IMG/VR virus record: IMGVR_UViG_3300044630_003091
Location: 1-49,308 of that record
DNA length: 49,308 nucleotides
Reading direction: 5' to 3' (one strand)
Origin: a virus
Positions 1 through 49,308 of the stretch are shown here, piece after piece. Made by a program: the position numbers and the translations under genes. Under the pieces are notes generated by a model. That model did not search any database. It had not been told where the DNA came from and saw only the letters and a program-made list of their open reading frames with translations. Position 1 is the stretch's first letter; each line of letters begins with the position of its first letter.

Positions 1-1
1 G

Positions 2-3000
2 CCTACTGAAGAACAAGTGCCAGACAACAGCACAGAGATGGTTACAACTCTTGGCGCGGATGTTTCAATGCCAAACGTTCTTGTTGAAGGACGTGGAGCC
101 GCGCCAGACCACACGCCTCGTGACAAAGAACTTGTTGCGAGACTTGTTGCGGAAGGCCCACAGGCCATGGGCTCACAGTTCGTTGAAAACTGGGCAAAGC
201 TGTACGAAGAGTATGACGGCAGTGACACAGAGGCAAAAGACGCGGCAATGTTCATGTGGGAAATGAATATTAACTCCATTGAAAATCGCGCAAAAACTGA
301 CGAGCTCGTGCAAAACGCCGTTATCGGCATCTTCGCGTCGACAATGTCTTACATTAAAGACACTTTGCCTCCAGCACCATTTTCTGGAACTGGAAGGCCG
401 CAACTTAGGCGTGATTTAGCTGAGTGGAGAGAAGACTTTCCAACTGACTTAGTGCAAAAGGACAGACTAAGTGAAAAAGCATTTTGGACTGACCTGGCGA
501 GGTACTTTGATACTCCAGAGTTGATCGACATTGAAATGACTCCAGCTTCCGCGTTTCTAAGAATCCTGCGCGCCTGGGAAGGTAGTGGAAATCCACCTCA
601 AGAATACGACAGATTCTTGTCATTCTATGATAAGAAGATTACAGACGACGATCATCCGCTTAAGTACATGCTCACGCCTGGGCAAGAAGTCGTTCTTCGT
701 CCGTCGTCGTGGACCAACGCCGATGAGCTAACGAACTTCGATGAGTTTTTATCTGCTGCCATCAAAGGAAGCCCGTCTGACTATGAAGACTATGAACAAG
801 TTGGAGATCAAATTTCTCCGCTAGAGGTTGGTCACGTAGTTCTTCGAGTCGCAGTCGACAGCGCGTACGCAATAGACCAGCTCAGCCATGTTAAGTCTGA
901 GAAAGAATCAATTATTCCAAACGGACGCTACCGTGTCAAGTCTGTAGAAAGAGTAAATGAATCATTAGATTTTGATGATAACGAATTTATACCATACACG
1001 CGTATCACACTTGAAGTAGTTCCGCTAGAAAGAAAGAAAAAAGCAGCACCAAGTGAGGCACTTGCTGAAGCAGCAGGAGAACTCGGTGTAAACATCGATG
1101 CCTACTACGACGAAGCGCTGGATATTGACGACGTCGAGCAAGCAACTAACAAGTTTTCTCTTGCAAAGACAGAACACATGACTGCGTCAGATGCTGTAAT
1201 CATCAAGCCTTCAGATGAAGGTGATCTTATTGCAATGATTGAGCGTGAGTTTGGGCCGTTCCGCGGTGCGTATGCTCTTCCAGGCGGAATGCTTGATGCT
1301 GGAGAAACATTCGCGCAAGCTGCCGACCGTGAGATGCAAGAAGAAGTCGGCTTTGATGCAGCAAACGCAGTGTCACGTAAGAATCTCGGTAGCGTGACAG
1401 ATTCGCCAGACTGGGACCCCCGATTTGTCAATGGCGTAAGCGTTGGCGCTGTGTCTTACGTAGTACCCGATGGCACAGAGCTTACTGCGCAAGATGATGC
1501 ACGGGCCGCTCTGTGGGTTCCAATAGAAGATCTTGCAAACGGCATATACCCAATCGCTTTCGGACATGCAGCGTGGCTTGCTGAGCACTACAAAGATGAT
1601 CCAGTCCTAGGACAAAAGTTTGAGGTGATTGTCGAGGCGTCCAAAGAACGAAACTCACGTCTTATCGAAAAGATCAATAAAGTTCGCGAAGAACTTGGTG
1701 AGCCAACATTTACACAGTATGGAAAAGATGCTCCTTGGTGGAGTCCAGTTGCAGCAGTTGAAGAAACTACAGAAGATCTCAACGGACCGCTTCAACTTGA
1801 CTACAAAGAATGGCGTGGCGGATCGATCACGTATGTCGACGAGGCTGGTGTCACTGTCGGTATCGACATCCGATACGACGATGTCTATGCGCTAAAGAAC
1901 GGATCGCTTGAACCTCCTGCGCTTCCATTCTTTGTTCCTTTGTATAGCTCAGGCGCACAAGATTCTGGTGAAGGATATTACTTCGCCAAGTCAGGAAAGC
2001 GCTATTGGGGAAGATACGGTGCAGCAGGTGCACTGCTACGCCGCGTCAAAGAAGACGGCACGCTTGAGTATCTACTCGCAAAGCGCTCAGCAAACATCTC
2101 AGCAGGCGGCGGCCAGTGGGCATGGCCAGGCGGCGCGCACAAGGACAAGAAGCACGCTCAAAGTCCGCAACTTACAGCGTATGAAGAGCTAAAAGAAGAA
2201 CTTGGTGTCTATCCAGAAGGAATAGATCCGATTGCAACGCACACAAACTTTGTCGAGCCTGATTGGCAGTACGAAACAATGATTGTCGATGTTACTAACA
2301 ATAGTTCATTGACAGATTCTCTCAAGATTAGCGATGACGAGAATAGTGACCTCGGCTGGTTTACAGAAGACGACATTAGAGATCTCAACGATAACGGCAT
2401 GCTCCACCCCGCAGTTGCATCGTCGATCGAGCAGGTGCTTGCAATCAGTCGCGTGTATGACAGCCCGCTAGAGCTACCTGTCTATGAACCAAAAGAACAG
2501 CCTGAAATGGTTGGTGCACAGAAAATTACTCAAACTGGACGTCCTAAAGTCACTCCAGAAAATCCTTTGCCGCTTTCTGCGTCAGCGATCGATGGAACAT
2601 ATTCAGTAATGGACGCGATCCACCACGTTAAGAATAGCGACGATATTGCTGTAAGTACGTTTGTTGACGGCGGAGATATCGAAGATCTCGAAGTGCGTGC
2701 ATCAATCGTTGTTGACGAACCTACTGGCGAAAAGAAACTTTCTCTCAGGTTCAAGCTTACCGCATGGGCAGCAGATAGACTGCTAGACCCAATCAGATTT
2801 GTGCGAAACAATAACAAAGAAGATGTTATAAATCCTGCAAAGAGAAAAGCTCTAAAACTAAGTGGCGATCTTTCGGAAGCTGAGATCACAGAAAAGCCTG
2901 TAATGCCGGCGCAATTCTATGTCGACCCTGCGAGCGGCACAGTTGTTCGGACAGGAGGCCCGGCGAAAATTGTCAAAGTCTCAGCAGCACAAGCCGACAC

Positions 3001-5227
3001 TAACCGCCCAGTAATATATGAAGGCAGCATACTAGTAATAGACGACAGCAAGGGAAAGACGGGCGCGGTCTACGAAATTGTTGATGAAGACGGCGAAGAA
3101 TTTTTTGTGCCTGACTACAACATACCAATTCAAGAAAGGCCATATGCTCATGACGAGTCGGCCGTGTCGTACGACAATACAGTGAGAATCTATCTACCGC
3201 TTGACGCAACAGAAGACCAGATAGCCGCGGCGCTAAGAGCTGCTGGAGTGCAAGATGTGCGAGCAGGCACTAATGAAGATCTTAAAGTAATCGCAGAAAA
3301 CAGGCTACTAAGTATCTTCAAGCAGTACACTGACCCAGCAAAAAATGTTGAAGATCAGCAAGTCAGAGACGAGTTGCTTGATTCGATAAAGAAGACTGAA
3401 AATGTCACCGTTGACGACATTGAATTTAGAATATCAGACACTGGCAGAGTTGAAATGATGTTCTCAGAAGAAAAAGCAAAAGAACTCGCGCAAAGACTTG
3501 AAATTGACAGGTTTGAGCATGAAGTACCGAATATGCGTGCTGGAATGATGTATTACGTTGACAATCCTAATATTATGTTTGGTGGAATTTCTGCCGTTCC
3601 TAGAGAATACACGGCTACTGCCGCTGCAAAATCAATTCTAAGAACTATGTCTGCGAATAGATTAAATTCAACTATGACAAGACTTTTAGAAGGAAATCAA
3701 GACACTGGTTTGTCATCTGACTCTGACATAAAGAAAGGGTCAGCGGACTATGTGTTTACGACTCCGATGAATGTAAAAACGTCTTTGAGCGACTTTACTA
3801 GCGAAGACTCCGCTCATGATCTATCGAACACAATATTTGTTTTTTCTGCAGAAAAATTGCTAAGAAGACTTGACATTTATGGAAATAGAGAAGACCAGTT
3901 CGGCCAGCGTTTCAATAATCACGACATCTATGCAGAAATAGATCTTTCAACCTATAGGAGCGCATATGAAGCTATGTTTAAGCATGACGTCGACTTTGGA
4001 GAGTACTTAACATACATATCAGTAGCTGAAGACATTAGAAACGAAATTCTTGACATGCTAAGTCAGTCAGGAATCACTACGATGTATGGCATTCCAGTAG
4101 AAGAACTGTTTGTAGTGCATGGTGATGTTCCTAATAGAGAAAGAATCGCAAAACAAATAGCAGAGAATGCGGATCTTGTTGAAGATATCGAGCAAAAACA
4201 ACTAAGCATGGGCGCAAACCCACTTGAGTTCCGTGCGTTTACGAACGTAGTCGCAAAGGTGTGGGACTTTGAGTCTGATACTGGCACTACATGGTTCATG
4301 CCAGCACCTGACGGATCTAAGATTCTTGGACTTGTACGCCCAGGCAGTGAAAATCCGACTATGGACATCTACGTGCAGGAACCTTCAGGTGGCTTATACT
4401 TGTACAGCGGCAGTGACGCTGAGAGCTTGACAGCGTACGACATGACCACGGAGTATATGCGCCGTGCGGTTTCAAAGAGCGGCCTCACGCACACGTTGAG
4501 TATTCTGGACAGCAATGACTCTGGAATTGAAAAATTCTTTACTTACATGTATGGCACAGAAGACAACAATGTATTTAGTGGATTTTCTAAGCTAGGAATA
4601 TCTAAATTTGATCTTCCGCAGTATGTCCCTGCCGGCGTCATAAACCACTATCTTAGCGAAGACACGTGGCGCGAATCTCTTAACAACCTAATTGAGTGGT
4701 ACTATGATGATAACGGCACCAGAAAAACAACAGACATATCGATGTCAACTGTTCTTGCTTCTTGGGCAGTGTCTAACATGCCGATCGAAGCAAGAGAGGC
4801 TCTTGAAACAATGATTGACACTCTTGCAGATGGGATTCGACCAGTCGTCTCAGCAGGAACACCAACGTCTGCCGCTCCAAGCTACGTAAGCTCTCTTGAG
4901 TACTTCATCGAAACAGGGAACATTATCGGAGGCATCGCTGGCCTCGAGACAACGTACAACTCTGGAGAAAAAACGATAACGGTGATCTACACGGTTAAGC
5001 GACGTGTTCTTGAGAAAGAAGACGGCAAGATCGCGATTGTTCTGGCAGTAGCCACTGACAACGGAACACGACTGTTCGAGCTTAAAGAGCCAACTGATCT
5101 GATATTTAACAAAAAAACTGGGATTGGTACATTCTCAACTGCGTCTGCACAATATAGAATACAACCACTTGAGTCTGTATATGCAGAGCATGACAACGAA
5201 ACTAAGAAAAACAGACAGGCGAAATAG
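2..5227 (+). CDS. Giant head-region protein with two Nudix domains and ADP-ribosyltransferase-like segments (5' partial)
   Basis: The frame is open to the left edge (reading PTEEQ before the first possible GTG at 17), and that GTG has no convincing ribosome binding site, so the gene probably starts outside the window. At least 1736 residues are visible. Residues here count from that GTG. Nudix box 1 lies near 423-446 (GGMLDAGETF...REMQEEVGF) and a second, slightly diverged box near 704-731 (WPGGAHKD...EELKEELGV); both keep the REXXEE-type core. Residues about 170-345 look like an ADP-ribosyltransferase fold: a strand plus SSWTN segment, then EKE (about 295-297) before IPNGRYRV, as in ExE-type enzymes. 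Residues about 1170-1375 (SILRTMSANRL, SSDSDIKKGSADYVFTT, YEAMFKHDVDFGEYL) resemble a second ART/DarT-like or actinophage head-associated domain. It precedes the capsid protease genes by 2 nt, so it may be a virion-packaged effector. Nudix calls are firm; ART calls are inference. Confidence 0.75.
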   Translation, partial: PTEEQVPDNSTEMVTTLGADVSMPNVLVEGRGAAPDHTPRDKELVARLVAEGPQAMGSQFVENWAKLYEEYDGSDTEAKDAAMFMWEMNINSIENRAKTDELVQNAVIGIFASTMSYIKDTLPPAPFSGTGRPQLRRDLAEWREDFPTDLVQKDRLSEKAFWTDLARYFDTPELIDIEMTPASAFLRILRAWEGSGNPPQEYDRFLSFYDKKITDDDHPLKYMLTPGQEVVLRPSSWTNADELTNFDEFLSAAIKGSPSDYEDYEQVGDQISPLEVGHVVLRVAVDSAYAIDQLSHVKSEKESIIPNGRYRVKSVERVNESLDFDDNEFIPYTRITLEVVPLERKKKAAPSEALAEAAGELGVNIDAYYDEALDIDDVEQATNKFSLAKTEHMTASDAVIIKPSDEGDLIAMIEREFGPFRGAYALPGGMLDAGETFAQAADREMQEEVGFDAANAVSRKNLGSVTDSPDWDPRFVNGVSVGAVSYVVPDGTELTAQDDARAALWVPIEDLANGIYPIAFGHAAWLAEHYKDDPVLGQKFEVIVEASKERNSRLIEKINKVREELGEPTFTQYGKDAPWWSPVAAVEETTEDLNGPLQLDYKEWRGGSITYVDEAGVTVGIDIRYDDVYALKNGSLEPPALPFFVPLYSSGAQDSGEGYYFAKSGKRYWGRYGAAGALLRRVKEDGTLEYLLAKRSANISAGGGQWAWPGGAHKDKKHAQSPQLTAYEELKEELGVYPEGIDPIATHTNFVEPDWQYETMIVDVTNNSSLTDSLKISDDENSDLGWFTEDDIRDLNDNGMLHPAVASSIEQVLAISRVYDSPLELPVYEPKEQPEMVGAQKITQTGRPKVTPENPLPLSASAIDGTYSVMDAIHHVKNSDDIAVSTFVDGGDIEDLEVRASIVVDEPTGEKKLSLRFKLTAWAADRLLDPIRFVRNNNKEDVINPAKRKALKLSGDLSEAEITEKPVMPAQFYVDPASGTVVRTGGPAKIVKVSAAQADTNRPVIYEGSILVIDDSKGKTGAVYEIVDEDGEEFFVPDYNIPIQERPYAHDESAVSYDNTVRIYLPLDATEDQIAAALRAAGVQDVRAGTNEDLKVIAENRLLSIFKQYTDPAKNVEDQQVRDELLDSIKKTENVTVDDIEFRISDTGRVEMMFSEEKAKELAQRLEIDRFEHEVPNMRAGMMYYVDNPNIMFGGISAVPREYTATAAAKSILRTMSANRLNSTMTRLLEGNQDTGLSSDSDIKKGSADYVFTTPMNVKTSLSDFTSEDSAHDLSNTIFVFSAEKLLRRLDIYGNREDQFGQRFNNHDIYAEIDLSTYRSAYEAMFKHDVDFGEYLTYISVAEDIRNEILDMLSQSGITTMYGIPVEELFVVHGDVPNRERIAKQIAENADLVEDIEQKQLSMGANPLEFRAFTNVVAKVWDFESDTGTTWFMPAPDGSKILGLVRPGSENPTMDIYVQEPSGGLYLYSGSDAESLTAYDMTTEYMRRAVSKSGLTHTLSILDSNDSGIEKFFTYMYGTEDNNVFSGFSKLGISKFDLPQYVPAGVINHYLSEDTWRESLNNLIEWYYDDNGTRKTTDISMSTVLASWAVSNMPIEAREALETMIDTLADGIRPVVSAGTPTSAAPSYVSSLEYFIETGNIIGGIAGLETTYNSGEKTITVIYTVKRRVLEKEDGKIAIVLAVATDNGTRLFELKEPTDLIFNKKTGIGTFSTASAQYRIQPLESVYAEHDNETKKNRQAK

Positions 5228-5229
5228 AC

Positions 5230-6858
5230 ATGGAAGAAACTACTATGGAACAGCCGGTATGGCCGTCTAAGCTAGACGAGGGCGATTTATTATTTGCTAT
5301 TGTAGACGGCGGAACAAGCGAAGTTCCGTTTTTAGTCTACTCATCTATGGAGAAAAAAGCGTCTTTTGTGCGAGACAGAGGCGCTTGGCAGAAGGTGGGA
5401 GAGACCTTCTTTGAAAAACTAGAAGATCTTCCGAATCACTACGTCGACGACGTTACGATTGACGCCATTGCGATCTATGATGCTGCTGATAAGGTAGGCA
5501 AGACTGCTACAATTCTTGATATCTCAAACACAAGCGGTCTAGAAGACACGAGTGTTTCACAAGAGTCCACTGTCCAAGAAGAAGTAGATGGCCTAATAGC
5601 ATCTGTAGTAATTGAAGAAGAGCAGGACCTTGCTGAAGCACTTATTGAGATCACTAAAAAGCACGGCAAATTCAACAGTGATGATATGGGAGTCTGGGCA
5701 GGCTACGAGTCAGCCGATGAAAACGAACTTGCTGACATTGGAGTTAAGTGCGCTAATTGTATTCTCTACGAAGGCGGAACTTCTTGCAAGATTATTGCTG
5801 CAGAAGTTGAGCCGGGTGGATATTGCCGATTCGCTCTAATCCCAGACGGTGTGGTGACTGCGGCAGCCTCAAAGCCTGCACCCAAAAAAGACCGCATTTA
5901 CGGCTCAAAGACAAATAAGCCAGGCTCTGCCGCAGGCGGAAAAAGCATTACATTTTCTGAAAAAACAACAACCGCGCTTAAGAACAAAGTAAAAGAGCAT
6001 AACGAAAAAGCATCTAAAGGCCGCAAGGTGACTTTAGGAATGCTGAAAGCTGTGTATCGCAGAGGATCAGGTGCGTTCTCAAGCTCTCACAGGCCAGGTA
6101 AGACGCGCGATCAGTGGGCAATGGCCAGAGTTAATGCGTATCTTAAGCTTCTGAAATCTGGCTCTCCAAGCAATCCAAAGTACAAGCAAGATAATGACCT
6201 TCTCCCATCGGGACATCCGAAGGCCTCGAACTCAACAATGGAAGCCGTCATTGCAGCGATTCAAGTAGAACTTGAGTTTATTGAAGAGTACTTAGAGATC
6301 GACGATGACGCGTTGGTTGCTGCTTCAAAAAGTCCTTGCTGGGACGGATATAAGCAAGTTGGCATGAAAAAAGGCAAGAACGGAAACATGGTTCCAAACT
6401 GTGTGCCAATCAATGCGTCCAATAACTCTGAGTTTCAGATTGGCGATGGCGCAGAAACTACGTGTCCTCCTGCGACAACAGATATTGCAGTCAATTTGAC
6501 CAACAGAAAAAAAGCAATTAGAGTTGCAAATTATGGCCCTCTAAATCCTCAGGAGCCAAACGAAGAGTACTGGAAAGAGCGCGCAGCGGTGTGGTCAGTT
6601 ACTCCAGAAGAAGCACAAAATAGCCTATGCGGAAACTGTGCTATGTTTTCTATTACGACTAAAATTCGACAGTGCATTGCAGACGGCATTTCATCTGGCG
6701 GATCTGGAAAAACCGATGCGTGGGACGTTATTGATACAGCAGAACTTGGCTACTGTGAGGCATTTGATTTTAAGTGCGCAGCGAGTAGAACATGTGATGC
6801 ATGGGTTACTGGCGGTCCAATCACTGACGATTCTGAAGGCAAGGAAGAAGTACAATGA
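5230..6858 (+). CDS. Cysteine-rich phage head-region protein
   Basis: A 542-residue protein starting at ATG 5230, two nucleotides after the previous stop; a second ATG six codons in is an alternative. Four separate conserved blocks are visible. Block 1 (about 172-208) has CANC, a third Cys in SCK and YCRF. Block 2 (about 250-330) contains LKAVYRRGSGAF and QWAMARVNAYLKLL, a motif recurrent in phage head proteins. Block 3 (about 368-394) contains PCWDGYKQVGMKKG and VPNCVPI, also recurrent in environmental phages. Block 4 (about 466-535) has CGNC, RQC, GYCEAFDFKC and RTCDAW. The paired cysteines suggest metal or Fe-S binding, but no ligand can be assigned from sequence. Its stop overlaps the start of the protease gene (ATGA), so it is probably co-translated with it. 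A structural or capsid-assembly role is inferred from position only. Confidence 0.7.
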   Translation: MEETTMEQPVWPSKLDEGDLLFAIVDGGTSEVPFLVYSSMEKKASFVRDRGAWQKVGETFFEKLEDLPNHYVDDVTIDAIAIYDAADKVGKTATILDISNTSGLEDTSVSQESTVQEEVDGLIASVVIEEEQDLAEALIEITKKHGKFNSDDMGVWAGYESADENELADIGVKCANCILYEGGTSCKIIAAEVEPGGYCRFALIPDGVVTAAASKPAPKKDRIYGSKTNKPGSAAGGKSITFSEKTTTALKNKVKEHNEKASKGRKVTLGMLKAVYRRGSGAFSSSHRPGKTRDQWAMARVNAYLKLLKSGSPSNPKYKQDNDLLPSGHPKASNSTMEAVIAAIQVELEFIEEYLEIDDDALVAASKSPCWDGYKQVGMKKGKNGNMVPNCVPINASNNSEFQIGDGAETTCPPATTDIAVNLTNRKKAIRVANYGPLNPQEPNEEYWKERAAVWSVTPEEAQNSLCGNCAMFSITTKIRQCIADGISSGGSGKTDAWDVIDTAELGYCEAFDFKCAASRTCDAWVTGGPITDDSEGKEEVQ

Positions 6859-9800
6859 TTGTTAAAGTCTTCGGGCAATGCAAAAACTTTGCTCTATTTA
6901 CGGATGGATCAAACGCAGTAGTAATTGACACACGCACAGGCATGGTCGAGAATGTTGGAGCTCTATCGTCTCTTTCTTCTATTATGCAGTGGGATCAAGG
7001 TGCTTCGTCTGTAGAGGAAATGTACACTGATCTTGCACATGGCGCTTTGGCTGACCTAAGCATTGAGACTGTCGTTGCGTCTGGGCGTATGTACACAGTC
7101 CCAAAGGCAGTCCAAGAAGAAGCAAAAAGAGCTCTTGAGTGGAGAAAAAAGCACGATCGAGGCGGCACGCCTGTTGGGCTTAACACAGCACGTACTCTCG
7201 CAAAAGGCGGCCAAGTCGGCATTGAAAAAATTCGCCACATTGCAAAGTATTTTCCACGCCATGAGGTCGATAAGAAAGCCTCTGGCTACAGACCAGGCCA
7301 AGATGGGTTTCCGTCAAACGGTCGCATTGCGTGGGCTCTCTGGGGCGGAGATGCCGCGTGGAGATGGTCTAGACAGATCGTTGAACGCGATAATAATGCA
7401 AAGAAGGCGATGAAAGCTAGCGCGTCTGGCAATGACTACGCGGTTGAGTTTTCTGCGTATGAGGCCGATCTAAAGGCATTTAAGGCGGCGCAAGAAGCAG
7501 CTACGGATGAAGACGCTCCAGCGTTTATCGCGCGAGTGCGTGACACAGACGAAAGCATCGACAGACTCTATATGATCAGCGTCGACGGAAATCTCTCTGT
7601 GTGGGACGATCTTGGTTGGGACGATCTTGGGCAGGTTGATACTGACATTTCAACGATGGATTTGACGCTTGATAGCGCGCAGTCTTCAAAAGACTCGCGG
7701 CACATTTTTCTTGACGTCGACTCTGCTTTAGTGCTGTCGGCTCACTTTCAACAGCATCCGTTTAATTCGGTAAAGATCGAAGATCTTGATCCAGAAGAGC
7801 ACTCACTTATTTCATCTGCCGCAGATGAAATTGACTGGGAGCTTGTTGATAGAGCAATTGTTGCAGCTGGAGAAGAAGAAGACGCACAAGACGGCAACTA
7901 CACCCCAAAAGAAAGAGCCGCTAACGCCAAAAAGCAGGTACGCGACAAAAATGGTCGCTTTGCTGCAATGGGATCTCGCGTAGTTGTTGGCGGCGATGCA
8001 AGTAAAACTGGAAACATCACTAGAATCGATCCAGGAACCGGATCCGTGACTGTAAAGTTCGACGACGGAACAACGCAAAATGTACCTGGCAACTCGACAG
8101 AAAAAGCAGAAGACTTTAAAGGAACTGCGATCACACCTGAGGACACGTACACACCGCTCGACACGTCAGGAATTTTAGGCGAACCTCGAGTCCCATCAGA
8201 CAGACCAAATGCAAGAATTCCAGGAACTCTTCCTCCACTTACTCCAGATCAACTTCAGAAAGTTTTGTACGACTACCCAGCGTGGGTAAAGTCGCAGAGA
8301 GATGCATTTGGCACTGGCAACAAGCCCACGCCGCCGCCACAGCAGAGTACATCTGAAATCAAAGCTAAGTATGAAAAGAAGCTTAAAAAAGACAAAGACT
8401 ACACTCCGTCATATGATGACTACAGAGAGCACCCACTATTTAAGAATCTCTTCAGCAACTATCGTGGCAAAGGGCCAATAGTCTCTGCTGCAGAGCAGCC
8501 GTCAAGCTCTCAAGGAGCAGGCGCGCCGCTCACTCCAGACACATCTGACGTTCAGCCCATGTATCTGGCTCTTGTTTCTCCAGACGATCCATCAGCTGTT
8601 ATGGACCTAATTTCAATTATTCCTGCAAGTGAGAATTCAACAGCTCCTACTGTGTTCAAGAGAGTAGACGGCAAGTGGAATGAAGATCAAGAAATTCTTT
8701 CTGATCTCACATCTGCAACTCCGCCTCCTGTAGTACCACTACACGGCGAAGTCTACGTTGAAGTGCTTAGCCAAGTTGACCAAAGCTCAGGAGAAGCGCC
8801 CAGCGAGACCGAGCCGCTAGTTGCTGTCGGCGTCGAAGGTGGACTTGATCGTAACCGCGGCCAGGCTGAAAAGCTTCGTCGATACTGGCTCTATGGTAGA
8901 GGTGCTTTAAAGATTCGCTGGAATACCCCTGGCGACTGGACACGTTGCTATAAACAGCTCGCTAAATATATGGGCCCTCGCGCAAAAGGCTACTGCTCGC
9001 TTCGCCACAAAGAAGCAACTGGCGTGTGGCCCGGCAGCAAGTACAACGTTGGTAAGAGAAACATCAAAGCAAGCGCCGCGTACGACAACGCGTTTATTGC
9101 CACTGAAGACGAGTTTATCGCCAAGGCGTACATGAAAGCTGCCGCAGATAGTGCTAGAGAGCGCGTTCTATTGGCCTCTGGAGCATATGAAATTAACGGC
9201 AATACAGAATCAGCAGGCTCTAAGTTTGTGATTCCTCTTGTCATTCCAGAAGGCATGGAATCTGGTGACGGACGTAGGTTCGATAAAGGCTCGATCACAT
9301 ACCGTGATCTTCCTCTTCCACTACTGTGGCAGATCAAGACAGGTAGTGGCCATGACGGATCAGTAGTTGTTGGCCGTATCGACCACATGGAGCGCACTGA
9401 CGACGGTATCGGAAACGCTTATGGTACGTTTGATACTGGCGCATATGGTCGTGAGGCTGAACGACTTGTACGTGAGAAAATTCTTCGCGGCGTTTCTGCT
9501 GATCTAGATCAGTTCGAAGCCAAGGAAAAGAAAAAGCCAAAGAAAAAGACAGAAGCCGGTGACATTTCTGAAGATGATGAGGAAATGATCGGCGGAGACA
9601 AAATTCATATTAGTCACGCCAGAGTAATGGCGGTTACAATAGTACCGAAACCAGCGTTTCAAGAATGCGGCATCTTTATCGAAGAGCCTGTCTACGCGCT
9701 GGACGAAGAGGAAGGTCAAGAAATGGTACCTGACGGAATTTACGTCGAGGACATGGACGAATTTGAGGCGCAATCAATTGTTGCCTGTGGAATTCTTGCT

Positions 9801-11432
9801 GGTGCAATCCCAGTGGTTCCACCATCTACATGGTTCCAAGATCCAAAACTAACTGGGCCTATGCCACTAACTGTAGACGACGAAGGCCGCGTATTTGGCC
9901 ACATCGCAGCATGGCATGTCAACCACATTGGCATGACTGCTGGCACTAAGCCTCCCAAGAGCAAGAGCCGCTACGCGTATTTCCACACTGGCGTTGTCCG
10001 TGCCGACGACGGTAAGGATTACCCAGTCGGTCAATTGACACTAGCAGGCGGACACGCATCATTGAACGCAAATGCAATCGACGCGGCTCGCCACTATGAC
10101 GACACCGGTTCAGCGATCGCAGACGTTCACGCAGGTGAAGACGCATACGGCATCTGGGTTGCTGGATCTCTTAGATCTAATGCGTCACCAGAGCAAGTAC
10201 GTGCGCTTCGTGCATCTGCTCCATCAGGCGACTGGCGCCCAATCGGCGGCTCTCTCGAGCTCGTTGCTGTTTGTCAGGTAAACGTTCCTGGATTCCCAAT
10301 CGCACGCGCACGCGTTGCGTCTGGTCAAGTGTACGCTCTCGTTGCCGCTGGTGCTCAAGTACTTGCAAAGATGAAGAATGATCCGCTTGCAGAACTCACA
10401 CAGCGTATTGCAACTCTTGAAGCTGGCGGAAAAGATGAGCTTGCTGCAAAAGCAGAAGATGCACGCCAGCGAGTCAAAGGCACTTCGTTATCTTTGCCAG
10501 AAGAAAATAGCGATGCGCTAATTGCGACAGCAAGAGAGCTTTCAGATCGAGTTCGTGTAGCTGACTACGAGTCATTGGGCTACATCTCGATGAAGGACCG
10601 TAAGAAGCTTGCTAAAGAAGGCAAGGCACTTCCAGACGGTTCATACCCGATCAGCAACGAGTCAGATCTTAAGAATGCGATTCAAGCATACGGAAGATCG
10701 AAGCCTTCTCGTAGAGCCGCAGTTCGCCGTCACATTATGAAAAAAGCACGCGCAATGGACAAGGCAGACCTGATCCCTGAAAAGTGGAAGTCTGCGTCGA
10801 TTATTGACGAAGAGGCACAAGCGCTGCGAGAGTACACAATTCAGCTCAAGGAGGGGCTTCTGGCAGTGAAAACTGAAAACACAGAAGCAGTTACAGAAAA
10901 GGCAGTTTTGGCCGCTGGAGCAAAGTATATCTCCGGTAAGAACCAACCTCGTGACGCCAAGGGCAAGTTTCGCCAAGTACTAGCAAGAATCAAGCAAGAC
11001 CTTGGAGACAGCGGTCTTCAAAACGTTGTTGAAAAAGTCCAAGAGGCAGAAAACCTAGACGACGCTGGTAACTATGACGCGGCTGTCCAAGCAGCTATTG
11101 ACCTTATGGCAATCTTTAAGGGGCTAGATACAGGGTCTTTAAACCCACAATCAGTTGAAAACGTTAGAAAAGCGGCAGCTCAGTTAGGTACTGCAATCGC
11201 AAACCTTCCGTTGCCGTTCGATCAACAGTCGCAGAAAGTCCGCTACACCGACTTGCCACCTGTCCTCCGAGATCTTATCGAAGACATGATCGAAAAGGTA
11301 GAAGAAAAGATTGGCGTCGAAGATGCCAATGAAGCAACTAAGTCGCTAAAGAACTACATGTCTGGCGGAGACGTCTACTCACAAAGTGAAGTTTCCGGCG
11401 AAATGTCCAAAATGATGAGACTATTGACGTAA
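6855..11432 (+). CDS. Capsid maturation protease within a 1525-residue multidomain head protein
   Basis: Start ATG overlaps the previous stop (ATGA). Domains in order: an N-terminal block near 95-180 (WRKKHDRGGT, YFPRHEVDKK, GRIAWALWGGDA) shared with other phage head proteins; a KOW/SH3-like strand-rich segment near 352-420 (GSRVVVGGD, VTVKFDDGTT); a block near 677-735 (YWLYGRGALKIRW, YCSLRH, GVWPGSKY) found next to actinophage proteases; the protease proper near 785-940 (GDGRRFDKGSITYRDLPLPL, GHDGSVVVGRID, RGVSADLD, HARVMAVTIVPKPAF), with His near 832 and Ser near 881 as likely catalytic residues; the usual C-terminal companion region near 990-1170 (GHIAAWHVNH, GIWVAGSLR, SGDWRPIGGSLELV, NVPGFPIARA); a basic block near 1245-1320 (ALPDGSYPI, RRHIMKKARA); and a helical tail after 1345. 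It processes capsid and scaffold during head maturation. The length is several times that of a stand-alone protease, implying fusion of normally separate modules. Confidence 0.88.
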   Translation: MIVKVFGQCKNFALFTDGSNAVVIDTRTGMVENVGALSSLSSIMQWDQGASSVEEMYTDLAHGALADLSIETVVASGRMYTVPKAVQEEAKRALEWRKKHDRGGTPVGLNTARTLAKGGQVGIEKIRHIAKYFPRHEVDKKASGYRPGQDGFPSNGRIAWALWGGDAAWRWSRQIVERDNNAKKAMKASASGNDYAVEFSAYEADLKAFKAAQEAATDEDAPAFIARVRDTDESIDRLYMISVDGNLSVWDDLGWDDLGQVDTDISTMDLTLDSAQSSKDSRHIFLDVDSALVLSAHFQQHPFNSVKIEDLDPEEHSLISSAADEIDWELVDRAIVAAGEEEDAQDGNYTPKERAANAKKQVRDKNGRFAAMGSRVVVGGDASKTGNITRIDPGTGSVTVKFDDGTTQNVPGNSTEKAEDFKGTAITPEDTYTPLDTSGILGEPRVPSDRPNARIPGTLPPLTPDQLQKVLYDYPAWVKSQRDAFGTGNKPTPPPQQSTSEIKAKYEKKLKKDKDYTPSYDDYREHPLFKNLFSNYRGKGPIVSAAEQPSSSQGAGAPLTPDTSDVQPMYLALVSPDDPSAVMDLISIIPASENSTAPTVFKRVDGKWNEDQEILSDLTSATPPPVVPLHGEVYVEVLSQVDQSSGEAPSETEPLVAVGVEGGLDRNRGQAEKLRRYWLYGRGALKIRWNTPGDWTRCYKQLAKYMGPRAKGYCSLRHKEATGVWPGSKYNVGKRNIKASAAYDNAFIATEDEFIAKAYMKAAADSARERVLLASGAYEINGNTESAGSKFVIPLVIPEGMESGDGRRFDKGSITYRDLPLPLLWQIKTGSGHDGSVVVGRIDHMERTDDGIGNAYGTFDTGAYGREAERLVREKILRGVSADLDQFEAKEKKKPKKKTEAGDISEDDEEMIGGDKIHISHARVMAVTIVPKPAFQECGIFIEEPVYALDEEEGQEMVPDGIYVEDMDEFEAQSIVACGILAGAIPVVPPSTWFQDPKLTGPMPLTVDDEGRVFGHIAAWHVNHIGMTAGTKPPKSKSRYAYFHTGVVRADDGKDYPVGQLTLAGGHASLNANAIDAARHYDDTGSAIADVHAGEDAYGIWVAGSLRSNASPEQVRALRASAPSGDWRPIGGSLELVAVCQVNVPGFPIARARVASGQVYALVAAGAQVLAKMKNDPLAELTQRIATLEAGGKDELAAKAEDARQRVKGTSLSLPEENSDALIATARELSDRVRVADYESLGYISMKDRKKLAKEGKALPDGSYPISNESDLKNAIQAYGRSKPSRRAAVRRHIMKKARAMDKADLIPEKWKSASIIDEEAQALREYTIQLKEGLLAVKTENTEAVTEKAVLAAGAKYISGKNQPRDAKGKFRQVLARIKQDLGDSGLQNVVEKVQEAENLDDAGNYDAAVQAAIDLMAIFKGLDTGSLNPQSVENVRKAAAQLGTAIANLPLPFDQQSQKVRYTDLPPVLRDLIEDMIEKVEEKIGVEDANEATKSLKNYMSGGDVYSQSEVSGEMSKMMRLLT

Positions 11433-11452
11433 TCTACGTTTGATAATATAAA
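11424..11452 (+). promoter_or_regulatory. Probable promoter for the major capsid gene
   Basis: TTGACG at 11424-11429 and TATAAA at 11447-11452 are separated by 17 nt, a good sigma-70-type arrangement. An overlapping extended -10-like element TGATAATAT lies at 11441-11449. The capsid start is about 105 nt downstream, leaving a structured leader. This would allow capsid protein to be made at a higher level than the upstream head proteins. Confidence 0.5.
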
Positions 11453-11511
11453 CAACAGGTGAGTGCCTTCGTGTGAAAATCACAAAGTCCCTTTCCCTGG
11501 ACAGAAACCCA

Positions 11512-11534
11512 GATAAGTTCAAAGGGAACTTATC
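11512..11534 (+). promoter_or_regulatory. Leader hairpin upstream of the capsid gene
   Basis: GATAAGTTC at 11512-11520 pairs perfectly with GAACTTATC at 11526-11534 around a 5-nt loop, ending 14 nt before the Shine-Dalgarno sequence. Smaller hairpins precede it: TGTGA/TCACA at 11472-11484 and GTCC/GGAC near 11487-11502. There is no U-run, so mRNA stabilisation or translation control is more likely than termination. Confidence 0.45.
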
Positions 11535-11558
11535 GTTACTGCTTCCCGAGGAGGGACA

Positions 11559-13382
11559 GTGGACCGTATCAAGCAAATGCTCGACACGATTACTGAGCTT
11601 ACAGACGAACAAGTTTCGGAACTGCAAGCCGATATCATGACCGAGTTTGAAACAGTCGAAGGTTCAGATCCAACACCAGATTCAGTCGATGCCATGACTC
11701 AACTGGCCGACATGCTTGACGTCGTTCGTGACGAAGCTAAGCGTCGTGAGGCAGTCTCGCAAGAGCTCGCAACACGCGCTAGCGAAGCCGCGATGCGCGT
11801 TAAGGGTGACGGTACAGAAGAGCCGATGACAGAAGACATGGAAGAAGCTCCAGCCGAAGAAGAGGCTCCTGAGGAAGAAGTTCCAATGGAAGCTGACGAC
11901 GAGGAAGAAGAGAAGAAGACCATGTTCGCGACCGATGAGGCAGTTGAACCTGAACTAGAGACAACAACAACAACAACAGCAGAAGCAGAAGCAGCCGTCG
12001 AGGCACCAGCAGAAGCAGAAGCAAGCACACAAGAAATCACAATTGCTCCCGAGGTGGAGCAGGAAGGTCAGGAGGCACCAACAATGACTGCCGCCGCACA
12101 TGAAGAGGGTCAGGACGTTTCGTTCCAGGCTCCCGCTGACCGTGCTCCAATCCAGGTTCGCGAAGCAGCTCCGGTGGTTATCACCGCAGGTGCAGACATT
12201 CCTGGCTACACAGCCGGTGCAGAAATGAGCAATTCAACCGATATTGCTGAAGCTATGGTCTCCCGCTTGCACGGTCTTCGCCGTGTAAAGGGTGGCGATG
12301 GTGAACAGCACATCGTTGCATCACTAACAACCAAATACCCAGAGTCACGCGTTCTTACGCAGGACACCGAGTCTAACATCGCCAAGATCAAGGCAGTTGC
12401 TTCTCCGGAAGCACTGATCGCGTCTGGTGGTCACAGCACTCCATTCGAAGTCAAGTACGACATCTTTGGTTTTGGTACAACTGACAGAGCCATTCGTGAC
12501 TCACTCCCACGCTTTGCGGCTGACCGTGGCGGTATTCGCTACATTCTGCCTCCAGTGTTGAGTGACTACGGCAATGCTGTCGGTGTATGGACAAACGCAA
12601 CAGACACCAACCCAGGTACAGACGTTAAGTCAAGCCTTACCATCACAGCTGCAACTGAGACAACCGTCGCTACCGACGCTGTTACATTGCAACTCCAGTT
12701 TGGTAACTTGATGACACGCGCTTACCCAGAGTTGGTTGCACGTCATAACGAGCTTGCTCTCATCCAGCACGCACGTGAAGCTGAGCAGTATATCGCTGGC
12801 AAGATCTCCGATGCATCAACGGCTATTACGTCGTCGAGCCTCATCGGTGTTGCTCGTGACTTCCTCGTTCAGGTTGGCCGCGCAGCTACAGCGTACCGCT
12901 CACGTCATCGTCTTGATCCTGCACAGCAGCTCAAGGTTATCGCACCATCCTGGATCAAGGATGCAATGCGCGCTGACCTCGTCTTGTCTATGCCTGGTGA
13001 CAGCACATTGAATGTTGCTGACGCAGAAATCGACGGATATCTTGCAGCTCGTGGTGTTAGCATCACGTTCTCGCTCGACCTCGACGTTTTCGGCGCACAG
13101 AGCAGCGGAGCAATGCTTGAATTCCCTGACACATTCTCATGGTACATGTTCGCAGAAGGAACATTCTTGTTCCTCGACGGCGGCACATTGGACCTCGGAA
13201 TCATCCGTGACTCTACTCTCGTAGGAACCAACGATTACAAGATGTTCGTTGAAACCTTTGAAGGTATTGCCAAGGTTGGTATTGAGTCAATCAAGGTTAC
13301 ATCAACCATCAGTGTTAACGGTGTGGCAGCAGCCCTCCGCGACACAACAGGTGGTGCAACAGCAGCTGCGATCGAATACTGA
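11559..13382 (+). CDS. Major capsid protein with acidic N-terminal scaffold-like domain
   Basis: GTG start preceded by a strong ribosome site (GAGGAGGGA, 11548-11556). The 607-residue product begins with about 190 residues of predicted helix and low complexity, rich in Glu, Ala and Thr, with a (ACA)n-type tract encoding consecutive threonines; this looks like an internal scaffold (delta domain) that the upstream protease would remove. The rest matches the HK97-fold capsid family of actinophages: IPGYTAGAEMS, a long helix around RHNELALIQHAREAEQYI, then ALEFPDTF-like C-terminal strands (MLEFPDTFSWYMFAEGTFLF) and GGTLDLGIIRD. The HK97 fold is inferred from family resemblance and position directly after the protease. 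Residues upstream of the capsid domain are hydrophilic and unlike the neighbouring genes in composition. Confidence 0.9.
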   Translation: MDRIKQMLDTITELTDEQVSELQADIMTEFETVEGSDPTPDSVDAMTQLADMLDVVRDEAKRREAVSQELATRASEAAMRVKGDGTEEPMTEDMEEAPAEEEAPEEEVPMEADDEEEEKKTMFATDEAVEPELETTTTTTAEAEAAVEAPAEAEASTQEITIAPEVEQEGQEAPTMTAAAHEEGQDVSFQAPADRAPIQVREAAPVVITAGADIPGYTAGAEMSNSTDIAEAMVSRLHGLRRVKGGDGEQHIVASLTTKYPESRVLTQDTESNIAKIKAVASPEALIASGGHSTPFEVKYDIFGFGTTDRAIRDSLPRFAADRGGIRYILPPVLSDYGNAVGVWTNATDTNPGTDVKSSLTITAATETTVATDAVTLQLQFGNLMTRAYPELVARHNELALIQHAREAEQYIAGKISDASTAITSSSLIGVARDFLVQVGRAATAYRSRHRLDPAQQLKVIAPSWIKDAMRADLVLSMPGDSTLNVADAEIDGYLAARGVSITFSLDLDVFGAQSSGAMLEFPDTFSWYMFAEGTFLFLDGGTLDLGIIRDSTLVGTNDYKMFVETFEGIAKVGIESIKVTSTISVNGVAAALRDTTGGATAAAIEY

Positions 13383-13404
13383 TCCAGTCACTAATACTCG
13401 TTGC

Positions 13405-13432
13405 GGGGGCCGCTCAGAAATGGGCGGCCTCC
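13405..13432 (+). terminator. GC-rich hairpin after the capsid gene
   Basis: GGGGGCCGC (13405-13413) pairs with GCGGCCTCC (13424-13432), nine pairs with one G-U, around a 10-nt loop. It lies 22 nt after the capsid stop and is not followed by a U-run, so it may be a weak attenuator or an RNA-stabilising 3' structure that keeps capsid mRNA more abundant than downstream message. Confidence 0.4.
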
Positions 13433-13479
13433 AATACGACTACACACGTGCAATCAACAAATAGGTAAGGAACCTAAAC

Positions 13480-14355
13480 ATGGCATTTACAGGAGTATTT
13501 ACAGCACCTAAAATCGTGCCTTCGGCGTTCGGTCTATTTGACGTAGTTAAGCCTGATACTCGCTCAAAGGAAGACCAATGGGTCCGCGGTTTTTCACAAG
13601 AGTGGAACACTGGCATTTATTCTGCAAAGAATTGGGACGACACAGATACCACTTCTTATACTGTTGCCTCCAATGCGACCCCTACTCGCTACGACGAAAT
13701 CAAACCATTTTTTATCGAGGTTGAGGAGTATCGCTCAACACTAGGACTGCTTGGAGTTGACCACATTGAGCGCGTCAAACTTCAACTTGACGGAATTACG
13801 CAAAAAGCGATCGAAACAGAGCTCTGGGACGGTACTGTTCGTATTGGCGAGACCCATGCAAATCGAGCACTAGTTAGCCCTGAAGCGACTATTCTTAACA
13901 GCGGAACAGCGCTATCTCCGCGCCGCGCGCTAGCACTTCTAGAGCATACAATCGCAACAGCATCTCCTTGTGGAGAGCAAGGTATCATTCATATGACTCG
14001 TGATACCGCATCGTTACTTTCAAGTAACAGCCAAATGCTTTTCCATGAAGCTGGTAAAGATCATCTTCAGACAATGGGTGGAACCCCCGTAGTCGTCGGT
14101 TCTGGCTACACTGGCGCGGGTCCAACGGACGCTGCCGGTGACACAGAGACGCCAACAGGCACAAACAAATGGATGTACGCCACCGGTACTGTCAAGGTTG
14201 TCCTTGGCGATATCGATGTCGTCACTGACACTCTGTCGCAGGGCTACGATGTGTCAGGCAACCAAAACGACATGCGTCTCAAAGCAATCCGCCCAGCTGC
14301 GGTTTACTTCGATACGTCAATTCACCTGGCTATCAGGGTCGATTTGACCGCGTAA
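13480..14355 (+). CDS. Capsid-like structural protein downstream of the major capsid gene
   Basis: A 291-residue protein with ATG start and AAGGAACC ribosome site. It resembles a conserved actinophage structural protein: IKPFFIEVEEYRST, a helical stretch QLDGITQKAIETELWDG, ASPCGEQGIIHMTRDTAS, then VVVGSGYTGAGPT, WMYATGTVKVVLGD and a C-terminal LKAIRPAAVYFDT. Strand-rich C-terminal half and the helix plus strand order are compatible with an HK97-like or capsid-accessory fold, but the exact role (second capsid subunit, vertex or decoration protein) cannot be decided from sequence. Position between capsid and tail tube genes supports a virion role. Confidence 0.65.
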   Translation: MAFTGVFTAPKIVPSAFGLFDVVKPDTRSKEDQWVRGFSQEWNTGIYSAKNWDDTDTTSYTVASNATPTRYDEIKPFFIEVEEYRSTLGLLGVDHIERVKLQLDGITQKAIETELWDGTVRIGETHANRALVSPEATILNSGTALSPRRALALLEHTIATASPCGEQGIIHMTRDTASLLSSNSQMLFHEAGKDHLQTMGGTPVVVGSGYTGAGPTDAAGDTETPTGTNKWMYATGTVKVVLGDIDVVTDTLSQGYDVSGNQNDMRLKAIRPAAVYFDTSIHLAIRVDLTA

Positions 14356-14414
14356 AATAGACATAGACATTGACGCAGACAAACCCAAATATTCCAACAA
14401 GGAGAAAAGCTTAA

Positions 14415-15464
14415 ATGGCAACTCAAGACTACGCCGCCAGCATTCAGGGTGTGTCAATTCGTGTGACACGTCTCGACGCAGCCGGCAACATGCTTACAGA
14501 TCCAGGCGACAGCTACACGACAAACGGCTTTATGCGTATGTCGTTCACGCCTGAATACGAAGAAGGCGATGAAATCGTCGAAAAGGCAGCAAACGGAACC
14601 GTATGTGTTTCGTACCGTGCACCTGACACATTGAAGAGAGTGACTCTTGAAGTCGCTATCTGCGAACCAGACCCAGAACTTACTCAGCTTATGTCCGGTG
14701 GACTTTTGCTTCGTAAGAACCTTGGAACATTCGCTGCACCAGATCGCAAGAGCGTTGGCTGGTCTTCACCAAACATTGGTGACGATCCATCAGGTTTCGG
14801 TGTTGCAATCGAGTGCTGGTCGTTCGCTGTCAAAGACGGCAAGCGCGCTGCGACTCTTCCGTACTTCCACTGGGTATTCCCGTACTGCCGCCTTCGTCTT
14901 ACAGGCGATCGTGTCATTGAAAACGGTATGCTTGCGACAACATTTGAAGGCTACGGAATCGGCAATAGCTTGTTTGGGTCCGGCCTTGATGAGCGTTGGG
15001 AGTTCCCACTCGCCGTTGAGCGTCCATACTCGTACGCACGTACAACATGGGCACCGACAGGCCGTAAGGGCTTCTACGAATGGCACGGCGACCTCTCGAA
15101 GACAATTTCAAACAGCCAACGCACAGGTTCAACAGCAACACTTACAACGTCAACAGCTCACGGTTTCCGTGTTGGTGACAGCGTGACAATTTCTGGCACA
15201 AATGGAAACCCAGCACTTGAAGGAACATACACAATTGCAAGTGTTCCAACAACGACAACATTTACCTACACCACGGCAACAAGCGGAACAATTACTTCTG
15301 CTGCTGACACTGGTACGGCACTTGTCGAGGCAGGCTCTTGGACAGTCGACGACTTCCTGTCGCAGGGATCAACAACTGAGACCAACATTCCAGGTGCTTC
15401 TGACTTCAACGAAGATGAGGACATTGACTTCATCATCGCTTCGACAGAAGATCCAGCCTCTTAG
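14415..15464 (+). CDS. Major tail tube protein with a grafted beta-domain
   Basis: ATG start with AAGGAG ribosome site (14399-14404). The first about 225 of 349 residues match actinophage major tail proteins: IQGVSIRVTRLDAAGNM, FTPEYEEGDEIVEKAANGTVC, DTLKRVTLEVAICEPDPELTQLMSGG, and a central block ending in RWEFPLAVERPY. The protein polymerises into the tail tube. Residues about 229-305 carry an extra beta-sandwich-like module (TLTTSTAHGFRVGDSVTISG, TYTIASVPTTTTFTYT) that also occurs in three other tail genes of this window; on a tube subunit it would be displayed on the outside of the tail. The C-terminal tail is acidic (NEDEDIDF). Confidence 0.82.
   Translation: MATQDYAASIQGVSIRVTRLDAAGNMLTDPGDSYTTNGFMRMSFTPEYEEGDEIVEKAANGTVCVSYRAPDTLKRVTLEVAICEPDPELTQLMSGGLLLRKNLGTFAAPDRKSVGWSSPNIGDDPSGFGVAIECWSFAVKDGKRAATLPYFHWVFPYCRLRLTGDRVIENGMLATTFEGYGIGNSLFGSGLDERWEFPLAVERPYSYARTTWAPTGRKGFYEWHGDLSKTISNSQRTGSTATLTTSTAHGFRVGDSVTISGTNGNPALEGTYTIASVPTTTTFTYTTATSGTITSAADTGTALVEAGSWTVDDFLSQGSTTETNIPGASDFNEDEDIDFIIASTEDPAS
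15103..15330 (+). repeat. FCCH-like tail module, copy 1 (tail tube)
   Basis: Encodes about 75 residues with ATLTTSTAHGF, GDSVTISG and TYTIASVPTTTTFTYT. Automated pipelines often label this phage module as ubiquitin-activating-enzyme FCCH-like. It is the most diverged of the four copies, but clearly the same domain. Confidence 0.7.
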
Positions 15465-15482
15465 TAAAAATACGCTTGTATT

Positions 15483-15524
15483 GAGCGGCGTGCCTTCGGT
15501 ATAGAATTACCAGGTGCGCCGCTC
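15483..15524 (+). terminator. Long-range hairpin between tail tube and adaptor genes
   Basis: GAGCGGCG (15483-15490) pairs perfectly with CGCCGCTC (15517-15524), with one more T-A pair outside. The 26-nt loop contains TAGAAT at 15502-15507, a -10-like element seen ahead of other tail genes. No U-run follows. It could attenuate transcription after the highly expressed tube gene, or hide or expose the internal promoter-like element. Confidence 0.4.
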
Positions 15525-15554
15525 AGTGCGTATATACGAGAAGTACGAGGAAGT

Positions 15555-16919
15555 ATGACGAATCTGTGGGTCACACCAGAAGAACTCGGCGACTACGCTG
15601 AGTCTGAATTTGCGTATGAGGCTGCTAAGTCTGCGTCGAACCTGTTGTGGTCACTGTCAGGTAGAAAGTACAGTGGAATCACGACAGTGACAGAGCGGTA
15701 CGTCTGCGCCTCGCGGCGTTATCGCTACGGCTCATCTATCCGCAATAGCAACGCTGAGCTGATCAACGGCGAAATATATAACATTCCGTCGAGCGACGTC
15801 GACTTTTACTACGACATTACGTCTGATGGAACAGCACAGTCTGCTCGTCTTCGTCTTCGTGGTAGACCAGTAACAAAGATCCACTCGATTAGAAACCGTG
15901 TTGGCAAGCTGATCAGTCCTAGTATGTATTACTTAGTAGATCACTCTACGATTCAGGCAGTTGCCGGTGTTCCATGGACGCCTTGCGATGTTGAAGTTAC
16001 GTATACGTATGGCGTTGAGCCGCCAACACTTGGAAAAATGGCCGCAAGAACTTTAGCTATCGAGTTTGCCAAACTTTGGTCTGGATCAGACGATTGTGCG
16101 CTGCCACAACGTGTCACATCTGTGTCACGCCAAGGTGTGTCATATACACTCCTCGACAGCCAGGACTTTATCGATGACATGCGCACTGGCATCTATGCAG
16201 TTGACCTCTTTTTAAAGTCCGTTAATCCAGACAAAGCGCGTGCAAAAGCAAGAGTGTTTACTCCTGATATTCCGCGCGCTCGTCGCTACAATCCGAAAGC
16301 TCTCAAGCTCGGGCTAAGCGACCTCGACGTCAGTGTCCCCGTCGATGGTGACAAGACAATAGAAGTAACCCTTGAGTCAATTAACGCTGGATTTCTAGCT
16401 GACGAAATTGGGTGGACTCCATACTTAGTTCTTAGAAACTATGCTGAGACGTTTTCAACAACTATCACTGATTCCGTGGTTATATCAGATCCGACACCAG
16501 CAGCAAAATCGGTATCTAACAAGTCCTTAACAAGCAATGTCGCTACACTAACAACGAGCACTGCTCACGGTATTGCCGTAGGCTCTGCGATCGTAGTTGC
16601 TGGAGTCGACGCTACTTTCAATGGTAGCTACACTGTCATAGCAACGCCAACTACAACAACTCTTACCTACGCAAAGATCAACGCAAACATCGTGTCAGCA
16701 GTTGCGACTGGCACAGTCACTGCCCCGACTGACGATGTCTTAGCGCTCACTATTACGTACGAAGAAGCCCGCAAAGCTATCGGTCTAGTAGATCCAGGCA
16801 CTTACGATCTTTATGCCTCAAGAACTAATGGCGAAGAGACTGAAATTATCTACATTGGCTCTGGAAACTTAGTAGTTAAGCTTTCAGAAGACACCGCAAC
16901 CGCATACACACTAGGATAA
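15555..16919 (+). CDS. Head-to-tail adaptor (connector) protein with C-terminal beta-module
   Basis: ATG start with GAGGAAG just upstream. The first about 245 of 454 residues match actinophage head-tail adaptors: WVTPEELGDYAESEFAYEAAK with following helix, VEVTYTYGVEPPTLGKMAAR, LAIEFAKLWSGSDDCALPQR, VTSVSRQGVSYTLLDS and DDMRTGIYAVDLFLKSVNPDKA, ending SPD-like VFTPDIPRAR. It would sit below the portal and bind the tail terminator. The C-terminal about 200 residues are additional strand-rich domains; about 318-390 are the same FCCH-like module found in the tail tube protein. Usual family members stop near residue 245, so the extension is specific to this phage lineage. Confidence 0.78.
   Translation: MTNLWVTPEELGDYAESEFAYEAAKSASNLLWSLSGRKYSGITTVTERYVCASRRYRYGSSIRNSNAELINGEIYNIPSSDVDFYYDITSDGTAQSARLRLRGRPVTKIHSIRNRVGKLISPSMYYLVDHSTIQAVAGVPWTPCDVEVTYTYGVEPPTLGKMAARTLAIEFAKLWSGSDDCALPQRVTSVSRQGVSYTLLDSQDFIDDMRTGIYAVDLFLKSVNPDKARAKARVFTPDIPRARRYNPKALKLGLSDLDVSVPVDGDKTIEVTLESINAGFLADEIGWTPYLVLRNYAETFSTTITDSVVISDPTPAAKSVSNKSLTSNVATLTTSTAHGIAVGSAIVVAGVDATFNGSYTVIATPTTTTLTYAKINANIVSAVATGTVTAPTDDVLALTITYEEARKAIGLVDPGTYDLYASRTNGEETEIIYIGSGNLVVKLSEDTATAYTLG
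16510..16725 (+). repeat. FCCH-like tail module, copy 2 (adaptor)
   Basis: Encodes SNKSLTSNVATLTTSTAHGI, VVAGVDATFNGSYTV and TPTTTTLTYAKINANIVS. At DNA level 16530-16549 is identical to 28076-28095 in the distal tail gene, so these two copies separated recently or convert each other. Confidence 0.75.
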
Positions 16920-16928
16920 GACATAGTT

Positions 16929-17432
16929 ATGGGAATCGTAGATATTTCACAAGTAGATGAAGGCGCGCTCAATATTGTCGATTTTCTCGACGGTGTCCTT
17001 GAGCGTGTCGAGGCAGTGTTTCAATCATACAATGTACCGCTACCGTCGCGCAGGTATTGGACTGTAGGCCAAACTGCGATCGACTGTGAGCAGCTCGTCG
17101 TAACTCTTCTTCAAGTATATCTCGGGCCTCCTGGAGACCAAGCGTCGGCTCCCCAGCGATGCAACATGCCGCGAACAGCGGTAATGACTGTAACAATTGC
17201 AAGAGAAATCCCTGTAGTAGGCCAGAACGGACGTCCACCGTCTGCTGAAAAAATCACTGATGGTTCTAAAATTTCAGCGATTGACGCGTACGTTTTGATG
17301 AGTTCCATTAACTCACTCGACATGTGGGAATCCGGCGGGTACGGTGTTGGCGTTATTGCGACCGCCGACGTTACTCCACCCGAAGGTGGATTTCAAGTCG
17401 TCAACATGCAGTTGACAATGGCAATTCCATGA
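16929..17432 (+). CDS. Tail terminator / head-tail closure-like protein
   Basis: A 167-residue protein beginning nine nucleotides after the adaptor gene. Recognisable features of the actinophage family are LPSRRYWTVGQTAIDCEQLVV, LGPPGDQASAPQRC, RTAVMTVTIAREIPVV and a C-terminal PEGGFQVVNMQLTMAIP. Proteins of this type in the same gene position cap the tail tube or close the head-tail joint. The stop overlaps the next start (ATGA). The choice between tail terminator and stopper is uncertain. Confidence 0.65.
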   Translation: MGIVDISQVDEGALNIVDFLDGVLERVEAVFQSYNVPLPSRRYWTVGQTAIDCEQLVVTLLQVYLGPPGDQASAPQRCNMPRTAVMTVTIAREIPVVGQNGRPPSAEKITDGSKISAIDAYVLMSSINSLDMWESGGYGVGVIATADVTPPEGGFQVVNMQLTMAIP

Positions 17433-17842
17433 TCCAGCGCGGCGTCGGCCCACGCATCACAGGCGTCTTTGTCTGGAACTATCCAGAAAAAATGCACCTA
17501 CTAAAGGACCCTACTGGGCCACTAGGACAGTACCTATATAAGCGTGGCGAGGCAATTCGTATTGCTGCGATGATGCACGTAGGTAAGAACACTGGAAATC
17601 TTGCTAGATCAATGAAGCTTGAACTAAAGACAGCGGTGTATGGCCAGAACATGATTGTTGGGTCTCCGCTAAACTACGCGTACTACGTACACGAAGGTAC
17701 TCGCCCTCATATGATCCATGCAAGAGGCGGCGTATTACGCTTCTCAAAAGGCTCACGAGTTATCTACTCAAGGCAAGTCATGCATCCAGGAAGTAAGCCG
17801 CAAAAGTACCTGTCAACGTACCTTCCTCTGGTATTATTGTAA
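17429..17842 (+). CDS. HK97 gp10-like neck/tail completion protein
   Basis: The start is taken as ATG 17429, which overlaps the previous stop (ATGA); an upstream in-frame ATG at 17324 would add 35 arginine-rich residues that are an out-of-frame reading of the preceding gene. The 137-residue product has the gp10-like pattern: helix RGEAIRIAAMMHV, TGNLARSM, then GSPLNYAYYVHEGTRPHMI and a final VMHPGSKPQKYL. Family members act at the head-tail interface or in tail completion. Confidence 0.68.
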   Translation: MIQRGVGPRITGVFVWNYPEKMHLLKDPTGPLGQYLYKRGEAIRIAAMMHVGKNTGNLARSMKLELKTAVYGQNMIVGSPLNYAYYVHEGTRPHMIHARGGVLRFSKGSRVIYSRQVMHPGSKPQKYLSTYLPLVLL

Positions 17843-17848
17843 ATAGTT

Positions 17849-17863
17849 CGTGGAACCTCCACG
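17849..17863 (+). promoter_or_regulatory. Short perfect hairpin ahead of the tail chaperone gene
   Basis: CGTGGA (17849-17854) pairs with TCCACG (17858-17863) around a three-base loop in the 48-nt gap. No U-run follows. It may protect or segment the mRNA. Confidence 0.35.
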
Positions 17864-17890
17864 TAGGACGAAATTTACGGAGAAAGTAAG

Positions 17891-18241
17891 ATGGCACGTT
17901 TTAAGGATTTTGGATCTGGCGGTACCGGCGCAAAGGCCGAGCCGATCACGTTTAAACTACACGATGAAGAGTTTACCTGTCGAGGAGAGATCCCAGGCAA
18001 GGTAGTTTTAGACTTAGTCGCTAAGTCCGGCTCAGATGACCCATCTGAGTCTGCAAAAGTAATTGAAGGATTCTTTGCAATTGTTCTTCAGCCTGAGAGT
18101 TTAGAGCGCTTTAACGAGCTCGCTGTAGATCCAGACAGAATAGTCTCAATGGAAACTCTATCAGACATTGTTGCCTGGCTTGTTGAGGAATACACTAACC
18201 GCCCTACGTTGCGGCCAGAAGCTTTGCCCAGTGGGCAATAG
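17891..18241 (+). CDS. Tail assembly chaperone, short form (gpG-like)
   Basis: A 116-residue protein with ATG start and GGAGAAAG ribosome site. It lies directly upstream of the tape measure gene, has the size and acidic character of siphovirus tail chaperones, and contains FKLHDEEFTCRGEIPGKVVLDLV followed by helices (VIEGFFAIVLQPESLERF, TLSDIVAWLVEEYTN). These proteins coat the tape measure during tail assembly. Its last about 14 codons overlap an open -1 frame that continues to 18627, the usual arrangement for a G/GT frameshift pair. Confidence 0.78.
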   Translation: MARFKDFGSGGTGAKAEPITFKLHDEEFTCRGEIPGKVVLDLVAKSGSDDPSESAKVIEGFFAIVLQPESLERFNELAVDPDRIVSMETLSDIVAWLVEEYTNRPTLRPEALPSGQ

Positions 18242-18627
18242 ACGTCTGGCCGTATCTTAATGGTAAGTGCACAGTCTCTGGAATTAGACTAGAGCACTTA
18301 GAATCATGTGACATGTTTGATGTTATTCATTACATGTTCGAAGTCGACTCTCTTCCGCCAAGTGCAGAAGTTGCTGAAGCACGCGACTCTATTCGCCATA
18401 GTATCTATAGCGAGCTATACGGTCGAGAGTATAAATACGGCGCAAAAAAGACTAAGCAGCTAACTGGAGATCCGGAAATCGACTATCCACTCGATGATAG
18501 TGACATTCCAGTGCCTGTAGACCCGTTTGAGAGATCTCAAATGACAAAACCATACGTTTCTCCTACATCGTTTGATGATGCGTCTCCTAATCCTTTTGGC
18601 GGCATACTAGACGCCCCACTCAGGTAG
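18199..18627 (+). CDS. Tail assembly chaperone -1 frameshift extension (T of GT)
   Basis: This frame is open from 18199 (after TAA 18196) and is -1 relative to the upstream chaperone. It first reads PPYVAARSFAQWAIDVWPYL, which resembles the junction region of other actinophage chaperone fusions, then HLESCDMFDVIHYMFEVDSL and an acidic, proline-rich end. The first ATG is only at 18313 and has a poor ribosome site (sequence tcatgtgac), so expression by frameshifting from the upstream gene between 18199 and 18239 is more likely than independent initiation. No textbook XXXYYYZ heptamer is visible in the overlap. Confidence 0.72.
   Translation, partial: PPYVAARSFAQWAIDVWPYLNGKCTVSGIRLEHLESCDMFDVIHYMFEVDSLPPSAEVAEARDSIRHSIYSELYGREYKYGAKKTKQLTGDPEIDYPLDDSDIPVPVDPFERSQMTKPYVSPTSFDDASPNPFGGILDAPLR
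18224..18238 (+). promoter_or_regulatory. Hairpin in the chaperone frameshift window
   Basis: TTGCCC (18224-18229) and GGGCAA (18233-18238) form a perfect six-pair stem with loop AGT, ending exactly before the TAG stop of the short form. Such a structure, with ribosomes pausing on it, could stimulate the -1 shift. Confidence 0.45.
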
Positions 18628-18677
18628 TCTAGGATGTAATAGAATAATGACGACGCAACGGAAGGAGGTGAAGTGAC

Positions 18678-21600
18678 ATGGCATTCGTCGGCTCAGCGTT
18701 TATTCAAGTAATTGCAAACACGTCCCAATTCGACAACGGAGTTCAACGTGCTATTGACCGTCTAGAAGACCGCTACGGTGACGCAGGCAAGAACATTGGT
18801 GTTTTATTCGGTAAAAAAGTTACTGCAAGCTTTAAAGATCTTGACAGAGCAGCTGTACAGACTTATCAAGGATTCAACCAGCTCATTGAGCGAAGCTACT
18901 ACGTACAAGGCGCTCTTGCTGCGTTTGTTCCAGTACTTAGCGCCGTTGTCTCCGGCCTAGTAGCTTTAGTTGCGCAGATCGGCGCAGCAACTCCGGCGCT
19001 TATCGTGTTCCCAAGCGTCATCGGCGCGATGATACAAGGAATGATGACGCTCAAATTTGCTCTGGGCGGGATCGGCAAAGCGCTGCAACAAATGGGCACA
19101 GGCGCAGGCGACGCGGCAAAAAAACTTAAAGACCTTCGAGACAGAGCTGCAAAAGCCACAGACGCGCTAATACGAGCTGATTGGAGACTTAAAGACGCAC
19201 AAGACGCGCTAAACAGATCATACGCGACAGCACTTGAAAGAATTCAACAGCTAAACTTTGATTCAGAAGACGCCGCGCTATCTCAACAGCGTGCTGCAAT
19301 GGCTCTTGAAGGTGCACGTGAAAGCTTAAAGCGAGTTCAAGACCTTCCGCCAAACAGTAGAGCTCGTAAAGAAGCTGAACTTGCGTTTAAAGAAGCCGAC
19401 TTAAACTACAGGCGCGCTGTAGACAGAAACAAAGATCTTCAAGAAGAACAAAAGAAAACAACAAATAACGGAGAATGGACGAGCGAGCAGCAAGTCGAAA
19501 ACTCAGATGAAGTTGTTGACGCCTCAAGAAGACTTCTTGATGCAGAAATGTCGTACGCTGCCGCGCTTAAAGATCGTAAAGAAGCAGTTGAAAAACTTAA
19601 AAAAGCAGAAAAAGGAATCTTTGATGATGTTGGCGGTGCAAACGCACTCGGAAAGCTAACAGAAGCTCAGAGAAAGTTTGCTGAATTTATTGACGGCCTA
19701 AGACCACACATTAAGGACTTAAAAGTCGCCGCCGGTGAAAACTTATTTGTTCCTTTAACAGATGCAATTCAGAACCTTGTAGATAACTTTAAAGAACCTC
19801 TTATCAACATGCTTCGCGATACCGGCGGCGCACTTGGCGACGTCGCATTGCAGCTTTCTAATGTAGTCACAGAAAAAGACAACATAAAAAACTTTGAGAT
19901 CGTCACCCAAACTAACGTCCAGACAATCAAAGATCTTGGCATAGTGTTTGGAAATCTGTACGACTCGATGCTGACACTCTTGGCAGCGGCATCTCCACTC
20001 ATTAATAAGTTCACTGACTGGCTGACAGTAATCACTGATGGCTGGAAAAACACGCTGGAAGCTAAACAACAAACCGGCGCATTAGCTGATATGTTTGACT
20101 ACGCCGGTGAAGTTGCCGCAAACCTAGGCGACATTATTGGCAACCTTATTGGCGCGTTTATGAACATTGGCCGCGCTGCAGCGGGCCGCGGCAGTGGCGG
20201 TGAGATGATCGTTACCTCGATCGAGGAATGGTCGCAGCGCTTTGAAGAATTTACTGCTAAACTGCTAGCTAATGGCGAGCTTGAAGAATTCTTTAGAAAA
20301 GTATCTGACGTTTTCTTAAAAGTTCTTGGATACATCAAGGACATCGGCAAAGCGTTTTTAAAGTCAGGTGCAACAGACGAGACCGGCAAATCTGTCGACT
20401 CAATGGGTGGAGCCGTAGACAACTTGATTGGCGCTTTCGAAAAAATTGTCGCGGCTGGACCAGCATTTGCAAACTTCTTAGTACAGCTTACTGGATTCAT
20501 TAAAGCTGTTTCAGAATCTGAAAGCATTAAACTATTCTTCGGCGTGTTAAGTGAAGCACTTTCGATCCTTAACAAGATTCTTAGTAACGACGCAGTTGCA
20601 GGTATTTTTACAGTTCTTGCCGCGTATCATGGACTACGCCTAGGCGTTGGACGCGTCGGAAAAGTAATCGGCGGAGTTGGAAAATACATCAAGGGTGACT
20701 TCCTCAGCATGGCCGACGTAGTCGGTAAATTCAGGACAGCCGCGTATCGCATGCATCTTGTTTTTAGCGCGTCTGGTCGTAAAGTTCTAAAATCGTACTT
20801 CAACTTGTGGAGTAAAAATTCTAAAATCTGGGCGCATGTAACTAGAATTCAAGGAAAGCTTACAAGTGGCACTAAGGCGCTAAATAGTGGAATGAAGGCT
20901 ATTGGCCCTGGCACAAAGAAAGCAACCGGATCGATTCAAGCGTTTGGCAAGGCCACTGGTGCAAAAATTGTCGCCGGCATGAAAGCGTTTGCTGGCGGCG
21001 TCAAAGCTATGGGTCTCGCGATGAAAGCCGCATTTGTAGCTAACCCTGTTGGAATGATAATTCTTGCAATCGTCGCATTGATCGCTATTGTTGTCGTCCT
21101 GTACAGACGATTTGAGTGGTTTAGAGATTTTGTTGACGCGGTCTGGAATGGGATTAGGGTTGGTGCTGAGTACGCGTGGAAAGGTATTCTTATAGCGTTT
21201 GAGTGGGTCTGGGACGCAATCGGCACAGCCATATCGTGGACTTGGGAAAATGTAATTAGGCCAGTCTTTGGATTTATTGGTGCTGCGTGGAACCTTCTAT
21301 GGGACGGCATTAGACTGTACTATACGACTATTTGGACTATCATTACTACCGCAATTTCTTGGGCATGGGAAAACGTAATTAAGCCAGTCTTTGGATTTAT
21401 TGGCGTGGCATGGGACCTTCTATGGGACGGTATTCAGTTTTATTTCAATACCATATGGACCATCATTACTACCGCAATTACATTTGCATGGAATAACATT
21501 ATTCGACCAGTATTTGAAGCAATTGGCACAGTATTTAGCAACATTTGGTCTGGAATTCGAACAGCATTTTCTCGTGCGTGGGACTTCATTACAGGCGCAG

Positions 21601-22031
21601 TTAGAGGCGCTACATCTATCTTTGGTGGAGTGCGCGACACAATTGTTGGCGCATTTAGAAATGCCATTAACTTTATTATTCGCGCGTGGAACGGCCTAGA
21701 ATTTTCAATTCCAAAAGTAAAAGTCGCCGGCATTTCATTTGGTGGATTCACTATTGGACTCCCAGACATCCCAGAACTTGCCGAAGGTGGTGTGATCAAC
21801 CCATCACCGGGCGGAACTCTTGCCCGCATCGGCGAAGCTGGAAGAGCAGAGCGTGTAGAACCTCTCGATCCCGACGGCCTGTCAAAGCGCGACAAAGCAA
21901 TGATCGCACTGATGAGCAATGGCGGTGGGATAAACATCACCGTCAACCCATCGCCTGGAATGGATGAAGTAGAACTTGCCAGCGTTGTGTCTCGTCAGCT
22001 CGCATTCCATATGCGCAAGGGAGTACTTTAG
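18678..22031 (+). CDS. Tape measure protein
   Basis: ATG start after a strong AAGGAGGTGA ribosome site (18662-18671). The 1117-residue protein is the largest tail gene and lies after the chaperones, as expected. It has hydrophobic stretches near 75-115 (VPVLSAVVSGLVALVAQIG and following) and near 786-812 (GMIILAIVALIAIVVVLY), a long Lys/Glu/Arg-rich coiled-coil region near 145-310, and three Trp-rich 41-residue repeats near 822-944. The C-terminus reads LAEGGVINPSPGGTLARIGEAG, a common tape measure ending. It sets tail length and probably enters or crosses the host envelope during DNA ejection. No lytic transglycosylase or peptidase motif is evident. Confidence 0.92.
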   Translation: MAFVGSAFIQVIANTSQFDNGVQRAIDRLEDRYGDAGKNIGVLFGKKVTASFKDLDRAAVQTYQGFNQLIERSYYVQGALAAFVPVLSAVVSGLVALVAQIGAATPALIVFPSVIGAMIQGMMTLKFALGGIGKALQQMGTGAGDAAKKLKDLRDRAAKATDALIRADWRLKDAQDALNRSYATALERIQQLNFDSEDAALSQQRAAMALEGARESLKRVQDLPPNSRARKEAELAFKEADLNYRRAVDRNKDLQEEQKKTTNNGEWTSEQQVENSDEVVDASRRLLDAEMSYAAALKDRKEAVEKLKKAEKGIFDDVGGANALGKLTEAQRKFAEFIDGLRPHIKDLKVAAGENLFVPLTDAIQNLVDNFKEPLINMLRDTGGALGDVALQLSNVVTEKDNIKNFEIVTQTNVQTIKDLGIVFGNLYDSMLTLLAAASPLINKFTDWLTVITDGWKNTLEAKQQTGALADMFDYAGEVAANLGDIIGNLIGAFMNIGRAAAGRGSGGEMIVTSIEEWSQRFEEFTAKLLANGELEEFFRKVSDVFLKVLGYIKDIGKAFLKSGATDETGKSVDSMGGAVDNLIGAFEKIVAAGPAFANFLVQLTGFIKAVSESESIKLFFGVLSEALSILNKILSNDAVAGIFTVLAAYHGLRLGVGRVGKVIGGVGKYIKGDFLSMADVVGKFRTAAYRMHLVFSASGRKVLKSYFNLWSKNSKIWAHVTRIQGKLTSGTKALNSGMKAIGPGTKKATGSIQAFGKATGAKIVAGMKAFAGGVKAMGLAMKAAFVANPVGMIILAIVALIAIVVVLYRRFEWFRDFVDAVWNGIRVGAEYAWKGILIAFEWVWDAIGTAISWTWENVIRPVFGFIGAAWNLLWDGIRLYYTTIWTIITTAISWAWENVIKPVFGFIGVAWDLLWDGIQFYFNTIWTIITTAITFAWNNIIRPVFEAIGTVFSNIWSGIRTAFSRAWDFITGAVRGATSIFGGVRDTIVGAFRNAINFIIRAWNGLEFSIPKVKVAGISFGGFTIGLPDIPELAEGGVINPSPGGTLARIGEAGRAERVEPLDPDGLSKRDKAMIALMSNGGGINITVNPSPGMDEVELASVVSRQLAFHMRKGVL
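21141..21509 (+). repeat. Three 123-nt tandem repeats in the tape measure gene
   Basis: Units of 41 codons at about 21141-21263, 21264-21386 and 21387-21509. Units 2 and 3 each encode VFGFIGxAWxLLWDGI and a TIWTIITTAI segment and are nearly identical over long DNA stretches. Repeat number would change tail length by a fixed step. Confidence 0.75.
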
Positions 22032-22061
22032 GTAGAATATGAATAAGACATTGGAGACAAC

Positions 22062-24038
22062 ATGCCAACATTTTTAATTGACGGACTAACACCATTACCA
22101 GAAAACGGTGAGACTGGTTGGGGTAATAAGCTAAACACTGCCATTACTTCTATCGATGATCGATTTACTTGGACAACCGGAGAGGCAGTAGTAAAAAAAG
22201 TAGCCGCGTCTGGAATCACTGGAACTACACTACCAGTAACACTTACGAGCTCTAGCCTTACAAGTCTAGGAACGCTTACAGGCCTCACCGTGTCAGGCAC
22301 AACTACTGCAAGTGACTTGGTGTCGTCTGGTGCATCGTTTGACTTAGTCAACACAACGGCTACAACTGTCAACTTTGCTGGTGCCGCAACCGCTCTAACA
22401 GTCGGCGCAACGACGGGGACAACAACAGTTAGAAATGCTCTGGTTGTCACTGGTAACTTGACTGTCAATGGCACAACCACGACTGTCAACTCAACTACAA
22501 TTTCTGTAGACGACATCAATGTCGTTCTTGGTGATACTGCGTCTCCTACAGATACTTCTGCCAATGGCGGCGGCATCACCCTTAAAGGCGCGACTGACAA
22601 GACGATTAACTGGGTACAGTCCACAGCTGCTTGGACGTCGTCTGAAGACTTCAACTTGCTCACTGGCAAGGTCTATGAGATCAACGGTACAACTGTTCTT
22701 AGCGCGACAGCTCTTGGCTCTGGAGTTACTGGCTCTTCACTTACCAGCGTCGGAACAATTGCAACTGGCACATGGCAGGGTACAGTTGTCGCTGGTCAGT
22801 ATGGCGGCACAGGGGTAGCTAATACGGGTAAGACGATTACAGTTAGTGGCAATACAACAATCGGCTCTAGCACGCACACGGTTGCATTTGTGACTTCAGC
22901 AAATACGTCTGTAACACTTCCAACAACTGGAACTCTTGTCAACGACGCTGTTGCTACTCTGTCTTCACTTACTAGTGTCGGCACGATTGCCACTGGTACG
23001 TGGCAGGGTACAGCTATTGCCGGTCAATACGGTGGCACAGGAGTTGCGAACACTGGCAAGACAATTACCCTTGGCGGCAATCTCACAACGTCTGGCGCTT
23101 TTGCTACAACTCTTACAGCAACTGCTACTACAAGTGTAACTCTTCCAACTACTGGAACTCTTGCAACTCTTGCTGGAACTGAAGCATTGACTAATAAGAC
23201 CTTAACTAGTCCGGCAATAACAACAAGTCTCACCACTGGCAGCACGTCATTTGATCTCGTCAATACGACAGCAACAACTGTTAACTTTGCTGGCGCTGCT
23301 ACAGCGCTAACTATCGGCGCTGCAACCGGAGCAACAACAATAAACAATACCTTAACAGTAGTTGGCAGATCGAGCGGCAGCTCAAAAATAACAACAAGTG
23401 GTGGAATTTATGGCACTCTATTTATTCAACCCAATGAAGTAACTGGGTCAGGAAATCAGTCAGCTCCATACATAACTTTGGCAGGGGCCGACGCAGTAGG
23501 AACAGGGGTGGTAACTGGTGGTCCAGCAGCTTTGTACGGAGGAAGTGCCTCTGACGGAACGACCAACAATGGTGGAAACGCATTAATCGACGGCGGCTAT
23601 GGAAGCACGTCAAGCGGAACCGTGTCAATCGGAAACGCATACGCGTCTGCAGTAAACATCGGTCGCACAGGGATAACAACAACCGTAACTGGAGCGCTCA
23701 CTGTTTCAGGCACAACAGTCCTCGGACCAGCGTCTATCGCAACTCAAGCGTCAGCGCGAACACTTACACTTGCAGATCAAGGCAAGGTCATTGATATGAC
23801 TAACACTTCTGACGCAGTACTAACAGTTCCTCCCAACTCATCAGTTGCATTTCCTGTCGGCGCGCAAATTCTGGTTATCCGCAACGGAACAGGCAAGGTA
23901 TCTTTTACAGCCGGCGCAGGAGTTACTCTCCGTTCTGACAGCTCTAAACAGTTTATTTCAACTCAGTATTCTGCAGCAACACTTGTACAGCGCGCTACTG
24001 ATGAATGGTACTTGATTGGTAACTTGGCAGCCTCGTGA
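22062..24038 (+). CDS. Tail fibre / virion surface protein with Thr-Gly repeats
   Basis: ATG start with TTGGAGAC ribosome site. The 658-residue protein is very rich in Thr, Gly, Val and Ser with short strand repeats such as NTTATTVNFAGAATALT (twice) and GQYGGTGVANTGKTIT (twice), typical of beta-helical or shaft-like fibres in environmental phages. The N-terminus (FLIDGLTPLPENGETGWGNK) is the usual virion attachment end of such fibres. The last about 95 residues (LADQGKVIDMTN, VPPNSSVAFPVGAQI, VTLRSDSSKQF, EWYLIGNLA) form a conserved C-terminal domain seen in many marine phage fibres. It probably takes part in host recognition. Confidence 0.8.
   Translation: MPTFLIDGLTPLPENGETGWGNKLNTAITSIDDRFTWTTGEAVVKKVAASGITGTTLPVTLTSSSLTSLGTLTGLTVSGTTTASDLVSSGASFDLVNTTATTVNFAGAATALTVGATTGTTTVRNALVVTGNLTVNGTTTTVNSTTISVDDINVVLGDTASPTDTSANGGGITLKGATDKTINWVQSTAAWTSSEDFNLLTGKVYEINGTTVLSATALGSGVTGSSLTSVGTIATGTWQGTVVAGQYGGTGVANTGKTITVSGNTTIGSSTHTVAFVTSANTSVTLPTTGTLVNDAVATLSSLTSVGTIATGTWQGTAIAGQYGGTGVANTGKTITLGGNLTTSGAFATTLTATATTSVTLPTTGTLATLAGTEALTNKTLTSPAITTSLTTGSTSFDLVNTTATTVNFAGAATALTIGAATGATTINNTLTVVGRSSGSSKITTSGGIYGTLFIQPNEVTGSGNQSAPYITLAGADAVGTGVVTGGPAALYGGSASDGTTNNGGNALIDGGYGSTSSGTVSIGNAYASAVNIGRTGITTTVTGALTVSGTTVLGPASIATQASARTLTLADQGKVIDMTNTSDAVLTVPPNSSVAFPVGAQILVIRNGTGKVSFTAGAGVTLRSDSSKQFISTQYSAATLVQRATDEWYLIGNLAAS
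22738..23075 (+). repeat. Internal duplicated shaft repeat in the tail fibre gene
   Basis: About 100 nt at 22741-22842 and again at 22968-23069, both encoding LTSVGTIATGTWQGT and GQYGGTGVANTGKTIT. Many differences fall at third codon positions, so the protein repeat is under selection and the duplication is not very recent. Confidence 0.65.
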
Positions 24039-25855
24039 GATCTGGTTTTTTTGCTGCAGCCGCAAGTAGCGGAAGTGGGCCTGGTGCTCCTGGCGTTGTT
24101 ACTAACGTTGTAGGCACGGCGGGAATCGAACAAATTAGCCTTACATGGTCTGCGCCAATAAGTAATGGCGGCAGTGCCATTACTGACTACACGGTTCAAT
24201 ATTCAAGCGACAGTGGCTCAACATGGCTAACGTTTACAGACGGCGTATCAGCGACCGCGTCTACTACTGTTACTGGTCTTTCGGCTGGAACTTCGTACAC
24301 GTTTAGGGTACTGGCGAAAAATGCCATTGGAGACGGTCCATACTCCACGGCATCTGCTGAAGTGGCAACTGCGACAGCTCCAGGAGCGCCGGGCACGCCC
24401 ACGCCTACAGCAAGTCAAAATACACAGGTTCCACTTTCATGGACAGCGGCAGCCAGCAACGGTTCTGCTATCACGGATTACATAGTTGAGTATTCAACTT
24501 CTGCGACGTTCGCTTCGTCTGTTACAACGTTTGCTGACGGAACATCTACTTCAACTAGTGCAACCGTAACTGGTCTTTCTAACGGAACTACTTACTACTT
24601 CCGAGTAGCGGCAGTCAACGCGGTTGGAACTGGCGCGTATTCTTCTATCTCAGCAAGCGCTGTTCCTTCGACTGTTCCAGGCGCACCAACCAGTGTTTCT
24701 GGAACACCAAACGGAGTAACGGCATCAACCGTTTCGTGGACTGCTCCGGCAAGCAATGGCGGCTCAAGCATAGACGGTTACAAGATTGAATACGCTCTGT
24801 CGCCTTATTCGAGTTACACGGTTTTCAACGCGAATACAGGAACTACCGATACGTCAATATCTGTAACTGGACTGAACAACGGAGGATCTTACAAGTTTAG
24901 AGTTTCAGCAAGAAACGCAGCTAATGGTTTTGGTACTACAGCAGAATCTGGAGTGGTTGTTACAAACATAGTTCCTGGCGCTCCAACAATAGGAACGATG
25001 ACTCTCAGTACTACTAACACTACGGATTCGTTGGCATGGACCGCACCCACCGCAAACGGCGGTAGTGCAATTACTGGATACGTGTACCAGACAACAACTG
25101 ACAGTGGTTCTACTTTTGCAACTGCTGCAGCAACTGGCTCTACTTCCACTACTAAAACATTTGACCCTGGATATACAAGTACCACAACTAAAGTAAGAGT
25201 AGCGGCAGTCAACAGTCTTGGAACCGGTCCATACAGTGCCATATCCACGGTCGGTTATGGTGGTTGGACATCTACCGCAGTTACTATTGACAAAACAGAC
25301 TGCCCCCTTCCAACCTGTTCTGCTTGTACTGCGTCTGTCTGCAGTTGTGGGGCATGTTCTAGTGGCTGCGGCACTCAAACTTGTACCTGCACAGCCGGAA
25401 CGAGAGGAGCATCCACTAGAGGAACTGCTTCTAAAACTTGTTACAAGTGGACAAGAGGCGCGCAAGAAACCGGTGCTAGTTACAATCAAAACAGTACCGC
25501 GCCATGTGATGCTGCTTTCTCTACGTGTACGGCTGGAACGTGCGGTGACTGCTCGGCAGAAACATGTACTTCATGTTCAGGTTGCGGTAATTGGTCCGAC
25601 GCCAATGTTTCTGGTACCTACGACTACCCCGGCCATGGACTTCAGGCTTTTACATACATTGAGGAACAGACTGTTTTCGCTAACACCCCGTATATTTACA
25701 TGAACAACGACCCGCAAGGAGTTATTGTCCATGGCGTCAACTGCGGTGGTCCCGCAAACGGTAACTATTATGCTTACGATCGTGAATACTGTTCCGCTTC
25801 CAATACTCACAGAATCACGCCGGTCGGATGCGTAGACACCGTATTTGTTAAGTAA
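24035..25855 (+). CDS. Fibronectin-III tail fibre with cysteine-rich tip
   Basis: GTG start overlapping the previous stop (GTGA), so probably coupled to the fibre gene. Residues about 9-410 contain four fibronectin type III domains, each starting near PGAP and carrying the usual LTW/LSW, GSAITDY, and YTFRVxAxNAxG motifs. Residues about 415-540 change to a region with some 20 cysteines (CSCGACSSGCG, TCGDCSAETCTSCSGCG), followed by a short globular end with three more conserved-looking Cys (VNCGG, EYCSA, VGCVD). FN3 domains in phage tails bind carbohydrate or act as spacers. The Cys-rich stretch suggests disulfide stapling or metal binding at the tip, unusual for a protein folded in the cytoplasm. 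Confidence 0.78.
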   Translation: MRSGFFAAAASSGSGPGAPGVVTNVVGTAGIEQISLTWSAPISNGGSAITDYTVQYSSDSGSTWLTFTDGVSATASTTVTGLSAGTSYTFRVLAKNAIGDGPYSTASAEVATATAPGAPGTPTPTASQNTQVPLSWTAAASNGSAITDYIVEYSTSATFASSVTTFADGTSTSTSATVTGLSNGTTYYFRVAAVNAVGTGAYSSISASAVPSTVPGAPTSVSGTPNGVTASTVSWTAPASNGGSSIDGYKIEYALSPYSSYTVFNANTGTTDTSISVTGLNNGGSYKFRVSARNAANGFGTTAESGVVVTNIVPGAPTIGTMTLSTTNTTDSLAWTAPTANGGSAITGYVYQTTTDSGSTFATAAATGSTSTTKTFDPGYTSTTTKVRVAAVNSLGTGPYSAISTVGYGGWTSTAVTIDKTDCPLPTCSACTASVCSCGACSSGCGTQTCTCTAGTRGASTRGTASKTCYKWTRGAQETGASYNQNSTAPCDAAFSTCTAGTCGDCSAETCTSCSGCGNWSDANVSGTYDYPGHGLQAFTYIEEQTVFANTPYIYMNNDPQGVIVHGVNCGGPANGNYYAYDREYCSASNTHRITPVGCVDTVFVK

Positions 25856-25856
25856 G

Positions 25857-26564
25857 TTAAATAACCACTTCTTCTAAATGCTGAGAAGTAAACTTGCGCG
25901 GGAACTCTTCACGTTTTGCCTTAAACCATGCAATCATGTTTTCCGACATCTGTGGGAAGTCTTCAACATAATCTCTGAAGTTTTCATCACCTTTTAGAAA
26001 CCTAGCGAGGTGCATTTCTGGCATTGCGTCAATCTCGTCAAGAATTTCTTGTGGCGGGTTTAGGGTGTCAAATAGCATCTTTGAATAGACTGCATGTGGG
26101 TGCTCAGAGTTAAATGGCTCTTCGGTCATAAAAGACCATTCACGAGTGTTCTTAAAAAATTCACTTAACGATAATCCCGAACGCGTTGCACCAGGGTAGT
26201 CCCCTTCTTGAAGTTCCGGTGCATGATATGACCGTCCGTCTAGTCCTGGAGTCGAAACTTTAGTAAAAACAATACAAAACAAAGGGGAAACATCAAGCAC
26301 TATTTCCGACATTGATACATGATGAATAGAATAATTAATATCTAGATATGGATTGTATTTACCTAAAACTAATTCTTCATCTTCAAAATCGGTGTTAATG
26401 GTCGTCGATTCACAATAATAAGTCATGGTATCGCACCTGCCCGAACGGGGGACGTTATATCCATCTATAATGAACATCGACTTTGCCAATATAAATTTTC
26501 CTTGATTCAGAACATTTGGAGCCTTAAAAATAATTTTTTCTGGGAGCCTGTACCCTCTTTCCAT
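25857..26564 (-). CDS. Hypothetical protein of reverse-strand cassette, gene 2
   Basis: A 235-residue protein of unknown function on the reverse strand, against the direction of every flanking gene. Its ATG overlaps the stop of the upstream partner (TAATG), so the two are translationally coupled. The sequence is mixed strand and helix, with AKSMFIIDGYNVPRSGRCD, HVSMSEIVLDVSPLFCIVF and a helical C-terminal third (ILDEIDAMPEMHLARFL, NMIAWFKAKREEF). No signal peptide or membrane segment is visible and I recognise no family. The region is clearly richer in A+T than its neighbours, suggesting recent acquisition. It ends two nucleotides from the stop of the FN3 fibre gene, tail to tail. Confidence 0.7.
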   Translation of the reverse strand: MERGYRLPEKIIFKAPNVLNQGKFILAKSMFIIDGYNVPRSGRCDTMTYYCESTTINTDFEDEELVLGKYNPYLDINYSIHHVSMSEIVLDVSPLFCIVFTKVSTPGLDGRSYHAPELQEGDYPGATRSGLSLSEFFKNTREWSFMTEEPFNSEHPHAVYSKMLFDTLNPPQEILDEIDAMPEMHLARFLKGDENFRDYVEDFPQMSENMIAWFKAKREEFPRKFTSQHLEEVVI

Positions 26565-26815
26565 TATTGGTTTCCAGCAAGTTTTCTGTCAATAATGATT
26601 AAATTTTTGCAGGTCTGATTAATGGTTCCGTACATTTGAGCAAGATGTCTGTTCTCTTCCGTATATTCAGGTATTTCCCATGTTTCGTACTCGAAATCCA
26701 TCGGGTCAATACCAACACGAATGCATAATTGAAAGAGTTCTTTATACATGAAAGAACGCACTTCTGTTAGCGACGCCGCTTTGTCTTCTTCTGTCAAGAA
26801 TTGCTCTAATCCCAT
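26564..26815 (-). CDS. Hypothetical small protein of reverse-strand cassette, gene 1
   Basis: The start is placed at ATG 26815 because AAGGAG (26822-26827 on the reverse strand) lies six bases before it; an ATG five codons upstream overlaps that ribosome site. The 83-residue product begins MGLEQFLTEEDKAASL and is largely helical with acidic patches (EYETWEIPEYTEENRHL). No function recognised. Together with the following gene it makes a small two-gene operon, read from a divergent promoter region shared with the zinc-site protein gene. Confidence 0.68.
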   Translation of the reverse strand: MGLEQFLTEEDKAASLTEVRSFMYKELFQLCIRVGIDPMDFEYETWEIPEYTEENRHLAQMYGTINQTCKNLIIIDRKLAGNQ

Positions 26816-26840
26816 GATAAACTCCTTCATTTTCAGTGTA

Positions 26841-26860
26841 TAGGTATAGTATCATACACA
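26841..26860. promoter_or_regulatory. Divergent promoter region between reverse cassette and forward genes
   Basis: A 14-base imperfect palindrome GTATAGTATCATAC sits in the short gap between the diverging genes. It holds a -10-like TATCAT on the + strand (26850-26855, 36 nt before ATG 26892) and TACTAT on the - strand (26851-26846). The symmetry could also serve a regulator. Confidence 0.4.
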
Positions 26861-26891
26861 ACTAGTTTAGATATGAAATGGAGAGATTTTT

Positions 26892-27137
26892 ATGAGCTCA
26901 GCATGGGACGAATGGAAAAAGAGAAACGCCGAAAAGCAGAGGCAGGGCATAGTTTCTCCTATAGATTTTATCAATCCTCAGACTAAATATGCCTCAGACG
27001 AAGAAAAGGATAGAAGGTACTCTATTTGCGAAGAGTGCCCCCACTTCCTCGTAACAAAACAGTGCTCAAAATGCGGCTGCTTTATGCCTGCTAAAACTAC
27101 TTTGCTACACGCCTCGTGCCCCATAAATAAGTGGTAA
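26892..27137 (+). CDS. Small zinc-site phage protein (CxxC, CGCFM...KW type)
   Basis: An 81-residue protein, ATG after ATGGAGAG ribosome site. The C-terminal half carries CEECPHFLV, KQCSKCGCFMPAKT and ASCPINKW, a pattern shared by small proteins of many phages (DUF6171-like). Six to seven cysteines in this arrangement are likely to bind zinc. Function is unknown; it sits between the reverse cassette and the distal tail gene and may be part of the same inserted segment. Confidence 0.72.
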   Translation: MSSAWDEWKKRNAEKQRQGIVSPIDFINPQTKYASDEEKDRRYSICEECPHFLVTKQCSKCGCFMPAKTTLLHASCPINKW

Positions 27138-27262
27138 AACTTGCGTTTAGCTGCCAAGTTCAGGCAAGTACACCGTACAAGACTAGGATAGAATCGCTAC
27201 AGACGAATGATCTGTACTGATGAACGTAGCCGAAAACGAAGAAGAGAAGAAAGAGCGCAAAA
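27138..27262 (+). promoter_or_regulatory. Intergenic leader with TAGAAT element before distal tail gene
   Basis: This 125-nt gap has no gene. It contains GGATAGAAT (TAGAAT at 27189-27194), matching -10-like elements before the tape measure (18640-18645) and fibre (22033-22038) genes, and a purine-rich stretch before the ATG at 27263. A role as late promoter is inferred. Confidence 0.35.
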
Positions 27263-28474
27263 ATGACTACCACTACATATGAAAATATCTATGGCTACGG
27301 CATAGGTCCATATGGCTCTGAGGCGTATATTGACGGCCCGTCGCAGGCATATGAAACTACGACTGTCAACGTATCTCTTAGCCCTCTTCCTCCTCCAGTC
27401 TTTACTGGACTTAAACTTCAAGAGGACATTCTTTTTGGTGATTTAGTGCTAAACAAAATTGACTCAAATGGAGTGGTCTGGGTGTGTACTGATATTCAAG
27501 GCTGGTGGGATCTTCCGGAGCCTGAGTTCCCAGAGCTTACTCGAGGGTGGGGCGACGGCTCGTATGATGCGCGTGGACGTTGGCAGGCTCGCGACATTAC
27601 GCTAACAGGATCGTTCATTACTAAAAACCCGAGCAATGTTCCGACAGCGAGAAACACGCTCATCAATGCCGCCAATCTTGTTTACGACGGTGCGTGGCTA
27701 AAGACAAGAGAAAGCCCTACAAGAGCCGCGTTTGTGCGACTTAGCGGTCGACCAGAAATTGCGACAGTAAATGCAAGAGGTCGTACTGACTTTTCGATCG
27801 GGCTACGCGCAGCAGATCCGCTTAAGTACTCGTGGAATGACTCAGATCCAGAAGGCTACGATCTCACAACTATTCCATGCAAAAACGTAGCAACTAGCGC
27901 TACTGGGCAGGCAACAATCACTAACGTTGGAAATGCAGCCGTCTCGATCTTTATGGAAATCACTGGCCCTGTCGTTGGTGCAGCGACGATTTATAACGAA
28001 ACGTCTGACGAGCTCTTTACGATTGTCGACCCGCTACGTGGAGCAGAGACGCGGACAATTTCTAATAAAGCGCTGACAAGCAATGTCGCTACACTGACAA
28101 CGTCAGCAGTGCACACTCTACAGATCAACGACATAGTTACTATTTCTGGTGTTGACTCTACATTCAATGGCGAGTACTCAATTACTGATATTCCAAGTAG
28201 CACAACATTTTCTTACCTAAAAACTGCAACAAACGTAATATCAACTGCCGCTAGCGGCAGCGCTGTTAGAACCGCTGATGTTATGGAAATCGACACCTAC
28301 ACTCGAGAGGTTGCGGTGAACGGAATTACTACAGGCGCACGAGCAATGATTGATGCTCTTGTCGACTGGACGACACTGTCCGCTGGCGCAAATGTTGTAA
28401 AATTTATTGACGAAGGCGCTGCAAACTCAACCGCGTCGCTAAAGATATATTACAGATCTGGATGGATTGGATGA
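27263..28474 (+). CDS. Distal tail protein (Dit-like) with FCCH-like insertion
   Basis: A 403-residue protein. Residues about 50-200 resemble distal tail proteins: WDLPEPEFPELTRGWGDGSY, RGRWQARDITLTGSF, TARNTLINAANLVYDGAWL, AAFVRLSGRPEI, TDFSIGLRAADPLKYSW. Dit rings join the tail tube to the tip. Residues about 265-336 are the same FCCH-like module as in the tail tube and adaptor. The C-terminal piece (EIDTYTREVAVNG, GAARAMIDAL-like, GANVVKFID) is the usual ending of Dit-like proteins, so the module has been inserted before the terminal strand pair. Confidence 0.75.
   Translation: MTTTTYENIYGYGIGPYGSEAYIDGPSQAYETTTVNVSLSPLPPPVFTGLKLQEDILFGDLVLNKIDSNGVVWVCTDIQGWWDLPEPEFPELTRGWGDGSYDARGRWQARDITLTGSFITKNPSNVPTARNTLINAANLVYDGAWLKTRESPTRAAFVRLSGRPEIATVNARGRTDFSIGLRAADPLKYSWNDSDPEGYDLTTIPCKNVATSATGQATITNVGNAAVSIFMEITGPVVGAATIYNETSDELFTIVDPLRGAETRTISNKALTSNVATLTTSAVHTLQINDIVTISGVDSTFNGEYSITDIPSSTTFSYLKTATNVISTAASGSAVRTADVMEIDTYTREVAVNGITTGARAMIDALVDWTTLSAGANVVKFIDEGAANSTASLKIYYRSGWIG
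28056..28272 (+). repeat. FCCH-like tail module, copy 3 (distal tail protein)
   Basis: Encodes SNKALTSNVATLTTSAVHTL, VTISGVDSTFNGEYSI and PSSTTFSYLKTATNVIS. Twenty bases at 28076-28095 are identical to 16530-16549 in the adaptor gene. Confidence 0.75.
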
Positions 28475-28490
28475 TTATGAAAGACGTACC

Positions 28491-30506
28491 ATGGCTGCAT
28501 TTGACACAGTAGTACCTATATATAGATACTTTGTAACAGACTTACTTACAAACGATGTGCTCGCTGAGGTGCCTTTTACTGGCGTCAGCTATGAGCGCGC
28601 TATTAAAAGCGCAGGAAGCTTTAGCGGAACAGTACCTGTTCTCGACAAGACATCAGCTATGGATCTGTATGACAACACAATGCCAGGGCGCACAGGCCTA
28701 TACATTGTACGCAACAACGAATGCGTGTGGGGCGGAATCATTTGGTCACGCTCATATTCAGTTACAGATAAAAGCATTTCTGTCAATGGCGCTGAGTTTA
28801 CTAGCTACCTGTACCACAGAAACATCTGGAAAACGTTTAGCCACGAATACTCAGCAACTTTAACAGCATCTGGCGGTGTGTCTAGTGTTGTCTTAGACAC
28901 AGGGTCATACCCGTTTACAGCTAACATGCCAGTAAAGATTACGATTCCTCAAAACTTGTCAGCTGACCAATCTGGAGCGTATGACATTGCGTCTAGTCCT
29001 TCACCTACGTCTACGACTTTTTCGTTGGCAACGCCTGGAGTTCTTAATGCTGTGTACACAGGCGTAACCGTAACTGTTCGCGTAGACACATATGACTACG
29101 TAAGAAGTCTTGTTGTAAACACGATGGAAGACTTTGTAGATATTGAGTTTCCAAACAACGAGATTCAGCCAGCTAAAAAGTTTATTGACACTGTTACGCA
29201 CAAACAATTGACTTCAAATGAAGCAACTCTTACTCTTTCTGCAGCACACGGAGTGCAGCCAGGTCAAACTATAGAAGTGACAAATATTGGTGCGCCGTTT
29301 GATGGCGTATTTACAGTTACACGTGTTACGGCTACGACTGTAACGTATGACCGCACGAATGCTAATGTTGCGTATACCGCAGTATCTCCAACAACATTTA
29401 CTGTTAGCTATAAGTCGAACTCTGTGCCAGAAGACACGACTATGCCATCTGCGTCATTTTACGCAACAATTGAAACGGCAACGACTCCTACTTTTTCTGC
29501 TGGAGATTTGATTGAAATTAGCGGAGTAGATGATCCTGCTGGGACTGAAGCAATCTTTAACGGAAAACGCTACGTTGAGAGCGTAAATTCGTCGACTAAG
29601 AGAGCTGTTTATTACAGTGCCAGTCCAACTGCGGTGGCTTACACTGGTTCACCAGTTGGCGGTCTTGTCACTATCACACCGTCAATCGTGTACGGAACAT
29701 ATGGATCATATCCTAGCAACTCAGATATTGGCATTGAGTTTTCGACTGAAGAATACAGTGGAGTGTCTGTCGCAAACAAACTTTACCGTGGCAGTGAACT
29801 TCGCTCAGTTGGCGAAGAACTCGACGAGTATTCAGACACTGTTGACGGCTTTGAATACAGAATTGATTGCGACTACGACACGGTAACTGGGTCGTTCAAG
29901 CGCACGTTCGTGCTAATTCCAATTAACTACCCGGATCCTCCGCCTGCCGGAGAACCGTCACCAATTGAACGCTTTGGTGCGCAGAATTTGATCTTTGAGT
30001 ACCCAGGAAACGTGATGAACGTTGAAATGGATGAATCTGCAGAAGACGCTGCCACGCGATTTTTTGTTGTTGGATCAGACGAAGCACTGTCTGGAGATTC
30101 AAGTCAACCATATGCTGTTGCGACTGCAAATGATCTTCTTCTGCAAGGTTGGCCGCTTCTAGACTCAGAAGAAAGTCGAAACGGTGAGTTTGACGAAGAA
30201 AAACTTTACTCGCACGCACAGCGATACTTGTCTGAATTTAAGCCGCCTGTGTCTGACATTAAAGTAACTATCAATGGATCCGTCACGCCTGTTGTAGGTT
30301 CGTATGACCCTGGCGATTGGTGCTGTCTTATTATCGATGATGATTTTGTACAAATGCGACTGTCAAGTCAACTTGAAATTCGTAGCGAAATACTGCTACG
30401 CAAAATTGAGTCGTATAAAGTGTCCGTTCCTGACGGATCGTCATTTCCAGAAACTGTTGAGTTAAATCTCATCACTGAGTCGGAGGTCGATAAAATTGGC
30501 GAGTAA
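28491..30506 (+). CDS. Tail hub / minor tail protein (Tal-like)
   Basis: The start is placed at ATG 28491 (MAAFDTVVPIYRY); an in-frame TTG at 28467 would add eight residues overlapping the preceding gene. About 671 residues. The N-terminus (YRYFVTDLLTNDVLAEVPF, GSFSGTVPVLD, MPGRTGLYIVRNNECVWGGI) and C-terminus (NVMNVEMDESAEDAATRFFV-like, LRKIESYKVSVPDG) match the tail-hub minor tail proteins of actinophages, which follow Dit. Several inserted beta-modules enlarge it, including a copy of the FCCH-like module near 29190-29400. It would form the tail tip to which fibres attach. Confidence 0.74.
   Translation: MAAFDTVVPIYRYFVTDLLTNDVLAEVPFTGVSYERAIKSAGSFSGTVPVLDKTSAMDLYDNTMPGRTGLYIVRNNECVWGGIIWSRSYSVTDKSISVNGAEFTSYLYHRNIWKTFSHEYSATLTASGGVSSVVLDTGSYPFTANMPVKITIPQNLSADQSGAYDIASSPSPTSTTFSLATPGVLNAVYTGVTVTVRVDTYDYVRSLVVNTMEDFVDIEFPNNEIQPAKKFIDTVTHKQLTSNEATLTLSAAHGVQPGQTIEVTNIGAPFDGVFTVTRVTATTVTYDRTNANVAYTAVSPTTFTVSYKSNSVPEDTTMPSASFYATIETATTPTFSAGDLIEISGVDDPAGTEAIFNGKRYVESVNSSTKRAVYYSASPTAVAYTGSPVGGLVTITPSIVYGTYGSYPSNSDIGIEFSTEEYSGVSVANKLYRGSELRSVGEELDEYSDTVDGFEYRIDCDYDTVTGSFKRTFVLIPINYPDPPPAGEPSPIERFGAQNLIFEYPGNVMNVEMDESAEDAATRFFVVGSDEALSGDSSQPYAVATANDLLLQGWPLLDSEESRNGEFDEEKLYSHAQRYLSEFKPPVSDIKVTINGSVTPVVGSYDPGDWCCLIIDDDFVQMRLSSQLEIRSEILLRKIESYKVSVPDGSSFPETVELNLITESEVDKIGE
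29190..29400 (+). repeat. FCCH-like tail module, copy 4 (tail hub)
   Basis: Encodes THKQLTSNEATLTLSAAHGV, GAPFDGVFTV and ATTVTYDRTNANVAYTA. A further related, weaker segment follows (GDLIEISGVDDPAG, IFNGKRYVESVN). Confidence 0.65.
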
Positions 30507-31671
30507 CCTGAGAAGAAGTAAGCGTACTATTGGAAGACGCTTAAGCTACATTGAGACAAAACTCAATGTGTCACGTAGATCAAACATACCAAGAAGACTG
30601 GCGCCTGGTGCTGTGACTGGGCCGTCGCTAAGTCCTGACGTGAACTCAACGCTGAGCACGATTCAGACGACAGCTGATGGAAAAAATAGCATCTATCGAC
30701 AAACAACACAACCGACTGGTGGGTCGTACGTCGAAGGCGACCTTTGGTTTGACACTGATGACGGCAACAAATTTTATCGCTACACTAGCGGAGTATGGAC
30801 AGGCTTTACGCTAGGAAATAGCGCGCTGGCAAGTATTAGTGCAAACAAGATTACAGCAGGATCTTTAGACGCAAGTGTCATTGTCACATCAAACCTTGAC
30901 GCTGGGCAGATCACAGCTGGAGCCCTCAATAGCATCGAAATACGCGCAGGCGCACCCGTTGGAGGTCTGTACCCATTTCGTGTAGAAACAAATGGCACTA
31001 TGCGCGCAACAAACGCGAATATTGCTGGCACAATTACTGCCAACGATGGCAGTATTGGTGCCTATCAAATTTCAGGTGGGTCGCTAACAGCAAGTGCTGC
31101 GTCTGGCGACTTTCTTACATCAATAACATCAACTGTTACCATGAATAGTAACGGTACAATTTCATCTAACTATAACTATAGTTCAATTTTTGCCACCTAT
31201 TACACTACAATAAGCTTAAACGGGCCAGACTCAGAGGGCGGGATAAAAGTTGAAGGGACAGCAAGTGGGTCGTATTTATATAGTGAAATGAGATCTTCAT
31301 TTATCAAAGCAAAAACTGTCTTTAGAGACTTCGAATCAGCTTATTCTGATAGAAGATTGAAGACAAATATAACCGATATGGACGCTAGTTATGCAAAAAA
31401 TGTCTTAAAAAATGTTCAACCAGTGAAATATAATTTAATAGATGACGTAGATATTGATAGATATGGATTCATTGCTCAAGACGTTTATGAAATCTACCCA
31501 AGTGTCGTCTTTACAGGTTCAGAAAAAGATGGCTTGCCATGGGGCATTGACTATTCAAAACTTAGTGTTATTTTATTTCCTGTCTTAAAAGAGGTACTAG
31601 CGGAATCTGACATTTTGAAGGAAAAAGTTAGTGAACTAGAAGATCGCATTAGTGCTCTAGAGAGTATGTAA
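30496..31671 (+). CDS. Tail fibre with C-terminal S74 intramolecular chaperone
   Basis: TTG start chosen because a good GGAGG site lies at 30482-30486; it overlaps the end of the hub gene. Residues 1-35 are basic and probably bind the tail tip, then a strand-rich shaft (GGSYVEGDLWFDTDDGNKFY, AGSLDASVIVTSNLDAGQI). The last about 110 residues are a Peptidase S74 / endosialidase-type chaperone: SDRRLKTNITDMD, YGFIAQDVYEIYPSVV, GIDYSKLSVILFPVLKEV, ending in a coiled coil. This domain trimerises the fibre and is then released by self-cleavage at the Ser of SDRRLK. The DNA from about 31140 to the end is much richer in A+T than the first half, a sign of recombined fibre tips. Confidence 0.85.
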   Translation: MASNLRRSKRTIGRRLSYIETKLNVSRRSNIPRRLAPGAVTGPSLSPDVNSTLSTIQTTADGKNSIYRQTTQPTGGSYVEGDLWFDTDDGNKFYRYTSGVWTGFTLGNSALASISANKITAGSLDASVIVTSNLDAGQITAGALNSIEIRAGAPVGGLYPFRVETNGTMRATNANIAGTITANDGSIGAYQISGGSLTASAASGDFLTSITSTVTMNSNGTISSNYNYSSIFATYYTTISLNGPDSEGGIKVEGTASGSYLYSEMRSSFIKAKTVFRDFESAYSDRRLKTNITDMDASYAKNVLKNVQPVKYNLIDDVDIDRYGFIAQDVYEIYPSVVFTGSEKDGLPWGIDYSKLSVILFPVLKEVLAESDILKEKVSELEDRISALESM

Positions 31672-31676
31672 GATAG

Positions 31677-31694
31677 ATACAACTTAAATTGTAT
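31677..31694 (+). terminator. Hairpin after the S74 fibre gene
   Basis: ATACAA (31677-31682) pairs with TTGTAT (31689-31694) around CTTAAA, starting six nucleotides after the stop codon and followed by ATCTTGATG. Weak, A+T-rich stem; it marks the end of the tail operon and may be a terminator. The rest of the gap to 31776 holds TGGTAGTTT (31735-31743), a match to the motif seen before the operons further right. Confidence 0.35.
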
Positions 31695-31776
31695 ATCTTG
31701 ATGTAAAATTGTAACCAATACCAGGTGTGGACTATGGTAGTTTATAGACAATAGTTCGCATAGAAATGACAGAAAA

Positions 31777-32247
31777 ATGATTGAAGTAAAAGACGGATCA
31801 AGGATTCTTAAGTTTAACGGAACCCTGCTTGGAAAGTCCTCGTCACATAGGCATGGTTCGCATCGTTGGATTGAGTTTGAGCTCTATAAGACAGAAAGTG
31901 GCTCGTACGTTTTGTCACGTGTGGGCGTTTCAACGATTTACCACAGCGCAGCATGTCCGCTCGTAAAGCGATACGGACTAACAGAAGTTGGCGTTAGCGA
32001 GCTGCGCAAGGACGTGATTCCATGCGACGACTGCAGACCGTCATTTGCCGCTGAACTCGTATTTCCTGAAAAAGATCGCTATTGGGCACAAGTAAGCGAT
32101 GAACCATCAGCAGTACTTGAAGCATTATACAAGTACGATAATAGCGGCGCGCGGTATCTTACAAATGTAGCTCAGCGCCTTCTTGACGATGCCGCGTCTA
32201 TTGATAAAGGAATTGAGTCAGTCTACAGAATTGAAATGATTCCTTAG
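31777..32247 (+). CDS. Conserved hypothetical protein with Cys pair
   Basis: A 156-residue protein starting at ATG 31777, 33 nt after a TGRTANNNT element. It has LKFNGTLLGKSSSH, RWIEFELYKTESGSYVLSRVG, STIYHSAACPLV and a later CDDCRPSF. The pattern is like small conserved proteins of actinobacteria and their phages of unknown function. The three cysteines plus two histidines could hold a zinc ion. First gene of the replication-side block. Confidence 0.6.
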   Translation: MIEVKDGSRILKFNGTLLGKSSSHRHGSHRWIEFELYKTESGSYVLSRVGVSTIYHSAACPLVKRYGLTEVGVSELRKDVIPCDDCRPSFAAELVFPEKDRYWAQVSDEPSAVLEALYKYDNSGARYLTNVAQRLLDDAASIDKGIESVYRIEMIP

Positions 32248-32263
32248 ATCTGACGCACGTACG

Positions 32264-32272
32264 TGGTACGAT
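32264..32272 (+). promoter_or_regulatory. Extended -10-like motif TGGTACGAT
   Basis: One of a family of TGRTANNNT sites; 25 nt separate it from the ATG at 32298. No clear -35 is seen, as expected for extended -10 promoters. Confidence 0.4.
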
Positions 32273-32297
32273 TTCTAAATCAAAGACTGAGAGACAC

Positions 32298-33293
32298 ATG
32301 TTTATCGTAATAGAAGGCACAGACGCGTCAGGGAAAAGTTCACTGATCGCTGAAATACAAAAACAGCTCGGCGCAAATGTTGAGCTATTCCACAAAGGGC
32401 GGCCAGAAGTAGAGTCACGCCGCTGGGTGCTCGACGAGTATGTTATCAATGTGTCAAACAGCTACTCACTAAACAGGGATAAAGCGCACCTGTCTGATCG
32501 GTGGCATTGGGGCGAGGTAACATACGCTCCGCTAAAGCGCCCGCACACTGACACCGACGGCTTCGGTCTGCTTGGCGTGGCAGGTTGGCGCTGGGTTGAG
32601 CTGTTCTTACTGTCGCGCGGCATTACTCAATTCTGGTTATACCAGCCTTTAGACGTTATTTCCCAAAGACTACAAGATCGTGGTGACGATTTTGTCAGTG
32701 TTGATGAGCTAAGTCAGATATTAGACAACTACACAAAGGCATCTAAAGAAACAGCATCATGTCTTACTCTCTGCCCAGACGGCGATAGTTTTTCTGCGCT
32801 GCCAGAGCTTGCAGCCTCTGTAATTCGCATTGCTCGTGAGCGCGAGCAAGAAGCTAATAAACTTTCAAAGCACGTTGGATACATTGGAAGCCCCAACCCG
32901 CAGGTACTCTTAGTTGGAGATAAAAGGAACGATAAGACTGTAACTAGTCTCCCGTTTATGCCAGTAGACAGCAACTCTGGCGACTACCTATTATCATGCC
33001 TGCCCGATCCATTCTGGAAAACTATCGGAATCGTCAACGGCGACGACATTAACGGAAAGCCGCTGCAGCTACTGTGGCAAGCGCTAGGCTACCCAAGAAT
33101 TGTTGCTCTTGGTCGAATGGCTGAAAAATTTCTAAAGATCAGCGGATTTACAGATGCCGACTACAACGTAGTTCCGCATCCGCAATACGTGCGCAGATTT
33201 CATCACAATGACCGTATGGAGTACGGCATGGCGATAGAAAGACTCTCAAAACAAACAACAGAACAACAGGGAGAACCATGGACACTTCGCTAA
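32298..33293 (+). CDS. dTMP-kinase-like P-loop domain fused to a uracil-DNA-glycosylase-like domain
   Basis: A 331-residue protein. The first about 190 residues are a thymidylate/deoxynucleoside-monophosphate kinase: P-loop EGTDASGKSS, the DR motif in LSDRWHWGEVTY, and a lid region with RLQDRGDDF. Residues about 200-331 resemble the uracil-DNA glycosylase superfamily: VLLVGDKRND, LPFMPVDSNSGDYLL, IGIVNGDDING, RIVALGRMAEKFL and VVPHPQYVRRFHH. The kinase would feed dNTP synthesis; the second domain may only keep the fold, since a clear catalytic motif is not visible. The gene overlaps the next by 16 nt and begins the nucleotide-metabolism operon. The fold of the C-terminal domain is inferred. 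Confidence 0.72.
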   Translation: MFIVIEGTDASGKSSLIAEIQKQLGANVELFHKGRPEVESRRWVLDEYVINVSNSYSLNRDKAHLSDRWHWGEVTYAPLKRPHTDTDGFGLLGVAGWRWVELFLLSRGITQFWLYQPLDVISQRLQDRGDDFVSVDELSQILDNYTKASKETASCLTLCPDGDSFSALPELAASVIRIAREREQEANKLSKHVGYIGSPNPQVLLVGDKRNDKTVTSLPFMPVDSNSGDYLLSCLPDPFWKTIGIVNGDDINGKPLQLLWQALGYPRIVALGRMAEKFLKISGFTDADYNVVPHPQYVRRFHHNDRMEYGMAIERLSKQTTEQQGEPWTLR

Positions 33294-34144
33294 AGCAGAT
33301 CAACATCGAAGACGGTGTAAATGGTTATGTGGATCTAGTGCAACACGTGCTGAAGCACGGCGAGCCAGCAGCGCCAAAAGGCATCAACACCCGTGAGATT
33401 GAAGACGCTGTCATTACTATCGACAACGTCTATGCAACTCTGCCGATTGGTGTCAATCGAGGCACGGTGCCAGGAATTGGCGCTGTTGAAGCTTGTCAAC
33501 TTATATCTGGTCTTAGCACGCCTGAGCTTGTCGTTGGTATCGGGCCACAGTTTGAGAACTATACTGAAGATGACGGTAAGTTCCACGGCTCATACGGGAC
33601 ACGTACGCGCGGACAATACAACGTTGTAGTCGATCGTCTGCGCAAGGACCCAGACACACGCCAAGCTGTTGTCACAATGTGGAGTCCGCCCCTTGACATG
33701 CTTGAAAAGAAGCGCGACTACCCTTGCACGATCTTGCATCAATTTCGTATTCGCAAAGACAAGCTCAACATGAGCGTGTACATGCGATCGAACGATGTGT
33801 GGCTTGGCGCAGCGTACGATTTTTTTCAGTTCACACGCGTCCAACTAGGACTCTGCTCAATTCTTGGAATTGAACCTGGAACATACGCTCATCATGTTGG
33901 ATCACTGCACATCTATGAAAACAACTACGAGGCAGCAGAAAATCTTAAAAAGACCTCGAACATTTTTGTGCCGCCTGTTCTTACAGGGCGCACATGGGAC
34001 GAGCTTGCCGCATCTGCTGGGTTTGCGTTGCACGCTGCAGAAGATCGCACGTTGGTAGAGTTCTTAACAGAAGAAGAGAGTTGGTTTACATCATCAATGA
34101 CTAAAGCTGTTGACAAGAACAATGAGAGAAAGACTGGACAATGA
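33278..34144 (+). CDS. Thymidylate synthase-fold enzyme, probably dCMP-specific (methylase or hydroxymethylase)
   Basis: ATG with GGGAG ribosome site; 288 residues. The TS fold is clear: HGSYGTRTR, QAVVTMWSPP, catalytic Cys150 in DYPCTI, MRSNDVWLGAAYDFFQF, and HIY with His211 and Tyr213. In thymidylate synthases the segment RSxDxxLGxPFN ends in Asn (Asn177 in E. coli), which reads dUMP. Here the same position is Asp181. Aspartate at this site is the hallmark of dCMP-specific members such as T4 dCMP hydroxymethylase, and swapping Asn to Asp in TS shifts preference to dCMP. The likely substrate is therefore dCMP, with a methyl or hydroxymethyl product. Its neighbours are a dNMP kinase and dCMP deaminase. 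Substrate assignment is inference from this residue. Confidence 0.8.
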   Translation: MDTSLKQINIEDGVNGYVDLVQHVLKHGEPAAPKGINTREIEDAVITIDNVYATLPIGVNRGTVPGIGAVEACQLISGLSTPELVVGIGPQFENYTEDDGKFHGSYGTRTRGQYNVVVDRLRKDPDTRQAVVTMWSPPLDMLEKKRDYPCTILHQFRIRKDKLNMSVYMRSNDVWLGAAYDFFQFTRVQLGLCSILGIEPGTYAHHVGSLHIYENNYEAAENLKKTSNIFVPPVLTGRTWDELAASAGFALHAAEDRTLVEFLTEEESWFTSSMTKAVDKNNERKTGQ

Positions 34145-34326
34145 GTCAAGATGATTTTGACTATTCATCGCCAATGCAGGAAGCTGCTGTTGCGATGCAT
34201 GAAATGTATGAAACGCTAAAGCGCGCTGGATTTAGCCGCCGTGAAGCGCTAGAGCTCGTTGCAAAAATGATGACGTCATCAATAGCAGAAGTCTTAGGTA
34301 ACTCTGACGACGACGATGATGAGTGA
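34141..34326 (+). CDS. Small hypothetical protein
   Basis: A 61-residue acidic helical protein overlapping the previous stop (ATGA) and the following start. Contains AAVAMHEMYETLKRAGFSRREALELVAKMM, written here only as the region 12-43, and ends in a run of aspartates. Small proteins of this kind are common in actinophages between TS-like and dCMP deaminase genes; function unknown. Confidence 0.6.
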   Translation: MSQDDFDYSSPMQEAAVAMHEMYETLKRAGFSRREALELVAKMMTSSIAEVLGNSDDDDDE

Positions 34327-34804
34327 TCCACGCCCATCGTGGGACGAAACGTGGCTAACTGTAGCTGATGTAATCAGCAAGCGGTCGAGATGTTCTCGCG
34401 CGCAAATGGGTGCGGTAATTGTCTCTAAGGACAATCATGTTGTCGCAACTGGCTACAATGGTCCTGCCGCTACGTGGCCAGAATCTGGCGAATGCATTAA
34501 CTGGTGTGAACGCGCAAAAGGCGAGACAGGATTAGGCACCGCGTACACTGGTTGTCCAGCGATCCACGCTGAAGCAAACGCACTTTTGTACGTTGATAGA
34601 TCGCAAAGCCTTGGCGGGACAATTTATATTGTCAGTCCACCGTGCGACCAGTGCGCGAAACTAATATCTAACTCTGGTCTTGCTCGTGTTGTGTGTAGAA
34701 TTAGCGAAGCTGATATGCATCGCAATCCATACCAGGTAATTGAGTATCTCAATATGTGCGGCATCGAAGTGATAATTATTGGAGAACATAATGACAACAA
34801 CTGA
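34316..34804 (+). CDS. dCMP deaminase
   Basis: A 162-residue zinc-dependent deaminase of the cytidine/deoxycytidylate family. Zinc site: HAE in CPAIHAEANALLY and PPCDQC further on; the glutamate is the proton shuttle. Also typical are RSRCSRAQMGAVIV near the start and VATGYNG. It converts dCMP to dUMP, and so competes for the same substrate as a dCMP-specific TS-fold enzyme, or supplies dUMP for dTMP. Two adjacent ATGs (34316, 34319) are possible starts, both inside the end of the preceding gene; it overlaps the polymerase start by 14 nt. Confidence 0.88.
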   Translation: MMSDPRPSWDETWLTVADVISKRSRCSRAQMGAVIVSKDNHVVATGYNGPAATWPESGECINWCERAKGETGLGTAYTGCPAIHAEANALLYVDRSQSLGGTIYIVSPPCDQCAKLISNSGLARVVCRISEADMHRNPYQVIEYLNMCGIEVIIIGEHNDNN

Positions 34805-36614
34805 TCTTTCTAATGTGCAGCTTCATTTAGTTGATAGTGCAGAAAAGGCGACTCAATTTCTTGAATGGTTGAGTGAGCGTAGGCCGCACAACGCTATCTC
34901 AGTCGATACTGAGACCGGCGAGCTACCTGGTAATCCACGCGACCATGCGTTTTCGCCTTGGCATGGTCAACTGCGCCTTGCACAGGTTGGCGACGGACAA
35001 CAAGGCTGGTCGATCCCATGGGACGAGTGGAAGGGCGTCTTCTACGAAGCCATGGACAAGTTCGATGGCCCAATCATCTGCCATAACATTGCGTTCGAGG
35101 CTCGCTGGTTTGCTGTCCAGTCTCGTTGGGAATTGCCTTGGCACCGTGCGCACGACACAATGATCATGTCGCACATCATTGATCCACTAGGCTCTGGCGC
35201 TTTGAAGCGACTTGCGGCATTGCATATTGATAGCCGTGCAGTTGCATTGCAAGAAACGCTCGACACGGAACTTGCTAAGAACGGCTGGACATGGGGAACT
35301 GTTCCAGTAAACTTCCAACCGTATTGGTCATACGGTGCGCTTGACTGCGTGCTTACAACTCGCCTATGGGAAATGTTCTACGAAAAATGCGGACCAGATG
35401 GTCCGTACCATAAGCCGTACGAGCTTGAAATGGCGACGCGCCGCATCGTCACTCGAATGGAGCTCAACGGCGCACGTATCGACCTTGACTACTCAAAGAA
35501 AAAATTCGATGAACTTACAGCGTATAGCGATTCAGTAAAGACATGGGCCAAGCAGCAGTATAGCGGTGTCTCAATCACGAGTAACCAGCAGCTCGTACGT
35601 TTGTTCGAAAGCATCGGCGCTGAAATTACGGAGTTCACTCCAACAGGACAAAAGTCATGCACAAAAGATCAGCTAAAGATGCTGATGATTACTGGCACAG
35701 ACGAAGTAAAGAATCTTGCTGACACTGTTCTTAAACAGCGTAAGGCAGACAAACTTGCTAATACATATTTCTCTAACTTTCTTACCGGCTCAATTGACGG
35801 AATCGTCCACCCATCTGTCCGTACGCTTGGCGCACGTACAAGCCGCATGTCGATTACAAACCCGGCACTTCAGACTCTGCCTAAAGGTGACAACGTTGTT
35901 CGTAGCGCGTTTATTCCTAAAGACGATGATCACGTCATTGTCACAAGTGACCTTGATCAAGTTGAGTTCCGTATGTTCGCCAGCCTTTCACAAGACGCAA
36001 ACTTAGTGCAGTTGTTCCACCTAGCTGATGCAACAGGATCTGATCCGTTTACCGAGATTGGTCGTGAGGTATATGCTGACCCAGACATGCAAAAGTCTGA
36101 TAAGCGCCGTGGTCTTATCAAAAGTATGATCTACGGCCGACTCTATGGCGCCGGTGTCGCGAAGCAGGCACTCACCGCTGGCGTGCATGAGGCTCAAATG
36201 AAAGGCACGTCTGACGCATTCGACAATAGATTCCCTGGAATGACATTGTTCCAGCGTCAAATTGAAGACGCTGGTATGCGCCGCGTCAGAGCCGAAGGCC
36301 AAGGCTACGTATACACATGGACCGGGCGCCGTATTCCTTGTGATGAAAATCGTGTATACACTCTGGTTAATTACCTAATTCAAGGTGGTGCTGCTGAAGT
36401 GTTCAAGAGTAATCTTGTAAAGCTTGATCAAGCCGATCTAACAGAATTGTTGATTGTGCCTGTGCATGACGAAATTGTTCTCAACGCTCCACGCAAGGAC
36501 GCTGAAGAAATCAAGAAACTAGTTAAGGAATGTATGACAACAACTGAAGGCTGGTCAGTGCCACTTACTGCAGACGTCGATGGTCCGCTTGAAAATTGGG
36601 GAGATAAGTACTAA
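34791..36614 (+). CDS. DNA polymerase, family A, with 3'-5' exonuclease domain
   Basis: Start ATG 34791 has GGAG six bases upstream; an in-frame TTG at 34779 lacks one. The 607-residue enzyme has Exo I (SVDTETG), Exo II (CHNIAFEARW), Exo III (YGALDCVLTTRLW), and polymerase motifs A (TSDLDQVEFRMFASLS), B (KRRGLIKSMIYGRLYG) and C (VPVHDEIVL). Exo II has Glu103 where most family members have Asp. At the position of E. coli Phe762, in motif B, this enzyme has Tyr448, as in T7 polymerase; this residue class is linked to virulent, fast-replicating phages. Length is that of phage PolA without the 5' nuclease domain. It overlaps both neighbours, in a replication operon. Confidence 0.95.
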   Translation: MTTTDLSNVQLHLVDSAEKATQFLEWLSERRPHNAISVDTETGELPGNPRDHAFSPWHGQLRLAQVGDGQQGWSIPWDEWKGVFYEAMDKFDGPIICHNIAFEARWFAVQSRWELPWHRAHDTMIMSHIIDPLGSGALKRLAALHIDSRAVALQETLDTELAKNGWTWGTVPVNFQPYWSYGALDCVLTTRLWEMFYEKCGPDGPYHKPYELEMATRRIVTRMELNGARIDLDYSKKKFDELTAYSDSVKTWAKQQYSGVSITSNQQLVRLFESIGAEITEFTPTGQKSCTKDQLKMLMITGTDEVKNLADTVLKQRKADKLANTYFSNFLTGSIDGIVHPSVRTLGARTSRMSITNPALQTLPKGDNVVRSAFIPKDDDHVIVTSDLDQVEFRMFASLSQDANLVQLFHLADATGSDPFTEIGREVYADPDMQKSDKRRGLIKSMIYGRLYGAGVAKQALTAGVHEAQMKGTSDAFDNRFPGMTLFQRQIEDAGMRRVRAEGQGYVYTWTGRRIPCDENRVYTLVNYLIQGGAAEVFKSNLVKLDQADLTELLIVPVHDEIVLNAPRKDAEEIKKLVKECMTTTEGWSVPLTADVDGPLENWGDKY

Positions 36615-37090
36615 TGAAAAGATTGATTATCGCAGTTGATCCAGGTAAGGCTAGCGGCATATGCGCGTTCACTATCGAGTCTGGTGATGCCAACCCTGAG
36701 TTAATTATGTCTGGAGAATACCAACCAGAGGAGTACGCTACGCCAATACGCGAACTTATTAAGAGTGCGATCGACAATGGCTATGTGCTCGCTGTGACAT
36801 GTGAGCGATTCATAATCAATGCTCAGACAGCTAAAAACTCACAAGCTCCGTATTCTCTCGAACAAATAGGTGTTTTGAAGCAGATTCTTAGAGATTTTGG
36901 TTATTCTGATTCAGAATTAAAGTATCAAAGCCCATCAGACGCTAAAAGAATGTTCGGAAATGATGCGCTTAAGACACTAGGGTATTGGCACAAGGGCGGC
37001 GGTGGGCACGCTTTAGACGCGATTAGGCACGGTTTATTATATTTAGCCAAGAATGGATGGACGCCTCTAAAGCTCCTCGAAAGGTACTAA
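36614..37090 (+). CDS. RuvC-like Holliday junction resolvase
   Basis: Start overlaps the polymerase stop (TAATG). The 158-residue protein has the RNase H-like resolvase core: AVDPGKASG with the first Asp, CERFII with the central Glu, and HALDAIRHGLLYL with the last acidic residue and adjacent His. The size fits phage RuvC-type nucleases that resolve branched replication intermediates before packaging. Confidence 0.82.
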   Translation: MKRLIIAVDPGKASGICAFTIESGDANPELIMSGEYQPEEYATPIRELIKSAIDNGYVLAVTCERFIINAQTAKNSQAPYSLEQIGVLKQILRDFGYSDSELKYQSPSDAKRMFGNDALKTLGYWHKGGGGHALDAIRHGLLYLAKNGWTPLKLLERY

Positions 37091-37100
37091 GAAAAATATT

Positions 37101-37120
37101 TGTGCGCTTGCGCGCATTTT
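37101..37120 (+). terminator. Probable Rho-independent terminator
   Basis: TGTGCG (37101-37106) pairs with CGCGCA (37111-37116) through one G-U, loop CTTG, followed directly by TTTT. Ends the polymerase/resolvase transcript. Confidence 0.5.
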
Positions 37121-37131
37121 GACTTAGTACA

Positions 37132-37140
37132 TGATACAGT
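37132..37140 (+). promoter_or_regulatory. Extended -10-like motif TGATACAGT
   Basis: TGRTANNNT class, 29 nt before the GTG start at 37170 and just after the terminator hairpin, so it would restart transcription for the helicase operon. Confidence 0.42.
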
Positions 37141-37169
37141 GACATATAACGAAACGACAAGAGGTAAAC

Positions 37170-38957
37170 GTGCCAGTATCCGTAGACTTAACTACAGACG
37201 GTAAATACATTAGAATCGACACGGAGTGGCGATTCAAAGAGCTATGTAAGACAATTCCAGGTGCAACGTGGAATGCTTCAGAAAAAGCATGGAAGGCTCC
37301 ACTAGGCTGGGCAACATGTTTAGCCTTGCGTTCTGTATTCAAGAACGATCTTGAGATTGGTCCGCGGCTTGGAGCGTGGGCAGCTAATGAGCTTGCCACC
37401 CGAGTTACTCCTGCAAACGATCTTCGCGATCTAGAAGACTACGAAGGTGACGAAAAGCTGTTTCCTCATCAACGTGCCGGTGTTGCATTTCTTTCTACCG
37501 CACGTCGCGCTCTCCTCGCCGATGAACCAGGACTCGGTAAGACCGCACAGACGATTCGTGCGCTAAGGTACATCCATGAGACTGAGGACAGCGTATTTCC
37601 TACGCTTATCACCTGCCCCAACACGCTGAAGAAAAACTGGCAGCGTGAATTTACAATGTGGTGGCCAGAAGCAAACGTTCAGGTAATTAGTGGATCAGCA
37701 GTTCAGCGCCGTAAGCAGTTTGACGCTGGCGCAGATGTCTACGTCATTAACTGGGAATCCCTACGTTCACATTCGCGCCTTGCGCCGTACGGATCAGTCG
37801 CGCTTACACGATGTGTCGCGTGTGGTGGCCATGATGAAAAGATCAGCGAAAATCGCTGCGAAGTTCATGTCCGTGAGCTAAATGAAATAGACTTTAAGGC
37901 AGTAGTCGCAGACGAAATTCACCGCTCAAAGGAACCTAAATCAAAACAGACTCGTGCTCTTTGGGCAGCAACTGGTGACGCAGACATTCGTTTTGCTCTT
38001 ACAGGCACACCCATTGCGAACAACGTGCTCGATCTTTGGTCGATTCTTCACTGGCTGTCGCCGACTGAATGGCCAAGCAAGACACGCTGGATTGATCGCA
38101 TGGTCGACACTATGATGAATGCCTTTGGCGGCATGATTGTTCTTGGTGTTAAGCCTCACATGCAAGAAGAGTTTTACGCAACTATCAATCCACGTATGCG
38201 TCGCATGCTCAAGGCTCGCGTGCTGCCTTGGTTGCCGCCAGTCATGAAAGAGCGCCGTGACGTAGAAATGTCGACAAAGCAGCGCAAGGCGTATGAACAA
38301 ATGCGCGATCTAATGATCGCAGAAATTGAAGGTGGCGGAGCTGTTACAGCGCCAAGCGCACTGACGCAGACGACGCGCTTGTTGCAGTTTGCTAACTCGT
38401 TTGCTGAGTCGCACTTGGTTGACGAATTCACTGGCGAAACCAAGGTGATATTGGCTGCGCCATCGTGCAAGGTCGACGCACTTATGGACGACATCAAGAG
38501 TGGTGACTTTGGTGATGACTCAGTAGCTGTCTGCGCAGTATCTCGTCAGCTTATTGAGTTACTCAGCACAGAAATGACAAAGGCCAGCATTCCCCACGGA
38601 CTAATCACTGGTGCGCAAAACGAAGACGAACGCCAGCAAGCTGTTGATGATTTTCAGTCAGGCAAGATCAAATGGATCTTGTTCACAGCTCAAGCGGGTG
38701 GTGTTGGTATTACATTGACCGCCGCCCGTCGCATGGTGATGCTTCAGCGCCCGTGGTCACTTGTTGACTACAAGCAAGCACTAGATCGTGTACACCGTAT
38801 CGGTAGCGAGATCCATGACTCGATCACAATCATTGACTACGTCACTGATGGCACCATCGAAGAACGCGTAATTGACGTTCTCGACTCAAAGGCTGAAAGC
38901 TTCGAGCAAATCGTAAAAGACAAAGAAAAATTGCTTGCAATTATCAAAGGAAAGTAA
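37170..38957 (+). CDS. SNF2-family DNA helicase/translocase (HARP/SMARCAL1-like)
   Basis: GTG start with AGAGGTAA upstream. The 595-residue protein has a short N-terminal HARP-like segment (about 10-70: TEWRFKELCKTIPGATWN, WKAPL) then SF2 motifs: DEPGLGKTAQ (Walker A), ADEIH (Walker B), ALTGTPIANN (III), and in the second lobe AQAGGVGITLTAA and RPWSLVDYKQALDRVHRIG (V and VI). A CxxC and H-containing insertion (CVACGG...CEVH) interrupts lobe 1 and may bind zinc. Proteins of this type anneal or remodel DNA forks; here it would assist replication or recombination with the nuclease that follows. Confidence 0.9.
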   Translation: MPVSVDLTTDGKYIRIDTEWRFKELCKTIPGATWNASEKAWKAPLGWATCLALRSVFKNDLEIGPRLGAWAANELATRVTPANDLRDLEDYEGDEKLFPHQRAGVAFLSTARRALLADEPGLGKTAQTIRALRYIHETEDSVFPTLITCPNTLKKNWQREFTMWWPEANVQVISGSAVQRRKQFDAGADVYVINWESLRSHSRLAPYGSVALTRCVACGGHDEKISENRCEVHVRELNEIDFKAVVADEIHRSKEPKSKQTRALWAATGDADIRFALTGTPIANNVLDLWSILHWLSPTEWPSKTRWIDRMVDTMMNAFGGMIVLGVKPHMQEEFYATINPRMRRMLKARVLPWLPPVMKERRDVEMSTKQRKAYEQMRDLMIAEIEGGGAVTAPSALTQTTRLLQFANSFAESHLVDEFTGETKVILAAPSCKVDALMDDIKSGDFGDDSVAVCAVSRQLIELLSTEMTKASIPHGLITGAQNEDERQQAVDDFQSGKIKWILFTAQAGGVGITLTAARRMVMLQRPWSLVDYKQALDRVHRIGSEIHDSITIIDYVTDGTIEERVIDVLDSKAESFEQIVKDKEKLLAIIKGK

Positions 38958-38961
38958 ATAA

Positions 38962-39924
38962 ATGACAGATATCGCAGGAGTCCCTGTTGAGGTGAAAGCC
39001 CCTATCAGGATCTCAAACTCAGAAATTCAGACATTCAAAGATTGTCGGCGTAAATGGTGGCTAACGTACTACCGTAGACTACAGCCTATGGTACAAAATC
39101 ACACTGGTGCGTTGGCGCTCGGTTCACGAGTTCACGAAGCATTTGATATGCACTACTCGACAGGAATTAATCTTCTTGAAGCATACGGCACGCTCGTCGA
39201 AAAAGACCGTCAGGCAATGATCATGAGTTTCCGCGACACAGTTGATCTTGATAGTGAAGCCGAGCTTGGGCGCATCATGCTTGAAGGATACCAAGACTGG
39301 GTAAACGAGAATGGCATTGACGCTGATCTTGAAATGATCTCGACTGAAGAAATCATTTCAATGCCTATGTTCGACGGCGCAGTCGAACTTCAAGGTAAGC
39401 TCGACATGCGTGTTCGCCGCAAAGCAGACGGTGTTCGCATGTTTCGTGACTTCAAGACAGTCGGTGGTTCGTTTACAGAGTTTGCTTCACTTGCGCACAT
39501 GAACGAACAGATTCTTACGTACATGGTTCTTGAGGCACACCAAAACAAAGAAGGCGAACGCTGTGAGGGCGGCATCTTTACTTTGCTCAAAAAAGTAAAG
39601 CGTACCGCTAACGCTAAGCCTCCGTTTTACGAACAAATTGAAGTTCGCCACAATACTTTTGCACTACGTTCGTTTTGGAACAGATTGCACGGTACAGTTC
39701 GTGACATGCTCAACGTGAGAAAAGCTCTAGACGAAGGTCAAGATCACTTCTCGGTGGCATACCCGCGTCCCAGCAGGGACTGCAAGTGGAAATGCCAATT
39801 CTTCGCTATATGCCCACTGTTCGACGACGGCAGCGCCGCCGAACACGCAATTAGTGAGCTGTTTAAGGTCGATGACCCATACAGTTACTACAACAACAAC
39901 ACAGAGATGAAAGGAAGTGACTAA
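38962..39924 (+). CDS. PD-(D/E)XK nuclease, Cas4/RecB-like, with Fe-S cysteines
   Basis: A 320-residue protein. Nuclease core: GSRVHEAFD (His), ELQGKLDMRV (Asp), FRDFKTVGG (D-x-K), and NEQILTYMVL. Four cysteines, one near the start (KDCRRKWW) and three near the end (CKWKCQFFAIC), are spaced as in Cas4/AddB-type 4Fe-4S nucleases. Such exonucleases trim DNA ends for recombination. It is followed three nucleotides later by a RecA-like ATPase, a pairing seen in many phages with single-strand annealing or recombination systems. Confidence 0.87.
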   Translation: MTDIAGVPVEVKAPIRISNSEIQTFKDCRRKWWLTYYRRLQPMVQNHTGALALGSRVHEAFDMHYSTGINLLEAYGTLVEKDRQAMIMSFRDTVDLDSEAELGRIMLEGYQDWVNENGIDADLEMISTEEIISMPMFDGAVELQGKLDMRVRRKADGVRMFRDFKTVGGSFTEFASLAHMNEQILTYMVLEAHQNKEGERCEGGIFTLLKKVKRTANAKPPFYEQIEVRHNTFALRSFWNRLHGTVRDMLNVRKALDEGQDHFSVAYPRPSRDCKWKCQFFAICPLFDDGSAAEHAISELFKVDDPYSYYNNNTEMKGSD

Positions 39925-39926
39925 CA

Positions 39927-40700
39927 ATGTCAGCAGTACAGCGTTCACTAACTATCATGGTCTATGGCGAGTCAAAGGTTGGTAAATCGACCTTCGCCGT
40001 CACAGCACCATATCCACGCCTTATGCTTGACGTTGAGGGCGGACATAGATTCCTCCCTATCAACGTTAAGTATTGGGATCCACTCCGCGAGGAACCGCCA
40101 GCAGCTGACGGCACTTGGGATACATGCGTAGTCAACGTTACTGACTACGACACTGTTCTCAAGGCGTATCAGTGGCTGCAGATCGGCAAACACCACTTTA
40201 AGTCATTGATCATTGACTCAGTATCTGAGCTTCAAGTAAAATGCGTTGACAACATTGCAGGTAAGAACCAGATGCAAATGCAACAATGGGGCGAGCTTCT
40301 TCGCCACATGGGAGCACTGCTTCGCGATCTTCGCGACTTGACAATGCACGCAACAAATCCTCTTGAGGCTGTAGTTCTTACAGCAATGGCACGTCAAAGC
40401 CCGGATGGTCGCTACCGTCCGTACCTTCAGGGACAGCTTGCAATTCAAGCGCCGTATTTCTATGACATTCTCGGCGCAATTAGCGTTGAAGAATTTCCAA
40501 ACCCAGACCCAACACAGCCGCCTTACAAGGCACGTCGTATGTACGTTGAGCGTACACCGATGTACGAAGCAGGCGAGCGTGTGCAGGGTCGCCTGGGCAA
40601 GATCGTTGAGCAACAACACCTCGGTATCGAGGCGATGCTTGACCAAGTTTTCGGACCACGTCCGGAAAATAAAACCACAACCAAGACAGAAGGAAAGTAA
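39927..40700 (+). CDS. RecA-like AAA ATPase (Sak4-like recombinase)
   Basis: A 257-residue P-loop ATPase: VYGESKVGKST (Walker A), SLIIDSVSEL (Walker B), and a sensor-like region VVLTAMARQ. Phage proteins of this size and motif set, beside a RecB-like nuclease and an SSB-like gene, are Sak4-type single-strand-binding recombinases. No DnaB helicase motifs are seen. Operon partner of the nuclease and the SSB-like protein. Confidence 0.8.
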   Translation: MSAVQRSLTIMVYGESKVGKSTFAVTAPYPRLMLDVEGGHRFLPINVKYWDPLREEPPAADGTWDTCVVNVTDYDTVLKAYQWLQIGKHHFKSLIIDSVSELQVKCVDNIAGKNQMQMQQWGELLRHMGALLRDLRDLTMHATNPLEAVVLTAMARQSPDGRYRPYLQGQLAIQAPYFYDILGAISVEEFPNPDPTQPPYKARRMYVERTPMYEAGERVQGRLGKIVEQQHLGIEAMLDQVFGPRPENKTTTKTEGK

Positions 40701-40703
40701 GCC

Positions 40704-41246
40704 ATGAGCACACTAAACTGGGGAGACCTAGTCAAAGAAGCCGGTGATGTAGCGAGTTATGACCCGCTCCCAGACGGTGACTACGAGCTGCAAATTATTG
40801 AAGCAGTAGCAAAGACCACGCAGAACGGTAAGACAATGTTCGCCGTAAAAGCGCAAGTTACAGTCGGTGCGCACGCAAAGCGCCTCGTATGGGACAACCT
40901 CGTTGTGTCAACTGATAACCCAACAGCACTTGGAATCTTTTTCCGCAAGATGAATTCTCTTGGTCTTGGCCAGGAATACTTTGCAACAAATCCATCCAAC
41001 GCACAAATTGAGCAGACACTTCGCGGTCGTAATTTCCGCGCACAGGTTGGCTCACGCGTATGGCAGGGTCAAAAGAAGAATGAGATCAAGGCGTACTACT
41101 CGGCTGGCGCATCTGCTGCCACAGCAGCACCTGCTCCAGTGGCAGCACCCGCTCCGGCGCCTGCACCCGCTCCTGCACCTGCACCTGCTCCAGTGGCAGC
41201 ACCTGCACCTGCAGCAACAGACACGCCACCTGCAGCGCCGTTCTAA
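40704..41246 (+). CDS. SSB-like protein (DUF669-like) with Pro-Ala tail
   Basis: A 180-residue protein starting four nucleotides after the ATPase. Residues about 18-130 form an OB-fold-like region (LPDGDYELQIIEAV, TMFAVKAQVTVG, LVWDNLVVS, LRGRNFRAQVG). A long low-complexity Ala-Pro tail (about 138-172) links it to a C-terminal tip ending in AAPF. A flexible linker plus a final Pro-Phe is how SSB proteins recruit partners. Binding of single-stranded DNA during replication is inferred from the layout and neighbours. Confidence 0.7.
   Translation: MSTLNWGDLVKEAGDVASYDPLPDGDYELQIIEAVAKTTQNGKTMFAVKAQVTVGAHAKRLVWDNLVVSTDNPTALGIFFRKMNSLGLGQEYFATNPSNAQIEQTLRGRNFRAQVGSRVWQGQKKNEIKAYYSAGASAATAAPAPVAAPAPAPAPAPAPAPAPVAAPAPAATDTPPAAPF
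41122..41218 (+). repeat. Short-period Ala-Pro coding repeat
   Basis: Alternating GCA/GCT-CCT/CCC-type codons encode the Pro-Ala linker of the SSB-like protein. The tract is a slippage-prone near-microsatellite and its length is likely variable among relatives. Confidence 0.6.
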
Positions 41247-41273
41247 TCGGCGAATTACCACACTGACGCTTCA

Positions 41274-41313
41274 GCGGAGGGCCTCTGTTTAGGAAACTAA
41301 ACACGCCCTCCGC
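41274..41313 (+). terminator. Strong two-part hairpin between replication and glycosyl operons
   Basis: GCGGAGGGC (41274-41282) pairs perfectly with GCCCTCCGC (41305-41313). Inside, GTTTAG/CTAAAC (41287-41302) encloses a GAAA tetraloop. No U-run follows, but the stem is the most stable intergenic structure in the window and lies just before a promoter-like element, so it probably ends the replication transcript. Confidence 0.55.
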
Positions 41314-41323
41314 GTTGCTCCTG

Positions 41324-41332
41324 TGGTATCAT
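41324..41332 (+). promoter_or_regulatory. Extended -10-like motif TGGTATCAT
   Basis: TGRTANNNT class, 35 nt before the ATG at 41368 that starts the glycosyl operon. Confidence 0.45.
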
Positions 41333-41367
41333 TCATAACACGCACGACGCATAGGAGATTGACGCGA

Positions 41368-42606
41368 ATGAAAGTCGCTATTTTAGAGCCGGAGCCGGGA
41401 GTAAAGGGCCCAACAGCATGGGCGTTTCGGCTTAAGCATGGATTTATCGGACTAGGTCATGAATGTGACGTAGTTTCGTATACAAAAAGTGGAAAATCAC
41501 GTAAGGCTTGGGGAACACCACAGCCTGGCGCTCGCTGGTGGAGCGAGGCCCCCAACGTAGTTGTAAAAACTGAAAACATTGTAGAAGTACTCGATTCATA
41601 TGACATGATCGTTCTTCCAGAAATTAAGATTCCGCAGCACGACAAGATTGCATTAAAAGCCGGAGAAGGTGTTCTCCCAGAGTATGTTGACGCGCTGCGC
41701 AGAACAAAGACGCCTTGGACTACAGCTCTTCATGGTTCTTTTTACCCAGGTAAAGATATTCCATTTGTTCCGCAACTGCTCGAGTCGCCGTCACGAGGAA
41801 CGACCTTAGTGACAATGAGTGAAGACTCGGCAAACGATAGCAACGATCTTTTCAAGTCAATGAACTGGCTAAAAGGTCCAATGCCATTTATTCCACGATT
41901 CGGCATTGATGATCCGATCACTGACAACTGGACTGTCGGAACTTCTGGTCGATTTATTTATAACAAAGGCCAACCGCTTATCGCGCTCGCCGGCACTAGA
42001 CTGCCAGAGCACGTCACAGTCGAAGTGTGGGGCTCATGCTCTGTTGGCCTAGGACCATCGCCTACATTTATTGTTTATGAGATTCTAAAAGATCACTTTG
42101 GCGCTCAAGTTGCACGTCACGCCACAAACATCAATCTTTCTAAAGGTACTGATGGAAACATCATTACGCCGTACCCGTGGGACGCACGAGTTGAGGGACA
42201 CGCGCTAATTAGATACTTAGGCAACTACGTTGACTCAGCAGCTATCGCACAACGGTTTCGTGTTCATATGAACCTAACCGCCTACAACTTTGCGCGAGGG
42301 CTTGTTGAGTATTCAACGCTAGAAGCTGCTGATGCCGGGGCGCTTTGTATTGTCCCTGAGCATTTATCAGATCCACAATTCAGAATGCATGTTCTTGATT
42401 GGTACAAAGGCTGCCCAACGCAGGGACGTCTAGTGCAACCAGAAGGCCTTGAGCTGATGCAAAGAGTCGCTGACGCGTTTACAACGTGCCTTGAAGTATC
42501 AGACAAAGACCGTATGGAAATAGCTCAACACAACAGAGCGGTGCTGCGTACAAGAAATGATCCACGAAAGACCGCACAGGTAATGATTGAAAGTGCGTTC
42601 TCGTGA
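41368..42606 (+). CDS. Glycosyltransferase, GT-B type
   Basis: The ATG at 41368 (ATAGGAG ten bases upstream) is preferred to an in-frame GTG at 41323 that lies inside the promoter-like motif. About 412 residues. N-terminal Rossmann-like start MKVAILEPEPG with AWAFRLKHGFIGLGHECDVVSYT; after a linker, TVGTSGRFIYNKGQPLIALAG, VTVEVWGSC, and near the C-terminus the acceptor/donor segment NFARGLVEYSTLEAADAGALCIVPEH. This two-lobed pattern with an E-x7-type motif fits GT4-like enzymes using NDP-sugars. First gene of a run of overlapping genes for sugar activation. The acceptor is unknown. Confidence 0.78.
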   Translation: MKVAILEPEPGVKGPTAWAFRLKHGFIGLGHECDVVSYTKSGKSRKAWGTPQPGARWWSEAPNVVVKTENIVEVLDSYDMIVLPEIKIPQHDKIALKAGEGVLPEYVDALRRTKTPWTTALHGSFYPGKDIPFVPQLLESPSRGTTLVTMSEDSANDSNDLFKSMNWLKGPMPFIPRFGIDDPITDNWTVGTSGRFIYNKGQPLIALAGTRLPEHVTVEVWGSCSVGLGPSPTFIVYEILKDHFGAQVARHATNINLSKGTDGNIITPYPWDARVEGHALIRYLGNYVDSAAIAQRFRVHMNLTAYNFARGLVEYSTLEAADAGALCIVPEHLSDPQFRMHVLDWYKGCPTQGRLVQPEGLELMQRVADAFTTCLEVSDKDRMEIAQHNRAVLRTRNDPRKTAQVMIESAFS

Positions 42607-43367
42607 AAGGTCTTTCAGGCGCAGTCATCACTAATAAGCGCGATGGCACAGTTACGAAAACAGGCGGCCTTGTTGATCGAACGATCGAGCAAGGCGAGTG
42701 GATACTTCGCCATGGCGGCGACGCATTCCCTAAAAATGTAAAAATTTTAGAAGACGGCTACAGCATGGAGAGACTTGACTTCATCGAGTACTTTGACGTT
42801 GGTAGTGATTTTTCGATCGACACGCTTCGCCAAAGCGTGTGGTCTCAGCCCGCAGTAGTACCGCCGACTCGTGAGACTGTGCGTCTTCTTCAAGAAAAAA
42901 TGATGCATACGTTTGATAAGCATCTCGCAGGCACACTTGGACAAAGCGAAAAGGTTGCAATTTTAGAAGACGCAACACACGCAGGGAACGGCGCGTATAG
43001 GCTTAGGCACTGTCTAACACACGGTGATCCAACTGCAGAAAATATTATGGTTCGCCCAGGGTACGGAAAAGTATTCATTGACCCAATTCGTGCCACTGAG
43101 GTTGTCCCTGACTCGCCAGCAGTTGATGTCGGAAAGGTGCTTCAAAGCGCGTATGGCTGGGAAGATGCTAAATACGGAACTGGCATTATGGCGTACAAGC
43201 CAAGTGACATTAAGCAAGCGCTAAACGACGATGAACTGTTTGCTGTAGGAGAGTCATGGGCTGTTGTGCATGTAATGCGTGCAATTCCTTACATAGGCAG
43301 AATCATGCCTGACTCGATGGACAAAGTTGTCACCGTACTGAACAAAGCGATTGCGAGAGAACTCTGA
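42603..43367 (+). CDS. Kinase of aminoglycoside-phosphotransferase/choline-kinase fold
   Basis: GTG start overlapping the previous stop (GTGA). The 254-residue protein shows the APH-type catalytic loop LTHGDPTAENIMV, with the metal-binding Asp in FIDPIR. Flanking helices (PAVDVGKVLQSAYGWEDAKY) match this fold. Members phosphorylate small sugars, amino alcohols or choline. Beside a HAD phosphatase and nucleotidyltransferase it would phosphorylate the sugar or alcohol to be activated. The substrate cannot be read from the sequence. Confidence 0.72.
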   Translation: MKGLSGAVITNKRDGTVTKTGGLVDRTIEQGEWILRHGGDAFPKNVKILEDGYSMERLDFIEYFDVGSDFSIDTLRQSVWSQPAVVPPTRETVRLLQEKMMHTFDKHLAGTLGQSEKVAILEDATHAGNGAYRLRHCLTHGDPTAENIMVRPGYGKVFIDPIRATEVVPDSPAVDVGKVLQSAYGWEDAKYGTGIMAYKPSDIKQALNDDELFAVGESWAVVHVMRAIPYIGRIMPDSMDKVVTVLNKAIAREL

Positions 43368-43885
43368 TGAGCATATGGTGTTCTGATATTGATGGTGTTC
43401 TTATTGACTCAAAGGCGCTTGTCCGCGAGTCATATAAAGCTGTAGGAATTGACATGCCAATCGAAGCCTGGGGCCATCCGTGGCAGACGTGGCTTCCAGC
43501 GGTGGTCGGTTCACTTGAATTAGCTAAACAAATACACAACCAAAAGACAGATGCGTACATTGATGTTCTTTCGTCTGGCGTAGTGAGTGAAATCGTTCTT
43601 CCGTTTGCTCAAATTGCACGAGCGTTGGAAAGAGATCCAGTGACTAGTGTTTACTACGTAACAGGTGCGACCAAGCGTGCTGCCATAACAATTTTACGAG
43701 AGCTCGGACTTGATTCGCGTAACTTGATTGCATCAAGCGCAACTACAGCCGATCGTGAGCAATTACTAAAAAATCTTGCGCCGTCAGGCGTCTATATTGA
43801 CGATCGAATTGAAGGCCAAGCACCTGCACATGCGGCTGGTTGGAGTTTTATTTGGGCAAAACAGGATTGGTCATGGAATCAATAA
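43367..43885 (+). CDS. HAD-superfamily hydrolase
   Basis: TGATG overlap with the kinase. A 172-residue HAD enzyme: motif I DIDGVLID (nucleophile and general acid Asp), motif II Thr in YYVTGATKRAA, motif IV IDDRIEGQAPA. It lacks a large cap domain. In small sugar pathways such enzymes remove a phosphate between kinase and nucleotidyltransferase steps (as in ADP-heptose synthesis). Overlaps the next gene by 13 nt. Confidence 0.78.
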   Translation: MSIWCSDIDGVLIDSKALVRESYKAVGIDMPIEAWGHPWQTWLPAVVGSLELAKQIHNQKTDAYIDVLSSGVVSEIVLPFAQIARALERDPVTSVYYVTGATKRAAITILRELGLDSRNLIASSATTADREQLLKNLAPSGVYIDDRIEGQAPAHAAGWSFIWAKQDWSWNQ

Positions 43886-44601
43886 TTCTTGCTGCTGGCA
43901 GAGGCCAGCGAATGGAAGGGTTTGCTAAACCGTTCTTTAAGCCGTTGCTTGAAGTAAATGGTCTTCCACTCATTACTTATGCTGCTGAATACGCTTCCTC
44001 CGCTGGAGCTACCAGGGTCACTGTTGTTGCTTCTGAAAGTAACGCAGACGACATTAAGAAATCGCTAAAAATGTATGCGTCGTGGGTAGACGTAGTCATT
44101 CAGAGTGAACCTCGCGGCCCAGGCGATGCTACACTAATTGGCCTAGGCAACACAGACTGTAAGTCAGTAATGCTGCTCATGAGCGACAACCTGATGAACG
44201 CAGATGCTGTTTCACAAATGGCTATGACTGCGATGATCAATGACGCTGACGCTGTTGGCGTAGCGCGAGTGCCGTTGGAGAGAGCCGATAGATTTACACG
44301 TGTTCGCGAGTGGGAAGACGGAACTTGCACATACGTCGAAGGAGTGCCTGTTTCTGCAGAAGATGAGTCAACTGTCGGTAATGCAACAGTTTGGTGCGGG
44401 CCACTTATATTTGAGCGTGCTACAGCTATTGACGTCCTAAATAACGTGCAAGCTAGTGTCAATGCGAATACCAGTGAGTTTAAGATTGGGCCACACTTAA
44501 ATAAAATAATGCGGCTAAACACGCTGGTCGCAGATGTTGGCGCAATGGATGTTGGCATTCCTGCCGCATACATAGAACAAATAAAGAAAAACAATGACTA
44601 A
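43873..44601 (+). CDS. Sugar/alcohol-phosphate nucleotidyltransferase
   Basis: ATG 43873 gives the expected N-terminus MESIILAAGRGQRM directly; an in-frame ATG at 43840 would add eleven residues from the HAD gene frame. The 242-residue protein has the NTP-transferase signature LAAGRGQRM...KPFFKPL, SEPRGPGDATLIGLG, metal site LLMSDNL and the C-terminal GAMDVGIPAAY. It makes an NDP-sugar or CDP-alcohol. LicC-type choline cytidylyltransferases share this fold, so a CDP product is a real alternative, given the APH-fold kinase nearby. Confidence 0.82.
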   Translation: MESIILAAGRGQRMEGFAKPFFKPLLEVNGLPLITYAAEYASSAGATRVTVVASESNADDIKKSLKMYASWVDVVIQSEPRGPGDATLIGLGNTDCKSVMLLMSDNLMNADAVSQMAMTAMINDADAVGVARVPLERADRFTRVREWEDGTCTYVEGVPVSAEDESTVGNATVWCGPLIFERATAIDVLNNVQASVNANTSEFKIGPHLNKIMRLNTLVADVGAMDVGIPAAYIEQIKKNND

Positions 44602-45601
44602 AGTACTTATAACTGGAATGACTGCATCGCAGTCTTCGTCAGTCTACAGCGAGCGATCTGCTACGTTTGTTGGATCAATAGCTCGCGCACTACGCGAAAG
44701 AGGAGTTACTGTCGATTGGCAAGTTCCAAACATGGACAATCGAGAGATTATGGCGTATGACAAAGTTCTTGTGGGGATTGCTCCAGTTTTAAGTCTTGCT
44801 GCCAATAGATCGTTTAGTGCTCTTGCGCTGGTTGAGGCACTTTGGGACAGCGACAAACTCACGACGTTTATCGATGCACCTGAGCCTGGAAAAATACACG
44901 CGAGCCTACGCTCTGTAAATAAAGCGCCTGAATCTCTTACTAAGTCGCTCTACTCTAGGCGCGCAGGATACTCGGCAATCGCTACCGACAAGGCGCACGC
45001 AAGCAAGATCGCAAGAATAGTTGAAACATTGACGCATGAAAGTTGGAGAAAGACGCTAGTTCCTGTTCTTCCGTGGAGCATTGTTGACAAGTCTTTGGCA
45101 AGTCTTCCGCAAAATGTTTCTAACTCATGCGTAGGAATAAACATTGACAGTTTTATCGTAGACAAGTTACACGAAGATAGCACAACTCGCTACAACCAGT
45201 GGGTTGTAGAAAACGAAAACACCAAGTGGATTAAGAATGCAACTAAGGTACTTGTGTACCCGAGCACTCCGGCAAAGACGAAACGCGCCCAAGGTGATGC
45301 TGCAGTTCTAGAAAACATGTCTTCTTCTGCTGGAGTTCTTATTGGTCCGCACGACGATAAAGTTCTGTGGTGGTCCAGTCGATTTGCACAGGCATTGAAT
45401 ACTCGTACGCCGGTAGCGACAGAGTGGCGCGACAGCCAAGCTATTGGAGACGCCTGGTCGCACCTAGCTTCTGGCATTGAAGAAATGAATTTAGAAGACA
45501 GGTACGAGCTTTCAACTGCGCAGCGATCTCAGTATATTGAAAGCATTCCAAACAAACAACAAGTAACTGACACTCTACTCAAGGAATTAGAAATTAAATG
45601 A
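44594..45601 (+). CDS. Probable glycosyltransferase or nucleotide-sugar-acting protein
   Basis: A 335-residue protein overlapping the nucleotidyltransferase gene by 8 nt. It opens with a Rossmann-like strand (KVLITGMTASQSS), followed by VGSIARALRERGVTVDW and YDKVLVGIAPVLSLAA, which suit a GT-B first lobe. The second half (TKVLVYPSTPAKTKRAQGD, SSAGVLIGPHDD, WSSRFAQALNTRTPVATEW) has the order of a donor-binding lobe, though no diagnostic motif is seen. A glycosyltransferase role is inferred from fold-like features and context. Confidence 0.55.
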   Translation: MTKVLITGMTASQSSSVYSERSATFVGSIARALRERGVTVDWQVPNMDNREIMAYDKVLVGIAPVLSLAANRSFSALALVEALWDSDKLTTFIDAPEPGKIHASLRSVNKAPESLTKSLYSRRAGYSAIATDKAHASKIARIVETLTHESWRKTLVPVLPWSIVDKSLASLPQNVSNSCVGINIDSFIVDKLHEDSTTRYNQWVVENENTKWIKNATKVLVYPSTPAKTKRAQGDAAVLENMSSSAGVLIGPHDDKVLWWSSRFAQALNTRTPVATEWRDSQAIGDAWSHLASGIEEMNLEDRYELSTAQRSQYIESIPNKQQVTDTLLKELEIK

Positions 45602-46065
45602 AAGTACTATTCAATCGTTGGCTTGAAAAGACAAAACAACTTCAAGTCGACGTATACGGAGCAGACTACACAACGTTTCACAGCGATGGGCCAGATGATC
45701 TCAATGAATTGATTGAGTACATCCGCTGGAACATGCTCGCCATTGACGATGAACTTGCTGAGGTTCGTCAAGCTATTTCATGGAAGCCTTGGCAACACGA
45801 TGAGCCATATGCCGATCGCAAAGAAATCGTTAAAGAATGCGTAGACGTGCTTCACTTTGTCGCGAACATTCTCTGTGCTGCCGGAGCTACGGACGAAGAG
45901 CTTGATGAAGAGTACCTCAAGAAAATGCAAAAGAACGCTGATCGCCAAAAGAATGGCTATAAAGTCCTAGATCCAGGCATGAAATGCACTCGGTGTGTAC
46001 GCGCTCTTGATGACTATGATGTGGACTCGTGCCAAGACTCTCTGTGCCCCTCTAAGGGCGCGTAA
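45598..46065 (+). CDS. dUTPase/MazG-like NTP pyrophosphohydrolase with zinc-ribbon tail
   Basis: ATGA overlap with the previous gene. The 155-residue protein has the all-alpha NTP pyrophosphatase motifs: DDELAEVRQAISWKPW (ExxE) and EIVKECVDVLHFVANIL (ExxxD), like dimeric dUTPases and MazG. The C-terminus has CTRCVRALD and SCQDSLCP, a short zinc-ribbon. This class removes dUTP or dCTP; T4 gp56, which keeps unmodified dCTP out of DNA, has the same fold. That role is attractive here but unproven. Confidence 0.78.
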   Translation: MKVLFNRWLEKTKQLQVDVYGADYTTFHSDGPDDLNELIEYIRWNMLAIDDELAEVRQAISWKPWQHDEPYADRKEIVKECVDVLHFVANILCAAGATDEELDEEYLKKMQKNADRQKNGYKVLDPGMKCTRCVRALDDYDVDSCQDSLCPSKGA

Positions 46066-46307
46066 TGAGCCTATGGATTTCCGTACATGTCCGCAACGTG
46101 CTGCCAGGAGACGTCGTTAGAGTGCGAGAGAACGCATATAGCGGCAACACTGGCGCAATGCACAATGGACGTATATGTGAAGTACTACTTGTCCGTGGCG
46201 GTGACGTAGTTGTCAAATCAGTCGACGGAAAACACCCTGTACTAGAAAAGACATACCACTCTCCAGCAGTTTTAGAGAAAGAAGTACTTGATGAGATTGT
46301 CAATTGA
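46065..46307 (+). CDS. Small beta-rich hypothetical protein
   Basis: TAATG overlap with the upstream stop. The 80-residue protein has VLPGDVVRVRENAYSG, AMHNGRICEVLLVRGGDVVVKSVDG, a KOW/SH3-like barrel pattern seen in small actinophage proteins. Function unknown. Confidence 0.62.
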   Translation: MSLWISVHVRNVLPGDVVRVRENAYSGNTGAMHNGRICEVLLVRGGDVVVKSVDGKHPVLEKTYHSPAVLEKEVLDEIVN

Positions 46308-46503
46308 AATAAGTGTGACGGGATCTACATTAGACGAGATTATGTCTAGTGCAGTTGCTGAATGGAACAAGCTGTCTCAGTCTGATTCACAAGTTCTTCC
46401 ATCTGGGTCAGAAATTGATGTAGTCCCAAACGACGGTGCTACGCGCCCAGGACTGTACACGGCTCGTGTCTTTATTAGGACGAAAGTAGAAGATAATGTC
46501 TGA
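46291..46503 (+). CDS. Small hypothetical protein
   Basis: ATG 46291 lies within the end of the preceding gene; an adjacent TTG is also possible. About 70 residues, beginning MRLSIEISVTGSTLDEI and ending GLYTARVFIRTKVEDN, a strand-helix-strand pattern. Stop overlaps the next start. No function recognised. Confidence 0.55.
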   Translation: MRLSIEISVTGSTLDEIMSSAVAEWNKLSQSDSQVLPSGSEIDVVPNDGATRPGLYTARVFIRTKVEDNV

Positions 46504-46792
46504 CAAAGAAAAATTGCCACGCCAGCAAATGCTTGAAGAAGCCTCTGGCATTATTTCGGGTCAGCGCGACGAGCAGTATGGCAAGCCAGAAGATAACTTC
46601 GGGCGAATTGCTAAGATTTGGTCTGTGATTCTTGGAATAGACATTTCAACAGAAGACGTGGCTATGCTAATGGTAGGTCTTAAAGTTGCGCGCTACGTAA
46701 ACAAGTCTGGATTCCAAGGAGACACTTGGGTCGACATCGCCGGGTACGCGGCATGTGGATATGAAGTTGGAATTAAAGATACGCGGCAATAA
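46496..46792 (+). CDS. DUF6378-like phage protein
   Basis: A 98-residue helical protein with ISGQRDEQYGKPEDNFGRIAKIW, ISTEDVAMLMVGLKVARYVN and WVDIAGYAACGYE, the typical pattern of a widespread small phage family (DUF6378). The Glu/Asp residues resemble a reduced MazG-like helix bundle, but no enzyme activity is known to me. It ends the glycosyl operon. Confidence 0.75.
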   Translation: MSDKEKLPRQQMLEEASGIISGQRDEQYGKPEDNFGRIAKIWSVILGIDISTEDVAMLMVGLKVARYVNKSGFQGDTWVDIAGYAACGYEVGIKDTRQ

Positions 46793-46800
46793 AACCACCG

Positions 46801-46809
46801 TGATACTGT
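46801..46809 (+). promoter_or_regulatory. Extended -10-like motif TGATACTGT
   Basis: TGRTANNNT class, 30 nt before the methyltransferase ATG at 46840. Confidence 0.42.
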
Positions 46810-46839
46810 AGATCTTCGCGACAGCGGAGAGGAACGTAC

Positions 46840-48081
46840 ATGTCTCAACCTACTTTTGTAGATTGCAATGGTCTTGCTGGATTTATGAGCTACGGCTTTG
46901 TGAAGTCTGGTATGAAAATGTTAGATCGCACAGGGACACTTGACTTTGGAAATCGAGTAGCTGAAGCTAATCGCCATCTTCTTGGCAAAGACTGGACCGC
47001 GTTCTTTTCAGATGATGTGTCAGAGTGGCCAGTACATAACGCTGATGTCGTTCTTGGTTGTCCTCCTTGCTCTGGTTGGTCTGTCTGGTCTATTGGAAGC
47101 CGTGGTCCAGATGCCGCGGTGCACGAGCACACGCGCGCATTTATGCGCTATGCGGCTGCTGTAAAGCCAAAAATTATTGTGTTTGAATGTGTGCAACAAG
47201 CATTCACACAGGGGCGAGCCGTTATGGCAAAGTACCGCGATATGGTTGAAGAGCTGTCGGGCAAAGAGTACGACCTATATCACGTAAAGATGAACAACCT
47301 CCAAGTTGGTGGATTTTCGTATCGCGCTCGATATTTCTGGGTTGCGGCTGAGCGAGGACTGCCGTTTGGTGCGCACGCCCAAGCTCCTGCTGAGTTGCCA
47401 AAAGTAAGAGACATTATTGGTGACCTTGCTCCTCTTGAGTTGATGTGGGAGTCGCAAAACTACATTGGTCAGCCGTCTAAGTATGTTGAAAAGCTGCGAT
47501 CAGAAACTGGAAAAGTAAGCGGCCACCAAAACAAGAACAATCCAGACACTCAACGCATTTCAGAAATTTTTGATATTCTTGGTAATGACGGATGGCCAGC
47601 AATGATGACTATCGACTATGCACTAAAGTCAGCTGTTGAGAAAAACCAAGATAAATTTCCGCAATCATGGCAATTCAAAGAAGAAAAGCTTCGAGCCACA
47701 GATTTCAGCATGGGATTCTCAATTCCGTGTCGCTGGGACGGAGATTCGTATTGTCACGTGCTGACAGGTGGCGCACTTGATCACGTGATCCATCCAGATC
47801 TTCCAAGAAGAATCACACACAGAGAAGCTGCCCGTATTCAAGGTCTTCCAGATGATTGGGAATTTACAAGCGTAAAAGACTACTCAATGCTCGGAGCTAC
47901 TTGGGGCAAGGCAGTGTCTGCACAGGCAGCTACGTGGATTGGCGAAGCAACGGCCGCAGCCTTAAATGGTGAGCCTAACGGTCCGCAGGGTGAGCTTATC
48001 GGAGATAGAGAGTACTTAATTGACACAGATAAAGGGTTTACCCGGCACTCTGTCAAAAAGAATTGGTATAATCATTCATAG
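46840..48081 (+). CDS. C5-cytosine DNA methyltransferase homologue
   Basis: ATG with AGAGGAAC ribosome site; 413 residues. Motif IV reads VVLGCPPCSGWS with the catalytic Pro-Cys, motif VI is FECV rather than ENV, motif VIII SYRARYFWVA, motif IX RRITHREAARIQGLPDDW, and motif X SMLGATWGKAVSAQ. The catalytic Cys and SAM-type ends are present, but motif I is unusual (FVDCNGLAGFMSYGF instead of a FxGxG start) and PPCS replaces PPCQ. It may methylate cytosine for protection against host restriction. The changes leave room for a different C5 modification. Confidence 0.8.
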   Translation: MSQPTFVDCNGLAGFMSYGFVKSGMKMLDRTGTLDFGNRVAEANRHLLGKDWTAFFSDDVSEWPVHNADVVLGCPPCSGWSVWSIGSRGPDAAVHEHTRAFMRYAAAVKPKIIVFECVQQAFTQGRAVMAKYRDMVEELSGKEYDLYHVKMNNLQVGGFSYRARYFWVAAERGLPFGAHAQAPAELPKVRDIIGDLAPLELMWESQNYIGQPSKYVEKLRSETGKVSGHQNKNNPDTQRISEIFDILGNDGWPAMMTIDYALKSAVEKNQDKFPQSWQFKEEKLRATDFSMGFSIPCRWDGDSYCHVLTGGALDHVIHPDLPRRITHREAARIQGLPDDWEFTSVKDYSMLGATWGKAVSAQAATWIGEATAAALNGEPNGPQGELIGDREYLIDTDKGFTRHSVKKNWYNHS

Positions 48082-48104
48082 AAATGTACTTCTATATCTA
48101 GAGA

Positions 48105-48113
48105 TGGTATATT
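48105..48113 (+). promoter_or_regulatory. Extended -10-like motif TGGTATATT
   Basis: TGRTANNNT class, 30 nt before the ATG at 48144. Another copy, TGGTATAAT, lies at 48064-48072 within the end of the methyltransferase gene and is closer to consensus. Confidence 0.42.
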
Positions 48114-48143
48114 CTCTACTCTCCGAACGACACAAGGACCTAT

Positions 48144-48647
48144 ATGCAATCGTTTCTTATTACGCCGTCCTCATTTGAGGAAACGTCGCGCCTTCTCGAC
48201 AACAAGCGCCTGCATAAGCAGACTCTCGAAGCATGGCAGTGCCTTATGGTTATGGCTAAGCTCGACAAAGAAGGCAACTACCGCGAACCCAAAGGCTGGG
48301 TCAATCACCCGGTAGTCAAAATGTGGCGTGGCCACGAGACGCTATTTGTCTCGTATATCAGCGCTACATACTTTGAGTGGCGCTCTCGTGGCTATAAATC
48401 TACTCTTCTTGATAAGACGTACGCCACATATGATCTAGGGGTCAAGCTTGGCACTATCAACGGTGAAATGAGCATGCCCAACTGGATGGCCGATACGGAA
48501 TACTATGAGCGCCTGTGCTCTACGCACCGGACAGCGCTTCTTTGTAAAAACTACGAGTGGTATTCTAAATTCGGCTGGGTCGAAGATCCAGGCACAGCGC
48601 CGCTTACCTATGAGTATGTATGGCCTCACCAGGATGGCTACGTCTAG
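48144..48647 (+). CDS. Pyrimidine-dimer DNA glycosylase (DenV-like family)
   Basis: A 167-residue protein with ATG after AAGGACC. It shows the family pattern: SFLITPSSFEETSRLLDNKRLHKQ, WVNHPVVKMWRGHE, YISATYFEWRSRG, and CSTHRTALLCKNYEWY. These enzymes repair UV-induced dimers, fitting a phage exposed to sunlight in surface water. The exact bifunctional glycosylase/lyase chemistry of the T4 enzyme is not proven here, as the N-terminal Thr2 nucleophile of DenV is Gln2. Confidence 0.75.
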   Translation: MQSFLITPSSFEETSRLLDNKRLHKQTLEAWQCLMVMAKLDKEGNYREPKGWVNHPVVKMWRGHETLFVSYISATYFEWRSRGYKSTLLDKTYATYDLGVKLGTINGEMSMPNWMADTEYYERLCSTHRTALLCKNYEWYSKFGWVEDPGTAPLTYEYVWPHQDGYV

Positions 48648-48766
48648 CCTGCGCAGCTGCCCTTGAGAGGGCCAGAGACAGCACGTAATTGGTGTCCAGA
48701 TAAAACACCATAAAAGTCTACAGATGAGCTTAGAGATCACGCCAAGGCGAGATACAATGTTCGTAA
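48648..48766 (+). promoter_or_regulatory. Intergenic region with two hairpins and a leaderless promoter-like element
   Basis: No gene is seen in these 119 nt. GCCCT/AGGGC with loop TGAG lies at 48659-48672, and TGGTGT/ACACCA at 48690-48710. TACAAT (48753-48758) ends 8 nt before ATG 48767, so a transcript starting the usual 6-8 nt downstream would begin at or next to the start codon. Confidence 0.4.
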
Positions 48767-49096
48767 ATGAAAGATAAGCGCCCTGGAGAGCATTTGTGGC
48801 TTGAGTGGACTGGAGACGGCTATGACTCCAGTTCTTCTATTGTTCTTTTTACTATAGAGCACGTAGATGTCGAAAATGAAGTAGTTAGAAGAGCTCTCGC
48901 GTCTAGTATCCAAAGATCTGGAATTGTTGATTCTTTAGGCGACGGATTCGCGTCAGTAAGTACTGCGTCGATCGAGTACGGGCTTGCTGGAATTGTTGAA
49001 GGCGAACTAGACTTTTCAGTATGCGATGAAGTCGGCGAGACACTGTATGGAGATCCTGTAGAAGAAATCTACGAAGTTACATGGGTTTCTTTGTGA
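48767..49096 (+). CDS. Hypothetical protein
   Basis: A 109-residue acidic protein starting at ATG 48767, without a ribosome site in the short leader. It reads HLWLEWTGDGYDSSSSIVLF near the start and DFSVCDEVGETLYGDPVEEIYEV at the end. No family recognised. It overlaps the WhiB gene by 16 nt, so the two are likely co-expressed. Confidence 0.6.
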   Translation: MKDKRPGEHLWLEWTGDGYDSSSSIVLFTIEHVDVENEVVRRALASSIQRSGIVDSLGDGFASVSTASIEYGLAGIVEGELDFSVCDEVGETLYGDPVEEIYEVTWVSL

Positions 49097-49308
49097 ACCC
49101 AAAGGGACTTCGCGACTTTGATTGGCACGACCATGCGGAATGTGCAAAGCCAGAGAATAAAAAGATTTCTAAGTTCTTTTTTTCTAGCGTGCCAAGCGAA
49201 AAATACGAAGCGCGCAACTTGTGCTTTAGCTGCCCCGTAAGAAAAGAATGTCTTAAGTGGGCGCTAGAGCATAAAGAAATTTGGGGAGTGTGGGGAGGAA
49301 AAGACGAA
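49081..49308 (+). CDS. whiB: WhiB-family transcriptional regulator (3' partial)
   Basis: ATG 49081 overlaps the preceding gene; the frame is open to the right edge, 76 codons visible. The WhiB signature is complete: a first Cys in HAEC, then LCFSCPVRKEC (CxxC, C-x5-C), together four cysteines for a 4Fe-4S cluster, followed by the GVWGG turn that contacts the sigma factor. WhiB proteins bind region 4 of the principal sigma factor. Phage copies (for example in mycobacteriophage TM4) can act as dominant inhibitors of host WhiB. This is the strongest evidence for an actinobacterial host. The DNA-binding tail after GVWGG is cut by the window. Confidence 0.9.
   Translation, partial: MGFFVNPKGLRDFDWHDHAECAKPENKKISKFFFSSVPSEKYEARNLCFSCPVRKECLKWALEHKEIWGVWGGKDE

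Follow-up and report, generated by a model that had tools for sequence, protein, structure and literature searches.

A Putative T4-Like Cytosine-Modification Pathway with an Exchangeable Sugar Cassette in a Freshwater Phage of Actinobacteria

Genes of the Locus

We analyzed a window of 49,308 nt (the whole stretch of DNA examined), for which a preliminary description had proposed a T4-like modified-cytosine pathway at positions 32298–46792. The genes it listed there (a dNMP kinase, a TS-fold enzyme, a dCMP deaminase, a dCTPase/dUTPase-fold enzyme, two glycosyltransferases, and sugar-activating genes) are all present as intact open reading frames (table 1). Direct nucleotide comparison of the locus with known phages gave no match. 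The order and content of the module are found again in dozens of contigs, as well as in independent cultured phages, and the arrangement is therefore not due to chance.

Table 1. Features of the Proposed Cytosine-Modification Locus and Its Surroundings
Feature	Position	Strand	Evidence
TMK-like P-loop kinase, proposed hmdCMP kinase	32298..33293	+	PHROG 761 thymidylate kinase, E = 1e-15
Asp-type TS-fold enzyme, proposed dCMP hydroxymethylase	33278..34144	+	PF00303, E = 1.5e-23
dCMP deaminase	34316..34804	+	PF00383, E = 3e-18; PHROG 174, E = 1e-42
DNA polymerase A, replication core (context)	34779..36614	+	PF00476, E = 4e-55
DUF669 protein, left edge of variable cassette	40704..41246	+	PF05037
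gt1, GT-B, GT4-like glycosyltransferase	41323..42606	+	AlphaFold and Foldseek; GRFIYNKG and LEAADAG motifs
APH-fold kinase, proposed sugar kinase	42603..43367	+	PF01636, E = 1e-5; HGDxxxEN and IDP motifs conserved
HAD phosphatase, proposed sugar-phosphate phosphatase	43367..43885	+	PF00702, E = 0.004; DIDG, TGA, and DD motifs invariant
Sugar-1-phosphate nucleotidylyltransferase	43840..44601	+	PF12804/PF00483; NCBIfam and PDB sugar nucleotidyltransferases
gt2, second GT-B glycosyltransferase	44594..45601	+	AlphaFold, pLDDT 92.7; Foldseek
dUTPase_2/gp56-type all-alpha NTP pyrophosphohydrolase, proposed dCTPase/dUTPase	45598..46065	+	PF08761, E = 1.5e-11
C5-cytosine methyltransferase, conserved module partner	46840..48081	+	PF00145, E = 9e-20

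The T4 equivalents proposed for these genes held in part. Sequence comparison of the pyrophosphohydrolase with T4 gp56 (26% identity over 136 aa, E = 5e-11) indicates that it is a predicted dCTPase related to the T4 enzyme. The likeness of the kinase to T4 gp1 was rejected, as no blastp similarity was detected and the profile match had E = 0.073 with a negative score. The dCMP deaminase corresponds to T4 cd, but its role would be to supply dUMP, not to build hydroxymethylcytosine (hmC) itself. The kinase reading frame overlaps the start of the TS-fold gene, and its C-terminal domain is conserved and may be UDG-superfamily-like in sequence (PF03167, E = 0.012, a match seen in a single relative).

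The TS-Fold Enzyme

The best PDB match of the TS-fold protein is the CMP hydroxymethylase MilA of mildiomycin biosynthesis (E = 2e-18), which is also its closest solved structure by sequence. Multiple alignment revealed that E40, R128, D147, C150, T151, S171, and D181 are invariant among scorable relatives (66–69 of 70 distinct sequences). D181, which occupies the position of Asn177 in E. coli TS and Asp179 in T4, is found in 69/69 of them, so the label "Asp-type" was correct; environmental phage DNA with modified cytosine has likewise been linked to TS with Asp at 177 (PMC8670742). D147 stands three residues ahead of the catalytic C150 (the pair is present in 68/68) and corresponds to T4 Asp145, which separates hydroxymethylases from TS, where Leu is found (PMC6400193). 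MilA shares both Asp residues, at the base-recognition site and three before Cys, but prefers CMP, with Ala176 and Lys133. The window protein carries the dCMP-type Arg and Ser (R128 in 68/68 and S171 in 69/69), the dCMP-preferring states of MilA K133R/A176S (PMC5175136). T151 (E. coli TS position 147) and E40 (T4 Glu60) do not vary in scorable relatives either.

Judged from the alignment, the protein thus has the residue state published for dCMP hydroxymethylases at every position but one, that of T4 Ser94. Ser94 is important in the T4 dCMP hydroxymethylase, and Ser (or Thr) is reported to be strongly conserved across the family. Gly104 is found at this position in 67/68 sequences, in a stretch that is poorly aligned between branches, and MilA also departs from Ser although it is a proven hydroxymethylase. 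Taken at face value, the glycine counts against a hydroxymethylase. Similarity to T4 gp42 is limited to the C-terminal half (30% identity over 125 aa), which would place the enzyme outside the gp42 subfamily if close full-length similarity is taken as its mark. The C-terminal tail of TS is unrecognizable in the alignment.

Glycosyltransferases and Sugar-Activation Genes

Neither gt1 nor gt2 was assigned to a Pfam family at the threshold used. Profile searches against PDB gave no useful match for either protein, and their structures were therefore predicted. Both models have a GT-B fold, which bears out their earlier description as likely glycosyltransferases. The gt1 model (pLDDT 75.6; the start is probably at 41368, as in relatives) has GT4 enzymes as its top Foldseek matches and also matches T4 alpha-glucosyltransferase (E = 1e-8); many of the GT4 enzymes that its fold matches do not act on DNA. 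On this model, gt1 is the best candidate for an hmC transferase. As gt1 was not found in bacterial genomes, it provides no host assignment. The gt2 model matches SenB (E = 8e-6) and a glycosyltransferase of phage HY126 (E = 2e-4), on which a literature search returned nothing relevant; a gt2 homologue is present in Gordonia phage Phendrix (E = 6e-22).

The three genes between gt1 and gt2 resemble, by analogy, the MupP–AmgK–MurU salvage route, which also combines a HAD phosphatase, a sugar kinase, and a nucleotidyltransferase. The MurU model gives a weak match to the nucleotidyltransferase (E = 4e-9). The APH kinase and HAD protein match AmgK and MupP at the superfamily level only; neither was assigned to a specific family or matched a sugar kinase of solved structure. 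The one PDB match of the HAD protein is weak (carbohydrate phosphatase TM1254, E = 0.014).

The content of this cassette differs among relatives. DSL-LC01 has a glycosyltransferase, a UDP-galactopyranose mutase, and gt2 in place of the five genes found here, and other relatives have two transferases alone. The three sugar-activation genes are present in 21/21 complete cassettes whose gt1 has an identity of about 73% or above, and in 0/9 with the divergent gt1. The sugar-making genes are thus a cassette exchanged among related phages, each of which may wear a different DNA sugar.

Distribution among Related Phages

Co-occurrence across actinophages, which had been suggested as a check, showed that the suite (hydroxymethylase, kinase, dCMP deaminase, dCTPase-like enzyme, and first-slot glycosyltransferase) is jointly present or jointly absent by lineage. 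The freshwater clade and lineage L199 have it, as do Micrococcus phage Kurnik and the Gordonia phages GodonK, Sixama, and GMA2. It is missing from those Microbacterium and Arthrobacter phages, and from a sister clade (G002/G003), that share the replication genes. Two phages with the replication core but without the suite, Microbacterium phage Pumpernickel and phage Mimi, carry ThyX. Within a clade such co-occurrence is weak evidence, because many relatives share their genome by descent. In GodonK, Sixama, and GMA2, the TS and the glycosyltransferase cassette lie in separate operons, yet both are present. First-slot transferases (gt1 or gtA) lie between DNA-replication genes and the dCTPase and were found only alongside the hydroxymethylase.

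Kurnik has the same operon, including a gt1 homologue, and its TS slot is occupied by a relative of T4 gp42 (51% identity, E = 2e-75) that falls inside the gp42 subfamily. This gene displacement, as read from sequence similarity, supports a hydroxymethylase role for the TS-fold protein. Two Kurnik proteins of ~250 aa were wrongly taken as APH kinase and nucleotidyltransferase; one matches glycosyltransferase family 25 (E = 0.003), and both resemble a GodonK protein.

The sister clade has lost gt1/gtA, dCTPase, deaminase, and kinase together with the TS-fold gene but has kept gt2. A glycosyl operon without an Asp-type TS had been named as evidence against the pathway; that situation exists for gt2, whose retention counts in part against it, and not for gt1/gtA.

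Discussion

The published residue tests, the displacement in Kurnik, and the joint presence and absence across lineages back the proposed modified-cytosine pathway. The region is likely to be a pre-replicative cytosine-modification pathway, and this freshwater phage of actinobacteria probably has genes to replace cytosine by hydroxymethylcytosine and to coat it with sugar, like T4. GC content was uninformative as a sign of modified cytosine, as module-less control phages have similar values. TET-based hypermodification was rejected, as no TET/JBP dioxygenase (PF12851) was found in five related genomes; the C5-methyltransferase is present.

What we observed are the genes, their residues and predicted folds, their joint presence and loss, and the swapping of the cassette; each enzymatic step, DNA as the acceptor, the sugar, and the degree of cytosine replacement are inferred. 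In the proposed scheme, the gp56-type enzyme would convert dCTP to dCMP (and dUTP to dUMP), the Asp-type enzyme would hydroxymethylate dCMP, and the linked kinase and host kinases would carry the product towards hm-dCTP for incorporation by PolA, with surplus dCMP passing to dUMP via the deaminase. After replication, gt1 would move a sugar onto the hydroxymethyl group in DNA. The HAD phosphatase, APH kinase, and nucleotidyltransferase would provide its NDP-sugar (from sugar-phosphate through sugar and sugar-1-phosphate), and gt2 would add a second sugar or serve another acceptor.

The T4 pathway shares the dCMP hydroxymethylase, gp56-related dCTPase, dCMP deaminase, dNMP-type kinase, and two GT-B transferases, one of which, AGT, is among the many GT4 folds that the gt1 model resembles. 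Besides its distant TS-fold enzyme and a kinase not recognizably similar to gp1, the window phage differs from T4 in its PolA and Sak4-like replication, its own sugar-activation genes, and its conserved C5-methyltransferase. RB69 (arabinosyl-hmC) and Shewanella phage Thanatos (pentosylated cytosine) encode nucleotidyltransferase and phosphotransferase domains analogous to those of the window phage (PMC12838424, PMC6024577) and likewise combine a hydroxymethylase-type enzyme with phage functions for an unusual NDP-sugar. These functions are partly fused there (ORF53_52c/TH1_060), whereas separate APH, HAD, and nucleotidyltransferase genes are found here; lineage and hosts also differ. Thanatos TH1_060/063 showed no DNA glycosylation in vitro (PMC12838424), which by analogy may count against DNA glycosylation here.

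A different outcome, which we consider unlikely, is that the phage makes hmC while its glycosyltransferases target a virion protein, the host surface, or another metabolite, leaving bare hmC in DNA. The gt2 orthologue kept without a TS-fold gene and the GT4 enzymes without a DNA acceptor that gt1 resembles would fit this, as would serotype conversion, which the GMA2 authors mention among other possible functions of phage transferases (PMC4524720). The position of gt1/gtA and its restriction to hydroxymethylase-bearing phages argue for DNA instead.

It is less probable still that the TS-fold enzyme is a methylase yielding 5-methyl-dCMP, with unrelated transferases. A dCMP methylase has reportedly been found in phage Xp12. 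Asp at 177 alone leads to dCMP methylation in TS mutants, according to work cited in PMC8670742. The invariant D147, tied to hydroxylation, the lack of a recognizable TS tail, and the gp42-type replacement in Kurnik all point away from methylation. Equally improbable is that the genes serve ordinary nucleotide metabolism, with a dTMP-making TS alongside the kinase, deaminase, and a dUTPase, and that the neighboring operon is an unrelated one for surface glycans: such genes are common in phages and the relatives are annotated as thymidylate synthase, thymidylate kinase, and dUTPase, but Asp181 and Asp147 never vary, the glycosyltransferase cassette tracks TS even across separate operons, and module-less relatives use ThyX.

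The C5-methyltransferase also counts against a modified-cytosine pathway, since it makes little sense if every cytosine is replaced. At E ≤ 1e-20, its only INPHARED matches are 15 actinophage records of the same type. A tentative idea, somewhat less likely to be right than wrong, is that an old actinophage hmC module changes its sugar coat by cassette swap, in a manner like antigen switching (galactofuranose in DSL-LC01, given its UDP-galactopyranose mutase, and here a phage-made NDP-sugar produced through the HAD, APH, and nucleotidyltransferase genes), and that the methyltransferase has a dedicated function in hmC DNA.

To our knowledge, confirmed glycosylated-hmC systems are mostly from phages of Gram-negative bacteria, and no report of one in actinophages was found in the literature searched. 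The module is homologous, with differing glycosyltransferase content and placement, in Gordonia phages GodonK, Phendrix, Sixama, GMA2, and Forza, Kurnik, and DSL-LC01, for which the same literature held no report of modification chemistry. If our reading is right, a base modification is predicted in named cultured phages and would be directly testable, and several uncharacterized candidate DNA glycosyltransferases and sugar-activation routes may be of use as reagents. These phages would also offer a natural experiment, in which exchange of the DNA sugar cassette leaves the replication genes in place; host restriction and CRISPR presumably supply the selective pressure.

Layout of the rightward operon

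The IMG/VR virus record of the window is linear (49,308 bp), and its right part is a single rightward operon in which every gene of the T4-like modified-cytosine set claimed by the preliminary description was located. It opens with genes for a kinase, a thymidylate synthase (TS) fold, dCMP deaminase, PolA, a RuvC-like protein, an SNF2 helicase, a PD-(D/E)XK nuclease, a Sak4-like AAA protein and DUF669. A cassette of two glycosyltransferases, gt1 and gt2, flanking a proposed sugar kinase (APH), phosphatase (HAD) and nucleotidylyltransferase (NTase) follows, and beyond it are dUTPase_2 (the proposed dCTPase) and small genes, DUF6378 among them. A C5-methyltransferase and a pyrimidine-dimer glycosylase come next, and the end is WhiB-like.

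Coordinates of features in the window and in phage DSL-LC01 (L082)
Feature	Source	Position	Remark
Protein among the tail genes	window	24035-25855	fibronectin-like repeats and cysteine-rich segment
Two genes	window	25857-26830	minus strand; family unknown; break otherwise rightward order
Kinase	window	32298-33293	
TS-fold enzyme	window	33278-34144	proposed dCMP hydroxymethylase
gt1	window	41323-42606	
gt2	window	44594-45601	
dUTPase_2	window	45598-46065	proposed dCTPase
C5-cytosine methyltransferase	window	46840-48081	
Pyrimidine-dimer glycosylase	window	48144-48647	T4 endonuclease V-type; PF03013
UDP-galactopyranose mutase	L082	28963-30060	within cassette

The TS-fold enzyme and gene DISPLACEMENT in the Kurnik slot

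The top solved relative of the window TS is the CMP hydroxymethylase MilA (E=2e-18), which outranks every thymidylate synthase. It is known that cytosine is selected by Asp at E. coli position 177, and that modified DNA of environmental phages is associated with TS having this Asp (PMC8670742). Hydroxymethylases and TS are told apart three residues before the catalytic Cys (Asp vs. Leu), and D145N abolishes T4 gp42 activity (PMC6400193). Ser and Arg at MilA positions 176 and 133 go with preference for dCMP over CMP (PMC5175136). Among 70 distinct TS relatives, counting those having a residue at the position, D181 and S171 (69/69 each), D147, C150, T151 and R128 (68/68 each) and E40 (66/66) are invariant. 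By these published residue tests the window TS is a putative dCMP hydroxymethylase, the sole apparent miss being the T4 Ser94 position, with which Gly is aligned.

The operon is kept in the cultured Micrococcus phage Kurnik, with most genes 30-49% identical and a gt1 homologue (33%) downstream of DUF669. In the TS slot, however, Kurnik encodes a T4 gp42 relative (51% identity) with the same Asp. Because two TS-superfamily branches, both Asp-type, occupy one slot, the sequences are strong evidence that the job of this slot is dCMP hydroxymethylation.

The proposed pathway is predicted to work as in T4, with partly different members: the dCTPase is related to gp56, whereas the hydroxymethylase belongs to another branch than that of T4 and the kinase cannot be recognised as a gp1. 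At its C-terminus the kinase carries a conserved domain of ~130 aa, not seen in Kurnik or Gordonia phage GodonK, with a possible likeness to uracil-DNA glycosylases (PF03167, E=0.012, L032 only).

The C5-methyltransferase retains the catalytic PC motif, with ENV altered to E[CS]V. Nearly every lineage with TS also has this gene alongside the module; a 121-kb genome that carries TS gave no match to it, and in INPHARED (E<=1e-20) it is restricted to 15 records of these phages. It would be hard to square with full replacement of cytosine.

Distribution of the module

The 72 fetched loci with genes for polymerase, DUF669 and dUTPase all carry gt1 or its alternative, gtA, as first-slot transferase, and 62 of them carry TS; gene lists of the other 10 begin at or past the TS position. 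This co-occurrence is weak alone, since the loci were not reduced to contigs and most come from one clade; lineages that are independent carry more weight. In L199, where most genes are 38-49% identical, TS, gt1, dCTPase and methyltransferase are all present. In the Gordonia phages GodonK, Sixama and GMA2, the Asp-type TS has an operon apart from that of gtA, a gt1-like GT-B, gt2, dCTPase and methyltransferase, which lies past a tRNA cluster. One subclade (L102, L126, L131 and L136) has a 347-aa family 2 glycosyltransferase gene inserted between TS and deaminase (PF13704, E=5e-14 in L102).

Microbacterium phage Pumpernickel (polymerase 58%, AAA 65% identical to the window) is nearer in replication genes than Kurnik or the Gordonia phages. 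It has ThyX, no TS match and no gtA, and a collection search found no gt1, gt2 or methyltransferase; Arthrobacter phage Mimi shows the same pattern. Records of the sister clade (L211-L221; polymerase 76%, AAA 80%), which may be fragments, have no kinase, TS, deaminase, first-slot transferase, dCTPase, methyltransferase or dimer glycosylase at the corresponding places, and the whole record of a 127-kb member gave no match to PF00303, ThyX, TET, PF00145, deaminase, dCTPase, gt1 or gtA. Where the region is covered, the TS place is taken in all except L211 by an Anp1-like protein of 277-281 aa; in L213-L221 this GT-A protein lies between the 31777-like gene and polymerase, the site of kinase, TS and deaminase in the window.

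This clade retains gt2. The preliminary description held that related phages with the glycosyl operon but no Asp-type TS would refute the pathway; such a case was found for gt2 but not for gt1 or gtA. As the clade lacking both first-slot transferase and TS keeps gt2, gt1/gtA are tied to the putative hydroxymethylase, and gt2 not strictly so.

The glycosyltransferases (TRANSFERASES) and their sugar

The gt1 model (pLDDT 75.6) is GT4-like, and its top structural matches include DNA-bound T4 alpha-glucosyltransferase (E=1e-8) alongside enzymes with other acceptors. The gt2 model (pLDDT 92.7) resembles SenB and a phage HY126 glycosyltransferase. Complete cassettes are of five types: gtA+gt2, gt1+APH+HAD+NTase+gt2, gt1+gt2, gt1 alone, and gtA+UDP-galactopyranose mutase+gt2.

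Of the 30 gt1 cassettes that are complete, 21 include APH-HAD-NTase, each with gt1 at least ~73% identical to the window; none of the nine with gt1 at most 57% identical does. DNA identity between the window and L202 is 64-86% in the core and 83-96% at ~41.95-44.63 kb, and gt2 just past 44.63 kb is not alignable. This fits a block from mid-gt1 to the NTase end having moved as a single piece, which supports gt1 and its donor genes as a functional unit. In GT-B enzymes the donor is bound by the C-terminal half, so the breakpoint within gt1 may be meaningful.

In RB69 and Thanatos, nucleotidyltransferase and phosphotransferase domains go with pentosylated cytosine (PMC6024577, PMC12838424). The HAD, kinase and NTase also parallel MupP-AmgK-MurU, in chemical logic only (PMC5371407 for MupP). 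A mutase is likewise present in L058; that of DSL-LC01 was considered by its authors to act on the host wall (PMC10611076). Its placement between the two transferases of the cassette suggests instead that it supplies UDP-galactofuranose for DNA, and that galactofuranose would be the DNA sugar of this phage.
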